Positions 1-64,000 of a DNA stretch of 64,000 bases are shown piece by piece. The notes beneath the pieces were generated by a model, which was not told the DNA's origin, searched no databases, and saw only the letters and a list, made by a program, of their open reading frames with translations. This stretch comes from Parapristionchus giblindavisi. Lineage: Eukaryota; Nematoda; Chromadorea; Rhabditida; Diplogasteridae. Location: NCBI GenBank assembly GCA_943737045.1, contig CALSFV010000050.1, positions 186,001 through 250,000 of the forward strand, written 5' to 3'. How positions within the stretch are numbered: position 1 is the first letter of the stretch; every line of letters starts with the position of its first letter. A program made the translations under genes and the position numbers.

Positions 1-3000
1 GAAGTAACGACGACGGTGGAACCCACGACTACTCCAGAAGCTACCACGACAGGTATACAGTTTTGGTACACTAAAAATAGTGCATAGAGTACTTCGTGAT
101 AGAGTTAGAGTCAAGAATTTAGGAGAGTGCGGGCAAAGAAGTAAGAAAAGATTTGAAAATAAAACTTTCAAAATTTCGAATTCGTCTAAATTAAGGTTTT
201 TTGCATGCTATTGAAAGATTTCTTGAAGTATATTTTACTTTTCTATACCTCTGCTCGATCAAGCTTGAGAAAACGTATTTCTAAATCTCACTGAAAAATC
301 ATACCGAACAGAACAAATTAGTAATATTGATTATTATCAGCCGAAATCACGACAACGCTCGAACTCACGACTACTGCGGAAGTTACCACAACACTCGAGC
401 CCACCACTACACCAGAAGTAACGACGACGGTGGAACCCACAACTACTCCTGAAGTAACGACGACGGTGGAACCCACAACTACACCAGAAGTAACCACGAC
501 GATGGAACCCACGACTACACCAGAAGTAACGACGACGGTGGAACCCACAACTACACCAGAAGTAACGACGACGGTGGAACCCACAACTACACCAGAAGTA
601 ACGACGACGGTGGAACCCACAACTACACCAGAAGTAACGACGACGGTGGAACCCACAACTACACCAGAAGTAACGACGACTGTGGAACCCACAACTACAC
701 CAGAAGTAACGACGACGGTGGAACCCACAACTACACCAGAAGTAACGACGACGGTGAAACCCACAACTACTCCTGAAGTAACGACGACGGTGGAACCCAC
801 AACTACACCAGAAGTAACGACGACGGTGGAACCCACAACTACTCCAGAAGCTACCACGACAGGTATACAGTTTTGGTACACTAAAAATAGTGCATAGAGT
901 ACTTCGTGATAGAGTTAGAGTCAAGAATTAAGGAGAGTGCGGGCAAAGAAGTAAGAAAAGATTTGAAAATAAAACTTTCAAAATTTTGAATTCGTCTAAA
1001 TTAAGGTTTTTTGCATGCTATTGAACGATTTCTTGAAGTATATTTTACTTTTCTATACCTCTGCTCGATCGAGCTTGAGAAAACGTATTTCTAAATCTCA
1101 CTGAAAAATCATACCGAACAGAATAAATTAGTAATATTGATTATTATCAGCCGAAATCACGACAACGCTCGAACCCACGACTACTGCGGAAGCTACCACA
1201 ACACTCGAGCCCACCACTACACCAGAAGTAACGACGACGGTGGAACCCACAACTACTCCTGAAGCTACCACGACAGGTATACAGTTTTGGTACACTAAAA
1301 ATAGTGCATAGAGTACTTCGTGATAGAGTTAGAGTCAAGAATTAAGGAGAGTGCGGGCAAAGAAGTAAGAAAAGATTTGAAAATAAAACTTTCAAAATTT
1401 TGAATTCGTCTAAATTAAGGTTTTTTGCATGCTATTGAAAGATTTCTTGAAGTATATTTTACTTCTCTATACCTCTGCTCGATCAAGCTTGAGAAAACGT
1501 ATTTCTAAATCTCACTGAAAAATCATACCGAACAGAACAAATTAGTAATATTGATTATTATCAGCCGAAATCACGACAACGCTCGAACCCACGACTACTG
1601 CGGAAGCTACCACAACACTCGAGCCCACCACTACACCAGAAGTAACGACGACGGTGGAACCCACAACTACACCAGAAGTAACGACGACGATGGAACCCAC
1701 AACTACACCAGAAGCTACCACGACAGGTATACAGTTTTGGTACACTAAAAATAGTGCATAGAGTACTTCGTGATAGAGTTAGAGTCAAGAATTAAGGAGA
1801 GTGCGGGCAAAGAAGTAAGAAAAGATTTGAAAATAAAACTCAAAATTTTGAATTCGTCTAAATTAAGGTTTTTTGCATGCTATTGAAAGATTTCTTGAAG
1901 TATATTTTACTTCTCTATACCTCTGCTCGATCAAGCTTGAGAAAACGTATTTCTAAATCTCACTGAAAAATCATACCGAACAGAACAAATTAGTAATATT
2001 GATTATTATCAGCCGAAATCACGACAACGCTCGAACCCACGACTACTGCGGAAGCTACCACAACACTCGAGCCCACCACTACACCAGAAGTAACCACGAC
2101 GATGGAATCCACAACTACACCAGAAGCTACCACGACAGGTATACAGTTTTGGTACACTAAAAATATTGCATAGAGTACTTCGTGATAGAGTTAGAGTCGA
2201 GAACTTAGGAGAGTGCGGGCAAAGAAGTAAGAAAATATTTGAAAATAAAACTTTCAAAATTTTGAATTCATCTAAATTAAGGTTTTTTGCATGCTATTGA
2301 AAGATTTCTTGAAGTATATTTAACTTTTCTATACCTCTGCTCGATCAAGCTTGAGAAAACGTATTTCTAAATCTCACTGAAAAATCATACCGAACAGAAC
2401 AAATTAGTAATATTGATTATTATCAGCCGAAATCACGACAACGCTCGAACCCACGACTACTGCGGAAGCTACCACAACACTCGAGCCCACCACTACACCA
2501 GAAGTAACGACGACGGTGGAACCCACAACTACACCAGAAGTAACGACGACGGTGAAACCCACAACTACTCCTGAAGTAACGACGACGGTGGAACCCACAA
2601 CTACACCAGAAGTAACGACGACGGTGGAACCCACAACTACTCCAGAAGCTACCACGACAGGTATACAGTTTTGGTACACTAAAAATAGTGCATAGAGTAC
2701 TTCGTGATAGAGTTAGAGTCAAGAATTAAGGAGAGTGCGGGCAAAGAAGTAAGAAAAGATTTGAAAATAAAACTTTCAAAATTTTGAATTCGTCTAAATT
2801 AAGGTTTTTTGCATGCTATTGAACGATTTCTTGAAGTATATTTTACTTTTCTATACCTCTGCTCGATCAAGCTTGAGAAAACGTATTTCTAAATCTCACT
2901 GAAAAATCATACCGAACAGAACAAATTAGTAATATTGATTATTATCAGCCGAAATCACGACAACGCTCGAACCCACGACTACTGCGGAAGCTACCACAAC

Positions 3001-4350
3001 ACTCGAGCCCACCACTACACCAGAAGTAACGACGACGGTGGAACCCACAACTACTCCTGAAGCTACCACGACAGGTATACAGTTTTGGTACACTAAAAAT
3101 AGTGCATAGAGTACTTCGTGATAGAGTTAGAGTCAAGAATTAAGGAGAGTGCGGGCAAAGAAGTAAGAAAAGATTTGAAAATAAAACTTTCAAAATTTTG
3201 AATTCGTCTAAATTAAGGTTTTTTGCATGCTATTGAAAGATTTCTTGAAGTATATTTTACTTCTCTATACCTCTGCTCGATCAAGCTTGAGAAAACGTAT
3301 TTCTAAATCTCACTGAAAAATCATACCGAACAGAACAAATTAGTAATATTGATTATTATCAGCCGAAATCACGACAACGCTCGAACCCACGACTACTGCG
3401 GAAGCTACCACAACACTCGAGCCCACCACTACACCAGAAGTAACGACGACGGTGGAACCCACAACTACACCAGAAGTAACGACGACGATGGAACCCACAA
3501 CTACACCAGAAGCTACCACGACAGGTATACAGTTTTGGTACACTAAAAATAGTGCATAGAGTACTTCGTGATAGAGTTAGAGTCAAGAATTAAGGAGAGT
3601 GCGGGCAAAGAAGTAAGAAAAGATTTGAAAATAAAACTCAAAATTTTGAATTCGTCTAAATTAAGGTTTTTTGCATGCTATTGAAAGATTTCTTGAAGTA
3701 TATTTTACTTCTCTATACCTCTGCTCGATCAAGCTTGAGAAAACGTATTTCTAAATCTCACTGAAAAATCATACCGAACAGAACAAATTAGTAATATTGA
3801 TTATTATCAGCCGAAATCACGACAACGCTCGAACCCACGACTACTGCGGAAGCTACCACAACACTCGAGCCCACCACTACACCAGAAGTAACCACGACGA
3901 TGGAATCCACAACTACACCAGAAGCTACCACGACAGGTATACAGTTTTGGTACACTAAAAATAGTGCATAGAGTACTTCGTGATAGAGTTAGAGTCGAGA
4001 ACTTAGGAGAGTGCGGGCAAAGAAGTAAGAAAATATTTGAAAATAAAACTGTCAAAATTTTGAATTCATCTAAATTAAGGTTTTTTGCATGCTATTGAAA
4101 GATTTCTTGAAGTATATTTAACTTTTCTATACCACTGCTCGATCAAGCTTGAGAAAACGTATTTCTAAATCTCACTGAAAAATCATACCGAACAGAACAA
4201 ATTAGTAATATTGATTATTATCAGCCGAAATCACGACAACGCTCGAACCCACGACTACTGCGGAAGCTACCACAACACTCGAGCCCACCACTACACCAGA
4301 AGTAACGACGACGGTGGAACCCACAACTACTCCAGAAGCTACCACGACAG
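1..4350 (+). CDS. Array zone I: mucin exons with a 1.8-kb duplication
   Basis: Exons: up to 52 (partial), 341-862, 1151-1276, 1565-1726, 2013-2138, 2427-2660, 2949-3074, 3363-3524, 3811-3936 and 4225-4350. The basic 126-nt exon starts with CC (completing a GCC Ala codon) and reads EITTTLEPTTTA, EATTTLEPTTTP, EVTTTVEPTTTP, EATTT, then one G. The 522-nt exon 341-862 holds eleven extra 12-residue repeats. The block 1151-2948 is repeated at 2949-4224 and beyond with an offset of exactly 1798 bp. Both copies share a 2-nt deletion in one intron (near 1838 and 3636, intron 286 nt), showing the duplication is recent. Confidence 0.85.
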
Positions 4351-7300
4351 GTATACAGTTTTGGTACACTAAAAATAGTGCATAGAGTACTTCGTGATAG
4401 AGTTAGAGTCAAGAATTAAGGAGAGTGCGGGCAAAGAAGTAAGAAAAGATTTGTAAATAAAACTTTCAAAATTTTGAATTCGTCTAAATTAAGGTTTTTT
4501 GCATGCTATTGAAAGATTTCTTGAAGTATATTTAACTTTTCTATACCTCTGCTCGATCAAGCTTGAGAAAACGTATTTCTAAATCTCACTGAAAAATCAT
4601 ACCGAACAGAACAAATTAGTAATATTGATTATTATCAGCCGAAATCACGACAACGCTCGAACCCACAACTACTCCTGAAGTAACGACGACGGTGGAACCC
4701 ACAACTACTCCTGAAGTAACGACGACGGTGGAACCCACAACTACACCAGAAGTAACCACGACGATGGAATCCACAACTACACCAGAAGCTACCACGACAG
4801 GTATACAGTTTTGGTACACTAAAAATAGTGCATAGAGTACTTCGTGATAGAGTTAGAGTCGAGAACTTAGGAGAGTGCGGGCAAAGAAGTAAGAAAATAT
4901 TTGAAAATAAAACTTTCAAAATTTTGAATTCGTCTAAATTAAGGTTTTTTGCATGCTATTGAAAGATTTCTTGAAGTATATTTAACGTTTCTATACCTCT
5001 GCTCGATCAAGCTTGAGAAAACGTATTTCTAAATCTCACTGAAAAATCATACCGAACAGAACAAATTAGTAATATTGATTATTATCAGCCGAAATCACGA
5101 CAACGCTCGAACCCACAACTACTCCTGAAGTAACGACGACGGTGGAACCCACAACTACTCCTGAAGTAACGACGACGGTGGAACCCACAACTACACCAGA
5201 AGTAACCACGACGATGGAATCCACAACTACACCAGAAGCTACCACGACAGGTATACAGTTTTGGTACACTAAAAATAGTGCATAGAGTACTTCGTGATAG
5301 AGTTAGAGTCGAGAACTTAGGAGAGTGCGGGCAAAGAAGTAAGAAAATATTTGAAAATAAAACTTTCAAAATTTTGAATTCATCTAAATTAAGGTTTTTT
5401 GCATGCTATTGAAAGATTTCTTGAAGTATATTTAACTTTTCTATACCACTGCTCGATCAAGCTTGAGAAAACGTATTTCTAAATCTCACTGAAAAATCAT
5501 ACCGAACAGAACAAATTAGTAATATTGATTATTATCAGCCGAAATCACGACAACGCTCGAACCCACGACTACTGCGGAAGCTACCACAACACTCGAGCCC
5601 ACCACTACACCAGAAGTAACCACGACGATGGAACCCACAACTACACCAGAAGCTACCTCGACAGGTATACAGTTTTGGTACACTAAAAATAGTGCATAGA
5701 GTACTTCGTGATAGAGTTAGAGTCAAGAATTAAGGAGAGTGCGGGCAAAGAAGTAAGAAAAGATTTGTAAATAAAACTTTCAAAATTTTGAATTCGTCTA
5801 AATTAAGGTTTTTTGCATGCTATTGAAAGATTTCTTGAAGTATATTTAACTTTTCTATACCTCTGCTCGATCAAGCTTGAGAAAACGTATTTCTAAATCT
5901 CACTGAAAAATCATACCGAACAGAACAAATTAGTAATATTGATTATTATCAGCCGAAATCACGACAACGCTCGAACCCACAACTACTCCTGAAGTAACGA
6001 CGACGGTGGAACCCACAACTACTCCTGAAGTAACGACGACGGTGGAACCCACAACTACACCAGAAGTAACCACGACGATGGAATCCACAACTACACCAGA
6101 AGCTACCTCGACAGGTATACAGTTTTGGTACACTAAAAATAGTGCATAGAGTACTTCGTGATAGAGTTAGAGTCAAGAATTAAGGAGAGTGCGGGCAAAG
6201 AAGTAAGAAAAGATTTGAAAATAAAACTTTCAAAATTTTGAATTCGTTTAAATTAAGGTTTTTTGCATGCTATTGAAAGATTTCTTGAACTATATTTAAC
6301 TTTTCTATACCTCTGCTCGATCAAGCTTGAGAAAACGTATTTCTAAATCTCACTGAAAAATCATACCGAACAGAACAAATTAGTAATATTGATTATTATC
6401 AGCCGAAATCACGACAACGCTCGAACCCACAACTACTCCTGAAGTAACGACGACGGTGGAACCCACAACTACTCCTGAAGTAACGACGACGGTGGAACCC
6501 ACAACTACACCAGAAGTAACCACGACGATGGAATCCACAACTACACCAGAAGCTACCACGACAGGTATACAGTTTTGGTACACTAAAAATAGTGCATAGA
6601 GTACTTCGTGATAGAGTTAGAGTCGAGAACTTAGGAGAGTGCGGGCAAAGAAGTAAGAAAATATTTGAAAATAAAACTTTCAAAATTTTGAATTCATCTA
6701 AATTAAGGTTTTTTGCATGCTATTGAAAGATTTATTGAAGTATATTTAACGTTTCTATACCTCTGCTCGATCAAGCTTGAGAAAACGTATTTCTAAATCT
6801 CACTGAAAAATCATACCGAACAGAACAAATTAGTAATATTGATTATTATCAGCCGAAATCACGACAACGCTCGAACCCACAACTACTCCTGAAGTAACGA
6901 CGACGGTGGAACCCACAACTACTCCTGAAGTAACGACGACGGTGGAACCCACAACTACACCAGAAGTAACCACGACGATGGAATCCACAACTACACCAGA
7001 AGCTACCACGACAGGTATACAGTTTTGGTACACTAAAAATAGTGCATAGAGTACTTCGTGATAGAGTTAGAGTCGAGAACTTAGGAGAGTGCGGGCAAAG
7101 AAGTAAGAAAATATTTGAAAATAAAACTTTCAAAATTTTGAATTCATCTAAATTAAGGTTTTTTGCATGCTATTGAAAGATTTCTTGAAGTATATTTAAC
7201 TTTTCTATACCTCTGCTCGATCAAGCTTGAGAAAACGTATTTCTAAATCTCACTGAAAAATCATACCGAACAGAACAAATTAGTAATATTGATTATTATC

Positions 7301-10300
7301 AGCCGAAATCACGACAACGCTCGAACCCACGACTACTGCGGAAGCTACCACAACACTCGAGCCCACCACTACACCAGAAGTAACCACGACGATGGAACCC
7401 ACAACTACACCAGAAGCTACCTCGACAGGTATACAGTTTTGGTACACTAAAAATAGTGCATAGAGTACTTCGTGATAGAGTTAGAGTCAAGAATTAAGGA
7501 GAGTGCGGGCAAAGAAGTAAGAAAAGATTTGTAAATAAAACTTTCAAAATTTTGAATTCGTCTAAATTAAGGTTTTTTGCATGCTATTGAAAGATTTCTT
7601 GAAGTATATTTAACTTTTCTATACCTCTGCTCGATCAAGCTTGAGAAAACGTATTTCTAAATCTCACTGAAAAATCATACCGAACAGAACAAATTAGTAA
7701 TATTGATTATTATCAGCCGAAATCACGACAACGCTCGAACCCACAACTACTCCTGAAGTAACGACGACGGTGGAACCCACAACTACTCCTGAAGTAACGA
7801 CGACGGTGGAACCCACAACTACACCAGAAGTAACCACGACGATGGAATCCACAACTACACCAGAAGCTACCACGACAGGTATACAGTTTTGGTACACTAA
7901 AAATAGTGCATAGAGTACTTCGTGATAGAGTTAGAGTCGAGAACTTAGGAGAGTGCGGGCAAAGAAGTAAGAAAATATTTGAAAATAAAACTTTCAAAAT
8001 TTTGAAATCATCTAAATTAAGGTTTTTTGCATGCTATTGAAAGATTTCTTGAAGTATATTTAACTTTTCTATACCTCTGCTCGATCAAGCTTGAGAAAAC
8101 GTATTTCTAAATCTCACTGAAAAATCATACCGAACAGAACAAATTAGTAATATTGATTATTATCAGCCGAAATCACGACAACGCTCGAACCCACGACTAC
8201 TGCGGAAGCTACCACAACACTCGAGCCCACCACTACACCAGAAGTAACGACGACGGTGGAACCCACAACTACTCCAGAAGCTACCACGACAGGTATACAG
8301 TTTTGGTACACTAAAAATAGTGCATAGAGTACTTCGTGATAGAGTTAGAGTCAAGAATTAAGGAGAGTGCGGGCAAAGAAGTAAGAAAAGATTTGAAAAT
8401 AAAACTTTCAAAATTTTGAATTCGTTTAAATTAAGGTTTTTTGCATGCTATTGAAAGATTTCTTGAAGTATATTTAACTTTTCTATACCTCTGCTCGATC
8501 AAGCTTGAGAAAACGTATTTCTAAATCTTACTGAAAAATCATACCGAACAGAACAAATTAGTAATATTGATTATTATCAGCCGAAATCACGACAACGCTC
8601 GAACCCACACCTACTCCTGAAGTAACGACGACGGTGGAACCCACAACTACTCCTGAAGTAACGACGACGGTGGAACCCACAACTACACCAGAAGTAACCA
8701 CGACGATGGAACCCATAACTACACCAGAAGCTACCACGACAGGTATACAGTTTTGGTACACTAAAAATAGTGCATAGAGTACTTCGTGATAGAGTTAGAG
8801 TCGAGAACTTAGGAGAGTGCGGGCAAAGAAGTAAGAAAAGATTTGAAAATAAAACTTTCAAAATTTTGAATTCATCTAAATTAAGTTTTTTTGCATGCTA
8901 TTGAAAGATTTCTTGAAGTATATTTAACTTTTCTATACCTCTGCTCGATCAAGCTTGAGAAAACGTATTTCTAAATCTCACTGATAAATCATACCGAACA
9001 GAACAAATTAGTAATATTGATTATTATCAGCCGAAATCACGACAACGCTCGAACCCACGACTACTGCGGAAGCTACCACAACACTCGAGCCCACCACTAC
9101 ACCAGAAGTAACGACGACGGTGGAACCCACAACTACTCCAGAAGCTACCACGACAGGTATACAGTTTTGGTACACTAAAAATAGTGCATAGAGTACTTCG
9201 TGATAGAGTTAGAGTCAAGAATTAAGGAGAGTGCGGGCAAAGAAGTAAGAAAAGATTTGAAAATAAAACTTTCAAAATTTTGAATTCGTTTAAATTAATG
9301 TTTTTTGCATGCTATTGAAAGATTTCTTGAAGTATATTTAACTTTTCTATACCTCTGCTCGATCAAGCTTGAGAAAACGTATTTCTAAATCTTACTGAAA
9401 AATCATACCGAACAGAACAAATTAGTAATATTGATTATTATCAGCCGAAATCACGACAACGCTCGAACCCACAACTACTCCTGAAGTAACGACGACGGTG
9501 GAACCCACAACTACTCCTGAAGTAACGACGACGGTGGAACCCACAACTACACCAGAAGTAACCACGACTATGGAACCCACAACTACACCAGAAGCTACCA
9601 CGACAGGTATACAGTTTTGGTACACTAAAAATAGTGCATAGAGTATTTCGTGATAGAGTTAGAGTCAAGAATTTAGGAGAGTGCGGGCAAAGAAGTAAGA
9701 GAAGATTTGAAAATAAAACTTTCAAAATTTTGAATTCGTCTAAATTAAGGTTTTTTGCATGCTATTGAAAGATTTCTTGAAGTATATTTAACTTTTCTAT
9801 ACCTCTGCTCGATCAAGCTTGAGAAAACGTATTTCTAAATCTCACTGAAAAATCATACCGAACAGAACAAATTAGTAATATTGAGTATTATCAGCCGAAA
9901 TCACGACAACGCTCGAACCCACAACTACTCCTGAAGTAACGACGACGGTGGAACCCACAACTACTCCTGAAGTAACGACGACGGTGGAACCCACAACTAC
10001 ACCAGAAGTAACCACGACGATGGAACCCACAACTACACCAGAAGCTACCACGACAGGTATACAGTTTTGGTACACTAAAAATAGTGCATAGAGTACTTCG
10101 TGATAGAGTTAGAGTCGAGAACTTAGGAGAGTGCGGGCAAAGAAGTAAGAAATTATTTGAAAATAAAACTTTCAAAATTTTGAATTCATCTAAATTAAGG
10201 TTTTTTGCATGCTATTGAAAGATTTCTTGAAGTATATTTAACTTTTCTATACCTCTGCTCGATCAAGCTTGAGAAAACGTATTTCTAAATCTCACTGAAA

Positions 10301-13300
10301 AATCATACCGAACAGAACAAATTAGTAATATTGATTATTATCAGCCGAAATCACGACAACGCTCGAACCCACGACTACTGCGGAAGCTACCACAACACTC
10401 GAGCCCACCACTACACCAGAAGTAACGACGACGGTGGAACCCACAACTACTCCAGAAGCTACCACGACAGGTATACAGTTTTGGTACACTAAAAATAGTG
10501 CATAGAGTACTTCGTGATAGAGTTAGAGTTGAGAACTTAGGAGAGTGCGGGCAAAGAAGTAAGAAAATATTTGAAAATAAAACTTTCAAAATTTTGAATT
10601 CATCTAAATTAAGGTTTTTTGCATGCTATTGAAAGATTTCTTGAAGTATATTTAACTTTTCTATACCTCTGCTCGATCAAGCTTGAGAAAACGTATTTCT
10701 AAATCTCACTGAAAAATCATACCGAACAGAACAAATTAGTAATATTGATTATTATCAGCCGAAATCACGACAACGCTCGAGCCCACGACTACTGCGGAAG
10801 CTACCACAACACTCGAGCCCACCACTACACCAGAAGTAACCACGACGATGGAACCCACAACTACACCAGAAGCTACCTCGACAGGTATACAGTTTTGGTA
10901 CACTAAAAATAGTGCATAGAGTACTTCGTGATAGAGTTAGAGTCAAGAATTAAGGAGAGTGCGGGCAAAGAAGTAAGAAAAGATTTGTAAATAAAACTTT
11001 CAAAATTTTGAATTCGTCTAAATTAAGGTTTTTTGCATGCTATTGAAAGATTTCTTGAAGTATATTTAACTTTTCTATACCTCTGCTCGATCAAGCTTGA
11101 GAAAACGTATTTCTAAATCTCACTGAAAAATCATACCGAACAGAACAAATTAGTAATATTGATTATTATCAGCCGAAATCACGACAACGCTCGAACCCAC
11201 AACTACTCCTGAAGTAACGACGACGGTGGAACCCACAACTACTCCTGAAGTAACGACGACGGTGGAACCCACAACTACACCAGAAGTAACCACGACGATG
11301 GAATCCACAACTACACCAGAAGCTACCACGACAGGTATACAGTTTTGGTACACTAAAAATAGTGCATAGAGTACTTCGTGATAGAGTTAGAGTCGAGAAC
11401 TTAGGAGAGTGCGGGCAAAGAAGTAAGAAAATATTTGAAAATAAAACTTTCAAAATTTTGAATTCATCTAAATTAAGGTTTTTTGCATGCTATTGAAAGA
11501 TTTCTTGAAGTATATTTAACTTTTCTATACCTCTGCTCGATCAAGCTTGAGAAAACGTATTTCTAAATCTCACTGAAAAATCATACCGAACAGAACAAAT
11601 TAGTAATATTGATTATTATCAGCCGAAATCACGACAACGCTCGAACCCACGACTACTGCGGAAGCTACCACAACACTCGAGCCCACCACTACACCAGAAG
11701 TAACCACGACGATGGAACCCACAACTACACCAGAAGCTACCTCGACAGGTATACAGTTTTGGTACACTAAAAATAGTGCATAGAGTACTTCGTGATAGAG
11801 TTAGAGTCAAGAATTAAGGAGAGTGCGGGCAAAGAAGTAAGAAAAGATTTGTAAATAAAACTTTCAAAATTTTGAATTCGTCTAAATTAAGGTTTTTTGC
11901 ATGCTATTGAAAGATTTCTTGAAGTATATTTAACTTTTCTATACCTCTGCTCGATCAAGCTTGAGAAAACGTATTTCTAAATCTCACTGAAAAATCATAC
12001 CGAACAGAACAAATTAGTAATATTGATTATTATCAGCCGAAATCACGACAACGCTCGAACCCACAACTACTCCTGAAGTAACGACGACGGTGGAACCCAC
12101 AACTACTCCTGAAGTAACGACGACGGTGGAACCCACAACTACACCAGAAGTAACCACGACGATGGAATCCACAACTACACCAGAAGCTACCACGACAGGT
12201 ATACAGTTTTGGTACACTAAAAATAGTGCATAGAGTACTTCGTGATAGAGTTAGAGTCGAGAACTTAGGAGAGTGCGGGCAAAGAAGTAAGAAAATATTT
12301 GAAAATAAAACTTTCAAAATTTTGAATTCATCTAAATTAAGGTTTTTTGCATGCTATTGAAAGATTTCTTGAAGTATATTTAACTTTTCTATACCTCTGC
12401 TCGATCAAGCTTGAGAAAACGTATTTCTAAATCTCACTGAAAAATCATACCGAACAGAACAAATTAGTAATATTGATTATTATCAGCCGAAATCACGACA
12501 ACGCTCGAACCCACGACTACTGCGGAAGCTACCACAACACTCGAGCCCACCACTACACCAGAAGTAACCACGACGATGGAACCCACAACTACACCAGAAG
12601 CTACCTCGACAGGTATACAGTTTTGGTACACTAAAAATAGTGCATAGAGTACTTCGTGATAGAGTTAGAGTCAAGAATTAAGGAGAGTGCGGGCAAAGAA
12701 GTAAGAAAAGATTTGTAAATAAAACTTTCAAAATTTTGAATTCGTCTAAATTAAGGTTTTTTGCATGCTATTGAAAGATTTCTTGAAGTATATTTAACTT
12801 TTCTATACCTCTGCTCGATCAAGCTTGAGAAAACGTATTTCTAAATCTCACTGAAAAATCATACCGAACAGAACAAATTAGTAATATTGATTATTATCAG
12901 CCGAAATCACGACAACGCTCGAACCCACGACTACTGCGGAAGCTACCACAACACTCGAGCCCACCACTACACCAGAAGTAACGACGACGGTGGAACCCAC
13001 AACTACTCCAGAAGCTACCACGACAGGTATACAGTTTTGGTACACTAAAAATAGTGCATAGAGTACTTCGTGATAGAGTTAGAGTTGAGAACTTAGGAGA
13101 GTGCGGGCAAAGAAGTAAGAAAATATTTGAAAATAAAACTTTCAAAATTTTGAATTCATCTAAATTAAGGTTTTTTGCATGCTATTGAAAGATTTCTTGA
13201 AGTATATTTAACTTTTCTATACCTCTGCTCGATCAAGCTTGAGAAAACGTATTTCTAAATCTCACTGAAAAATCATACCGAACAGAACAAATTAGTAATA

Positions 13301-16300
13301 TTGATTATTATCAGCCGAAATCACGACAACGCTCGAACCCACGACTACTGCGGAAGCTACCACAACACTCGAGCCCACCACTACACCAGAAGTAACCACG
13401 ACGATGGAACCCACAACTACACCAGAAGCTACCTCGACAGGTATACAGTTTTGGTACACTAAAAATAGTGCATAGAGTACTTCGTGATAGAGTTAGAGTC
13501 AAGAATTAAGGAGAGTGCGGGCAAAGAAGTAAGAAAATATTTGAAAATAAAACTTTCAAAATTTTGAATTCGTCTAAATTAAGGTTTTTTGCATGCTATT
13601 GAAAGATTTCTTGAAGTATATTTAACTTTTCTATACCTCTGCTCGATCAAGCTTGAGAAAACGTATTTCTAAATCTCACTGAAAAATCATACCGAACAGA
13701 ACAAATTAGTAATATTGATTATTATCAGCCGAAATCACGACAACGCTCGAACCCACAACTACTCCTGAAGTAACGACGACGGTGGAACCCACAACTACTC
13801 CTGAAGTAACGACGACGGTGGAACCCACAACTACACCAGAAGTAACCACGACGATGGAATCCACAACTACACCAGAAGCTACCACGACAGGTATACAGTT
13901 TTGGTACACTAAAAATAGTGCATAGAGTACTTCGTGATAGAGTTAGAGTCGAGAACTTAGGAGAGTGCGGGCAAAGAAGTAAGAAAATATTTGAAAATAA
14001 AACTTTCAAAATTTTGAATTCATCTAAATTAAGGTTTTTTGCATGCTATTGAAAGATTTCTTGAAGTATATTTAACTTTTCTATACCTCTGCTCGATCAA
14101 GCTTGAGAAAACGTATTTCTAAATCTCACTGAAAAATCATACCGAACAGAACAAATTAGTAATATTGATTATTATCAGCCGAAATCACGACAACGCTCGA
14201 ACCCACGACTACTGCGGAAGCTACCACAACACTCGAGCCCACCACTACACCAGAAGTAACGACGACGGTGGAACCCACAACTACACCAGAAGCTACCTCG
14301 ACAGGTATACAGTTTTGGTACACTAAAAATAGTGCATAGAGTACTTCGTGATAGAGTTAGAGTCAAGAATTAAGGAGAGTGCGGGCAAAGAAGTAAGAAA
14401 ATATTTGAAAATAAAACTTTCAAAATTTTGAATTCGTCTAAATTAAGGTTTTTTGCATGCTATTGAAAGATTTCTTGAAGTATATTTAACTTTTCTATAC
14501 CTCTGCTCGATCAAGCTTGAGAAAACGTATTTCTAAATCTCACTGAAAAATCATACCGAACAGAACAAATTAGTAATATTGATTATTATCAGCCGAAATC
14601 ACGACAACGCTCGAACCCACAACTACTCCTGAAGTAACGACGACGGTGGAACCCACAACTACTCCTGAAGTAACGACGACGGTGGAACCCACAACTACAC
14701 CAGAAGTAACCACGACGATGGAATCCACAACTACACCAGAAGCTACCACGACAGGTATACAGTTTTGGTACACTAAAAATAGTGCATAGAGTACTTCGTG
14801 ATAGAGTTAGAGTCGAGAACTTAGGAGAGTGCGGGCAAAGAAGTAAGAAAATATTTGAAAATAAAACTTTCAAAATTTTGAATTCATCTAAATTAAGGTT
14901 TTTTGCATGCTATTGAAAGATTTCTTGAAGTATATTTAACTTTTCTATACCTCTGCTCGATCAAGCTTGAGAAAACGTATTTCTAAATCTCACTGAAAAA
15001 TCATACCGAACAGAACAAATTAGTAATATTGATTATTATCAGCCGAAATCACGACAACGCTCGAACCCACGACTACTGCGGAAGCTACCACAACACTCGA
15101 GCCCACCACTACACCAGAAGTAACGACGACGGTGGAACCCACAACTACTCCAGAAGCTACCACGACAGGTATACAGTTTTGGTACACTAAAAATAGTGCA
15201 TAGAGTACTTCGTGATAGAGTTAGAGTCAAGAATTAAGGAGAGTGCGGGCAAAGAAGTAAGAAAATATTTGAAAATAAAACTTTCAAAATTTTGAATTCG
15301 TCTAAATTAAGGTTTTTTGCATGCTATTGAAAGATTTCTTGAAGTATATTTAACTTTTCTATACCTCTGCTCGATCAAGCTTGAGAAAACGTATTTCTAA
15401 ATCTCACTGAAAAATCATACCGAACAGAACAAATTAGTAATATTGATTATTATCAGCCGAAATCACGACAACGCTCGAACCCACAACTACTCCTGAAGTA
15501 ACGACGACGGTGGAACCCACAACTACTCCTGAAGTAACGACGACGGTGGAACCCACAACTACACCAGAAGTAACCACGACGATGGAATCCACAACTACAC
15601 CAGAAGCTACCACGACAGGTATACAGTTTTGGTACACTAAAAATAGTGCATAGAGTACTTCGTGATAGAGTTAGAGTCGAGAACTTAGGAGAGTGCGGGC
15701 AAAGAAGTAAGAAAATATTTGAAAATAAAACTTTCAAAATTTTGAATTCATCTAAATTAAGGTTTTTTGCATGCTATTGAAAGATTTCTTGAAGTATATT
15801 TAACTTTTCTATACCTCTGCTCGATCAAGCTTGAGAAAACGTATTTCTAAATCTCACTGAAAAATCATACCGAACAGAACAAATTAGTAATATTGATTAT
15901 TATCAGCCGAAATCACGACAACGCTCGAACCCACGACTACTGCGGAAGCTACCACAACACTCGAGCCCACCACTACACCAGAAGTAACGACGACGGTGGA
16001 ACCCACAACTACTCCAGAAGCTACCACGACAGGTATACAGTTTTGGTACACTAAAAATAGTGCATAGAGTACTTCGTGATAGAGTTAGAGTCAAGAATTA
16101 AGGAGAGTGCGGGCAAAGAAGTAAGAAAAGATTTGAAAATAAAACTTTCAAAATTTTGAATTCGTTTAAATTAAGGTTTTTTGCATGCTATTGAAAGATT
16201 TCTTGAAGTATATTTAACTTTTCTATACCTCTGCTCGATCAAGCTTGAGAAAACGTATTTCTAAATCTTACTGAAAAATCATACCGAACAGAACAAATTA

Positions 16301-19300
16301 GTAATATTGATTATTATCAGCCGAAATCACGACAACGCTCGAACCCACAACTACTCCTGAAGTAACGACGACGGTGGAACCCACAACTACTCCTGAAGTA
16401 ACGACGACGGTGGAACCCACAACTACACCAGAAGTAACCACGACGATGGAACCCATAACTACACCAGAAGCTACCACGACAGGTATACAGTTTTGGTACA
16501 CTAAAAATAGTGCATAGAGTACTTCGTGATAGAGTTAGAGTCGAGAACTTAGGAGAGTGCGGGCAAAGAAGTAAGAAAAGATTTGAAAATAAAACTTTCA
16601 AAATTTTGAATTCATCTAAATTAAGTTTTTTTGCATGCTATTGAAAGATTTCTTGAAGTATATTTAACTTTTCTATACCTCTGCTCGATCAAGCTTGAGA
16701 AAACGTATTTCTAAATCTCACTGATAAATCATACCGAACAGAACAAATTAGTAATATTGATTATTATCAGCCGAAATCACGACAACGCTCGAACCCACGA
16801 CTACTGCGGAAGCTACCACAACACTCGAGCCCACCACTACACCAGAAGTAACGACGACGGTGGAACCCACAACTACTCCAGAAGCTACCACGACAGGTAT
16901 ACAGTTTTGGTACACTAAAAATAGTGCATAGAGTACTTCGTGATAGAGTTAGAGTTGAGAACTTAGGAGAGTGCGGGCAAAGAAGTAAGAAAAGATTTGA
17001 AAATAAAACTTTCAAAATTTTGAATTCATCTAAATTAAGTTTTTTTGCATGCTATTGAAAGATTTCTTGAAGTATATTTAACTTTTCTATACCTCTGCTC
17101 GATCAAGCTTGAGAAAACGTATTTCTAAATCTCACTGATAAATCATACCGAACAGAACAAATTAGTAATATTGATTATTATCAGCCGAAATCACGACAAC
17201 GCTCGAACCCACGACTACTGCGGAAGCTACCACAACACTCGAGCCCACCACTACACCAGAAGTAACGACGACGGTGGAACCCACAACTACTCCAGAAGCT
17301 ACCACGACAGGTATACAGTTTTGGTACACTAAAAATAGTGCATAGAGTACTTCGTGATAGAGTTAGAGTCAAGAATTAAGGAGAGTGCGGGCAAAGAAGT
17401 AAGAAAAGATTTGAAAATAAAACTTTCAAAATTTTGAATTCGTTTAAATTAATGTTTTTTGCATGCTATTGAAAGATTTCTTGAAGTATATTTAACTTTT
17501 CTATACCTCTGCTCGATCAAGCTTGAGAAAACGTATTTCTAAATCTTACTGAAAAATCATACCGAACAGAACAAATTAGTAATATTGATTATTATCAGCC
17601 GAAATCACGACGACGCTCGAACCCACAACTACTCCTGAAGTAACGACGACGGTGGAACCCACAACTACTCCTGAAGTAACGACGACGGTGGAACCCACAA
17701 CTACACCAGAAGTAACCACGACTATGGAACCCACAACTACACCAGAAGCTACCACGACAGGTATACAGTTTTGGTACACTAAAAATAGTGCATAGAGTAT
17801 TTCGTGATAGAGTTAGAGTCAAGAATTTAGGAGAGTGCGGGCAAAGAAGTAAGAGAAGATTTGAAAATAAAACTTTCAAAATTTTGAATTCGTCTAAATT
17901 AAGGTTTTTTGCATGCTATTGAAAGATTTCTTGAAGTATATTTAACTTTTCTATACCTCTGCTCGATCAAGCTTGAGAAAACGTATTTCTAAATCTCACT
18001 GAAAAATCATACCGAACAGAACAAATTAGTAATATTGATTATTATCAGCCGAAATCACGACAACGCTCGAACCCACGACTACTGCGGAAGCTACCACAAC
18101 ACTCGAGCCCACCACTACACCAGAAGTAACGACGACGGTGGAACCCACAACTACTCCAGAGGCTACCACGACAGGTATACAGTTTTGGTACACTAAAAAT
18201 AGTGCATAGAGTACTTCGTGATAGAGTTAGAGTCAAGAATTAAGGAGAGTGCGGGCAAAGAAGTAAGAAAAGATTTGAAAATAAAACTTTCAAAATTTTG
18301 AATTCGTCTAAATTAAGGTTTTTTGCTTGCTATTGAAAGATTTCTTGAAGTATATTTAACTTTTCTATACCTCTGCTCGATCAAGCTTGAGAAAACGTAT
18401 TTCTAAATCTCACTGAAAAATCATACCGAACAGAACAAATTAGTAATATTGATTATTATCAGCCGAAATCACGACAACGCTCGAACCCACAACTACTCCT
18501 GAAGTAACGACGACGGTGGAACCCACAACTACTCCTGAAGTAACGACGACGGTGGAACCCACAACTACACCAGAAGTAACCACGACGATGGAACCCACAA
18601 CTACACCAGAAGCTACCACGACAGGTATACAGTTTTGGTACACTAAAAATAGTGCATAGAGTACTTCGTGATAGAGTTAGAGTCGAGAACTTAGGAGAGT
18701 GCGGGCAAAGAAGTAAGAAAATATTTGAAAATAAAACTTTCAAAATTTTGAATTCATCTAAATTAAGGTTTTTTGCATGCTATTGAAAGATTTCTTGAAG
18801 TATATTTAACTTTTCTATACCTCTGCTCGATCAAGCTTGAGAAAACGTATTTCTAAATCTCACTGAAAAATCATACCGAACAGAACAAATTAGTAATATT
18901 GATTATTATCAGCCGAAATCACGACAACGCTCGAACCCACGACTACTGCGGAAGCTACCACAACACTCGAGCCCACCACTACACCAGAAGTAACGACGAT
19001 GGTGGAACCCACAACTACTCCAGAAGCTTCCACGACAGGTATACAGTTTTGGTACACTAAAAATAGTGCATAGAGTACTTCGTGATAGAGTTAGAGTCAA
19101 GAATTAAGGAGAGTGCGGGCAAAGAAGTAAGAAAAGATTTGAAAATAAAACTTTCAAAATTTCGAATTCGTCTAAATTAAGGTTTTTTGCATGCTATTGA
19201 AAGATTTCTTGAAGTATATTTAACTTTTCTATACCTCTGCAAGATCAAGCTTGAGAAAACGTATTTCTAAATCTCACTGAAAAATCATACCGAACAGAAC

Positions 19301-22300
19301 AAATTAGTAATATTGATTATTATCAGCCGAAATCACGACAACGCTCGAACCCACGACTACTGCGGAAGCTACCACAACACTCGAGCCCACCACTACACCA
19401 GAAGTAACCACGACGGTGGAACCCACAACTACACCAGAAGTAACCACGACAGGTATACAGTTTGGGTACACTAAAAATAGTGCATAGAGTACTTCGTGAT
19501 AGAGTTAGAGTCGAGAACTTAGGAGAGTGCGGGCAAAGAAGTAAGAAAATATTTGAAAATAAAACTTTCAAAATTTTGAATTCATCTAAATTAAGGTTTT
19601 TTGTATGCCATTGAAAGATTTCTTGAAATATATTTTACTTTTCTATACTTCTGCTCGATCAAGCTTGAGAAAACGTATTTCTAAATCTCACTGAAAATCA
19701 TACCGAACAGAACAAATTAGTAATATTGATTATTATCAGCCGAAATCACGACAACGCTCGAACCCACGACTACTGCGGAAGCTACCACAACACTCGAGCC
19801 CACCACTACACCAGAAGTAACCACGACGGTGGAACCCACAACTACTCCAGAAGCTACCACGACAGGTATACAGATTTGGTACACTAAAAATAGTGCATAG
19901 AGTACTTCGTGATAGAGTTAGAGACAAGAATTAAGGAGAGTGCGGGCAATGAAGTAAGAAAAGATTTGAAAATAAAACTTTCAAAATTTCGACTTCGTCT
20001 ACATTAAGGTTTTTTGCATGCTATTGAAAGATTTCTTGAAGTATATTTTACTTTTCTATACCTCTGCTCGATCAAGCTTGAGAAAACGTATTTCTAAATC
20101 TCACTGAAAAATCATACCGAACAGAACAAATTAGTAATATTGATTATTATCAGCCGAAATCACGACAACGCTCGAACCCACGACTACTGCGGAAGCTACC
20201 ACAACACTCGAGCCCACCACTACACCAGAAGTAACCACGACGGTGGAACCCACAACTACACCAGAAGTAACCACGACAGGTATACAGTTTTGGTACACTA
20301 AAAATAGTGCATAGAGTACTTCGTGATAGAGTTAGAGTCGAGAACTTAGGAGAGTGCGGGCAAAGAAGTAAGAAAATATTTGAAAATAAAACTTTCAAAA
20401 TTTTGAATTCATCTAAATTAAGGTTTTTTGTATGCCATTGAAAGATTTCTTGAAATATATTTTACTTTTCTATACTTCTGCTCGATCAAGCTTGAGAAAA
20501 CGTATTTCTAAATCTCACTGAAAATCATACCGAACAGAACAAATTAGTAATATTGATTATTATCAGCCGAAATCACGACAACGCTCGAACCCACGACTAC
20601 TGCGGAAGCTACCACAACACTCGAGCCCACCACTACACCAGAAGTAACGACGACGGTGGAACCCACAACTACACCAGAAGTAACCACGACAGGTATACAG
20701 TTTTGGTACACTAAAAATAGTGCATAGAGTACTTCGTGATAGAGTTAGAGTCAAGAATTAAGGAGAGTGCGGGCAAAGAAGTAAGAAAATATTTGAAAAT
20801 AAAACTTTCATAATTTTGAATTCATCTAAATTAAGGTTTTTTGTATGCCATTGAAAGATTTCTTGAAATATATTTTACTTTTCTATACTTCTGCTCGATC
20901 AAGCTTGAGAAAACGTATTTCTAAATCTCACTGAAAATCATACCGAACAGAACAAATTAGTAATATTGATTATTATCAGCCGAAATCACGACAACGCTCG
21001 AACCCACGACTACTGCGGAAGCTACCACAACACTCGAGCCCACCACTACACCAGAAGTAACGACGACGGTGGAACCCACAACTACACCAGAAGTATCCAC
21101 GACAGGTATACAGTTTTGGTACACTAAAAATAGTGCATAGAGTACTTCGTGATAGAGTTAGAGTCGAGAACTTAGGAGAGTGCGGGCAAAGAAGTAAGAA
21201 AATATTTGAAAATAAAACTTTCATAATTTTGAATTCATCTAAATTAAGGTTTTTTGTATGCCATTGAAAGATTTCTTGAAATATATTTTACTTTTCTATA
21301 CTTCTGCTCGATCAAGCTTGAGAAAACGTATTTCTAAATCTCACTGAAAATCATACCCAACAGAACAAATTAGAAATATTGATTATTATCAGCCGAAATC
21401 ACGACAACGCTCGAACCCACGACTACTGCGGAAGCTACCACAACACTCGAGCCCACCACTACACCAGAAGTAACGACGACGGTGGAACCCACAACTACAC
21501 CAGAAGTAACCACGACAGGTATACAGTTTTGGTACACTAAAAATAGTGCATAGAGTACTTCGTGATAGAGTTAGAGTCGAGAACTTAGGAGAGTGCGGGC
21601 AAAGAAGTAAGAAAATATTTGAAAATAAAACTTTCAAAATTTTGAATTCATCTAAATTAAGGTTTTTTGTATGCCATTGAAAGATTTCTTGAAATATATT
21701 TTACTTTTCTATACTTCTGCTCGATCAAGCTTGAGAAAACGTATTTCTAAATCTCACTGAAAATCATACCGAACAGAACAAATTAGTAATATTGATTATT
21801 ATCAGCCGAAATCACGACAACGCTCGAACCCACGACTACTGCGGAAGCTACCACAACACACGAGCCCACCACTACACCAGAAGTAACGACGACGGTGGAA
21901 CCCACAACTACTCCTGAAGTAACGACGACGGTGGAACCCACAACTACACCAGAAGTAACCACGACGATGGAACCCACAACTACACCAGAAGCTACCACGA
22001 CAGGTATATAGTTTTGGTACACTAAAAATAGTGCATAGAGTACTTCGTGATAGAGTTAGAGTCGAGAACTTAGGAGAGTGCGGGCAAAGAAGTAAGAAAA
22101 TATTTGAAAATAAAACTTTCAAAATTTCGAATTCGTCTAAATTAAGGTTTTTTGCATGCTATTGAAAGATTTCTTGAAGTATATTTAACGTTTCTATACC
22201 TCTGCTCGATCAAGCTTGCGAAAACGTATTGCTAAATCTCACTGAAAAATCATACCCAACAGAACAAATTAGTAATATTGATTATTATCAGCCGAAATCA

Positions 22301-25300
22301 CGACAACGCTCGAACCCACGACTACTGCGGAAGCTACCACAACACTCGAGCCCACCACTACACCAGAAGTAACGACGACGGTGGAACCCACAACTACACC
22401 AGAAGTAACCACGACAGGTATACAGTTTTGGTACACTAAAAATAGTGCATAGAGTACTTCGTGATAGAGTTAGAGTCGAGAACTTAGGAGAGTGCGGGCA
22501 AAGAAGTAAGAAAATATTTGAAAATAAAACTTTCAAAATTTTGAATTCATCTAAATTAAGGTTTTTTGTATGCCATTGAAAGATTTCTTGAAATATATTT
22601 TACTTTTCTATACTTCTGCTCGATCAAGCTTGAGAAAACGTATTTCTAAATCTCACTGAAAATCATACCGAACAGAACAAATTAGTAATATTGATTATTA
22701 TCAGCCGAAATCACGACAACGCTCGAACCCACGACTACTGCGGAAGCTACCACAACACTCGAGCCCACCACTACACCAGAAGTAACGACGACGGTGGAAC
22801 CCACAACTACACCAGAAGTAACCACGACAGGTATACAGTTTTGGTACACTAAAAATAGTGCATAGAGTACTTCGTGATAGAGTTAGAGTCGAGAACTTAG
22901 GAGAGTGCGGGCAAAGAAGTAAGAAAATATTTGAAAATAAAACTTTCAAAATTTTGAATTCATCTAAATTAAGGTTTTTTGCATGCCATTGAAAGATTTC
23001 TTGAAGTATATTTTACTTACTTCTGCTCGATCAAGCTTGAGAAAACGTATTTCTAAATCTCACTAAAATCATACCGAACAGAACAAATTAGTAATATTGA
23101 TTATTATCAGCCGAAATCACGACAACGCTCGAACCCACGACTACTGCGGAAGCTACCACAACACTCGAGCTCACCACTACACCAGAAGTAACCACGACGA
23201 TGGAACCCACAACTACACCAGAAGCTACCACGACAGGTATACAGTTTTGGTACACTAAAAATAGTGCATAGAGTACGTCGTGATAGAGTTAGAGTCGAGA
23301 ACTTAGGAGAGTGCGGGCCAAGAAGTAAGAAAATATTTGAAAATAAAACTTTCAAAATTTTGAATTCGTCTAAATTAAGGTTTTTTGCATGCTATTGAAA
23401 GATTTCTTGAAGTATATTTTACTTTTCTATACTTCTGCTCGATCAAGCTTGCGAAAACGTATTGCTAAATCTCACTGAAAAATCATACCCAACAGAACAA
23501 ATTAGTAATATTGATTATTATCAGCCGAAATCACGACAACGCTCGAACCCACGACTACTGCGGAAGCTACCACAACACTCGAGCCCACCACTACACCAGA
23601 AGTAACGACGACGGTGGAACCCACAACTACACCAGAAGTAACCACGACAGGTATACAGTTTTGGTACACTAAAAATAGTGCATAGAGTACTTCGTGATAG
23701 AGTTAGAGTCGAGAACTTAGGAGAGTGCGGGCAAAGAAGTAAGAAAATATTTGAAAATAAAACTTTCAAAATTTTGAATTCATCTAAATTAAGGTTTTTT
23801 GTATGCCATTGAAAGATTTCTTGAAATATATTTTACTTTTCTATACTTCTGCTCGATCAAGCTTGAGAAAACGTATTTCTAAATCTCACTGAAAATCATA
23901 CCGAACAGAACAAATTAGTAATATTGATTATTATCAGCCGAAATCACGACAACGCTCGAACCCACGACTACTGCGGAAGCTACCACAACACTCGAGCCCA
24001 CCACTACACCAGAAGTAACGACGACGGTGGAACCCACAACTACACCAGAAGTAACCACGACAGGTATACAGTTTTGGTACACTAAAAATAGTGCATAGAG
24101 TACTTCGTGATAGAGTTAGAGTCGAGAACTTAGGAGAGTGCGGGCAAAGAAGTAAGAAAATATTTGAAAATAAAACTTTCAAAATTTTGAATTCATCTAA
24201 ATTAAGGTTTTTTTGCATGCCATTGAAAGATTTCTTGAAGTATATTTTACTTACTTCTGCTCGATCAAGCTTGAGAAAACGTATTTCTAAATCTCACTGA
24301 AAAATCATACCGAACAGAACAAATTAGTAATATTGATTATTATCAGCCGAAATCACGACAACGCTCGAACCCACGACTACTGCGGAAGCTACCACAACAC
24401 TCGAGCCCACCACTACACCAGAAGTAACCACGACGATGGAACCCACAACTACACCAGAAGCTACCACGACAGGTATACAGTTTTGGTACACTAAAAATAG
24501 TGCATAGAGTACTTCGTGATAGAGTTAGAGTCGAGAACTTAGGAGAGTGCGGGCCAAGAAGTAAGAAAATATTTGAAAATAAAACTTTCAAAATTTTGAA
24601 TTCGTCTAAATTAAGGATTTTTGCATGCTATTGAAAGATTTCTTGAAGTATATTTTACTTTTCTATACTTCTGCTCGATCAAGCTTGCGAAAACGTATTT
24701 CTAAATCTCACTGAAAAATCATACCCAACAGAACAAATTAGTAATATTGATTATTATCAGCCGAAATCACGACAACGCTCGAACCGACGACTACTGCGGA
24801 AGCTACCACAACACTCGAGCCCACCACTACACCAGAAGTAACCACGACGATGGAACCCACAACTACACCAGAAGTAACCACGACAGGTATACAGTTTTGG
24901 TACACTAAAAATAGTGCATAGAGTACTTCGTGATAGAGTTAGAGTCGAGAACTTAGGAGAGTGCGGGCAAAGAAGTAAGAAAATATTTGAAAATAAAACT
25001 TTCAAAATTTTGAATTCATCTTGAATTAAGGTTTTTTTGTATGCCATTGAAAGATTTCTTGAAATATATTTTACTTTTCTATACTTCTGCTCGATCAAGC
25101 TTGAGAAAACGTATTTCTAAATCTCACTGAAAATCATACCGAACAGAACAAATTAGTAATATTGATTATTATCAGCCGAAATCACGACAACGCTCGAACC
25201 CACGACTACTGCGGAAGCTACCACAACACACGAGCCCACCACTACACCAGAAGTAACGACGACGGTGGAACCCACAACTACACCAGAAGTAACCACGACG

Positions 25301-28300
25301 ATGGAACCCACGACTACTCCCGAAGTAACGACGACGGTGGAACCCACAACTACTCCTGAAGTAACGACGACGGTGGAACCCACAACTACACCAGAAGTAA
25401 CCACGACAGGTATACAGTTTTGGTACACTAAAAATAGTGCATAGAGTACTTCGTGATAGAGTTAGAGTCGAGAACTTAGGAGAGTGCGGGCCAAGAAGTA
25501 AGAAAATATTTGAAAATAAAACTTTCAAAATTTTGAATTCGTCTAAATTAAGGTTTTTTGCATGCTATTGAAAGATTTCTTGAAGTATATTTTACTTTTC
25601 TATACTTCTGCTCGATCAAGCTTGCGAAAACGTATTTCTAAATCTCACTGAAAAATCATACCCAACAGAACAAATTAGTAATATATTTTTTTTTATTATC
25701 AGCCGAAATCACGACAACGCTCGAACCGACGACTACTGCGGAAGCTACCACAACACTCGAGCCCACCACTACACCAGAAGTAACCACGACGATGGAACCC
25801 ACAACTACACCAGAAGCTACCACGACAGGTATACAGTTTTGGTACACTAAAAATAGTGCATAAAGTACTTCGTGATAGAGTTAGAGTCGAGAACTCAGGA
25901 GAGTGCGGGCCAAGAAGTAAGAAAATATTTGAAAATAAAACTTTCAAAATTTTGAATTCGTCTAAATTAAGGTTTTTTGCATGCTATTGAAAGATTTCTT
26001 GAAGTATATTTTACTTTTCTATACTTCTGCTCGATCAAGCTTGCGAAAACGTATTTCTAAATCTCACCCAACAGAACAAATTAGTAATATTGATTATTAT
26101 CAGCCGAAATCACGACAACGCTCGAACCGACGACTACTGCGGAAGCTACCACAACACTCGAGCCCACCACTACACCAGAAGTAACCACGACGATGGAACC
26201 CACAACTACACCAGAAGCTACCACGACGATGGAACCCACGACTACTCCCGAAGTAACGACGACGGTGGAACCCACAACTACACCAGAAGTAACCACGACA
26301 GGTATACAGTTTTGGTACACTAAAAATAGTGCATAGAGTACTTCGTGATAGAGTTAGAGTCGAGAACTTAGGAGAGTGCGGGCCAAGAAGTAAGAAAATA
26401 TTTGAAAATAAAACTTTCAAAATTTTGAATTCGTCTAAATTAAGGTTTTTTGCATGCTATTGAAAGATTTCTTGAAGTATATTTTACTTTTCTATACTTC
26501 TGCTCGATCAAGCTTGCGAAAACGTATTTCTAAATCTCACTGAAAAATCATACCCAACAGAACAAATTAGTAATATATTTTTTTTTATTATCAGCCGAAA
26601 TCACGACAACGCTCGAACCGACGACTACTGCGGAAGCTACCACAACACTCGAGCCCACCACTACACCAGAAGTAACCACGACGATGGAACCCACAACTAC
26701 ACCAGAAGCTACCACGACAGGTATACAGTTTTGGTACACTAAAAATAGTGCATAGAGTACTTCGTGATAGAGTTAGAGTCGAGAACTCAGGAGAGTGCGG
26801 GCCAAGAAGTAAGAAAATATTTGAAAATAAAACTTTCAAAATTTTGAATTCGTCTAAATTAAGGTTTTTTGCATGCTATTGAAAGATTTCTTGAAGTATA
26901 TTTTACTTTTCTATACTTCTGCTCGATCAAGCTTGCGAAAACGTATTTCTAAATCTCACCCAACAGAACAAATTAGTAATATTGATTATTATCAGCCGAA
27001 ATCACGACAACGCTCGAACCGACGACTACTGCGGAAGCTACCACAACACTCGAGCCCACCACTACACCAGAAGTAACCACGACGATGGAACCCACAACTA
27101 CACCAGAAGCTACCACGACGATGGAACCCACGACTACTCCCGAAGTAACGACGACGGTGGAACCCACAACTACACCAGAAGTAACCACGACAGGTATACA
27201 GTTTTGGTACACTAAAAATAGTGCATAGAGTACTTTGTGATAGAGTTAGAGTCGAGAACTTAGGAGAGTGCGGGCCAAGAAGTAAGAAAATATTTGAAAA
27301 TAAAACTTTCAAAATTTTGAATTCGTCTAAATTAAGGTTTTTTGCATGCTATTGAAAGATTTCTTGAAGTATATTTTACTTTTCTATACTTCTCCTCGAT
27401 CAAGCTTGCGAAAACGTATTTCTAAATCTCACTGAAAAATCATACCCAACAGAACAAATTAATGATTATTATTTTAGTTAAATTATTGATTATTATCAGC
27501 CGAAATCACGACAACGCTCGAACCGACGACTACTGCGGAAGCTACCACAACACTCGAGCCCACCACTACACCAGAAGTAACCACGACGATGGAACCCACA
27601 ACTACACCAGAAGCTACCACGACAGGTATACAGTTTTGGTACACTAAAAATAGTGCATAGAGTACTTCGTGATAGAGTTAGAGTCGAGAACTTAGGAGTG
27701 TGCGGGCCAAGAAGTAAGAAAATATTTGAAAATAAAACTTTCAAAATTTTGAATTCGTCTAAATTAAGGTTTTTTGCATGCTATTGAAAGATTTCTTGAA
27801 GTATATTTTACTTTTCTATACTTCTGCTCGATCAAGCTTGAGAAAACGTATTTCTAAATCTCACTGAAAATCATACCGAACAGAACAAATTAGTAATATT
27901 GATTATTATCAGCCGAAATCACGACAACGCTCGAACCCACGACTACTGCGGAAGCTACCACAACACACGAGCCCACCACTACACCAGAAGTAACGACGAC
28001 GGTGGAACCCACAACTACACCAGAAGTAACCACGACGATGGAACCCACGACTACTCCCGAAGTAACGACGACGGTGGAACCCACAACTACTCCTGAAGTA
28101 ACGACGACGGTGGAACCCACAACTACACCAGAAGTAACCACGACAGGTATACAGTTTTGGTACACTAAAAATAGTGCATAGAGTACTTCGTGATAGAGTT
28201 AGAGTCGAGAACTTAGGAGAGTGCGGGCCAAGAAGTAAGAAAATATTTGAAAATAAAACTTTCAAAATTTTGAATTCGTCTAAATTAAGGTTTTTTGCAT

Positions 28301-31300
28301 GCTATTGAAAGATTTCTTGAAGTATATTTTACTTTTCTATACTTCTGCTCGATCAAGCTTGCGAAAACGTATTTCTAAATCTCACTGAAAAATCATACCC
28401 AACAGAACAAATTAGTAATATATTTTTTTTTATTATCAGCCGAAATCACGACAACGCTCGAACCGACGACTACTGCGGAAGCTACCACAACACTCGAGCC
28501 CACCACTACACCAGAAGTAACCACGACGATGGAACCCACAACTACACCAGAAGCTACCACGACAGGTATACAGTTTTGGTACACTAAAAATAGTGCATAG
28601 AGTACTTCGTGATAGAGTTAGAGTCGAGAACTTAGGAGAGTGCGGGCAAAGAAGTAAGAAAATATTTGAAAATAAAACTTTCAAAATTTTGAATTCGTCT
28701 AAATTAAGGTTTTTTGCATGCTATTGAAAGATTTCTTGAAGTATATTTTACTTTTCTATACTTCTGCTCGATCAAGCTTGCGAAAACGTATGTCTAAATC
28801 TCACTGAAAAATCATACCCAACAGAACAAATTAGTAATATTGATTATTATCAGCCGAAATCACGACAACGCTCGAACCGACGACTACTGCGGAAGCTACC
28901 ACAACACTCGAGCCCACCACTACACCAGAAGTAACCACGACGATGGAACCCACAACTACACCAGAAGCTACCACGACAGGTATACAGTTTTGGTACACTA
29001 AAAATAGTGCATAGAGTACTTCGTGATAGAGTTAGAGTCGAGAACTCAGGAGAGTGCGGGCCAAGAAGTAAGAAAATATTTGAAAATAAAACTTTCAAAA
29101 TTTTGAATTCGTCTAAATTAAGGTTTTTTGCATGCTATTGAAAGATTTCTTGAAGTATATTTTACTTTTCTATACTTCTGCTCGATCAAGCTTGCGAAAA
29201 CGTATTTCTAAATCTCACTGAAAAATCATACCCAACAGAACAAATTAGTAATATTGATTATTATCAGCCGAAATCACGACAACGCTCGAACCGACGACTA
29301 CTGCGGAAGCTACCACAACACTCGAGCCCACCACTACACCAGAAGTAACCACGACGATGGAACCCACAACTACACCAGAAGCTACCACGACAGGTATACA
29401 GTTTTGGTACACTAAAAATAGTGCATAGAGTACTTCGTGATAGAGTTAGAGTCGAGAACTTAGGAGAGTGCGGGCCAAGAAGTAAGAAAATATTTGAAAA
29501 TAAAACTTTCAAAATTTTGAATTCGTCTAAATTAAGGTTTTTTGCATGCTATTGAAAGATTTCTTGAAGTATATTTTACTTTTCTATACTTCTCCTCGAT
29601 CAAGCTTGCGAAAACGTATTTCTAAATCTCACTGAAAAATCATACCCAACAGAACAAATTAGTAATATTGATTATTATCAGCCGAAATCACGACAACGCT
29701 CGAACCGACGACTACTGCGGAAGCTACCACAACACTCGAGCCCACCACTACACCAGAAGTAACCACGACGATGGAACCCACAACTACACCAGAAGCTACC
29801 ACGACAGGTATACAGTTTTGGTACACTAAAAATAGTGCATAGAGTACTTCGTGATAGAGTTAGAGTCGAGAACTTAGGAGAGTGCGGGCAAAGAAGTAAG
29901 AAAATATTTGAAAATAAAACTTTCAAAATTTTGAATTCGTCTAAATTAAGGTTTTTTGCATGCTATTGAAAGATTTCTTGAAGTATATTTTACTTTTCTA
30001 TACTTCTGCTCGATCAAGCTTGCGAAAACGTATTTCTAAATCTCACTGAAAAATCATACCCAACAGAACAAATTAGTAATATTGATTATTATCAGCCGAA
30101 ATCACGACAACGCTCGAACCGACGACTACTGCGGAAGCTACCACAACACTCGAGCCCACCACTACACCAGAAGTAACCACGACGATGGAACCCACAACTA
30201 CACCAGAAGCTACCACGACAGGTATACAGTTTTGGTACACTAAAAATAGTGCATAGAGTACTTCGTGATAGAGTTAGAGTCGAGAACTCAGGAGAATGCG
30301 GGCCAAGAAGTAAGAAAATATTTGAAAATAAAACTTTCAAAATTTTGAATTCGTCTAAATTAAGGTTTTTTGCATGCTATTGAAAGATTTCTTGAAGTAT
30401 ATTTTACTTTTCTATACTTCTGCTCGATCAAGCTTGCGAAAACGTATTTCTAAATCTCACTGAAAAATCATACCCAACAGAACAAATTAGTAATATTGAT
30501 TATTATCAGCCGAAATCACGACAACGCTCGAACCGACGACTACTGCGGAAGCTACCACAACACTCGAGCCCACCACTACACCAGAAGTAACCACGACGAT
30601 GGAACCCACAACTACACCAGAAGCTACCACGACAGGTATACAGTTTTGGTACACTAAAAATAGTGCATAGAGTACTTCGTGATAGAGTTAGAGTCGAGAA
30701 CTTAGGAGAGTGCGGGCCAAGAAGTAAGAAAATATTTGAAAATAAAACTTTCAAAATTTTGAATTCGTCTAAATTAAGGTTTTTTGCATGCTATTGAAAG
30801 ATTTCTTGAAGTATATTTTACTTTTCTATACTTCTGCTCGATCAAGCTAGCGAAAACGTATTTCTAAATCTCACTGAAAAATCATACCCAACAGAACAAA
30901 TTAGTAATATTGATTATTATCAGCCGAAATCACGACAACGCTCGAACCGACGACTACTGCGGAAGCTACCACAACACTCGAGCCCACCACTACACCAGAA
31001 GTAACCACGACGATGGAACCCACAACTACACCAGAAGCTACCACGACAGGTATACAGTTTTGGTACACTAAAAATAGTGCATAGAGTACTTCGTGATAGA
31101 GTTAGAGTCGAGAACTTAGGAGAGTGCGGGCCAAGAAGTAAGAAAATATTTGAAAATAAAACTTTCAAAATTTTGAATTCGTCTAAATTAAGGTTTTTTG
31201 CATGCTATTGAAAGATTTCTTGAAGTATATTTTACTTTTCTATACTTCTGCTCGATCAAGCTTGCGAAAACGTATTTCTAAATCTCACTGAAAAATCATA

Positions 31301-34300
31301 CCCAACAGAACAAATTAGTAATATTGATTATTATCAGCCGAAATCACGACAACGCTCGAACCGACGACTACTGCGGAAGCTACCACAACACTCGAGCCCA
31401 CCACTACACCAGAAGTAACCACGACGATGGAACCCACAACTACACCAGAAGCTACCACGACAGGTATACAGTTTTGGTACACTAAAAATAGTGCATAGAG
31501 TACTTCGTGATAGAGTTAGAGTCGAGAACTTAGGAGAGTGCGGGCCAAGAAGTAAGAAAATATTTGAAAATAAAACTTTCAAAATTTTGAATTCGTCTAA
31601 ATTAAGGTTTTTTGCATGCTATTGAAAGATTTCTTGAAGTATATTTTACTTTTCTATACTTCTCCTCGATCAAGCTTGCGAAAACGTATTTCTAAATCTC
31701 ACTGAAAAATCATACCCAACAGAACAAATTAGTAATATTGATTATTATCAGCCGAAATCACGACAACGCTCGAACCGACGACTACTGCGGAAGCTACCAC
31801 AACACTCGAGCCCACCACTACACCAGAAGTAACCACGACGATGGAACCCACAACTACACCAGAAGCTACCACGACAGGTATACAGTTTTGGTACACTAAA
31901 AATAGTGCATAGAGTACTTCGTGATAGAGTTAGAGTCGAGAACTTAGGAGAGTGCGGGCAAAGAAGTAAGAAAATATTTGAAAATAAAACTTTCAAAATT
32001 TTGAATTCGTCTAAATTAAGGTTTTTTGCATGCTATTGAAAGATTTCTTGAAGTATATTTTACTTTTCTATACTTCTGCTCGATCATACTTGCGAAAACG
32101 TATTTCTAAATCTCACTGAAAAATCATACCCAACAGAACAAATTAGTAATATTGATTATTATCAGCCGAAATCACGACAACGCTCGAACCGACGACTACT
32201 GCGGAAGCTACCACAACACTCGAGCCCACCACTACACCAGAAGTAACCACGACGATGGAACCCACAACTACACCAGAAGCTACCACGACAGGTATACAGT
32301 TTTGGTACACTAAAAATAGTGCATAGAGTACTTCGTGATAGAGTTAGAGTCGAGAACTTAGGAGAGTGCGGGCCAAGAAGTAAGAAAATATTTGAAAATA
32401 AAACTTTCAAAATTTTGAATTCGTCTAAATTAAGGTTTTTTGCATGCTATTGAAAGATTTCTTGAAGTATATTTTACTTTTCTATACTTCTGCTCGATCA
32501 AGCTTGCGAAAACGTATTTCTAAATCTCACTGAAAAATCATACCCAACAGAACAAATTAGTAATATTGATTATTATCAGCCGAAATCACGACAACGCTCG
32601 AACCGACGACTACTGCGGAAGCTACCACAACACTCGAGCCCACCACTACACCAGAAGTAACCACGACGATGGAACCCACAACTACACCAGAAGCTACCAC
32701 GACAGGTATACAGTTTTGGTACACTAAAAATAGTGCATAGAGTACTTCGTGATAGAGTTAGAGTCGAGAACTCAGGAGAGTGCGGGCCAAGAAGTAAGAA
32801 AATATTTGAAAATAAAACTTTCAAAATTTTGAATTCGTCTAAATTAAGGTTTTTTGCATGCTATTGAAAGATTTCTTGAAGTATATTTTACTTTTCTATA
32901 CTTCTGCTCGATCAAGCTTGCGAAAACGTATTTCTAAATCTCACTGAAAAATCATACCCAACAGAACAAATTAGTAATATTGATTATTATCAGCCGAAAT
33001 CACGACAACGCTCGAACCGACGACTACTGCGGAAGCTACCACAACACTCGAGCCCACCACTACACCAGAAGTAACCACGACGATGGAACCCACAACTACA
33101 CCAGAAGCTACCACGACAGGTATACAGTTTTGGTACACTAAAAATAGTGCATAGAGTACTTCGTGATAGAGTTAGAGTCGAGAACTTAGGAGAGTGCGGG
33201 CCAAGAAGTAAGAAAATATTTGAAAATAAAACTTTCAAAATTTTGAATTCGTCTAAATTACGGTTTTTTGCATGCTATTGAAAGATTTCTTGAAGTATAT
33301 TTTACTTTTCTATACTTCTCCTCGATCAAGCTTGCGAAAACGTATTTCTAAATCTCACTGAAAAATCATACCCAACAGAACAAATTAGTAATATTGATTA
33401 TTATCAGCCGAAATCACGACAACGCTCGAACCGACGACTACTGCGGAAGCTACCACAACACTCGAGCCCACCACTACACCAGAAGTAACCACGACGATGG
33501 AACCCACAACTACACCAGAAGCTACCACGACAGGTATACAGTTTTGGTACACTAAAAATAGTGCATAGAGTACTTCGTGATAGAGTTAGAGTCGAGAACT
33601 TAGGAGAGTGCGGGCAAAGAAGTAAGAAAATATTTGAAAATAAAACTTTCAAAATTTTGAATTCATCTAAATTAAGGTTTTTTTGCATGCCATTGAAAAA
33701 TTTCTTGAAGTATATTTTACTTACTTCTGCTCGATCAAGCTTGAGAAAACGTATTTCGAAATCTCACTGAAAAATCATACCGAACAGAACAAATTAGTAA
33801 TATTGATTATTATCAGCCGAAATCACGACAACGCTCGAACCCACGACTACTGCGGAAGCTACCACAACACTCGAGCCCACCACTACACCAGAATTAACGA
33901 CGACGGTGGAACCCACAACTACACCAGAAGTAACGACGACGGTGGAACCCACAACTACACCAGAAGTAACCACGACGATGGAACCCACAACTACACCAGA
34001 AGTAACGACGACGGTGGAACCCACAACTACACCAGAAGTAACGACGACGGTGGAACCCACAACTACTCCCGAAGTAACCACAACGATGGAACCCACAACT
34101 ACACCAGAAGTAACGACGACGGTGGAACCCACAACTACTCCTGAAGTAACGACGACGGTGGAACCCACAACTACACCAGAAGTAACCACGACGATGGAAC
34201 CCACAACTACACCAGAAGTAACGACGACGGTGGAACCCACAACTACACCAGAAGTAACGACGACGGTGGAACCCACAACTACTCCCGAAGTAACCACGAC

Positions 34301-37300
34301 GATGGAACCCACAACTACACCAGAAGCTACCACGACAGGTATACAGTTTTGGTACACTATAAATAGTGCATAGAGTACTTCGTGATCGAGTTAGAGTCGA
34401 GAACTTAGGAGAGTGCGGGCCAAGAAGTAAGAAAATATTTGAAAATAAAACTTTCAAAATTTTGAATTCGTCTAAATTAAGGTTTTTTGCATGCTATTAA
34501 AGATTTCTTGAAGTATATTTCACTTTTCTATACTTCTGCTCGATCAAGCTTGCGAAAACGTATTTCTAAATCTCACTGAAAAATCATACCGAACAGAACA
34601 AATTAGTAATATTGATTCTTATCAGTCGAAATCACGACAACGCTCGAACCCACGACTACTGCGGAAGCTACCACAACACTCGAGCCCACCACTACACCAG
34701 AAGTAACGACGACGGTGGAACCCACAACTACACCAGAAGTAACGACGACGGTGGAACCCACAACTACACCAGAAGTAACCACGACGATGGAACCCACAAC
34801 TACACCAGAGGTAACGACGACGGTGGAACCCACAACTACTCCTGAAGTAACGACGACGATGGAACCCACAACTACACCAGAAGTAACGACGACGGTGGAA
34901 CCCACAACTACTCCCGAAGTAACCACGACGATGGAACCCACAACTACACCAGAAGCTACCACGACAGGTATACAGTTTTGGTACACTAAAAATAGTGCAT
35001 AGAGTACTTCGTGATAGAGTTAGAGTCGAGAACTTAGGAGAGTGCGGGCAAAGAAGTAAGAAAATATTTGAAAATAAAACTTTCAAAATTTTGAATTCAT
35101 CTAAATTAAGGTTTTTTGCATGCTATTAAAGATTTTTTGAAGTATATTTTACTTTTCTATACTTCTGCTCGATCAAGCTTGCGAAAACGTATTTCTAAAT
35201 CTCACTGAAAAATCATACCGAACAGAACAAATTAGTAATATTGATTATTATCAGCCGAAATCACGACAACGCTCGAACCCACGACTACTGCGGAAGCTAC
35301 CACAACACTCGAGCCCACCACTACACCAGAATTAACGACGACGGTGGAACCCACAACTACACCAGAAGTAACGACGACGGTGGAACCCACAACTACTCCC
35401 GAAGTAACCACAACGATGGAACCCACAACTACACCAGAAGTAACGACGACGGTGGAACCCACAACTACTCCTGAAGTAACGACGACGGTGGAACCCACAA
35501 CTACACCAGAAGCTACCACGACAGGTATACAGTTTTGGTACACTATAAATAGTGCATAGAGTACTTCGTGATAGAGTTAGAGTCGAGAACTTAGGAGAGT
35601 GCGGGCCAAGAAGTAAGAAAATATTTGAAAATAAAACTTTCAAAATTTTGAATTCGTCTAAATTAAGGTTTTTTGCATGCTATTAAAGATTTCTTGAAGT
35701 ATATTTTACTTTTCTATACTTCTGCTCGATCAAGCTTGCGAAAACGTATTTCTAAATCTAACTGAAAAATCATACCGAACAGAACAAATTAGTAATATTG
35801 ATTCTTATCAGTCGAAATCACGACAACGCTCGAACCCACGACTACTGCGGAAGCTACCACAACACTCGAGCCCACCACTACACCAGAAGTAACGACGACG
35901 GTGGAACCCACAACTACACCAGAAGTAACGACGACGGTGGAAACCACAACTACACCAGAAGTAACCACGACGATGGAACCCACAACTACACCAGAAGTAA
36001 CGACGACGGTGGAACCCACAACTACACCAGAAGTAACGACGACGGTGGAACCCACAACTACTCCCGAAGTAACCACGACGATGGAACCCACAACTACACC
36101 AGAAGCTACCACGACAGGTATACAGTTTTGGTACACTAAAAATAGTGCATAGAGTACTTCGTGATAGAGTTAGAGTCGAGAACTTAGGAGAGTGCGGGCA
36201 AAGAAGTAAGAAAATATTTGAAAATAAAACTTTCAAAATTTTGAATTCATCTAAATTAAGGTTTTTTTGCATGCCATTGAAAAATTTCTTGAAGTATATT
36301 TTACTTACTTCTGCTCGATCAAGCTTGAGAAAACGTATTTCGAAATCTCACTGAAAAATCATACCGAACAGAACAAATTAGTAATATTGATTATTATCAG
36401 CCGAAATCACGACAACGCTCGAACCCACGACTACTGCGGAAGCTACCACAACACTCGAGCCCACCACTACACCAGAATTAACGACGACGGTGGAACCCAC
36501 AACTACACCAGAAGTAACGACGACGGTGGAACTCACAACTACACCAGAAGTAACCACGACGATGGAACCCACAACTACACCAGAAGCTACCACGACAGGT
36601 ATACAGTTTTGGTACACTAAAAATAGTGCATAGAGTACTTCGTGATAGAGTTAGAGTCGAGAACTTAGGAGAGTGCGGGCCAAGAAGTAAGAAAATATTT
36701 GAAAATAAAACTTTCAAAATTTTGAATTCGTCTAAATTAAGGTTTTTTGCATGCTATTAAAGATTTCTTGAAGTATATTTTACTTTTCTATACTTCTGTT
36801 CGATCAAGCTTGCGAAAACGTATTTCTAAATCTAACTGAAAAATCATACCGAACAGAACAAATTAGTAATATTGATTCTTATCAGTCGAAATCACGACAA
36901 CGCTCGAACCCACGACTACTGCGGAAGCTACCACAACACTCGAGCCCACCACTACACCAGAAGTAACGACGACGGTGGAACCCACAACTACACCAGAAGT
37001 AACGACGACGGTGGAACCCACAACTACACCAGAAGTAACCACGACGATGGAACCCACAACTACACCAGAATTAACGACGACGGTGGAACCCACAACTACA
37101 CCAGAAGTAACGACGACGGTGGAACCCACAACTACTCCCGAAGTAACCACAACGATGGAACCCACAACTACACCAGAAGTAACGACGACGGTGGAACCCA
37201 CAACTACTCCTGAAGTAACGACGACGGTGGAACCCACAACTACACCAGAAGCTACCACGACAGGTATACAGTTTTGGTACACTATAAATAGTGCATAGAG

Positions 37301-40300
37301 TACTTCGTGATAGAGTTAGAGTCGAGAACTTAGGAGAGTGCGGGCCAAGAAGTAAGAAAATATTTGAAAATAAAACTTTCAAAATTTTGAATTCGTCTAA
37401 ATTAAGGTTTTTTGCATGCTATTAAAGATTTCTTGAAGTATATTTTACTTTTCTATACTTCTGCTCGATCAAGCTTGCGAAAACGTATTTCTAAATCTAA
37501 CTGAAAAATCATACCGAACAGAACAAATTAGTAATATTGATTCTTATCAGTCGAAATCACGACAACGCTCGAACCCACGACTACTGCGGAAGCTACCACA
37601 ACACTCGAGCCCACCACTACACCAGAAGTAACGACGACGGTGGAACCCACAACTACACCAGAAGTAACGACGACGGTGGAAACCACAACTACACCAGAAG
37701 TAACCACGACGATGGAACCCACAACTACACCAGAAGTAACGACGACGGTGGAACCCACAACTACACCAGAAGTAACGACGACGGTGGAACCCACAACTAC
37801 TCCCGAAGTAACCACGACGATGGAACCCACAACTACACCAGAAGCTACCACGACAGGTATACAGTTTTGGTACACTAAAAATAGTGCATAGAGTACTTCG
37901 TGATAGAGTTAGAGTCGAGAACTTAGGAGAGTGCGGGCAAAGAAGTAAGAAAATATTTGAAAATAAAACTTTCAAAATTTTGAATTCATCTAAATTAAGG
38001 TTTTTTTGCATGCCATTGAAAAATTTCTTGAAGTATATTTTACTTACTTCTGCTCGATCAAGCTTGAGAAAACGTATTTCGAAATCTCACTGAAAAATCA
38101 TACCGAACAGAACAAATTAGTAATATTGATTATTATCAGCCGAAATCACGACAACGCTCGAACCCACGACTACTGCGGAAGCTACCACAACACTCGAGCC
38201 CACCACTACACCAGAATTAACGACGACGGTGGAACCCACAACTACACCAGAAGTAACGACGACGGTGGAACTCACAACTACACCAGAAGTAACCACGACG
38301 ATGGAACCCACAACTACACCAGAAGCTACCACGACAGGTATACAGTTTTGGTACACTAAAAATAGTGCATAGAGTACTTCGTGATAGAGTTAGAGTCGAG
38401 AACTTAGGAGAGTGCGGGCCAAGAAGTAAGAAAATATTTGAAAATAAAACTTTCAAAATTTTGAATTCGTCTAAATTAAGGTTTTTTGCATGCTATTAAA
38501 GATTTCTTGAAGTATATTTTACTTTTCTATACTTCTGTTCGATCAAGCTTGCGAAAACGTATTTCTAAATCTAACTGAAAAATCATACCGAACAGAACAA
38601 ATTAGTAATATTGATTCTTATCAGTCGAAATCACGACAACGCTCGAACCCACGACTACTGCGGAAGCTACCACAACACTCGAGCCCACCACTACACCAGA
38701 AGTAACGACGACGGTGGAACCCACAACTACACCAGAAGTAACGACGACGGTGGAACCCACAACTACACCAGAAGTAACCACGACGATGGAACCCACAACT
38801 ACACCAGAAGTAACGACGACGGTGGAACCCACAACTACACCAGAAGTAACGACGACGGTGGAACCCACAACTACTCCCGAAGTAACCACGACGATGGAAC
38901 CCACAACTACACCAGAAGCTACCACGACAGGTATACAGTTTTGGTACACTACAAATAGTGCATAGAGTACTTCGTGATAGAGTTAGAGTCGAGAACTTAG
39001 GAGAGTGCGGGCAAAGAAGTAAGAAAATATTTGAAAATAAAACTTTCAAAATTTTGAATTCATCTAAATTAAGGTTTTTTTGCATGCCATTGAAAAATTT
39101 CTTGAAGTATATTTTACTTACTTCTGCTCGATCAAGCTTGAGAAAACGTATTTCGAAATCTCACTGAAAAATCATACCGAACAGAACAAATTAGTAATAT
39201 TGATTATTATCAGCCGAAATCACGACAACGCTCGAACCCACGACTACTGCGGAAGCTACCACAACACTCGAGCCCACCACTACACCAGAATTAACGACGA
39301 CGGTGGAACCCACAACTACACCAGAAGTAACGACGACGGTGGAACCCACAACTACACCAGAAGTAACCACGACGATGGAACCCACAACTACACCAGAAGT
39401 AACGACGACGGTGGAACCCACAACTACACCAGAAGTAACGACGACGGTGGAACCCACAACTACTCCCGAAGTAACCACAACGATGGAACCCACAACTACA
39501 CCAGAAGTAACGACGACGGTGGAACCCACGATGGAACCCACAACTACACCAGAAGTAACGAACTACTGGAACCCACCTGAAGTAACGACGACGGTGGAAC
39601 CCACAACTACACCAGAAGTAACCACGACGATGGAACCCACAACTACACCAGAAGTAACGACGACGGTGGAACCCACAACTACACCAGAAGTAACGACGAC
39701 GGTGGAACCCACAACTACTCCCGAAGTAACCACGACGATGGAACCCACAACTACACCAGAAGCTACCACGACAGGTATACAGTTTTGGTACACTAAAAAT
39801 AGTGCATAGAGTACTTCGTGATAGAGTTAGAGTCGAGAACTTAGGAGAGTGCGGGCAAAGAAGTAAGAAAATATTTGAAAATAAAACTTTCAAAATTTTG
39901 AATTCATCTAAATTAAGGTTTTTTTGCATGCCATTGAAAAATTTCTTGAAGTATATTTTACTTACTTCTGCTCGATCAAGCTTGAGAAAACGTATTTCTA
40001 AATCTCACTGAAAAATCATACCGAACAGAACAAATTAGTAATATTGATTATTATCAGCCGAAATCACGACAACGCTCGAACCCACGACTACTGCGGAAGC
40101 TACCACAACACTCGAGCCCACCACTACACCAGAAGTAACGACGACGGTGGAACCCACAACTACACCAGAAGTAACGACGACGGTGGAACCCACAACTACA
40201 CCAGAAGTAACCACGACGATGGAACCCACAACTACACCAGAAGTAACGACGACGGTGGAACCCACAACTACACCAGAAGTAACGACGACGGTGGAACCCA

Positions 40301-43300
40301 CAACTACTCCCGAAGTAACCACAACGATGGAACCCACAACTACACCAGAAGTAACGACGACGGTGGAACCCACAACTACTCCTGAAGTAACGACGACGGT
40401 GGAACCCACAACTACACCAGAAGTAACCACGACGATGGAACCCACAACTACACCAGAAGTAACGACGACGGTGGAACCCACAACTACACCAGAAGTAACG
40501 ACGACGGTGGAACCCACAACTACTCCCGAAGTAACCACGACGATGGAACCCACAACTACACCAGAAGCTACCACGACAGGTATACAGTTTTGGTACACTA
40601 AAAATAGTGCATAGAGTACTTCGTGATAGAGTTAGAGTCGAGAACTTAGGAGAGTGCGGGCAAAGAAGTAAGAAAATATTTGAAAATAAAACTTTCAAAA
40701 TTTTGAATTCATCTAAATTAAGGTTTTTTTGCATGCCATTGAAAAATTTCTTGAAGTATATTTTACTTACTTCTGCTCGATCAAGCTTGAGAAAACGAAA
40801 ATATTTGAAAATAAAACTTTCAAAATTTTGAATTCATCTAAATTAAGGTTTTTTTGCATGCCATTGAAAAATTTCTTGAAGTATATTTTACTTACTTCTG
40901 CTCGATCAAGCTTGAGAAAACGTATTTCTAAATCTCACTGAAAAATCATACCGAACAGAACAAATTAGTAATATTGATTATTATCAGCCGAAATCACGAC
41001 AACGCTCGAACCCACGACTACTGCGGAAGCTACCACAACACTCGAGCCCACCACTACACCAGAAGTAACGACGACGGTGGAACCCACAACTACACCAGAA
41101 GTAACGACGACGGTGGAACCCACAACTACACCAGAAGTAACCACGACGATGGAACCCACAACTACACCAGAAGTAACGACGACGGTGGAACCCACAACTA
41201 CACCAGAAGTAACGACGACGGTGGAACCCACAACTACTCCCGAAGTAACCACAACGATGGAACCCACAACTACACCAGAAGTAACGACGACGGTGGAACC
41301 CACAACTACTCCTGAAGTAACGACGACGGTGGAACCCACAACTACACCAGAAGCTACCACGACAGGTATACAGTTTTGGTACACTATAAATAGTGCATAG
41401 AGTACTTCGTGATCGAGTTAGAGTCGAGAACTTAGGAGAGTGCGGGCCAAGAAGTAAGAAAATATTTGAAAATAAAACTTTCAAAATTTTGAATTCGTCT
41501 AAATTAAGGTTTTTTGCATGCTATTAAAGATTTCTTGAAGTATATTTCACTTTTCTATACTTCTGCTCGATCAAGCTTGCGAAAACGTATTTCTAAATCT
41601 CACTGAAAAATCATACCGAACAGAACAAATTAGTAATATTGATTCTTATCAGTCGAAATCACGACAACGCTCGAACCCACGACTACTGCGGAAGCTACCA
41701 CAACACTCGAGCCCACCACTACACCAGAAGTAACGACGACGGTGGAACCCACAACTACACCAGAAGTAACGACGACGGTGGAACCCACAACTACACCAGA
41801 AGTAACCACGACGATGGAACCCACAACTACACCAGAAGTAACGACGACGGTGGAACCCACAACTACTCCTGAAGTAACGACGACGATGGAACCCACAACT
41901 ACACCAGAAGTAACGACGACGGTGGAACCCACAACTACTCCCGAAGTAACCACGACGATGGAACCCACAACTACACCAGAAGCTACCACGACAGGTATAC
42001 AGTTTTGGTACACTAAAAATAGTGCATATAGTACTTCGTGATAGAGTTAGAGTCGAGAACTTAGGAGAGTGCGGGCAAAGAAGTAAGAAAATATTTGAAA
42101 ATAAAACTTTCAAAATTTTGAATTCATCTAAATTAAGGTTTTTTGCATGCTATTAAAGATTTTTTGAAGTATATTTTACTTTTCTATACTTCTGCTCGAT
42201 CAAGCTTGCGAAAACGTATTTCTAAATCTCACTGAAAAATCATACCGAACAGAACAAATTAGTAATATTGATTCTTATCAGTCGAAATCACGACAACGCT
42301 CGAACCCACGACTACTGCTTAACGACGACGGTGGAACCCACAACTACACCAGAAGTAACCGACGGTGGAACCCACAACTACACCAGCTACCACGAAGGTA
42401 GTCGAATAAAACTTTCAAAATTTTGAATTCATCTAAATTAAGGTTTTTTGCATGCTATTAAAGATTTTTTGAAGTATATTTTACTTTTCTATACTTCTGC
42501 TCGATCAAGCTTGCGAAAACGTATTTCTAAATCTCACTGAAAAATCATACCGAACAGAACAAATTAGTAATATTGATTCTTATCAGTCGAAATCACGACA
42601 ACGCTCGAACCCACGACTACTGCGGAAGCTACCACAACACTCGAGCCCACCACTACACCAGAAGTAACGACGACGGTGGAACCCACAACTACACCAGAAG
42701 TAACGACGACGGTGGAACCCACAACTACACCAGAAGCTACCACGACAGGTATACAGTTTTGGTACACTATAAATAGTGCATAGAGACTTCGTGATAGAGT
42801 TAGAGTCGAGAACTTAGGAGAGTGCGGGCCAAGAAGTAAGAAAATATTTGAAAATAAAACTTTCAAAATTTTGAATTCATCTAAATTAAGGTTTTTTTGC
42901 ATGCCATTGAAAAATTTCTTGAAGTATATTTTACTTACTTCTGCTCGATCAAGCTTGAGAAAACGTATTTCTAAATCTCACTGAAAAATCATACCGAACA
43001 GAACAAATTAGTAATATTGATTATTATCAGCCGAAATCACGACAACGCTCGAACCCACGACTACTGCGGAAGCTACCACAACACTCGAGCCCACCACTAC
43101 ACCAGAAGTAACGACGACGGTGGAACCCACAACTACACCAGAAGTAACGACGACGGTGGAACCCACAACTACACCAGAAGTAACCACGACGATGGAACCC
43201 ACAACTACACCAGAAGTAACGACGACGGTGGAACCCACAACTACACCAGAAGTAACGACGACGGTGGAACCCACAACTACTCCCGAAGTAACCACAACGA

Positions 43301-46300
43301 TGGAACCCACAACTACACCAGAAGTAACGACGACGGTGGAACCCACAACTACTCCCGAAGTAACCACGACGATGGAACCCACAACTACACCAGAAGCTAC
43401 CACGACAGGTATACAGTTTTGGTACACTAAAAATAGTGCATAGAGTACTTCGTGATAGAGTTAGAGTCGAGAACTTAGGAGAGTGCGGGCCAAGAAGTAA
43501 GAAAATATTTGAAAATAAAACTTTCAAAATTTTGAATTCGTCTAAATTAAGGTTTTTTGCATGCTATTAAAGATTTCTTGAAGTATATTTCACTTTTCTA
43601 TACTTCTGCTCGATCAAGCTTGCGAAAACGTATTTCTAAATCTCACTGAAAAATCATACCGAACAGAACAAATTAGTAATATTGATTCTTATCAGTCGAA
43701 ATCACGACAACGCTCGAACCCACGACTACTGCGGAAGCTACCACAACACTCGAGCCCACCACTACACCAGAAGTAACGACGACGGTGGAACCCACAACTA
43801 CACCAGAAGTAACCACGACGATGGAACCCACAACTACACCAGAAGTAACGACGACGGTGGAACCCACAACTACTCCTGAAGTAACGACGACGATGGAACC
43901 CACAACTACACCAGAAGTAACGACGACGGTGGAACCCACAACTACTCCCGAAGTAACCACGACGATGGAACCCACAACTACACCAGAAGCTACCACGACA
44001 GGTATACAGTTTTGGTACACTAAAAATAGTGCATAGAGTACTTCGTGATAGAGTTAGAGTCGAGAACTTAGGAGAGTGCGGGCAAAGAAGTTAGAAAATA
44101 TTTGAAAATAAAACTTTCAAAATTTTGAATTCATCTAAATTAAGGTTTTTTGCATGCTATTAAAGATTTCTTGAAGTATATTTCACTTTTCTATACTTCT
44201 GCTCGATCAAGCTTGCGAAAACGTATTTCTAAATCTCACTGAAAAATCATACCGAACAGAACAAATTAGTAATATTGATTCTTATCAGTCGAAATCACGA
44301 CAACGCTCGAACCCACGACTACTGCGGAAGCTACCACAACACTCGAGCCCACCACTACACCAGAAGTAACGACGACGGTGGAACCCACAACTACACCAGA
44401 AGTAACGACGACGGTGGAACCCACAACTACACCAGAAGCTCCCACGACAGGTATACAGTTTTGGTACACTATAAATAGTGCATAGAGTACTTCGTGATAG
44501 AGTTAGAGTCGAGAACTTAGGAGAGTGCGGGCCAAGAAGTAAGAAAATATTTGAAAATAAAACTTTCAAAATTTTGAATTCGTCTAAATTAAGGTTTTTT
44601 GCATGCTATTAAAGATTTCTTGAAGTTTATTTCACTTTTCTATACTTCTGCTCGATCAAGCTTGCGAAAACGTATTTCTAAATCTCACTGAAAAATCATA
44701 CCGAACAGAACAAATTAGTAATATTGATTCTTATCAGTCGAAATCACGACAACGCTCGAACCCACGACTACTGCGGAAGCTACCACAACACTCGAGCCCA
44801 CCACTACACCAGAAGTAACGACGACGGTGGAACCCACAACTACACCAGAAGTAACGACGACGGTGGAACCCACAACTACACCAGAAGTAACCACGACGAT
44901 GGAACCCACAACTACACCACAAGTAACGACGACGGTGGAACCCACAACTACTCCTGAAGTAACGACGACGATGGAACCCACGACGACGATGGAACCCACA
45001 ACTTCACCAGAAGTAACGACGACGGTGGAACCCACAACTACTCCCGAAGTAACCACGACGATGGAACCCACAACTACACCAGAAGCTACCACGACAGGTA
45101 TACAGTTTTGGTACACTAAAAATAGTGCATAGAGTACTTCGTGATAGAGTTAGAGTCGAGAACTTAGGAGAGTGCGGGCAAAGAAGTAAGAAAATATTTG
45201 AAAATAAAACTTTCAAAATTTTAAATTCATCTAAATTAAGGTTTTTTGCATGCTATTAAAGATTTTTTGAAGTATATTTTACTTTTCTATACTTCTGCTC
45301 GATCAAGCTTGCGAAAACGTATTTCTAAATCTCACTGAAAAATCATACCGAACAGAACAAATTAGTAATATTGATTCTTATCAGTCGAAATCACGACAAC
45401 GCTCGAACCCACGACTACTGCGGAAGCTACCACAACACTCGAGCCCACCACTACACCAGAAGTAACGACGACGGTGGAACCCACAACTACACCAGAAGTA
45501 ACGACGACGGTGGAACCCACAACTACACCAGAAGAAACCACGACGATGGAACCCACAACTACACCAGAAGTAACGACGACGGTGGAACCCACAACTTCTC
45601 CTGAAGTAACGACGACGATGGAACCCACAACTACACCAGAAGTAACGACGACGGTGGAACCCACAACTACTCCCGAAGTAACCACGACGATGGAACCCAC
45701 AACTACACCAGAAGCTACCACGACAGGTATACAGTTTTGGTACACTAAAAATAGTGCATAGAGTACTTCGTGATAGAGTTAGAGTCGAGAACTTAGGAGA
45801 GTGCGGGCAAAGAAGTAAGAAAATATTTGAAAATAAAACTTTCAAAATTTTGAATTCGTCTAAATTAAGGTTTTTTGCATGCTATTAAAGATTTCTTGAA
45901 GTATATTTCACTTTTCTATACTTCTGCTCGATCAAGCTTGCGAAAACGTATTTCTAAATCTCACTGAAAAATCATACCGAACTGAACAAATTAGTAATAT
46001 TGATTCTTATCAGTCGAAATCACGACAACGCTCGAACCCACGACTACTGCGGAAGTTACCACAACACTCGAGCCCACCACTACACCAGAAGTAACGACGA
46101 CGGTGGAACCCACAACTACACCAGAAGTAACGACGACGGTGGAACCCACAACTACACCAGAAGTAACCACGACGATGGAACCCACAACTACACCAGAAGT
46201 AACGACGACGGTGGAGCCCACAACTACTCCTGAAGTAACGACGACGATGGAACCCACAACTACACCAGAAGTAACGACGACGGTGGAACCCACAACTACT

Positions 46301-49300
46301 CCCGAAGTAACGACGACGGTGGAACCCACAACTACACCAGAAGTAACGACGACGGTGGAACCCACAACTACACCAGAAGTAACCACGACAATCGAGCCCA
46401 CGACTACTCCAGAAGCTACCACGACAGGTATGCAGTTTTGGTACACAAAATAGTGCATCGAGTACTTCGTGATAGAGTTAGAGTCGAGAACTTAAGAGAG
46501 TGAGAGCAAAATAGGCTCGCCGTATTTTGATTCCGACTATTATGTAGTGTTTAGATATCACATTTGATCTATTTTACATATCTACTCTCACAGAAATATA
46601 GCTTAAAAATAGGGTATAATTCCTTAAAATTGGGTCTCCAAACGGAATTATTTCCTCACATGTGAGGGAATATTTCACAAATTTCTCTTTCCTCAGGAAA
46701 ATATTCCCACACATATTAATAATATTTTTTATTAATAATATTTTGTCATTTCTTACAGAGAGGTTACTTATGGTGCGGATAAATAGAGATATTTGAGCGT
46801 GAAATCAAATATGAAGAAACGTAGTATGCACTGCAATTACTTGTTCACGGCGACCTTTTTTCGTACGAAAGAACAAAACATCGTTGGGTTGGGTTGAATT
46901 ACAGGGCATATGAGGGAATAAATACGTCCGGGGACAATATTAGGGATATTTTGTTCTCAATTTCACTCATGTTTCTTTTGCAGTTCCGTCAACAACCCCG
47001 ATAGCAACAACTGTCGAGGTATCGATTTTTATTATATATTATTAGTGCACAATACTATACTTTTCTGAAGAAAAACTCTCCTTTCAAAGCATCGAAAACT
47101 CTTTGGCCAGTCTTATCTAATCTACCGACTATCGACTGCAACAGACAAAGCCTGTCTGGAATAGCTGACAATTTTAAAAAATTCCAATCTGTACAATTAT
47201 GTTTTTTTTTGTTTATTTCCAAACACAATCGTTTCAGATTCCTGCCTGCTGCCCAACTGGAGGTATCTGGTCAGAATGGACCGTTGCCGGATCATGCCCG
47301 ACAATTTGCGGATCTTGTAATAATGCGACCAGAACCAGAACATGTAAATCAATGGTCGATGGATGTCCATGCACGTGAGTATTGACCGTATAAAATACAC
47401 TTGTTTATTTGGTACGAGAGTAGCCAACCACTGCCACAATGAATTTATATGTTTAGAAAGAGAGCACCGGTGAGAGAGTAGGTAGATCATAGAGAGCGAG
47501 GAAGGAAAGGAGGAAAGAGTAAGGAGTTAATCGATAGTTCTTCCTCTGTTTAGCAGCAGTAGCAATGCAATTATGCAAGTACATTTTATACGGACAATAT
47601 CAAATTTTGCGAAATCTTTCGAACTTGCCTCTTACACAACTTGCCTATGTACGTGTAAAGGAACAAACACCCCGAGCCAATTTGAAACTCCGCTCTGACA
47701 ACGCGTTCTCGCTTCCATTGTCGTCTTCTATAAAGCGTTACCAGCGCGGGGAGTTTCAAATTAGCTCGGGTGTGCCATTTAGAAAAAATAACAAAATGAA
47801 GTAAAATACGACACATTTCAGTGGAGCCGCATCCGATGTTGGTCCTTGCGGTATCGCACTCTGCACGTTCCCTAACAAAACATGTTGCGCTCCTTATGTA
47901 AAATCTCTGAATAACAACACGAAGGCGTTCTTCTGTGGAGTAGCCAGCGTACCACTGGATCCAGAATACAGCTGTACCACCACTCCACTACCTACCACGG
48001 CTCCGACAACTACAACCGTTGCTACCACCACGGTTCAGGTTAGTCTGATTAAAGGGAGAGTGGCCTCTCTCAATGGTCTCTTCATTATGTGCACTATTTC
48101 TCTGTTTCCTAACAACGAGAGTTGAAGAGACTATTGACAAAGGTTTCGGTCCCTTTAAAAAATGCTACATGCTCCTCACGGGATTGCAATGAGTGATGAT
48201 AGAATTATTTATTCAACAATTACTTATTGGGTTAACTTTAGATTCCTGCTTGCTGCCCGTCCGGAGGTATTTGGTCAGAATGGACCGTTACCGGATCATG
48301 CCCGACCATTTGCGGATCATGCAACAATGCCACAAGAACCAGAACCTGCACATCAATGGTCGATGGATGTCCATGCGCGTGAGTATCATATTTTGCGAAA
48401 TCTTTCGAATTTGACTTTTGCTTTGAATATGAAAATACGGACACGTAGATATTTTTTTAAATATATAAATGAAACATTGCAGTGGAGCCGCATCCGATGT
48501 TGGTCCTTGCGGTATCGCCCTCTGCACGTTCCCTAACAAGACTTGTTGCGCTCCTTACGTGAAATCGCTGAATAACAACACGAAGGCGTTCTTCTGTGGA
48601 GTAGCCAGTGTACCACTGGATCCAGAATATAGCTGTACCACCACTGCGCTCCAGACGACAGCCCCTACAACAACTGTAAGTATTTTTGCTATAATGATGT
48701 TTTTTTTTACTGTACTGGGACTGCCTGAAGTAAGAAGGCTTTTACAATGCACATTAAAGAGTGCTCTAAATGTTTTTAAATGAAATAAATGAAGTTGCAC
48801 TAACCAAAAAAAAGATCAAATAGACACAATTATTTGTAGGTTCCTGCTTGCTGCCCCTCAGGAGGTATCTGGTCAGAATGGACCGTTACCGGATCATGCC
48901 CGACAATTTGCGGATCTTGTAATAATGCAACACGAACCAGAACATGCAACTCTCTTGCTGATGGATGTCCGTGCGCGTGAGTTTATTAACGACTTATTTG
49001 TTTTATTGATCTTATTCTATGCTGCGAGTTCATTGATAGCTTTGTGCTGTTTTATATGATTTTACTAATATATCACGGTAGGGGGATACAAATCATGTTT
49101 CTTCTATCTTGCCAGACTATATTAATCATCATCTCTTATAACAGAAACGACAACCATGTCAAAATAGTATAATTGTAGAGAATTACAATATCTGAAAATA
49201 TCACGATCAACCTTTCATCCCTAAATTATATATTTTCTCAATCAAAGATCTCAGAATGAAAGAATCTTGTAATATGAAATACATTATTTCAGGGGAGCCG

Positions 49301-52300
49301 CATCCGATGTTGGTCCTTGCGGTATCGCACTCTGCACTTTCCCTAACAAGACTTGTTGCGCTCCTTACGTGAAATCGCTGAATAACAATACGAAGGCGTT
49401 CTTCTGTGGAGTAGCCAGTGTACCTCTGGATCCAGAATATAGCTGTACCACCACTCCACTACCGACAACGGCTCCGACAACAACTGTACGTCTTTTCGTT
49501 ATAATGATGTCGTAGTTACGAATAAGAATAAACGAATAAGAATAATAAATTTGAATATACCAAATTATTTGTAGGTTCCTGCTTGCTGCCCGTCCGGAGG
49601 TATTTGGTCAGAATGGACCGTTACCGGATCATGCCCGACAATTTGCGGATCATGTAATAATGCGACCAGAACCAGAACATGTAACTCTCTTGCTGATGGA
49701 TGTCCGTGCGCGTGAGTTTATTAATGATTTATTTGTTTTACATATATGATCTTATTGTTAGTGTTAAGCTACAGTATAGGAATAGAGTTCATCCTTCATA
49801 TATCTTGCTAGATTGAAATAAGTCATCATCTTTTGCAACAAAAACGACAACTACGAGGGAACAGACTGGACTGTGTATCAATTTCTGAAAAAAAACACGA
49901 AGCATTCGGTCTTCGAATATGAAAAATTTTGTCACATTAAAATCTTGTATTATATTATTGTCCAACTGTGTCAAAAGTCTAAATAAGTTAATTTTGCTTA
50001 ATTTCAGAGGGATGGAATTGTCACCTTTCAATCCTAAATCCTATATTTTGCCAAGCAAAGATCTCAAAATGAAATAATAATTTATTTATTTATTTATTTA
50101 TCATACATCCAATAAAGATGTGACAACATTTGAAACAAAGAATAAATAAGTAATGTAATAAGAAATATTTCAGTGGAGCCGCATCCGACGTTGGACCTTG
50201 CGGTATCGCCCTCTGCACGTTCCCTAACAAGACTTGTTGTGCTCCTTACGTGAAATCTCTGAATAACAACACGAAGGCGTTCTTCTGTGGAGTAGCCAGT
50301 GTACCACTGGATCCAGAATATAGCTGTACCACCACTGCGCTCCAGACGACCGCCCCTACAACAACTGTAAGTCTTTTGTTATGACGATGTTTTTACTGTT
50401 CTGGTACTATCGGGGGAAGAAGGCGTTTACCATGCACATTAGAGAGTACTCTAAATGTGTTTAATTGAAGTTATGGTATTGGACTAACCAAGAAATTCGA
50501 ATAAAAGCAATCATATATAGGTTCCTGCCTGCTGCCCCTCAGGAGGTATCTGGTCAGAATGGACCGTTACCGGATCATGCCCGACAATTTGCGGATCTTG
50601 TAATAACGCGACACGAACCAGAACATGTAACTCTCTTGCTGATGGATGTCCGTGCGCGTGAGTTTATTAACAAATTATAAGTTATATAAATCTTGGCGCT
50701 AAGCTGCCGTAGATAGATAGAAGAGAAACAAAACTATTCGCATGCTGTTAGCAAATGTTTGTGATTTTAGGGGAGCCGCATCCGATGTTGGTCCTTGCGG
50801 AATCGCACTCTGCACGTTCCCTAACAAGACTTGTTGTGCTCCTTACGTGAAATCTCTGAATAACAACACGAGAGAATTCTTCTGTGGTGTAGCCAGTGTA
50901 CCATTGAATCCAATCAATAGCTGTGCCACAACAACTATTGAACCGACCACGGTTGATGTAAGTTTCACACCAATGAAATTTTTTCAAAAATATTTTAGAT
51001 AACGTGCAATAGGGTTGCAGGAACGGTAGCGAAGACTACGCTATCTATTCCCGTCCCTTCCCTTCTCTCTAGCAATCGCCCGTGAGATGCACTCTCTCCC
51101 TTCCTAACTTCGTGATTAGACACAGCACTGCCAAAGATAGCGTAATTGCCGCCAACCAGCGGGAATTACGCTATCTCTCGCCCCCCCCCCCCTTCCCCTC
51201 TCCTTACTCTCTGTTCATGCCACCCGCCTCGCCCTATTTGAGGCACGTTTGAAGAGATATCTAATTCCCCTCACATCTGAGAGCTTTGCAGTCAACAGCA
51301 AAGTTGTAGCTCACATCGATCCGGTTCTGATTATTTTTTGGCTGAGACGATACGATCAAAACAAACAAAATGACAATCGTTCTACTTTTTCAGAGGGAAA
51401 TCGAAACGATAAGCGTTCGAAATATGTTTTTGCAAGAAGAGTTGAATTTCACTCAATGATCAGAGGAATCAGATTTGCATTTGAATATTGTTATTCCCTC
51501 TATTTCAAGAGGGACATTGTTCACATTGTTCTCTCACTATCATGTCTTCCACTCTCGTCGCTGGTTGCGAGATTCTTTATATCAGATAAATTACACTTCG
51601 CATACAGTAAGTAATCATCGCATACAGTATCCCAGACTGTTCCAGTAGATGAATCAGCCTTGTACTCGTCATCCCAAGAACATATTTTAAATGGAAATCG
51701 ATCTCTCATCATTAGGATTTTCTTTTGATTATTTTAAATTTTTAAACCAAGAAAAAAACTTTTTTTTAATTTAAAGGAAAATTTGTGGCAAATTGTGAAA
51801 ACATTTGCTGAAATCCTCATTGTGAGAAATCAATTTCCATTGAAAATATAACTTGGTCATCTCGATTTAGGTGATGAGCACTCGGTTGCTGCAGATTCAT
51901 CTACAGGAACAGTCTCGGATATTGTATCCAATGATTACTTACGGTATGCGAAGTGTAATTTATCTGATATAAAGAATCTCACAACAAGCCACGAGAGTGG
52001 AAGACATGATAATGAGAGGTGAACAATGTCCCTCTTGAGGTAATGAATTATTGAAATGGAAAATAGAGGGAATATCATGGATAATCAGTATTCAAATGCT
52101 AATCTGATTCCTCTGATCATTGAGAGAAATTCAGACCAAAACATATTTTGAACGGTTATCGTTTCGATTTTCCTCTGAAAAAGTAGAACGATTGTCATTT
52201 TGTTTGTTTTGATCGTATCGCCTCAGCCAAAAATAATGAGAACCGGATCGATGTGAGCTACAACTTTGCTGTTGACTGCAAAGCTCTCGGATGTGAGGGG

Positions 52301-54900
52301 AATTAAATATCTCTTCAAACGTGCCTCAAATAGGGCGAGGCGGGTGGTGTGAACAGAGAGTAAGGAGAGGGGAAGGGGGGGGGGGCGAGAGATAGCGTAA
52401 TTCCCGCTAATTTAGCGGGAATTACGCTATCTTGGCAGTCTCTCTTCTCTATTGCGGGAAATGACGAGAGAGTGGCAAGAGATGGGAAGAGGGCCCGGTA
52501 AATACGATAACGCTTACGCAACGGCAACCCTAACGTGCAAAGAACAAATAACAGCTTTACGTGGGTTTTTCAGAAAAGAAAAAAAAAACATAAATCAATT
52601 TATCATAGCCGCATGCCATCAATTGCTTTTGCCCTAATACATATCACTCCTTTTCATTATATTTGATGGAATTAATAAACTTATTATAGATACCCGCATG
52701 CTGCCCCTCAGGAGGAATCTGGTCAGAATGGACCGTTACCGGATCATGCCCTACCATTTGCGGATCATGTAATAATGCGACCAGAACCAGAACTTGCAAC
52801 TCTCTTGCTGATGGATGTCCGTGCGCGTGAGTTTATTAATGACTTATTGGTTTTATTGATCTTATTTTATGCTGCAGTAGAGAGATAATCCAGCTTTCTC
52901 AAATGCAATAGGTTATCCTGTTATTAACAGAAGTATGTGATTTTTTAGTGGAGCCGCATCCGACGTTGGACCTTGTGGTATCGCACTCTGCACGTTCCCT
53001 AACAAGACTTGTTGTGCTCCTTACGTTAAATCGCTGAATAACAACACGAGAGAATTCTTCTGTGGTGTAGCCAGTGTACCACTGGTTCCAGAATATAGCT
53101 GTGCCACAACTGTTGAACCGACAACTGTTGATGTAAGTCTCCTAACTATAAATTTCTCTGCATATATTTTACATAAAGTGCAATGAAAAAAATTCATTAT
53201 AGATTCCCGCATGCTGCCCTTCAGGAGGTATCTGGTCAGAATGGTCAGTTACCGGACCATGTGATACAATTTGCGGATCTTGTAATAATGCTACCAGAAC
53301 CCGAACATGCTTATCTCAGGGTGATGGATGTCCATGCGCGTGAGTTTATTGACGACATCTTTGTAGCAGAAACTATGTGTACAGTGTTAACGAATGTATC
53401 TGAATTTTCAGTGGAGCCGCATCCGATACTGGACCTTGTGGTATCGCACTCTGCACGTTCCCTAACAAGACTTGTTGTGCTCCATACGTGAAATCGTTGA
53501 ATAACAACACGAGAGAATTCTTCTGTGGTGTAGCCAGTGTGCCATTGAATCCAATTAATAGCTGTGCCACAACTATTGAACCGACAACTGTTGATGTAAG
53601 TCTCGTTATTATAAAATTTCTCCGTGCATATTTTAGATAAAGTGTAAAGAAAGCAAAAATCGATTCATTATAGATACCCGCATGCTGCCCTTCAGGAGGT
53701 ATCTGGTCAGAATGGTCCGTCACCGGACCATGTGATACAATTTGCGGATCTTGTAATAATGCTACCAGAACCCGAACATGCTTATCTCAGCCTGATGGAT
53801 GCCCATGCGCGTGAGTTTGTTAACGACTTATTTGTTTTATTAATCTAAAGTCATGCTACGGTAGCTCCTTCATCTGCCTTGCACCTAGCTAGATTACAAT
53901 AAATCATCCTCTCCTGTAACAGGGACGTAACCAGGCATGTGTTATTTACTTAATTTTTCAGTGGAGCCGCATCCGATACTGGACCTTGTGGTATCGCCCT
54001 CTGCACGTTCCCTAACAAGACTTGTTGTGCTCCTTACGTGAAATCGCTAAATAACAATACGAGAGAATTCTTCTGTGGTGTAGCCAGTGTGCCATTGAAT
54101 CCAATCAATAACTGCATTACCACGACAGTCGCTCCAACAACCACGGTTAGATTACTTATCAGTCGAGATAATCATATTATGCACCCATAGAAAAAAAAAA
54201 ACCTATATATAAAACGGAAATACTCCCTAGAAAAGACTCATCTCTAATTTTCGCTTATAGAGCAGGAAATTCGACCCATATGAGGGAATATTTCCGTAAT
54301 GGGACGATACTAGGGAATTTTTCTGAGTCGTGATTATGCTTAACGATGAATGTTATTTCAATGACATATTCATCTTTAGATCCCTGCTTGCTGTCCAACC
54401 GGTGGTATCTGGTCCGAATGGACCACTACCGGATCGTGCCCGACCACATGTGGATCGTGCAATAACGCGACCAGAACCAGAACCTGCTTATCTCAGGGCG
54501 ATGGATGCCCATGCGCGTGAGTTCCATTGATGTGTTTGGAATGAAAATGTTCGGAGCTTGAGAGTTATAATGAACAAATGATTTTTAAGATCCTCATGGC
54601 AACCTAGCCACTAAACACCCATTAACAGTTGCTAAGGTGTATCAATGTCAGTGTCAAAATGTCTTATAAGAGGATATGTGAGATGATACGAAGCAATATG
54701 TGGGATACAGATATCACAGGTGTGATCTTCATACTTTCAGTGGTTTGGCCGCAGACAGTGGACCGTGCGGTATCGCACTCTGCACGTTCCCCACGAAGAC
54801 CTGCTGTGCGCCTTACGTGAAGTCTCTGAATAACAACACGAAGGCGTTCTTCTGCGGTACCTCCAGTGTGCAGCTGAACCCCACGTATTCCTGTCCATAG
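1..54900 (+). CDS. Giant mucin-like / TSP1-like secreted protein gene (5' partial, multi-exon)
   Basis: This is one gene model assembled by splice-site and frame tracking. It has 98 usable mucin-repeat exons (one of them cut by the left edge), one 35-nt adapter exon (46984-47018) and 18 cysteine-rich exons forming nine modules, ending at TAG 54898-54900. Joined exons total 21,090 nt, exactly 7,030 codons, with no internal stop if the broken unit at 42282 is skipped. The first part is about 6,000 residues of Thr/Pro/Glu repeats (EVTTTVEPTTTP type), which would be densely O-glycosylated. The second part has about 14 cysteines per module and N-glycosylation sequons (NAT, NKT, NNT). The signal peptide and start codon lie outside the window. 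A role as surface coat, cuticle-associated or luminal mucin is inference. Whether all exons are spliced into one mRNA cannot be told from DNA. Confidence 0.8.
4639..19038 (+). CDS. Array zone II: mucin exons, largely 450 + 414 bp dimers
   Basis: There are 34 exons. 162-nt exons start at 4639, 5089, 5953, 6403, 6853, 7717, 8581, 9445, 9895, 11173, 12037, 13729, 14593, 15457, 16321, 17599 and 18463. 126-nt exons start at 5539, 7303, 8167, 9031, 10345, 10759, 11623, 12487, 12901, 13315, 14179, 15043, 15907, 16771, 17185, 18049 and 18913. The 162-nt type lacks the EATTTLEPTTTP segment and instead carries EVTTTVEPTTTP twice and a METTTP-class repeat, often with MES for MEP. The two types mostly alternate, giving an 864-bp higher-order unit. 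Introns are of the TTTAACTTTTC subtype. All exons are open in the phase-1 frame. Confidence 0.85.
19327..24886 (+). CDS. Array zone III: 126-nt mucin exons, 413-bp monomers
   Basis: Exons start at 19327, 19740, 20154, 20567, 20980, 21393, 21806 (198 nt, ends 22003), 22292, 22705, 23111, 23525, 23938, 24347 and 24761; all but 21806 are 126 nt. Many end in EVTTT before the donor instead of EATTT, so the last repeat was converted. Several introns are one base shorter (CTGAAAATC instead of CTGAAAAATC) and use a GTATGCCATT variant. Two introns (after 22830 and 24063) lack an 8-nt segment next to TTTTACTTAC. These private differences mark zone III as a sub-family that spread locally. Confidence 0.85.
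25176..28146 (+). CDS. Array zone IV: mixed-length mucin exons with 892-bp and 2.7-kb duplications
   Basis: Exons: 25176-25409 (234), 25703-25828 (126), 26104-26301 (198), 26595-26720 (126), 26996-27193 (198), 27500-27625 (126) and 27913-28146 (234). The pair 25703 + 26104 recurs at 26595 + 26996 with an offset of exactly 892 bp. The 234-nt exon at 25176 recurs at 27913 (offset 2737). Introns before 25703, 26595 and 28440 share an unusual ATATTTTTTTTTATTATCAG-type acceptor region, and that before 27500 has its own rearranged acceptor region. Several exons here replace CCC ACG by CGA CG (Pro to Arg region near the exon start) without breaking the frame. Confidence 0.82.
28440..33533 (+). CDS. 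Array zone V: thirteen consecutive 126-nt exons at exact 414-bp spacing
   Basis: Exons start at 28440, 28854, 29268, 29682, 30096, 30510, 30924, 31338, 31752, 32166, 32580, 32994 and 33408, each 126 nt with a 288-nt intron. This is the most regular part of the array. Diagnostic intron variants (ACTCAGGAG versus ACTTAGGAG, GGGCCAAG versus GGGCAAAG, TCTCCTCG versus TCTGCTCG) recur every third unit over part of the run. For example, ACTCAGGAG occurs in the introns after 28854, 30096 and 32580, indicating a 1242-bp trimer. The frame is open throughout. Confidence 0.87.
33817..46427 (+). CDS. Array zone VI: expanded mucin exons (162-561 nt)
   Basis: Exons: 33817-34338, 34626-34967, 35255-35524, 35812-36117, 36401-36598, 36886-37263, 37551-37856, 38140-38337, 38625-38930, 39214-39774, 40058-40579, 40988-41365, 41653-41994, (broken 42282-42405), 42587-42748, 43031-43408, 43696-44001, 44289-44450, 44738-45097, 45385-45726 and 46014-46427. 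Here the exon, not the unit number, has grown, by 36-bp steps. Repeats follow a recurring order of two V-type and one M-type (EVTTTMEPTTTP), a 108-bp sub-period. Many exons start with TC instead of CC (Val instead of Ala at the junction codon). The last exon's donor is followed by decaying repeat intron, marking the array edge. Confidence 0.85.
39214..39774 (+). CDS. Longest repeat exon, with an irregular in-frame junction
   Basis: This 561-nt exon is the longest intact one and the only one containing non-repeat residues. Around 39531-39580 the 36-bp periodicity is broken: EPTMEPTTTP is followed by EVTNYWNPPEV and then the regular repeat resumes. The length is still a multiple of 3, so the frame survives. 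The irregular stretch looks like an unequal exchange or local scramble between two repeats. An assembly or consensus error in a hard-to-resolve region is the alternative. Confidence 0.75.
40673..40922 (+). repeat. 125-bp tandem duplication inside a repeat intron
   Basis: The intron 40580-40987 is 408 nt instead of about 283. Positions 40673-40797 (from AAAATATTTG to GAGAAAACG) are repeated directly at 40798-40922. The splice sites are unaffected. No other unit shows it, so it is a young private event. Confidence 0.85.
42282..42405 (+). pseudogene. Broken repeat unit (premature stop, missing donor)
   Basis: The acceptor TTCTTATCAG is intact. In the array frame the exon then reads EITTTLEPTTTA and immediately hits TAA at 42320-42322. 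Downstream the 36-bp repeats are out of register, and the usual CGACAG/GTATACAG exon-intron junction is replaced by CACGAAGGTAGTCG. About 110 nt of the following intron, including the normal donor, are missing. Because flanking exons are all phase 1-1, skipping this unit leaves the protein frame intact. Inclusion would truncate the protein before the cysteine-rich modules. This is the only damaged unit among the 98 that follow the partial first copy. Confidence 0.8.
46428..46983 (+). other. Array-edge intron
   Basis: This 556-nt intron joins the last mucin exon to the adapter exon. Its first 85 or so nt are recognisable but decaying repeat intron; the rest is unique. It contains the near-palindrome TCCCTCACATGTGAGGGA-like segment around 46650-46667 and a copy of the roughly 60-100-bp interspersed element (46901-46960). 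No coding exon was seen in it. Confidence 0.7.
46901..46960 (+). repeat. Interspersed short element, partial copy in the array-edge intron
   Basis: It has CATATGAGGGAATAAATACG, a GGGGACAATATTAGGGA block and TATTTTGTTCTC. It matches only the second half of the family found at 54254, 54984 and 56641. Confidence 0.5.
46984..47018 (+). CDS. Phase-adapter exon of gene 1
   Basis: This 35-nt exon lies between a CAG acceptor (46981-46983) and GTATCG. It enters in phase 1 (TT completes a Val codon) and encodes PSTTPIATTVE, leaving in phase 0. All array exons are phase 1-1 and all downstream modules are phase 0-0, so this exon is the necessary adapter between the two parts. The Thr/Pro content matches a linker. 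Its small size makes it easy for gene finders to miss. Confidence 0.7.
47238..48038 (+). CDS. Cysteine-rich module 1 (TSP1-like exon + second Cys exon)
   Basis: Exon A 47238-47374 (137 nt, phase 0 to 2) encodes IPACCPTGGIWSEW, a CPTICGSC core, ATRTRTC and VDGCPC. The W-x-x-W, CG and R-x-R-x-C spacing is that of thrombospondin type 1 repeats. Exon B 47822-48038 (217 nt) encodes GAASDVGPCGIALCTF, CCAPYV, FFCG and YSC, then the longest Thr/Pro/Val linker of the series. This module has Thr rather than Ala at the A-B junction codon. The 447-nt intron between the exons carries a MITE copy (47667-47779). Confidence 0.85.
47667..47779. mobile_element. Small inverted-repeat element (MITE-like), copy 1
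   Basis: It begins CCGAGCCAATTTGAAACTCC and ends with the inverse GGAGTTTCAAATTAGCTCGG, about 110 bp overall, and lies in the intron between exons A and B of module 1. Related copies lie at 56447, 57590 and 62557. The consensus termini seem to be GGCACACCCGAGCTAATTTG then AAACTCTCC. A TTAA target site is suggested only at the 62557 copy. Confidence 0.7.
48242..48675 (+). CDS. Cysteine-rich module 2
   Basis: Exon A is 48242-48378 (137 nt) and exon B is 48483-48675 (193 nt), separated by a short 104-nt intron. Exon A ends TSMVDGCPCA like module 1, while later modules have NSLADGCPC. The linker after the last cysteine is TTTALQTTAPTTT. Phases are 0-2-0, so the module could be duplicated or skipped without a frameshift. 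Confidence 0.85.
48840..49485 (+). CDS. Cysteine-rich module 3
   Basis: Exon A is 48840-48976 (acceptor TTTGTAG, begins GTT, so Val in place of Ile) and exon B is 49293-49485 (acceptor TTTCAG). The linker is TTTPLPTTAPTTT. The 316-nt A-B intron is homologous to the one in module 4: both contain a conserved stretch around CAAAGATCTCA near 49242 and 50058. Confidence 0.85.
49575..50366 (+). CDS. Cysteine-rich module 4
   Basis: Exon A is 49575-49711 and exon B 50174-50366 (193 nt). The linker is TTTALQTTAPTTT, as in module 2. The intron after this module resembles the intron after module 2 (shared CTGTACTGG/CTGTTCTGG and GCACATTA segments), so a two-module block (2-3) was probably duplicated to give 4-5. 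The A-B intron (462 nt) ends near a (TTTA)n tract. Confidence 0.85.
50078..50103. repeat. (TTTA)n microsatellite
   Basis: Five to six TTTA units lie in the intron between exons A and B of module 4. This is simple-sequence DNA with no other feature. Confidence 0.8.
50521..50957 (+). CDS. Cysteine-rich module 5
   Basis: Exon A is 50521-50657 and exon B is 50771-50957 (187 nt), with a 113-nt intron. Exon B changes to TREFFCGVASVPLNPINSC, and the linker changes to ATTTIEPTTVD, a style kept in modules 6 and 7. This marks the switch between the two module sub-families (1-4 versus 5-8). Confidence 0.85.
50958..52689 (+). other. Enlarged intron between modules 5 and 6
   Basis: At 1732 nt this intron is far longer than the 60-560-nt introns between the other exons of the module region. 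The difference is accounted for by a 1.3-kb foldback element (51127-52439). Short open frames inside it (for example 51249-51614) come from the element's arms and are not convincing genes. Confidence 0.75.
51127..52439. mobile_element. Foldback element with long inverted arms (about 565 bp each)
   Basis: The left arm (51127 to about 51690) and right arm (about 51875-52439) are inverted copies with over 90% identity by eye. Both include a C/G homopolymer, TTTGAGGCACGTTTGAAGAG, TAGCTCACATCGATCCGG and a CGATACGATCAAAACAAAC segment. The ends are CTGCCAA(A)GATAGCGTAATT and its complement. Each end also carries a short palindrome around GATAGCGTAATTCCCGC. The central loop is about 180 bp with no transposase. 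It is probably a non-autonomous DNA transposon; superfamily and target duplication were not determined. Confidence 0.75.
52690..53132 (+). CDS. Cysteine-rich module 6
   Basis: Exon A is 52690-52826 and exon B is 52949-53132 (184 nt). It is separated from module 5 by a 1732-nt intron enlarged by a foldback element. Exon A begins IPACCPSGGIWSEW. Exon B has PLVPEYSC, then a short linker ATTVEPTTVD. Confidence 0.85.
53203..53595 (+). CDS. Cysteine-rich module 7
   Basis: Exon A is 53203-53339 and exon B is 53412-53595. Exon A has WSEWSVTGPCDTICGSC, where modules 1-6 have TGSCPTICGSC or AGSCPTICGSC, and ends LSQGDGCPCA. Exon B has SDTGPCG. Introns are the shortest of the gene (72 nt inside the module). 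It is close to a twin of module 8. Confidence 0.85.
53674..54145 (+). CDS. Cysteine-rich module 8
   Basis: Exon A is 53674-53810 (ends LSQPDGCPCA) and exon B is 53962-54145 (184 nt, linker ITTTVAPTTT, donor GTTAGA). Sequence is very close to module 7 in exon A and in the start of exon B, so the two arose by a recent tandem duplication. Confidence 0.85.
54254..54325 (+). repeat. Interspersed short element, copy in intron 8-9
   Basis: It contains GCTTATAGAGCAGGAAATTC, GACCCATATGAGGG, AATATTTCCG and ACTAGGGAATTTTTCTG in the order of the family. It lies in the intron between modules 8 and 9 (54146-54379). Confidence 0.6.
54380..54900 (+). CDS. Cysteine-rich module 9 (C-terminal, with stop codon)
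   Basis: Exon A is 54380-54516 and exon B is 54741-54900 (160 nt including TAG). It is the most diverged module at nucleotide level, with GC-richer codons (for example GTGAAGTCT where others have GTGAAATCG). It has WSEWTTTGSCPTTCGSC in exon A and GLAADSGPCG in exon B. It ends right after the last cysteine (TYSCP, stop) with no Thr linker, as expected for a C-terminus. It is probably the oldest module. Confidence 0.87.
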
Positions 54901-55290
54901 TGAGCTAGGTGAGTCTGCACAACCACAGAAATATCTCTTATATATTATATAATGAAATTAATCTCTTGTAAAGTATGTCTTTACGGAATTCTTCCCTTAT
55001 AGAAAAGGGAATTCGACCCCTATCAGGGAAGTATTCCGCAATTAGACGCTGCTAGGGAATTTTTGTTCTGTTAACGTTAATCTTATATTTTCAGATAAAA
55101 AAGTCGTCACCGTGAATCGTCGATCGAAATGACATAAAAATGATTAGTACCATCGTCGTATTAATCAAAGAAACCCGAAAAAAACCTTAAAAGTTTTTAA
55201 ATTCAAAAATCATGACTCTGATCCGATTTCACCGGTGCCTTATGTTCATACAGTACATTTGATGTGAATAAATGCATTCAATAAATTGTT
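54901..55290 (+). other. 3' UTR of gene 1 with a UTR intron and poly(A) signals
   Basis: Eight nt after the stop codon there is a strong donor (TAG/GTGAGT at 54909). An acceptor TTTTCAG ends at 55094, giving a 186-nt intron in the 3' UTR. The last UTR exon runs from 55095 to about 55290-55310. AATAAA hexamers lie at 55267-55272 and 55280-55285. The junction is so close to the stop that it should not trigger nonsense-mediated decay under a 50-nt rule. Confidence 0.6.
54984..55070 (+). repeat. Interspersed short element, copy in the UTR intron
   Basis: This roughly 90-bp segment has GGAATTCTTCCCTTATA, AGGGAATTCGACCCC, TCAGGGAAGTATTCCG and CTAGGGAATTTTT blocks. The same blocks in the same order occur at 54254-54325 and 56641-56732, and partly at 46901-46960. 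No target duplication was identified. Confidence 0.65.
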
Positions 55291-55310
55291 GGGTTACACT
55301 CACAACTTAT

Positions 55311-56446
55311 CAACTTATCATATAAAAAAAGGGACATATCAGCCTTCAATCTCTGTCTTGTGCTCTGTCAAAAGATTATGATGACGATATGATTTGCACT
55401 CATACACTCATAGAAAAAATTCTTGGTCCAAAAAATTTCATGAGCTTTAGGATAACGTGAGCTAGGACTTTGTTTTGCGAGTGCATAAGAATATGAAACG
55501 ATTTAGAATATATTAGAAGTTTATAATCTAAATATTAAAATGGATCAATAATTGAATAAGAAAAAATCAATAGGAATTGTTACAGACCACCGTCAATCGT
55601 TATAAACATAGCATTAGAACACAAACCGGGCAATCAAATAGTTTCCTATCAAATTACGTGTCATCTCTATTATTCTAAAGATTCGTCCATTATTCTACTC
55701 TTTAACCCGTGAGCAATTCATTATGGTTAGCATTATCATCTCGATTCATTTCGTTTCTTTTTTTCTTTTATCACACTTTTCATTGTTTATTCATGAATAC
55801 GTATAAATATTATTATAAAAGAGACGTTTTATTCATTTCAACTCGAAGAATCAAAATCTATCACAGAATTATATTATATAACTAAGCACGGGTTTGTTAT
55901 ACATTAAAACCAAGTTTACCTTGAAGCGACGCTTATGTTAAAAAAAATTAGTTCAATTCATAAGAAAAAATTGGTCAAATCAAAAAGTGCTTTAAAATAT
56001 GGAAATGTAGCAAAAGCATCGCGACAGAGTAAACTAGATCTTACTGTAGTTTCAGAGGTAACACGATGTCTATGTTGATAAGCTCTCGAATCTACAAAAT
56101 CATCAGATACAAGTAATGTCAATGAATGTGAGTATGACTAGTTACTACGATTCTACTTTGCCGATGAAATTCCAATTTTTGAGATTAAAAATCGAAATTG
56201 TGGTAGCATATCGATCAAAAATCAAAGACAGTCATTTTTTTTTGAAAAAGGAGTTTGCAATGGGAGAGAAACCGCAACAAAATTAGTTCTATTTGGTCCG
56301 AACGAATTTGAGTGAATCAAGCATTTGCATGAAAATTGAACTCTTTCAAACTAATGTACAATATGATATCTATAGGTAAGGTAATCTCACAACTAAGTAA
56401 AGCTACGAAATACATGTACATGTTAACGATATTAGACCATTATCTG
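55311..56446. other. Intergenic region between convergent genes
   Basis: This is AT-rich sequence between the poly(A) region of gene 1 and the 3' end of the ALS2-like gene. No convincing exon, RNA gene or long repeat was seen. The 3' UTR and poly(A) site of the minus-strand gene should lie in or next to its right part, but no clear signal was chosen. Confidence 0.6.
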
Positions 56447-56565
56447 AAAGGCACATCCCAGCTAGTTTGAAACTCTCCCCCTCTCAAAACGCTCTGGTGT
56501 GAAACAAAGAAAGTGAGAGCATTACTGGAGCGGAGAGTTTCAAATTAGCTTGAGGTGTGTCTTAA
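56447..56565. mobile_element. Small inverted-repeat element (MITE-like), copy 2
   Basis: It begins GGCACATCCCAGCTAGTTTG then AAACTCTCC, and ends GGAGAGTTTCAAATTAGCTT then GAGGTGTGTC. It belongs to the same family as 47667, 57590 and 62557. It lies about 230 bp downstream (minus-strand sense) of the ALS2-like stop codon. Confidence 0.7.
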
Positions 56566-56640
56566 AAATGATTGATCAAGAAAATAAAGATGTGGAAAGT
56601 AGGGAATGATCTCTCTATCGGAGAAGCAAAGACTCTTAAA

Positions 56641-56732
56641 GGAATTCTTCCTTATACGTAAGGGAATTCGATTCTATTTTCTTACCTATGCGGGAAAAAT
56701 TCCTAAGGAAGCGCTGGTAGGGAATTTTTCTC
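56641..56732 (+). repeat. Interspersed short element, intergenic copy
   Basis: It contains GGAATTCTTCCTTATACG, AAGGGAATTCGATTC, GCGGGAAAAATTCC and GTAGGGAATTTTTCTCTG. It lies just downstream of the stop codon of the ALS2-like gene and could fall within that gene's 3' UTR. Confidence 0.6.
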
Positions 56733-56792
56733 TGCCTATCATAACTCATGAATCGAATGAAACAAAAAAGATCAAGGATTAAAGATCAAAGA

Positions 56793-59700
56793 TCAAGCGA
56801 CATCACTTTGTCTGCATATATAGACAAAGGCACTCTTCAGAAAAGTGAACATCAAGCCGATTTCTCCATTCATCTCCATAACAGTGAAATCTTCCATCAA
56901 TCGAATCTCCGCTCCGAGATGTTTGATACCAGCTCGTACCTATAAATAATCTGTCTGTCATCTATTAGGGATCCGCATTCGTGCAAATGCACAGCCGGTA
57001 CGAGCATGAACGAAATAAAAAAAATGAAAAGTCATTCTGCACAATTATGACGCATTTTTTCGTGCGATGTAATGCATAAAAATGAGAGACCAACCACCAA
57101 TTTGATGAATAAAAATAATCAGAATGAATCGAATGCATTAATTTGAACGAATGAATATTTAATTATAATAATGAAATCGTGCGCATGACTTTTCTTTCAT
57201 TTTCATTTTGAAAATCATTTCGCACGAATGCACATTTGCGGATCCCTATCATCTATGACCCTTTGGTCACTGATTTCAGATCTTTGACCTATAATCTTTG
57301 AAATATGAAAATGAGTATAGAGCTATTCCTTTGATTTTTCCTTTATCGTTCTGTTCTTTCAATTATACATAAGTATAACCGGATACTTGTAAGGTTAACA
57401 ATTATATAAATTAAGATATATATTTTAACGTACCACTACGTAAATAAATGCAGGCACAAGAGTGTCAGCAACCCATCCGGATTTCTTATCGTCTGCGTGA
57501 GCCTGTACGCACTAAAACGATGGGCGATTATGTTTCTCTGTTACCATTTGAAGTGACAAATGAGAGTCCGCTAATTTCATGCTAGCTTACAACACACCCT
57601 AGGATAATTTTATTCTCCGCAGTGGTAATGCACTCTCACAGACAAAACGCGAGAGAGTATGACCAGAGTGTTGAGTTTCAAATTAGTTCGGGGAACAGCT
57701 TTAATGTGCATGACGCTTATCGTACGGATACGAAAATATCAGGCCTGTCACGAGAGAATCGATCTAAAATGGCAATTCTTCGGAATGGAGCGAAAATCAT
57801 GAAATGAGTTAGCATCAGTTTTCGGTACCTCTAGGCATGCCCTACCATCCCACAAAGTCCCATTGCATAAATATCATTCTGGGGCTCCCTACACCGGGTC
57901 GGTCATCCGGGAACCCAACTTTTAACTCAAATATCTCGGTTAAGGTGCATTTCTATGAAAAACTACCATGAGGGTAACCCCCACTATTTTTCCGAGATCT
58001 ATCGATCTAAACAAACCAGAGGTCATGAAAGTGCTTAAGACCAACGCTACACTCTAGGACAAATAACTCAAAACCTGCCGATTCGGCGCGGCTGACCCTG
58101 AAATATGTTATGTAACTTTTGGAGGGCTACAAAATGAGTGGTTTACGAAAAGAATATGTTCATGGAGACGTGTGGATCATCCCCTTGGAAATTTCCTGAT
58201 GATTTGAAGTCATTTTCGCAACCCACAATCTCTCGTTTCACACACTCTCTCGCCCATTCCTTTTCATTCCATTCCATTCCATTCTACACCGCACGGTCTC
58301 GAGCGCGCGATGCGGAATGAAACATATCGTTTTCTCCCGTTCTCTTCCCTGTATTTCTTTCACTCTCCGACGAGAGAGTGTGTGAAACGAGAGATTGCGG
58401 TTGGGCGAAAATGACTTCAAATCATCAGAAAATTTCCGAGGGGATGAACTACACGTCTCCATGGACGTATTTTTTTCGTAAACCACTCATTTTGAAGCCC
58501 TCGAAAAGTTACATAGCATATTTCAGGCTCAGCCGCGCCGAATCGGCAGGTTTTGAGTTATATGGCCCACAGTGTAGCGCTGTTCGGAAGCACTTTCATG
58601 ACCTCTGGTTTGTTTAGATCGATAGAGCTCGGGAAAATAGCGGGGGTTACCCTCGTGGTAGTTTTTCACAGAAATGCACATGAACAGAGATATTTGAGCT
58701 CAAAGTTGGGTTCCCGGATGACCGAACCGGTGTAGGGAGCCCCAGAATGATATTTACACAATGGGACTTTGGGGGATGGTAGGGCTTGCCTAAACAAGAA
58801 TAAAACTGGGGAGAACTCGTTTTGAAATTTTTCTCCATTCCGGTTGTTAGCTCGATTCTCTCGTGACAGGCCTGATATACTCAAGAAGGAACCATGTCCA
58901 GTGGAGCAGAATCACCACAAAAGATGATGGGTACTACTACAGAAGCCCAGATTTGGGTTAGAACCTTTGAACAGACTTAGGTAATCAGAATGCCCATGTA
59001 GCTGGAACAACCTAGTTTAGGGATTATTAGGGCTAAACTAGGTTGTCTAGTGATTGATCTTTGATCTAGTTGGACCCTAGCTATGATTCTGATGATCCCG
59101 TACAGAAACAGTAGTAAGATGTAGTATGAAATAAACAAACCGCAGTCATGGCCGCAAATGTCTCGGCGAGTATACGCAATTTCTGCATTGGATTCGGCAA
59201 CGTTGGAATGTTCTGGAGCATTCTGATGGCACCCTCGTAGAACTTGTTACGAGCCGTGTTGCAGATCTGGAAAGGTCTAATTAGAAGCACATCCAAGTAA
59301 CTGTTTTTTGTCAGTTGAAGTATTTCCATTGTTTGGCATATTTCAATACTAGTGTACGTACCCTGATGTAGTTATGCATTTAACACAATAAAATGTTAAT
59401 AGTAAAAAGTTTTTTTTTAATTATGAAAAACGAAGAAAATATTCAGAAACTGACCACGGCAGCGGTGAGATCATCTGGATTAGCCAACTCAATCGGCCAG
59501 ATCCCTCTGTAATCGATTTATTTTATATTTTTTGTATTTAGGTGCGTTATATTCAACACTTTTTTAATTGTATTTAATACTTATAATTGCTACTTTTTCA
59601 GCTGCAGTTTTATTTTACACCTTGTTCTTTGCATGTGATCTTTGATCTCTCACCTTGGTACATCCAAGAACGCCAGCAACTTCACGTCAGTATGCGCATT

Positions 59701-62700
59701 GAGATACACGATCTTGGACCAGTAGATGTCGTCGAATTCCGCAGTTGAAACAATGTACAGTGGAAGCACGATGGGATGTAGACACTAAAATTGATCTTTG
59801 ATCTTTGATCTTCGAAGGTTCATTTCGATCTCAAAATTGTAAAAAATCTAACCGTAAAGAAGTGTTCATAAAGAAAATCGATGACCGGCTGGGATGGTAG
59901 TACATCGTTCGCACTGAAATGATTACGATTATGAATTAGAAATAAAGAATGAAAATGAGAGATAGGTTGTTGAAATTTTTTTAAGAGAAAGCTGTAATAA
60001 GTCTGCCCTATGCCCGTAACAAAACGCGAAACTATTGTAAGCGAAGAAAATAAGAGAGCTTCGTGGTGCATTCGTTATAAGTTCTGAATGTTCTGTCGAC
60101 TCGATGTTACTCTATTTCTACTGTCAGAAAAATTTCACGCTATTGTCCACCTCGCGAGCTCTCTGTCCAGGCAAGCTGCCCCGCGGGGCACACATTTCAA
60201 GAGTTATTATTAGGTTGATGCATAAGTTTCTTTACAAAACTTAGGTCCCTCGTATACCAGTCGTATTTCACTCGTTGTTTATCGCTGGGGCCTCAACTCT
60301 AAACCTTCGAGAGACACTCTCTCCCCCTGCTTAGGGTTGTTTTCACGTCATTCCATCTAGTCGTCAAGCTGAGAATGCCTCGTATTTTCATACCCGATCG
60401 AATTCACCTCCGCAACGTTATGTTGTTCCTCTTCCTCTCCGGTTTGAATCCACCCGAGACTCAATGCCGCATAGCAGAAGTCTACAAGGCCAAGGCACCC
60501 TCTAAGCCCACGGTGATACTTTGGTTCTCCAGGTTTGAGAAAGAGGATTTTTCCCTGGTGGACCGCAATGCCTGTGAAGTTGGACTTGAACAAGCTGCGG
60601 AAAGAGGTAGACGATGATCCCTATCTAACCACCCGTGATGTAAGCATTACCCTTGGGACTGATCAATCGACTATTGTTCGAGGAATAGCGACGATCGGAA
60701 AGGTGTTAAAACTCGGTCGATGAGTCCCTCACAAGTTGACCGATTTTGACCAGAATCGAAGGGTTGATGCAGCAGTGTCTTTTCTAACCCTAAAACGCCG
60801 ATTCGACTAGCTAGATCATGTCATCACTAAGGATGAAAGATGGGTCCTCTACGACTATTATGAGCATAGGCGCTAATGGGTTGATGCAGACGAGGCGCCA
60901 GCAGAAGTGCCAAAACCCGATCTTCACCACAGGAAAATCATTCTTTCGATTTGATGTAGCGCCATAGGTGTTGTGTGTTGGGAGCAGATACCCCAAGGCC
61001 TGACTGTAACCGCACAAGTATATGTTACACAGCAGAGAAAATTGAAGGCCCATCTCGAATCCACCCGCGGGAAACAGCCTGAAATCTATTTTCAGCATGA
61101 TAACGCAAGACCACTCATTGAAAGATTAACCAAGGCTGAACTGGTGGGCAATGGCTGGACTGTCATACAACATCCACCGTATTCCCCCAACCTTGCCCCC
61201 TCTGGCAGCCATCGGGTTTCGACCCTCTATCACTTCCTCAGTGGACTACACTTCGATAACCATGCCAGTGTCGAGAAGGAGTAGGCCAACTTCTTCAAGT
61301 TCCTGCCCGGCTCTTTCAGGCATGATGGGATCTACAAGTTCCCCGATAAATAGCGCAAGACTATCACTGCAGAAGGGGCCTACTTCTAAGTTGAGCCGAC
61401 GCGTGCTTATCTTGTGGCAGATAAATATGATTGTACTTTATTTTGTAAAGAAACATATGCATCAACCTAATATTTGTTGGAGATATTACTGTAGATATAA
61501 TTTACAAAACAACTAATTAGCTGGTCAAGTACCTTTTAATAGAGGCCGTCGCAGTCTCCACGCTCACTGTATCGTAATCCTCTTCCGTTGTGTCATCATC
61601 TAGTTCATCTATTCGTTCGGCAGAGAAAAGTGTCTACAATAGGTTATGTTGAACGACTTTTATATGTCAGGTTACAATACTATGACAAAAAAGTGTAAAC
61701 TGAAACTACAGCTCAAAAAGCAGCACCAACACAGTGTTAAAAAACTTAATTACAGATCTTGCTCACTGTGTACTACAGCTTGTGGTGTGGTCTTTTAACA
61801 CTTTTTTGTCTGTGTGTAGTATCTCTACCTGACAATAGGGCATTCTCATACTGACCTCATCACTGCCCACAGGCAACTCCTTCGGGACATTCTCGTGCGG
61901 GTTAACCGGCAGATTGGGGAAGAGAACGCTAAATCATTATTATATTTAATTTACTTTAATTTATCTTACATTAAATAAATGTGACAGCAAGTGATAAATA
62001 AATAGCGTGAAATAATGGGTAGAGTCGAGGGGGAGCGGAGAGATATTCATTAACAAAAACGGTCGGATTTAGATATTATTAGGCATCAATGAATAACATT
62101 TTCAGAAAAATTGGCATAAAGCAATGAATGATATGATTAGAATCTTCTCAACCTACCGTACTGCTCGATATATGGAGAACAGCGTTAGCCGGAGCTCGCT
62201 TGCTGCTTTTTCGTGCAAACAACGATGCGCACCTAGCGTGCTACCGTAGCTGGCCTGATATTGATTTTTCTATTATTACATCAACATTGAATTTCACATT
62301 TGCTATAAAGGCAGGTTTAAAGCTGTTCTGAACAAACAAGTTTGAAAAATTTGAACAAATTTTGAACAGTTTGAAAAAAAAAGAACAAATTTGAAAAGGT
62401 TGGCTTGCAACAGTGAAAAACCTGATAGATGTCGACGAAAGTTTGCGATAAGCGAGCGAATGGATGAGTAGGATCAGCCATAGCCTGAATTAATGGAAGA
62501 TATTCAATTTTTTAATGTATTATTTTTTATTCTCAAAGTAATGATATATTAGTTCCTTAAAGGCACACCGTGAGCTAATTTGAAACTCTCCACTCGGACA
62601 ACGCTGTCTCGCAGACAAGAAAGCGAGAGGGCGTTGCTAGAGAGTTTCGAATTTGCTCGGGGGATAAAGTGGTATTACAAAACTACGACACCTCAATCCA

Positions 62701-63537
62701 CCAGTTCTTCACCATGCCATAGTATCCACTGGACCATGGTCGGAGATCAGCTGTAGAGGCGAGATGGGTCAAACTGAAAAGGAGGTGATGTCGTTTGGCT
62801 TCGTAGTAACAACCGTCGCTGATTTCCGTTTTTTTAGGAAAATTCAAATAAATTCATTATAACTTCTAGGATCAAAGTGTAGCGGCTCTGATGCATCGTT
62901 ACATTTGCCTTACGTGACTACGCCTTAACGCCCGCCGTAACGAAGGGGACGCGGCGGAAGAGGTTCACGTAAGGCAAATGTAACAATGCACGAGGCCGAA
63001 GAATATCAAGGTTATAGATGATCATTCAGAAATTGCGAAAGAATAGATAACGAAAGAAGATCCTCACTCATCATCTCCATGTTCCTTATCTCCTCCTCCT
63101 CTTCGTCTCCTTCTCTCAATCAATTGTCTCCATGCTTCTCTCACCTCATCCTCTCGCCCCTCTCGACCTCCCTCGCCCACTCCCGCACTCATCTCCGTCA
63201 ACTCGATGTCCGAACCTGAAATTACTATTTTTAGAGGATTCCAGAAGATTAGGGTTGCGTAACACTCATGAATAAAAAAAGTCAATATTCAAGGGGTGGG
63301 GTATTTACGAAAATGAAGTCTCACAACTCTTGTCAGCTCTCTGTACACCCGGTTCATTTTTTCCATTCAGTCATAGTCATATTTTTCATTCAATTGTGTT
63401 GTATACCTTGATCTCCTGTCGTCTCCCTTCTCGTTCGTCCCTCGTATCCTAATTCTTCCTTCAGGAACAAATCAACCAACGGTCGCCAGTTCCAATTGGC
63501 CTCTGCATCGATCGGTTGGTCGTGCAGACTCTCTTCG
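56793..63537 (-). CDS. Alsin (ALS2)-like VPS9-domain protein, C-terminal part (5' end outside window)
   Basis: Thirteen exons were found on the minus strand, in transcript order: 63537-63407, 63215-63068, 62773-62692, 62484-62422, 62254-62157, 61928-61856, 61633-61533, 59913-59853, 59784-59654, 59506-59455, 59266-59141, 57511-57434 and 56939-56793 (stop TGA 56795-56793). All junctions are GT-AG and the sum (1291 nt) keeps one frame, giving about 429 residues. Motifs in order: HPFARLSQTFVDIYQ, ASYGSTLGAHR, an RVLFPNLP motif, VIDFLYEHFF, LHPIVLPLY, DIYWSKIVYLN, LLAFLDV, WPIEL, then a VPS9 core with NPMQKLRILAETF, DTLVPAFIYVVV, IKHLGAEI and GEIGLMFTFLKSAF. This order is that of alsin. Predicted role: Rab5-family guanine nucleotide exchange on endosomes (known for alsin, inferred here). 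The RCC1-like and DH/PH parts of alsin, if present, lie beyond the window. Confidence 0.78.
56966..57248. mobile_element. hAT-like MITE with 8-bp target duplication
   Basis: This 283-bp element has terminal inverted repeats TAGGGATCCGCA / TGCGGATCCCTA. It is flanked by perfect 8-bp direct repeats TCATCTAT (56958-56965 and 57249-57256). An 8-bp duplication and TAGGG-type ends fit the hAT superfamily. There is no coding capacity. It sits in the last intron (56940-57433) of the ALS2-like gene, just 26 nt from the last exon. Confidence 0.88.
57590..57697. mobile_element. Small inverted-repeat element (MITE-like), diverged copy 3
   Basis: The right end GAGTTTCAAATTAGTTCGGGG is clear. The left end ACACACCCTAGGATAATTTT is diverged. 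Size and internal CTCTC / GAGAG segments match the family at 47667, 56447 and 62557. It is in the intron between the 59141 and 57511 exons of the ALS2-like gene. Confidence 0.5.
57736..58878. mobile_element. 1.1-kb foldback element with about 500-bp inverted arms
   Basis: The ends are ATATCAGGCCTGTCACGAGA and its complement at 58859-58878. The arms (57736 to about 58258 and about 58365-58878) match inversely over long stretches, including GGGCTCCCTACACCGG, ACCAGAGGTCATGAAAGTGC, CTGCCGATTCGGCGCGGCTG and CACACTCTCTCG. The loop contains an ATTCC microsatellite (about 58262-58287). No transposase was seen. Its open frames are arm sequence and not genes. No target duplication was recognised next to the ends. 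It lies in an intron of the ALS2-like gene. Confidence 0.78.
60210..61470 (+). mobile_element. Degraded mariner transposon in an ALS2-like intron
   Basis: The element is 1261 bp with 30-bp terminal inverted repeats starting TTAGGTTGATGCATA; they match at 29 of 30 positions. TA flanks both sides (60208-60209 and 61471-61472), the target duplication typical of Tc1/mariner. It is in the intron 59914-61532 of the ALS2-like gene, in the opposite orientation. Length and internal protein place it in the mariner family proper. The well-preserved ends suggest it could still be mobilised in trans by a related transposase, which is inference. Confidence 0.93.
60375..61389 (+). pseudogene. Mariner transposase pseudogene
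   Basis: The ATG at 60375 opens a helix-turn-helix part (LFLFLSGLNPPETQCRIAEV, KPTVILWFSRFE). A frameshift near 60540-60580 moves the reading to another frame (LRKEVDDDPYLTT, DQSTIVRG, GKVLKLGR). Several in-frame stops follow (after LKLGR, after YYEHRR, near 60953). First catalytic Asp context is TKDERWVLYD and the second is YFQHDNARP. At the third position the usual APSD is APSG, so the DDD triad is lost. The frame ends at TAA 61387-61389 after EGAYF. It is inactive by frameshift, stops and a missing catalytic residue. Confidence 0.9.
62557..62670. mobile_element. Small inverted-repeat element (MITE-like), copy 4
   Basis: It begins TTAAAGGCACACC then GTGAGCTAATTTGAAACTCT and ends AGAGAGTTTCGAATTTGCTC then GGGGG. 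It is the best-preserved left end of the family and lies in the intron 62485-62691 of the ALS2-like gene. Confidence 0.7.
62883..62998. repeat. Long hairpin (imperfect palindrome)
   Basis: The left arm TGCATCGTTACATTTGCCTT (from 62892) then ACGTGA pairs with TCACGTAAGGCAAATGTAAC then AATGCA (to 62990), with one bulged base. Pairing extends weakly outward to CGGCTC / GAGGCCG. The loop is about 47 bp and GC-rich. It is in the intron 62774-63067 of the ALS2-like gene. It could be a small MITE or a transcribed hairpin; a single copy gives no family support. Confidence 0.7.
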
Positions 63538-64000
63538 CTAAATACAAAATATGTCTTTATGCAATCATACCGGTCGACAACTGGACATCTAATTGTAAGC
63601 ATCCATGAAAAAAAATAAGATTCTTAGGATAGATAAAAATATCCTAAGAATTTCATCAATTGTTTTTTTTGAAAATTTAAGAACGGCTTTTTCAATGAAA
63701 TAGGGGGAGAGCCCAAGCTAATTTTGACCTCCGCCCTGCCGCCGTACCAAATAGGGGTGGTAGATCAAGAGGTGGACCCTAATTTCTCTCATTTTTCAAT
63801 AGGAATCGAGTCTATTTTGGGGACGATCTCGACTGTAATTCCTATCAAGTCGAGAGACAGAAATGGGGGTGAGGTAGAGAGGGAAAGAAAGTGAGAGATC
63901 ACAAGAGGGAATAGGGTAGACGAGAAATTGAGGCTATTCCGACCGCCTCAAAAATCTGTCTGTCTGCGTCTCTTGTTTAGCGCACTATTTCTCTCTATCT
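63538..64000. other. Right window edge, intron of the ALS2-like gene
   Basis: The first seen exon needs an upstream partner that supplies two nucleotides of a codon, so the transcript continues to the right. No further exon was recognised here. GCCCAAGCTAATTTTGACCT at about 63709 may be a remnant of the MITE family. The rest is purine-rich unique sequence. Confidence 0.5.

Follow-up and report, generated by a model that had tools for sequence, protein, structure and literature searches.

We analysed a window of 64,000 nucleotides (C50:186001-250000, + strand) in the 251-Mb genome of Parapristionchus giblindavisi, a nematode related to Pristionchus. A putative gene extends from C50:172209 to 240900, in which we identified 136 exons; 133 of the 136 lie cleanly in a single frame, the exceptions being array exons #8 and #10 and one broken unit. 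These exons include 113 near-identical tandem exon-plus-intron units, with the related exon e4 ahead of them. The exons found would encode a putative protein of about 9,600 residues, a count that omits #8 and the broken unit and includes the internal stop of #10. Most probably, the locus is a single long spliced gene whose secreted product would be Thr-rich and mucin-like, with nine thrombospondin-1-like cysteine modules at its C-terminus. The features of the window, in window coordinates, are as follows.

1 to 52, + strand: 3' end of array exon #15, which in full spans C50:185891-186052
341 to 46427, + strand: window part of the array, with 97 whole exons (#16-#112), introns and the broken unit
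1151 to 1276, + strand: exon #17, an example of the commonest class (126 nt, 42 codons)
1277 to 1564, + strand: one of the 288-nt array introns, GTATAC...TTATCAG
29682 to 29807, + strand: exon #83, within a run of thirteen 126-nt exons (#80-#92)
39214 to 39774, + strand: exon #102, 561 nt, with small indels cancelling out in frame
40672 to 40922, + strand: perfect 125-nt tandem duplication inside one 408-nt intron
42282 to 42586, + strand: broken unit, with several small exon deletions and without the donor and the 5' part of the intron
46984 to 47018, + strand: 35-nt linker exon from phase 1 to phase 0, which together with the carried-over G encodes VPSTTPIATTVE
47238 to 54900, + strand: nine cysteine-rich modules, their first half thrombospondin-1-like, with the TAG stop at 54898-54900

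The sequence-only reading had counted about 99 units in the window, in agreement with the 97 whole exons, one partial exon and one broken unit that we parsed. Over the contig stretch, using relaxed splice motifs with 4-5 mismatches allowed, we obtained 112 exons with both splice motifs, the one broken unit and 112 complete introns. The array begins about 10 kb before the window, where exon e4 lies at C50:175893, and measures 56.5 kb in the assembly. Exon and flanking intron are repeated head to tail within one putative gene. Array exons range from 126 to 810 nt and contain an inner 36-nt repeat (12 codons); most units measure 414 or 450 nt, and the two commonest units add 42 or 54 codons. The 126-nt class is the commonest, with 51 of the 112 exons. 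Four lengths occur among the 76 exons of the centre versus 15 among the 36 edge exons, with the boundary between centre and edge set by eye. The predicted exon-exon junction joins ...CGACAG to CCGAAATC. The array peptide consists of 49.5% Thr, 16.5% Glu, 13.6% Pro and 0.4% Ser (from 111 of the 112 exons, with #8 left out and #10 included with its stop), and thus forms the long Thr/Ser/Pro-rich tandem-repeat region expected of a mucin-like protein.

All 112 complete introns have GT..AG ends, and the complete introns contain stops in all three frames. Their proposed near-identity and length of about 288 nt were borne out: 73 of 112 measure 288 nt and 21 measure 287 nt (range 275-408), and mean pairwise identity is 97.2% (minimum 93.4%), with 74 distinct sequences among the 112. 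The introns are homogenised, as in concerted evolution, and identity declines as units lie further apart (lags 1, 2 and 90: 98.05%, 98.44% and 96.08%). Twelve stretches of 800 bp or more recur exactly, five of them two units apart, the longest being 1,751 bp. Two intron subfamilies occur in the locus. Thirteen distinct indels occur in the introns, and the lengths of 11 are not divisible by 3. In a purely descriptive count, variable sites are only slightly rarer at the intron splice ends (3/18) than in the middle (79/270). The array donor is GTATAC, whereas 14 of 17 module donors are GTGAGT or GTAAGT, which counts against the spliced-gene reading.

Three other identities for the array intron were rejected, namely a structured RNA (fold z-score +0.74, one intron), a known RNA family (no Rfam match in the window at the gathering threshold) and a dispersed element, since 40 of the 40 scored genome matches, from 113 candidates, lay on C50. 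These same 40 scored matches in one genome revealed no second array locus. Nor did we find similar arrays at paralogous loci in 26 kb of C80 and C240, a small part of those loci, which was covered as four stretches with Thr-rich frames sought on the forward strand only.

Regarding the reading frame, the earlier claim that every intact exon is a multiple of 3 held for all 97 whole exons in the window, which are also without in-frame stops. A further 15 array exons begin before the window, and both properties hold for only 13 of them, giving 110 of 112 array exons in frame and free of stops. The claim of exactly 7,030 codons in one frame was reproduced: splicing the window exons to the 19 exons at 46984-54900 gives 21,090 nt with a sole stop as the last codon. 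The multiples of 3 are partly built in, because 107 of the 112 exon lengths fit 18+36n (107 of 108 with #6, #8, #10 and #102 left out, four exons that do not fit by length). Exons #6 and #110 depart from this rule by in-frame steps, while #8 and #10, both upstream of the window, and #102 carry clusters of frame-disturbing indels. In #8, which has a net frameshift, they lie within about 80 nt, and in #10, which has an internal stop, they are scattered across a few hundred nt. Against the spliced-gene reading, the protein would be interrupted at #8, #10 and the broken unit, unless these defects are errors or the exons are skipped.

Upstream of the array, exons e1-e4 (72, 312, 1965 and 738 nt) are all multiples of 3 and of phase 1-1. 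The three introns between them (219-718 nt) show 69-75% identity to the array intron over aligned columns, with alignment scores of 29.5, 35.5 and 47.5, higher than the best of 200 single-base shuffles (24.0, 24.5 and 33.0, respectively). Judged by these alignments, the three introns and the array intron are related but have diverged. In this upstream layer, the introns drifted while the frame and the predicted splice points persisted. Comparing the exon ends of e1, e2 and e4 with the array consensus, we counted 33 mismatches, 23 of them at third positions. For the mucin frame, the pN/pS ratio was 0.14 (Fisher p 1.4e-8, a value that overstates independence, as the test pools five short stretches with a common array side), compared with 1.44 and 2.39 in the other frames. 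The mostly synonymous exon differences of this older layer are good evidence in favour of a predicted spliced coding gene. Within the inner 36-nt repeat, minor variants exceed a 5% share in 11 columns, of which 9 are third positions as counted by eye (hypergeometric p 1e-4).

Among recent copies, the putative coding signal is weak, which likewise counts against the spliced-gene reading: variable sites in the 126-nt class (51 exons) number 7, 4 and 3 at codon positions 3, 1 and 2. Variable sites make up 14/126 in these exons versus 56/288 in their introns (p 0.045), and diversity is equal (0.0249 in exons, 0.0255 in introns). Exons #17-#58 show no exon-intron difference (10/126 versus 20/288, p 0.69), and #60-#92 show a slight one (8/126 versus 40/288, p 0.03). 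The 162-nt exons are more variable than introns (30/162 versus 25/288, p 0.004), and the 198-nt exons show no difference (p 0.13). Clearly slower evolution of exons than introns, which was expected, was not seen among recent copies of the 126-, 162- and 198-nt classes.

Downstream, each cysteine module consists of two exons of 137 nt and 160-217 nt, and all 18 module exons are free of premature stops. The window modules scored at most 24.2 bits against PF22195, below the curated cut-off of 27, while the relative P0001 exceeded the cut-offs of both PF22195 (35.4 against 27) and PF00090 (34.1 against 21.6). A match to PDB chain 7r84_A (Vasculostatin-120) had an E value of 3.5e-5. The predicted structure of P0001, a possible stand-in for the modules, had a mean pLDDT of 47.7 and was not used. 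From the composition and the C-terminal modules, we infer that the product may be a glycosylated surface or secretion component.

At the other end, the 5' start was not located, and we found no signal-peptide exon joined in phase upstream. A scan for start exons carrying a phase-1 donor in C50:160000-172190 returned only a poly-isoleucine stretch. About 100 nt ahead of e1 there is an open frame whose start is signal-like, but by eye it has no phase-1 donor. Searching this genome with the N-terminal part of the P. pacificus protein P0007 yielded no match, and the joined contig stretch gave only chance-level ones.

That each unit comprises an acceptor, a mucin-like exon, a donor and an intron in one long gene, as first proposed, is well supported by the sequence, since the phases are consistent through the upstream and downstream non-array exons and the divergence is synonymous-biased in that frame only. 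Such a gene probably arose when an ancestral phase 1-1 exon was tandemly duplicated together with its intron. The first duplications would have given the copies that later diverged, e1-e4, and the modern array would grow, shrink and homogenise as whole units undergo unequal exchange. Inside the exons, expansion of the 36-nt codon repeat would be a separate process, giving unequal exchange at two nested levels, with the introns as presumed passengers of unit duplication. The frame would be kept automatically, because a step always gains or loses either complete phase 1-1 units or complete 12-codon repeats, and protein length should therefore vary between individuals.

Adaptive tuning, in which copy number or the choice among near-identical exons sets protein length, would be an addition to this explanation rather than its opposite, and we regard it as possible but unlikely. 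The two nested length steps, 12 codons and whole units, both preserve the frame, and SmPoMuc transcripts carry up to 100 repeats versus at most 20 genomic repeats per gene according to PMC2576457; however, neutral unequal exchange predicts the same picture, and phase symmetry is not itself evidence of tuning, because the survival of any tandem exon duplication requires it. It seems similarly doubtful that this is a hypervariable two-level coding array, in which individuals would differ by tens of units and by 36-nt repeats within exons, near-identical splice sites would allow the mRNA to take up varying numbers of units at no cost to the frame, and the animal would make use of the resulting range of lengths in a surface or secreted mucin. 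If so, it would perhaps be the largest tandem-exon system of its kind.

A partly decayed gene, with a once-coding array that is now a pseudogene or a 5' array no longer translated with the modules, is less probable still. The frame-disturbing clusters in #8 and #10, the donor-less unit and the weak codon-position bias among recent copies would fit such decay, but the disturbances sit in few exons as small indels close together and resemble uncorrected long-read error (unproved), the frame stays open in nearly all array exons and through the modules, and skipping of phase 1-1 exons would preserve it. An untranslated satellite within a large intron of a thrombospondin-module gene would account for the homogenised tandem units and the equal "exon" and "intron" diversity of the 126-nt units, yet it is highly improbable given an open frame in phase with non-array exons on both sides and a synonymous bias in the older layer confined to the mucin frame. 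Inflation or collapse of the copy number during assembly, suggested by indel clusters in a few long exons that point to imperfect polishing, is just as remote, as all scored genome matches fall on C50 and reads of at least 10 kb should place the units, given 74 distinct introns and no exact repeat longer than 1,751 bp.

Returning to the tandem-exon gene, comparable architectures have been described elsewhere. The spider silk gene considered below is reportedly flagelliform, with about a dozen repeats, and SOWgp of Coccidioides has fewer repeats than the nematode array. In the SmPoMuc mucins of Schistosoma mansoni, as PMC2576457 describes them, the mucin repeat region likewise consists of a tandem small exon with flanking intron under concerted evolution, its units being >93% identical. 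There, a 27-bp exon lies in units of about 1 kb, with at most 20 units per gene, several genes and microsatellites between units (PMC2576457); here, 126-810-nt exons with a 36-nt repeat form 113 units at one locus, and the likeness is one of architecture. The spider silk gene (Hayashi and Lewis 2000, as cited in PMC2576457) also has tandem exon-plus-intron protein repeats under concerted evolution, but it encodes silk rather than mucin, and its introns are more homogenised than its exons, whereas both are about equally diverse in our 126-nt units. SOWgp, a fungal gene for a surface glycoprotein, likewise exists in single copy and contains repeated exons and introns that are almost identical (via PMC2576457). 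LPA kringle IV-2 is a coding tandem repeat of exons and introns with variable copy number, although its unit of about 5.55 kb has two exons, encodes folded kringles and reaches about 40 copies; copy-number variation in populations is shown for LPA (PMC7613587), while the nematode array was read in one genome. By these accounts, a schistosome mucin and spider silk already provide examples of this architecture, of which the nematode array is an extreme form; what had been called unusual is so in copy number and not in kind (PMC2576457, PMC7613587). A literature search of limited reach returned no title naming this gene.

The locus would be a natural system for studying how tandem exon arrays grow and keep their frame, and it combines two nested repeat levels, the two intron subfamilies and an older diverged layer beside a young array. 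It also raises a question of splicing, namely the ordered removal of more than 110 near-identical introns sharing one donor. Because short reads and gene predictors cope poorly with such arrays, similar genes may be missed in other genomes. None of eight module relatives contained a long Thr-rich array, in a search that admitted proteins of 0.55-1.75 times the 350-residue query. The named relatives are all from nematodes, and the same cysteine module occurs in P. fissidentatus PFISCL1PPCAC_1569 at 56% identity and in C. briggsae L3Y34_010697 at 42%.

We parsed 100 kb of upstream DNA, the window (C50:186001-250000, + strand; C50 is contig CALSFV010000050.1 in a genome of 251 Mb and 703 contigs) and 20 kb of downstream DNA as one joined stretch. 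With relaxed donor and acceptor motifs, this parse recovered 112 array exons carrying both splice motifs (#1 to #112), along with a broken 113th unit. Four further exons (e1 to e4) lie upstream, the last of which leads the array.

Exons e1 to e4 and the broken unit
C50:172209-172280, + strand: e1, a multiple of 3, phase 1-1
C50:172679-172990, + strand: e2, a multiple of 3, phase 1-1
C50:173210-175174, + strand: e3, a different repeat, a multiple of 3, phase 1-1
C50:175893-176630, + strand: e4, related to the array exons, at the array head, a multiple of 3, phase 1-1
Window 42282-42586, + strand: 113th unit, donor lost

Counted from e4, the array spans 56.5 kb and ends at C50:232427; 97 of its exons lie whole in the window, which also includes the final 52 nt of one more and the broken unit. 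Exon length follows 18+36n nt in 107 of 112 cases, with 51 exons of 126 nt, 24 of 162 nt, 12 of 198 nt and the remainder up to 810 nt. The introns, all 112 of which are GT..AG, measure 288 nt in 73 cases (range 275-408) and fall into 74 distinct sequences with a mean identity of 97.2%.

None of the 97 whole exons in the window contains an in-frame stop, and all have lengths divisible by 3. Joining them with the partial first exon and the 19 downstream exons reproduced the 7,030 codons, terminal stop included, of the sequence-only reading. Of the 15 array exons that start ahead of the window, 13 are clean; the exceptions are #8, with a net frameshift, and #10, which is interrupted by a stop. 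Each disturbed exon contains several small indels (within about 80 nt in #8, across a few hundred nt in #10), and we read these clusters, without proof, as uncorrected long-read errors. With #8 and the broken unit left out, the exons found total 9,601 codons, including the stop in #10 and the terminal stop; no start exon was found in a scan of C50:160000-172190. Frame-keeping is partly trivial, since each array exon is a copy of a single unit whose inner repeat measures 36 nt.

At the sequence level, e1 to e4 are a less trivial test of splicing and coding than the array frame. Their three intervening introns are related to the array intron but diverged from it (identical in 160/233, 118/158 and 129/176 aligned columns), and each outscores the best of 200 single-base shuffles. 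With the exons in phase, the old copies therefore kept frame and splice points while their introns drifted in sequence and length. Against the array consensus, the ends of e1, e2 and e4 show 33 mismatches, 23 of them at third positions, and pN/pS is 0.14 in the mucin frame versus 1.44 and 2.39 in the two alternative frames (Fisher p = 1.4e-8, an optimistic value because the compared stretches are short and one side is common to all). Across 412 inner 36-nt repeats from 108 exons, 11 columns have a minor share exceeding 5%, and 9 of these are third positions (by eye; p = 1e-4).

Among the young copies, selection on single copies appears to leave little sign. In the 126-nt exons, codon position 3 has 7 variable sites, position 1 has 4 and position 2 has 3. 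Variable sites are scarcer in these exons than in their introns (14/126 vs 56/288, p = 0.045), a gap absent in #17-#58 (p = 0.69) and slight in #60-#92 (p = 0.03), and diversity is equal in the two (0.0249 vs 0.0255). In the 162-nt class the exons vary more than the introns (p = 0.004), owing in part to a mix of exon types in the comparison, and the 198-nt exons do not differ (p = 0.13). Homogenisation therefore acts on whole units. We infer a present-day function for the array, although the codon and diversity data of the young copies would speak against strong constraint now.

Intron identity drops with unit distance, from 98.05% at lag 1 to 96.08% at lag 90, and among the lags computed it is highest at lag 2 (98.44%). 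Five of the 12 exact repeats of at least 800 bp also lie two units apart, so exchange often shifts unit pairs; exact repeats are at most 1,751 bp long, so that the array should be resolvable with long reads. The boundary between two intron subfamilies falls between introns 59 and 60. With a boundary chosen by eye, the 76 central exons show 4 length classes and the 36 edge exons 15, which is the pattern expected in the SmPoMuc paper, where exchange occurs at the array centre and is inhibited at the edges (PMC2576457).

The locus is of the same kind as several known repeats. SmPoMuc genes carry exon 2 and its introns in tandem as ~1-kb repeats that are >93% identical; a gene holds at most 20 of them, and transcripts reach as many as 100. 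Also cited there, as cases of concerted evolution acting on repeated exons and their introns, are a gene for spider silk and Coccidioides SOWgp (PMC2576457). LPA kringle IV-2 has units of about 5.55 kb, up to about 40 (PMC7613587). The present locus counts 113 units, each exon with its nested inner repeat.

By composition, the array peptide contains 49.5% Thr, 16.5% Glu and 13.6% Pro, and Ser accounts for 0.4%. After it come VPSTTPIATTVE and nine cysteine-rich modules of two exons each, with the stop at window 54900. The first half of a module is thrombospondin-1-like: the window modules reach 24.2 bits in Pfam (PF22195), under the cut-off of 27, which the relative P0001 exceeds, and a module matches PDB chain 7r84_A (Vasculostatin-120) at E 3.5e-5. 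A long inverted-repeat element (window 51006-52500; arms 51182-51338 and 52229-52385, 97% complementary) sits in the intron that separates modules 5 and 6 and has many partial genome copies elsewhere, at up to 96% identity. A fold-back element lies at window 57832-58792 (388-nt arms, 91% complementary, spaced by 185 nt), and window 60210-61470 resembles by eye a candidate decayed mariner-type transposon. Upstream of the gene are a 33-nt tandem repeat of 61 copies (L011:7409-9431, that is C50:163409-165431), mostly inside open frames of VEFKDQSIIRR-like repeats, and a long ATT trinucleotide run (L010:3300-3470).

A protein search with the modules gave 12 matches, and all 11 named ones are nematode; the best, from Pristionchus fissidentatus (Neodiplogasteridae), covers 92% of the query at 56% identity. 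Module matches also occur on contigs C80, C240, C334, C204 and C79, and no comparable array turned up in 26 kb sampled from C80 and C240. Between C80:1-18000 and C240:1-18000, several module matches are mirrored with equal scores (C240 on the minus strand), as if the two contigs shared a duplicated or overlapping end.
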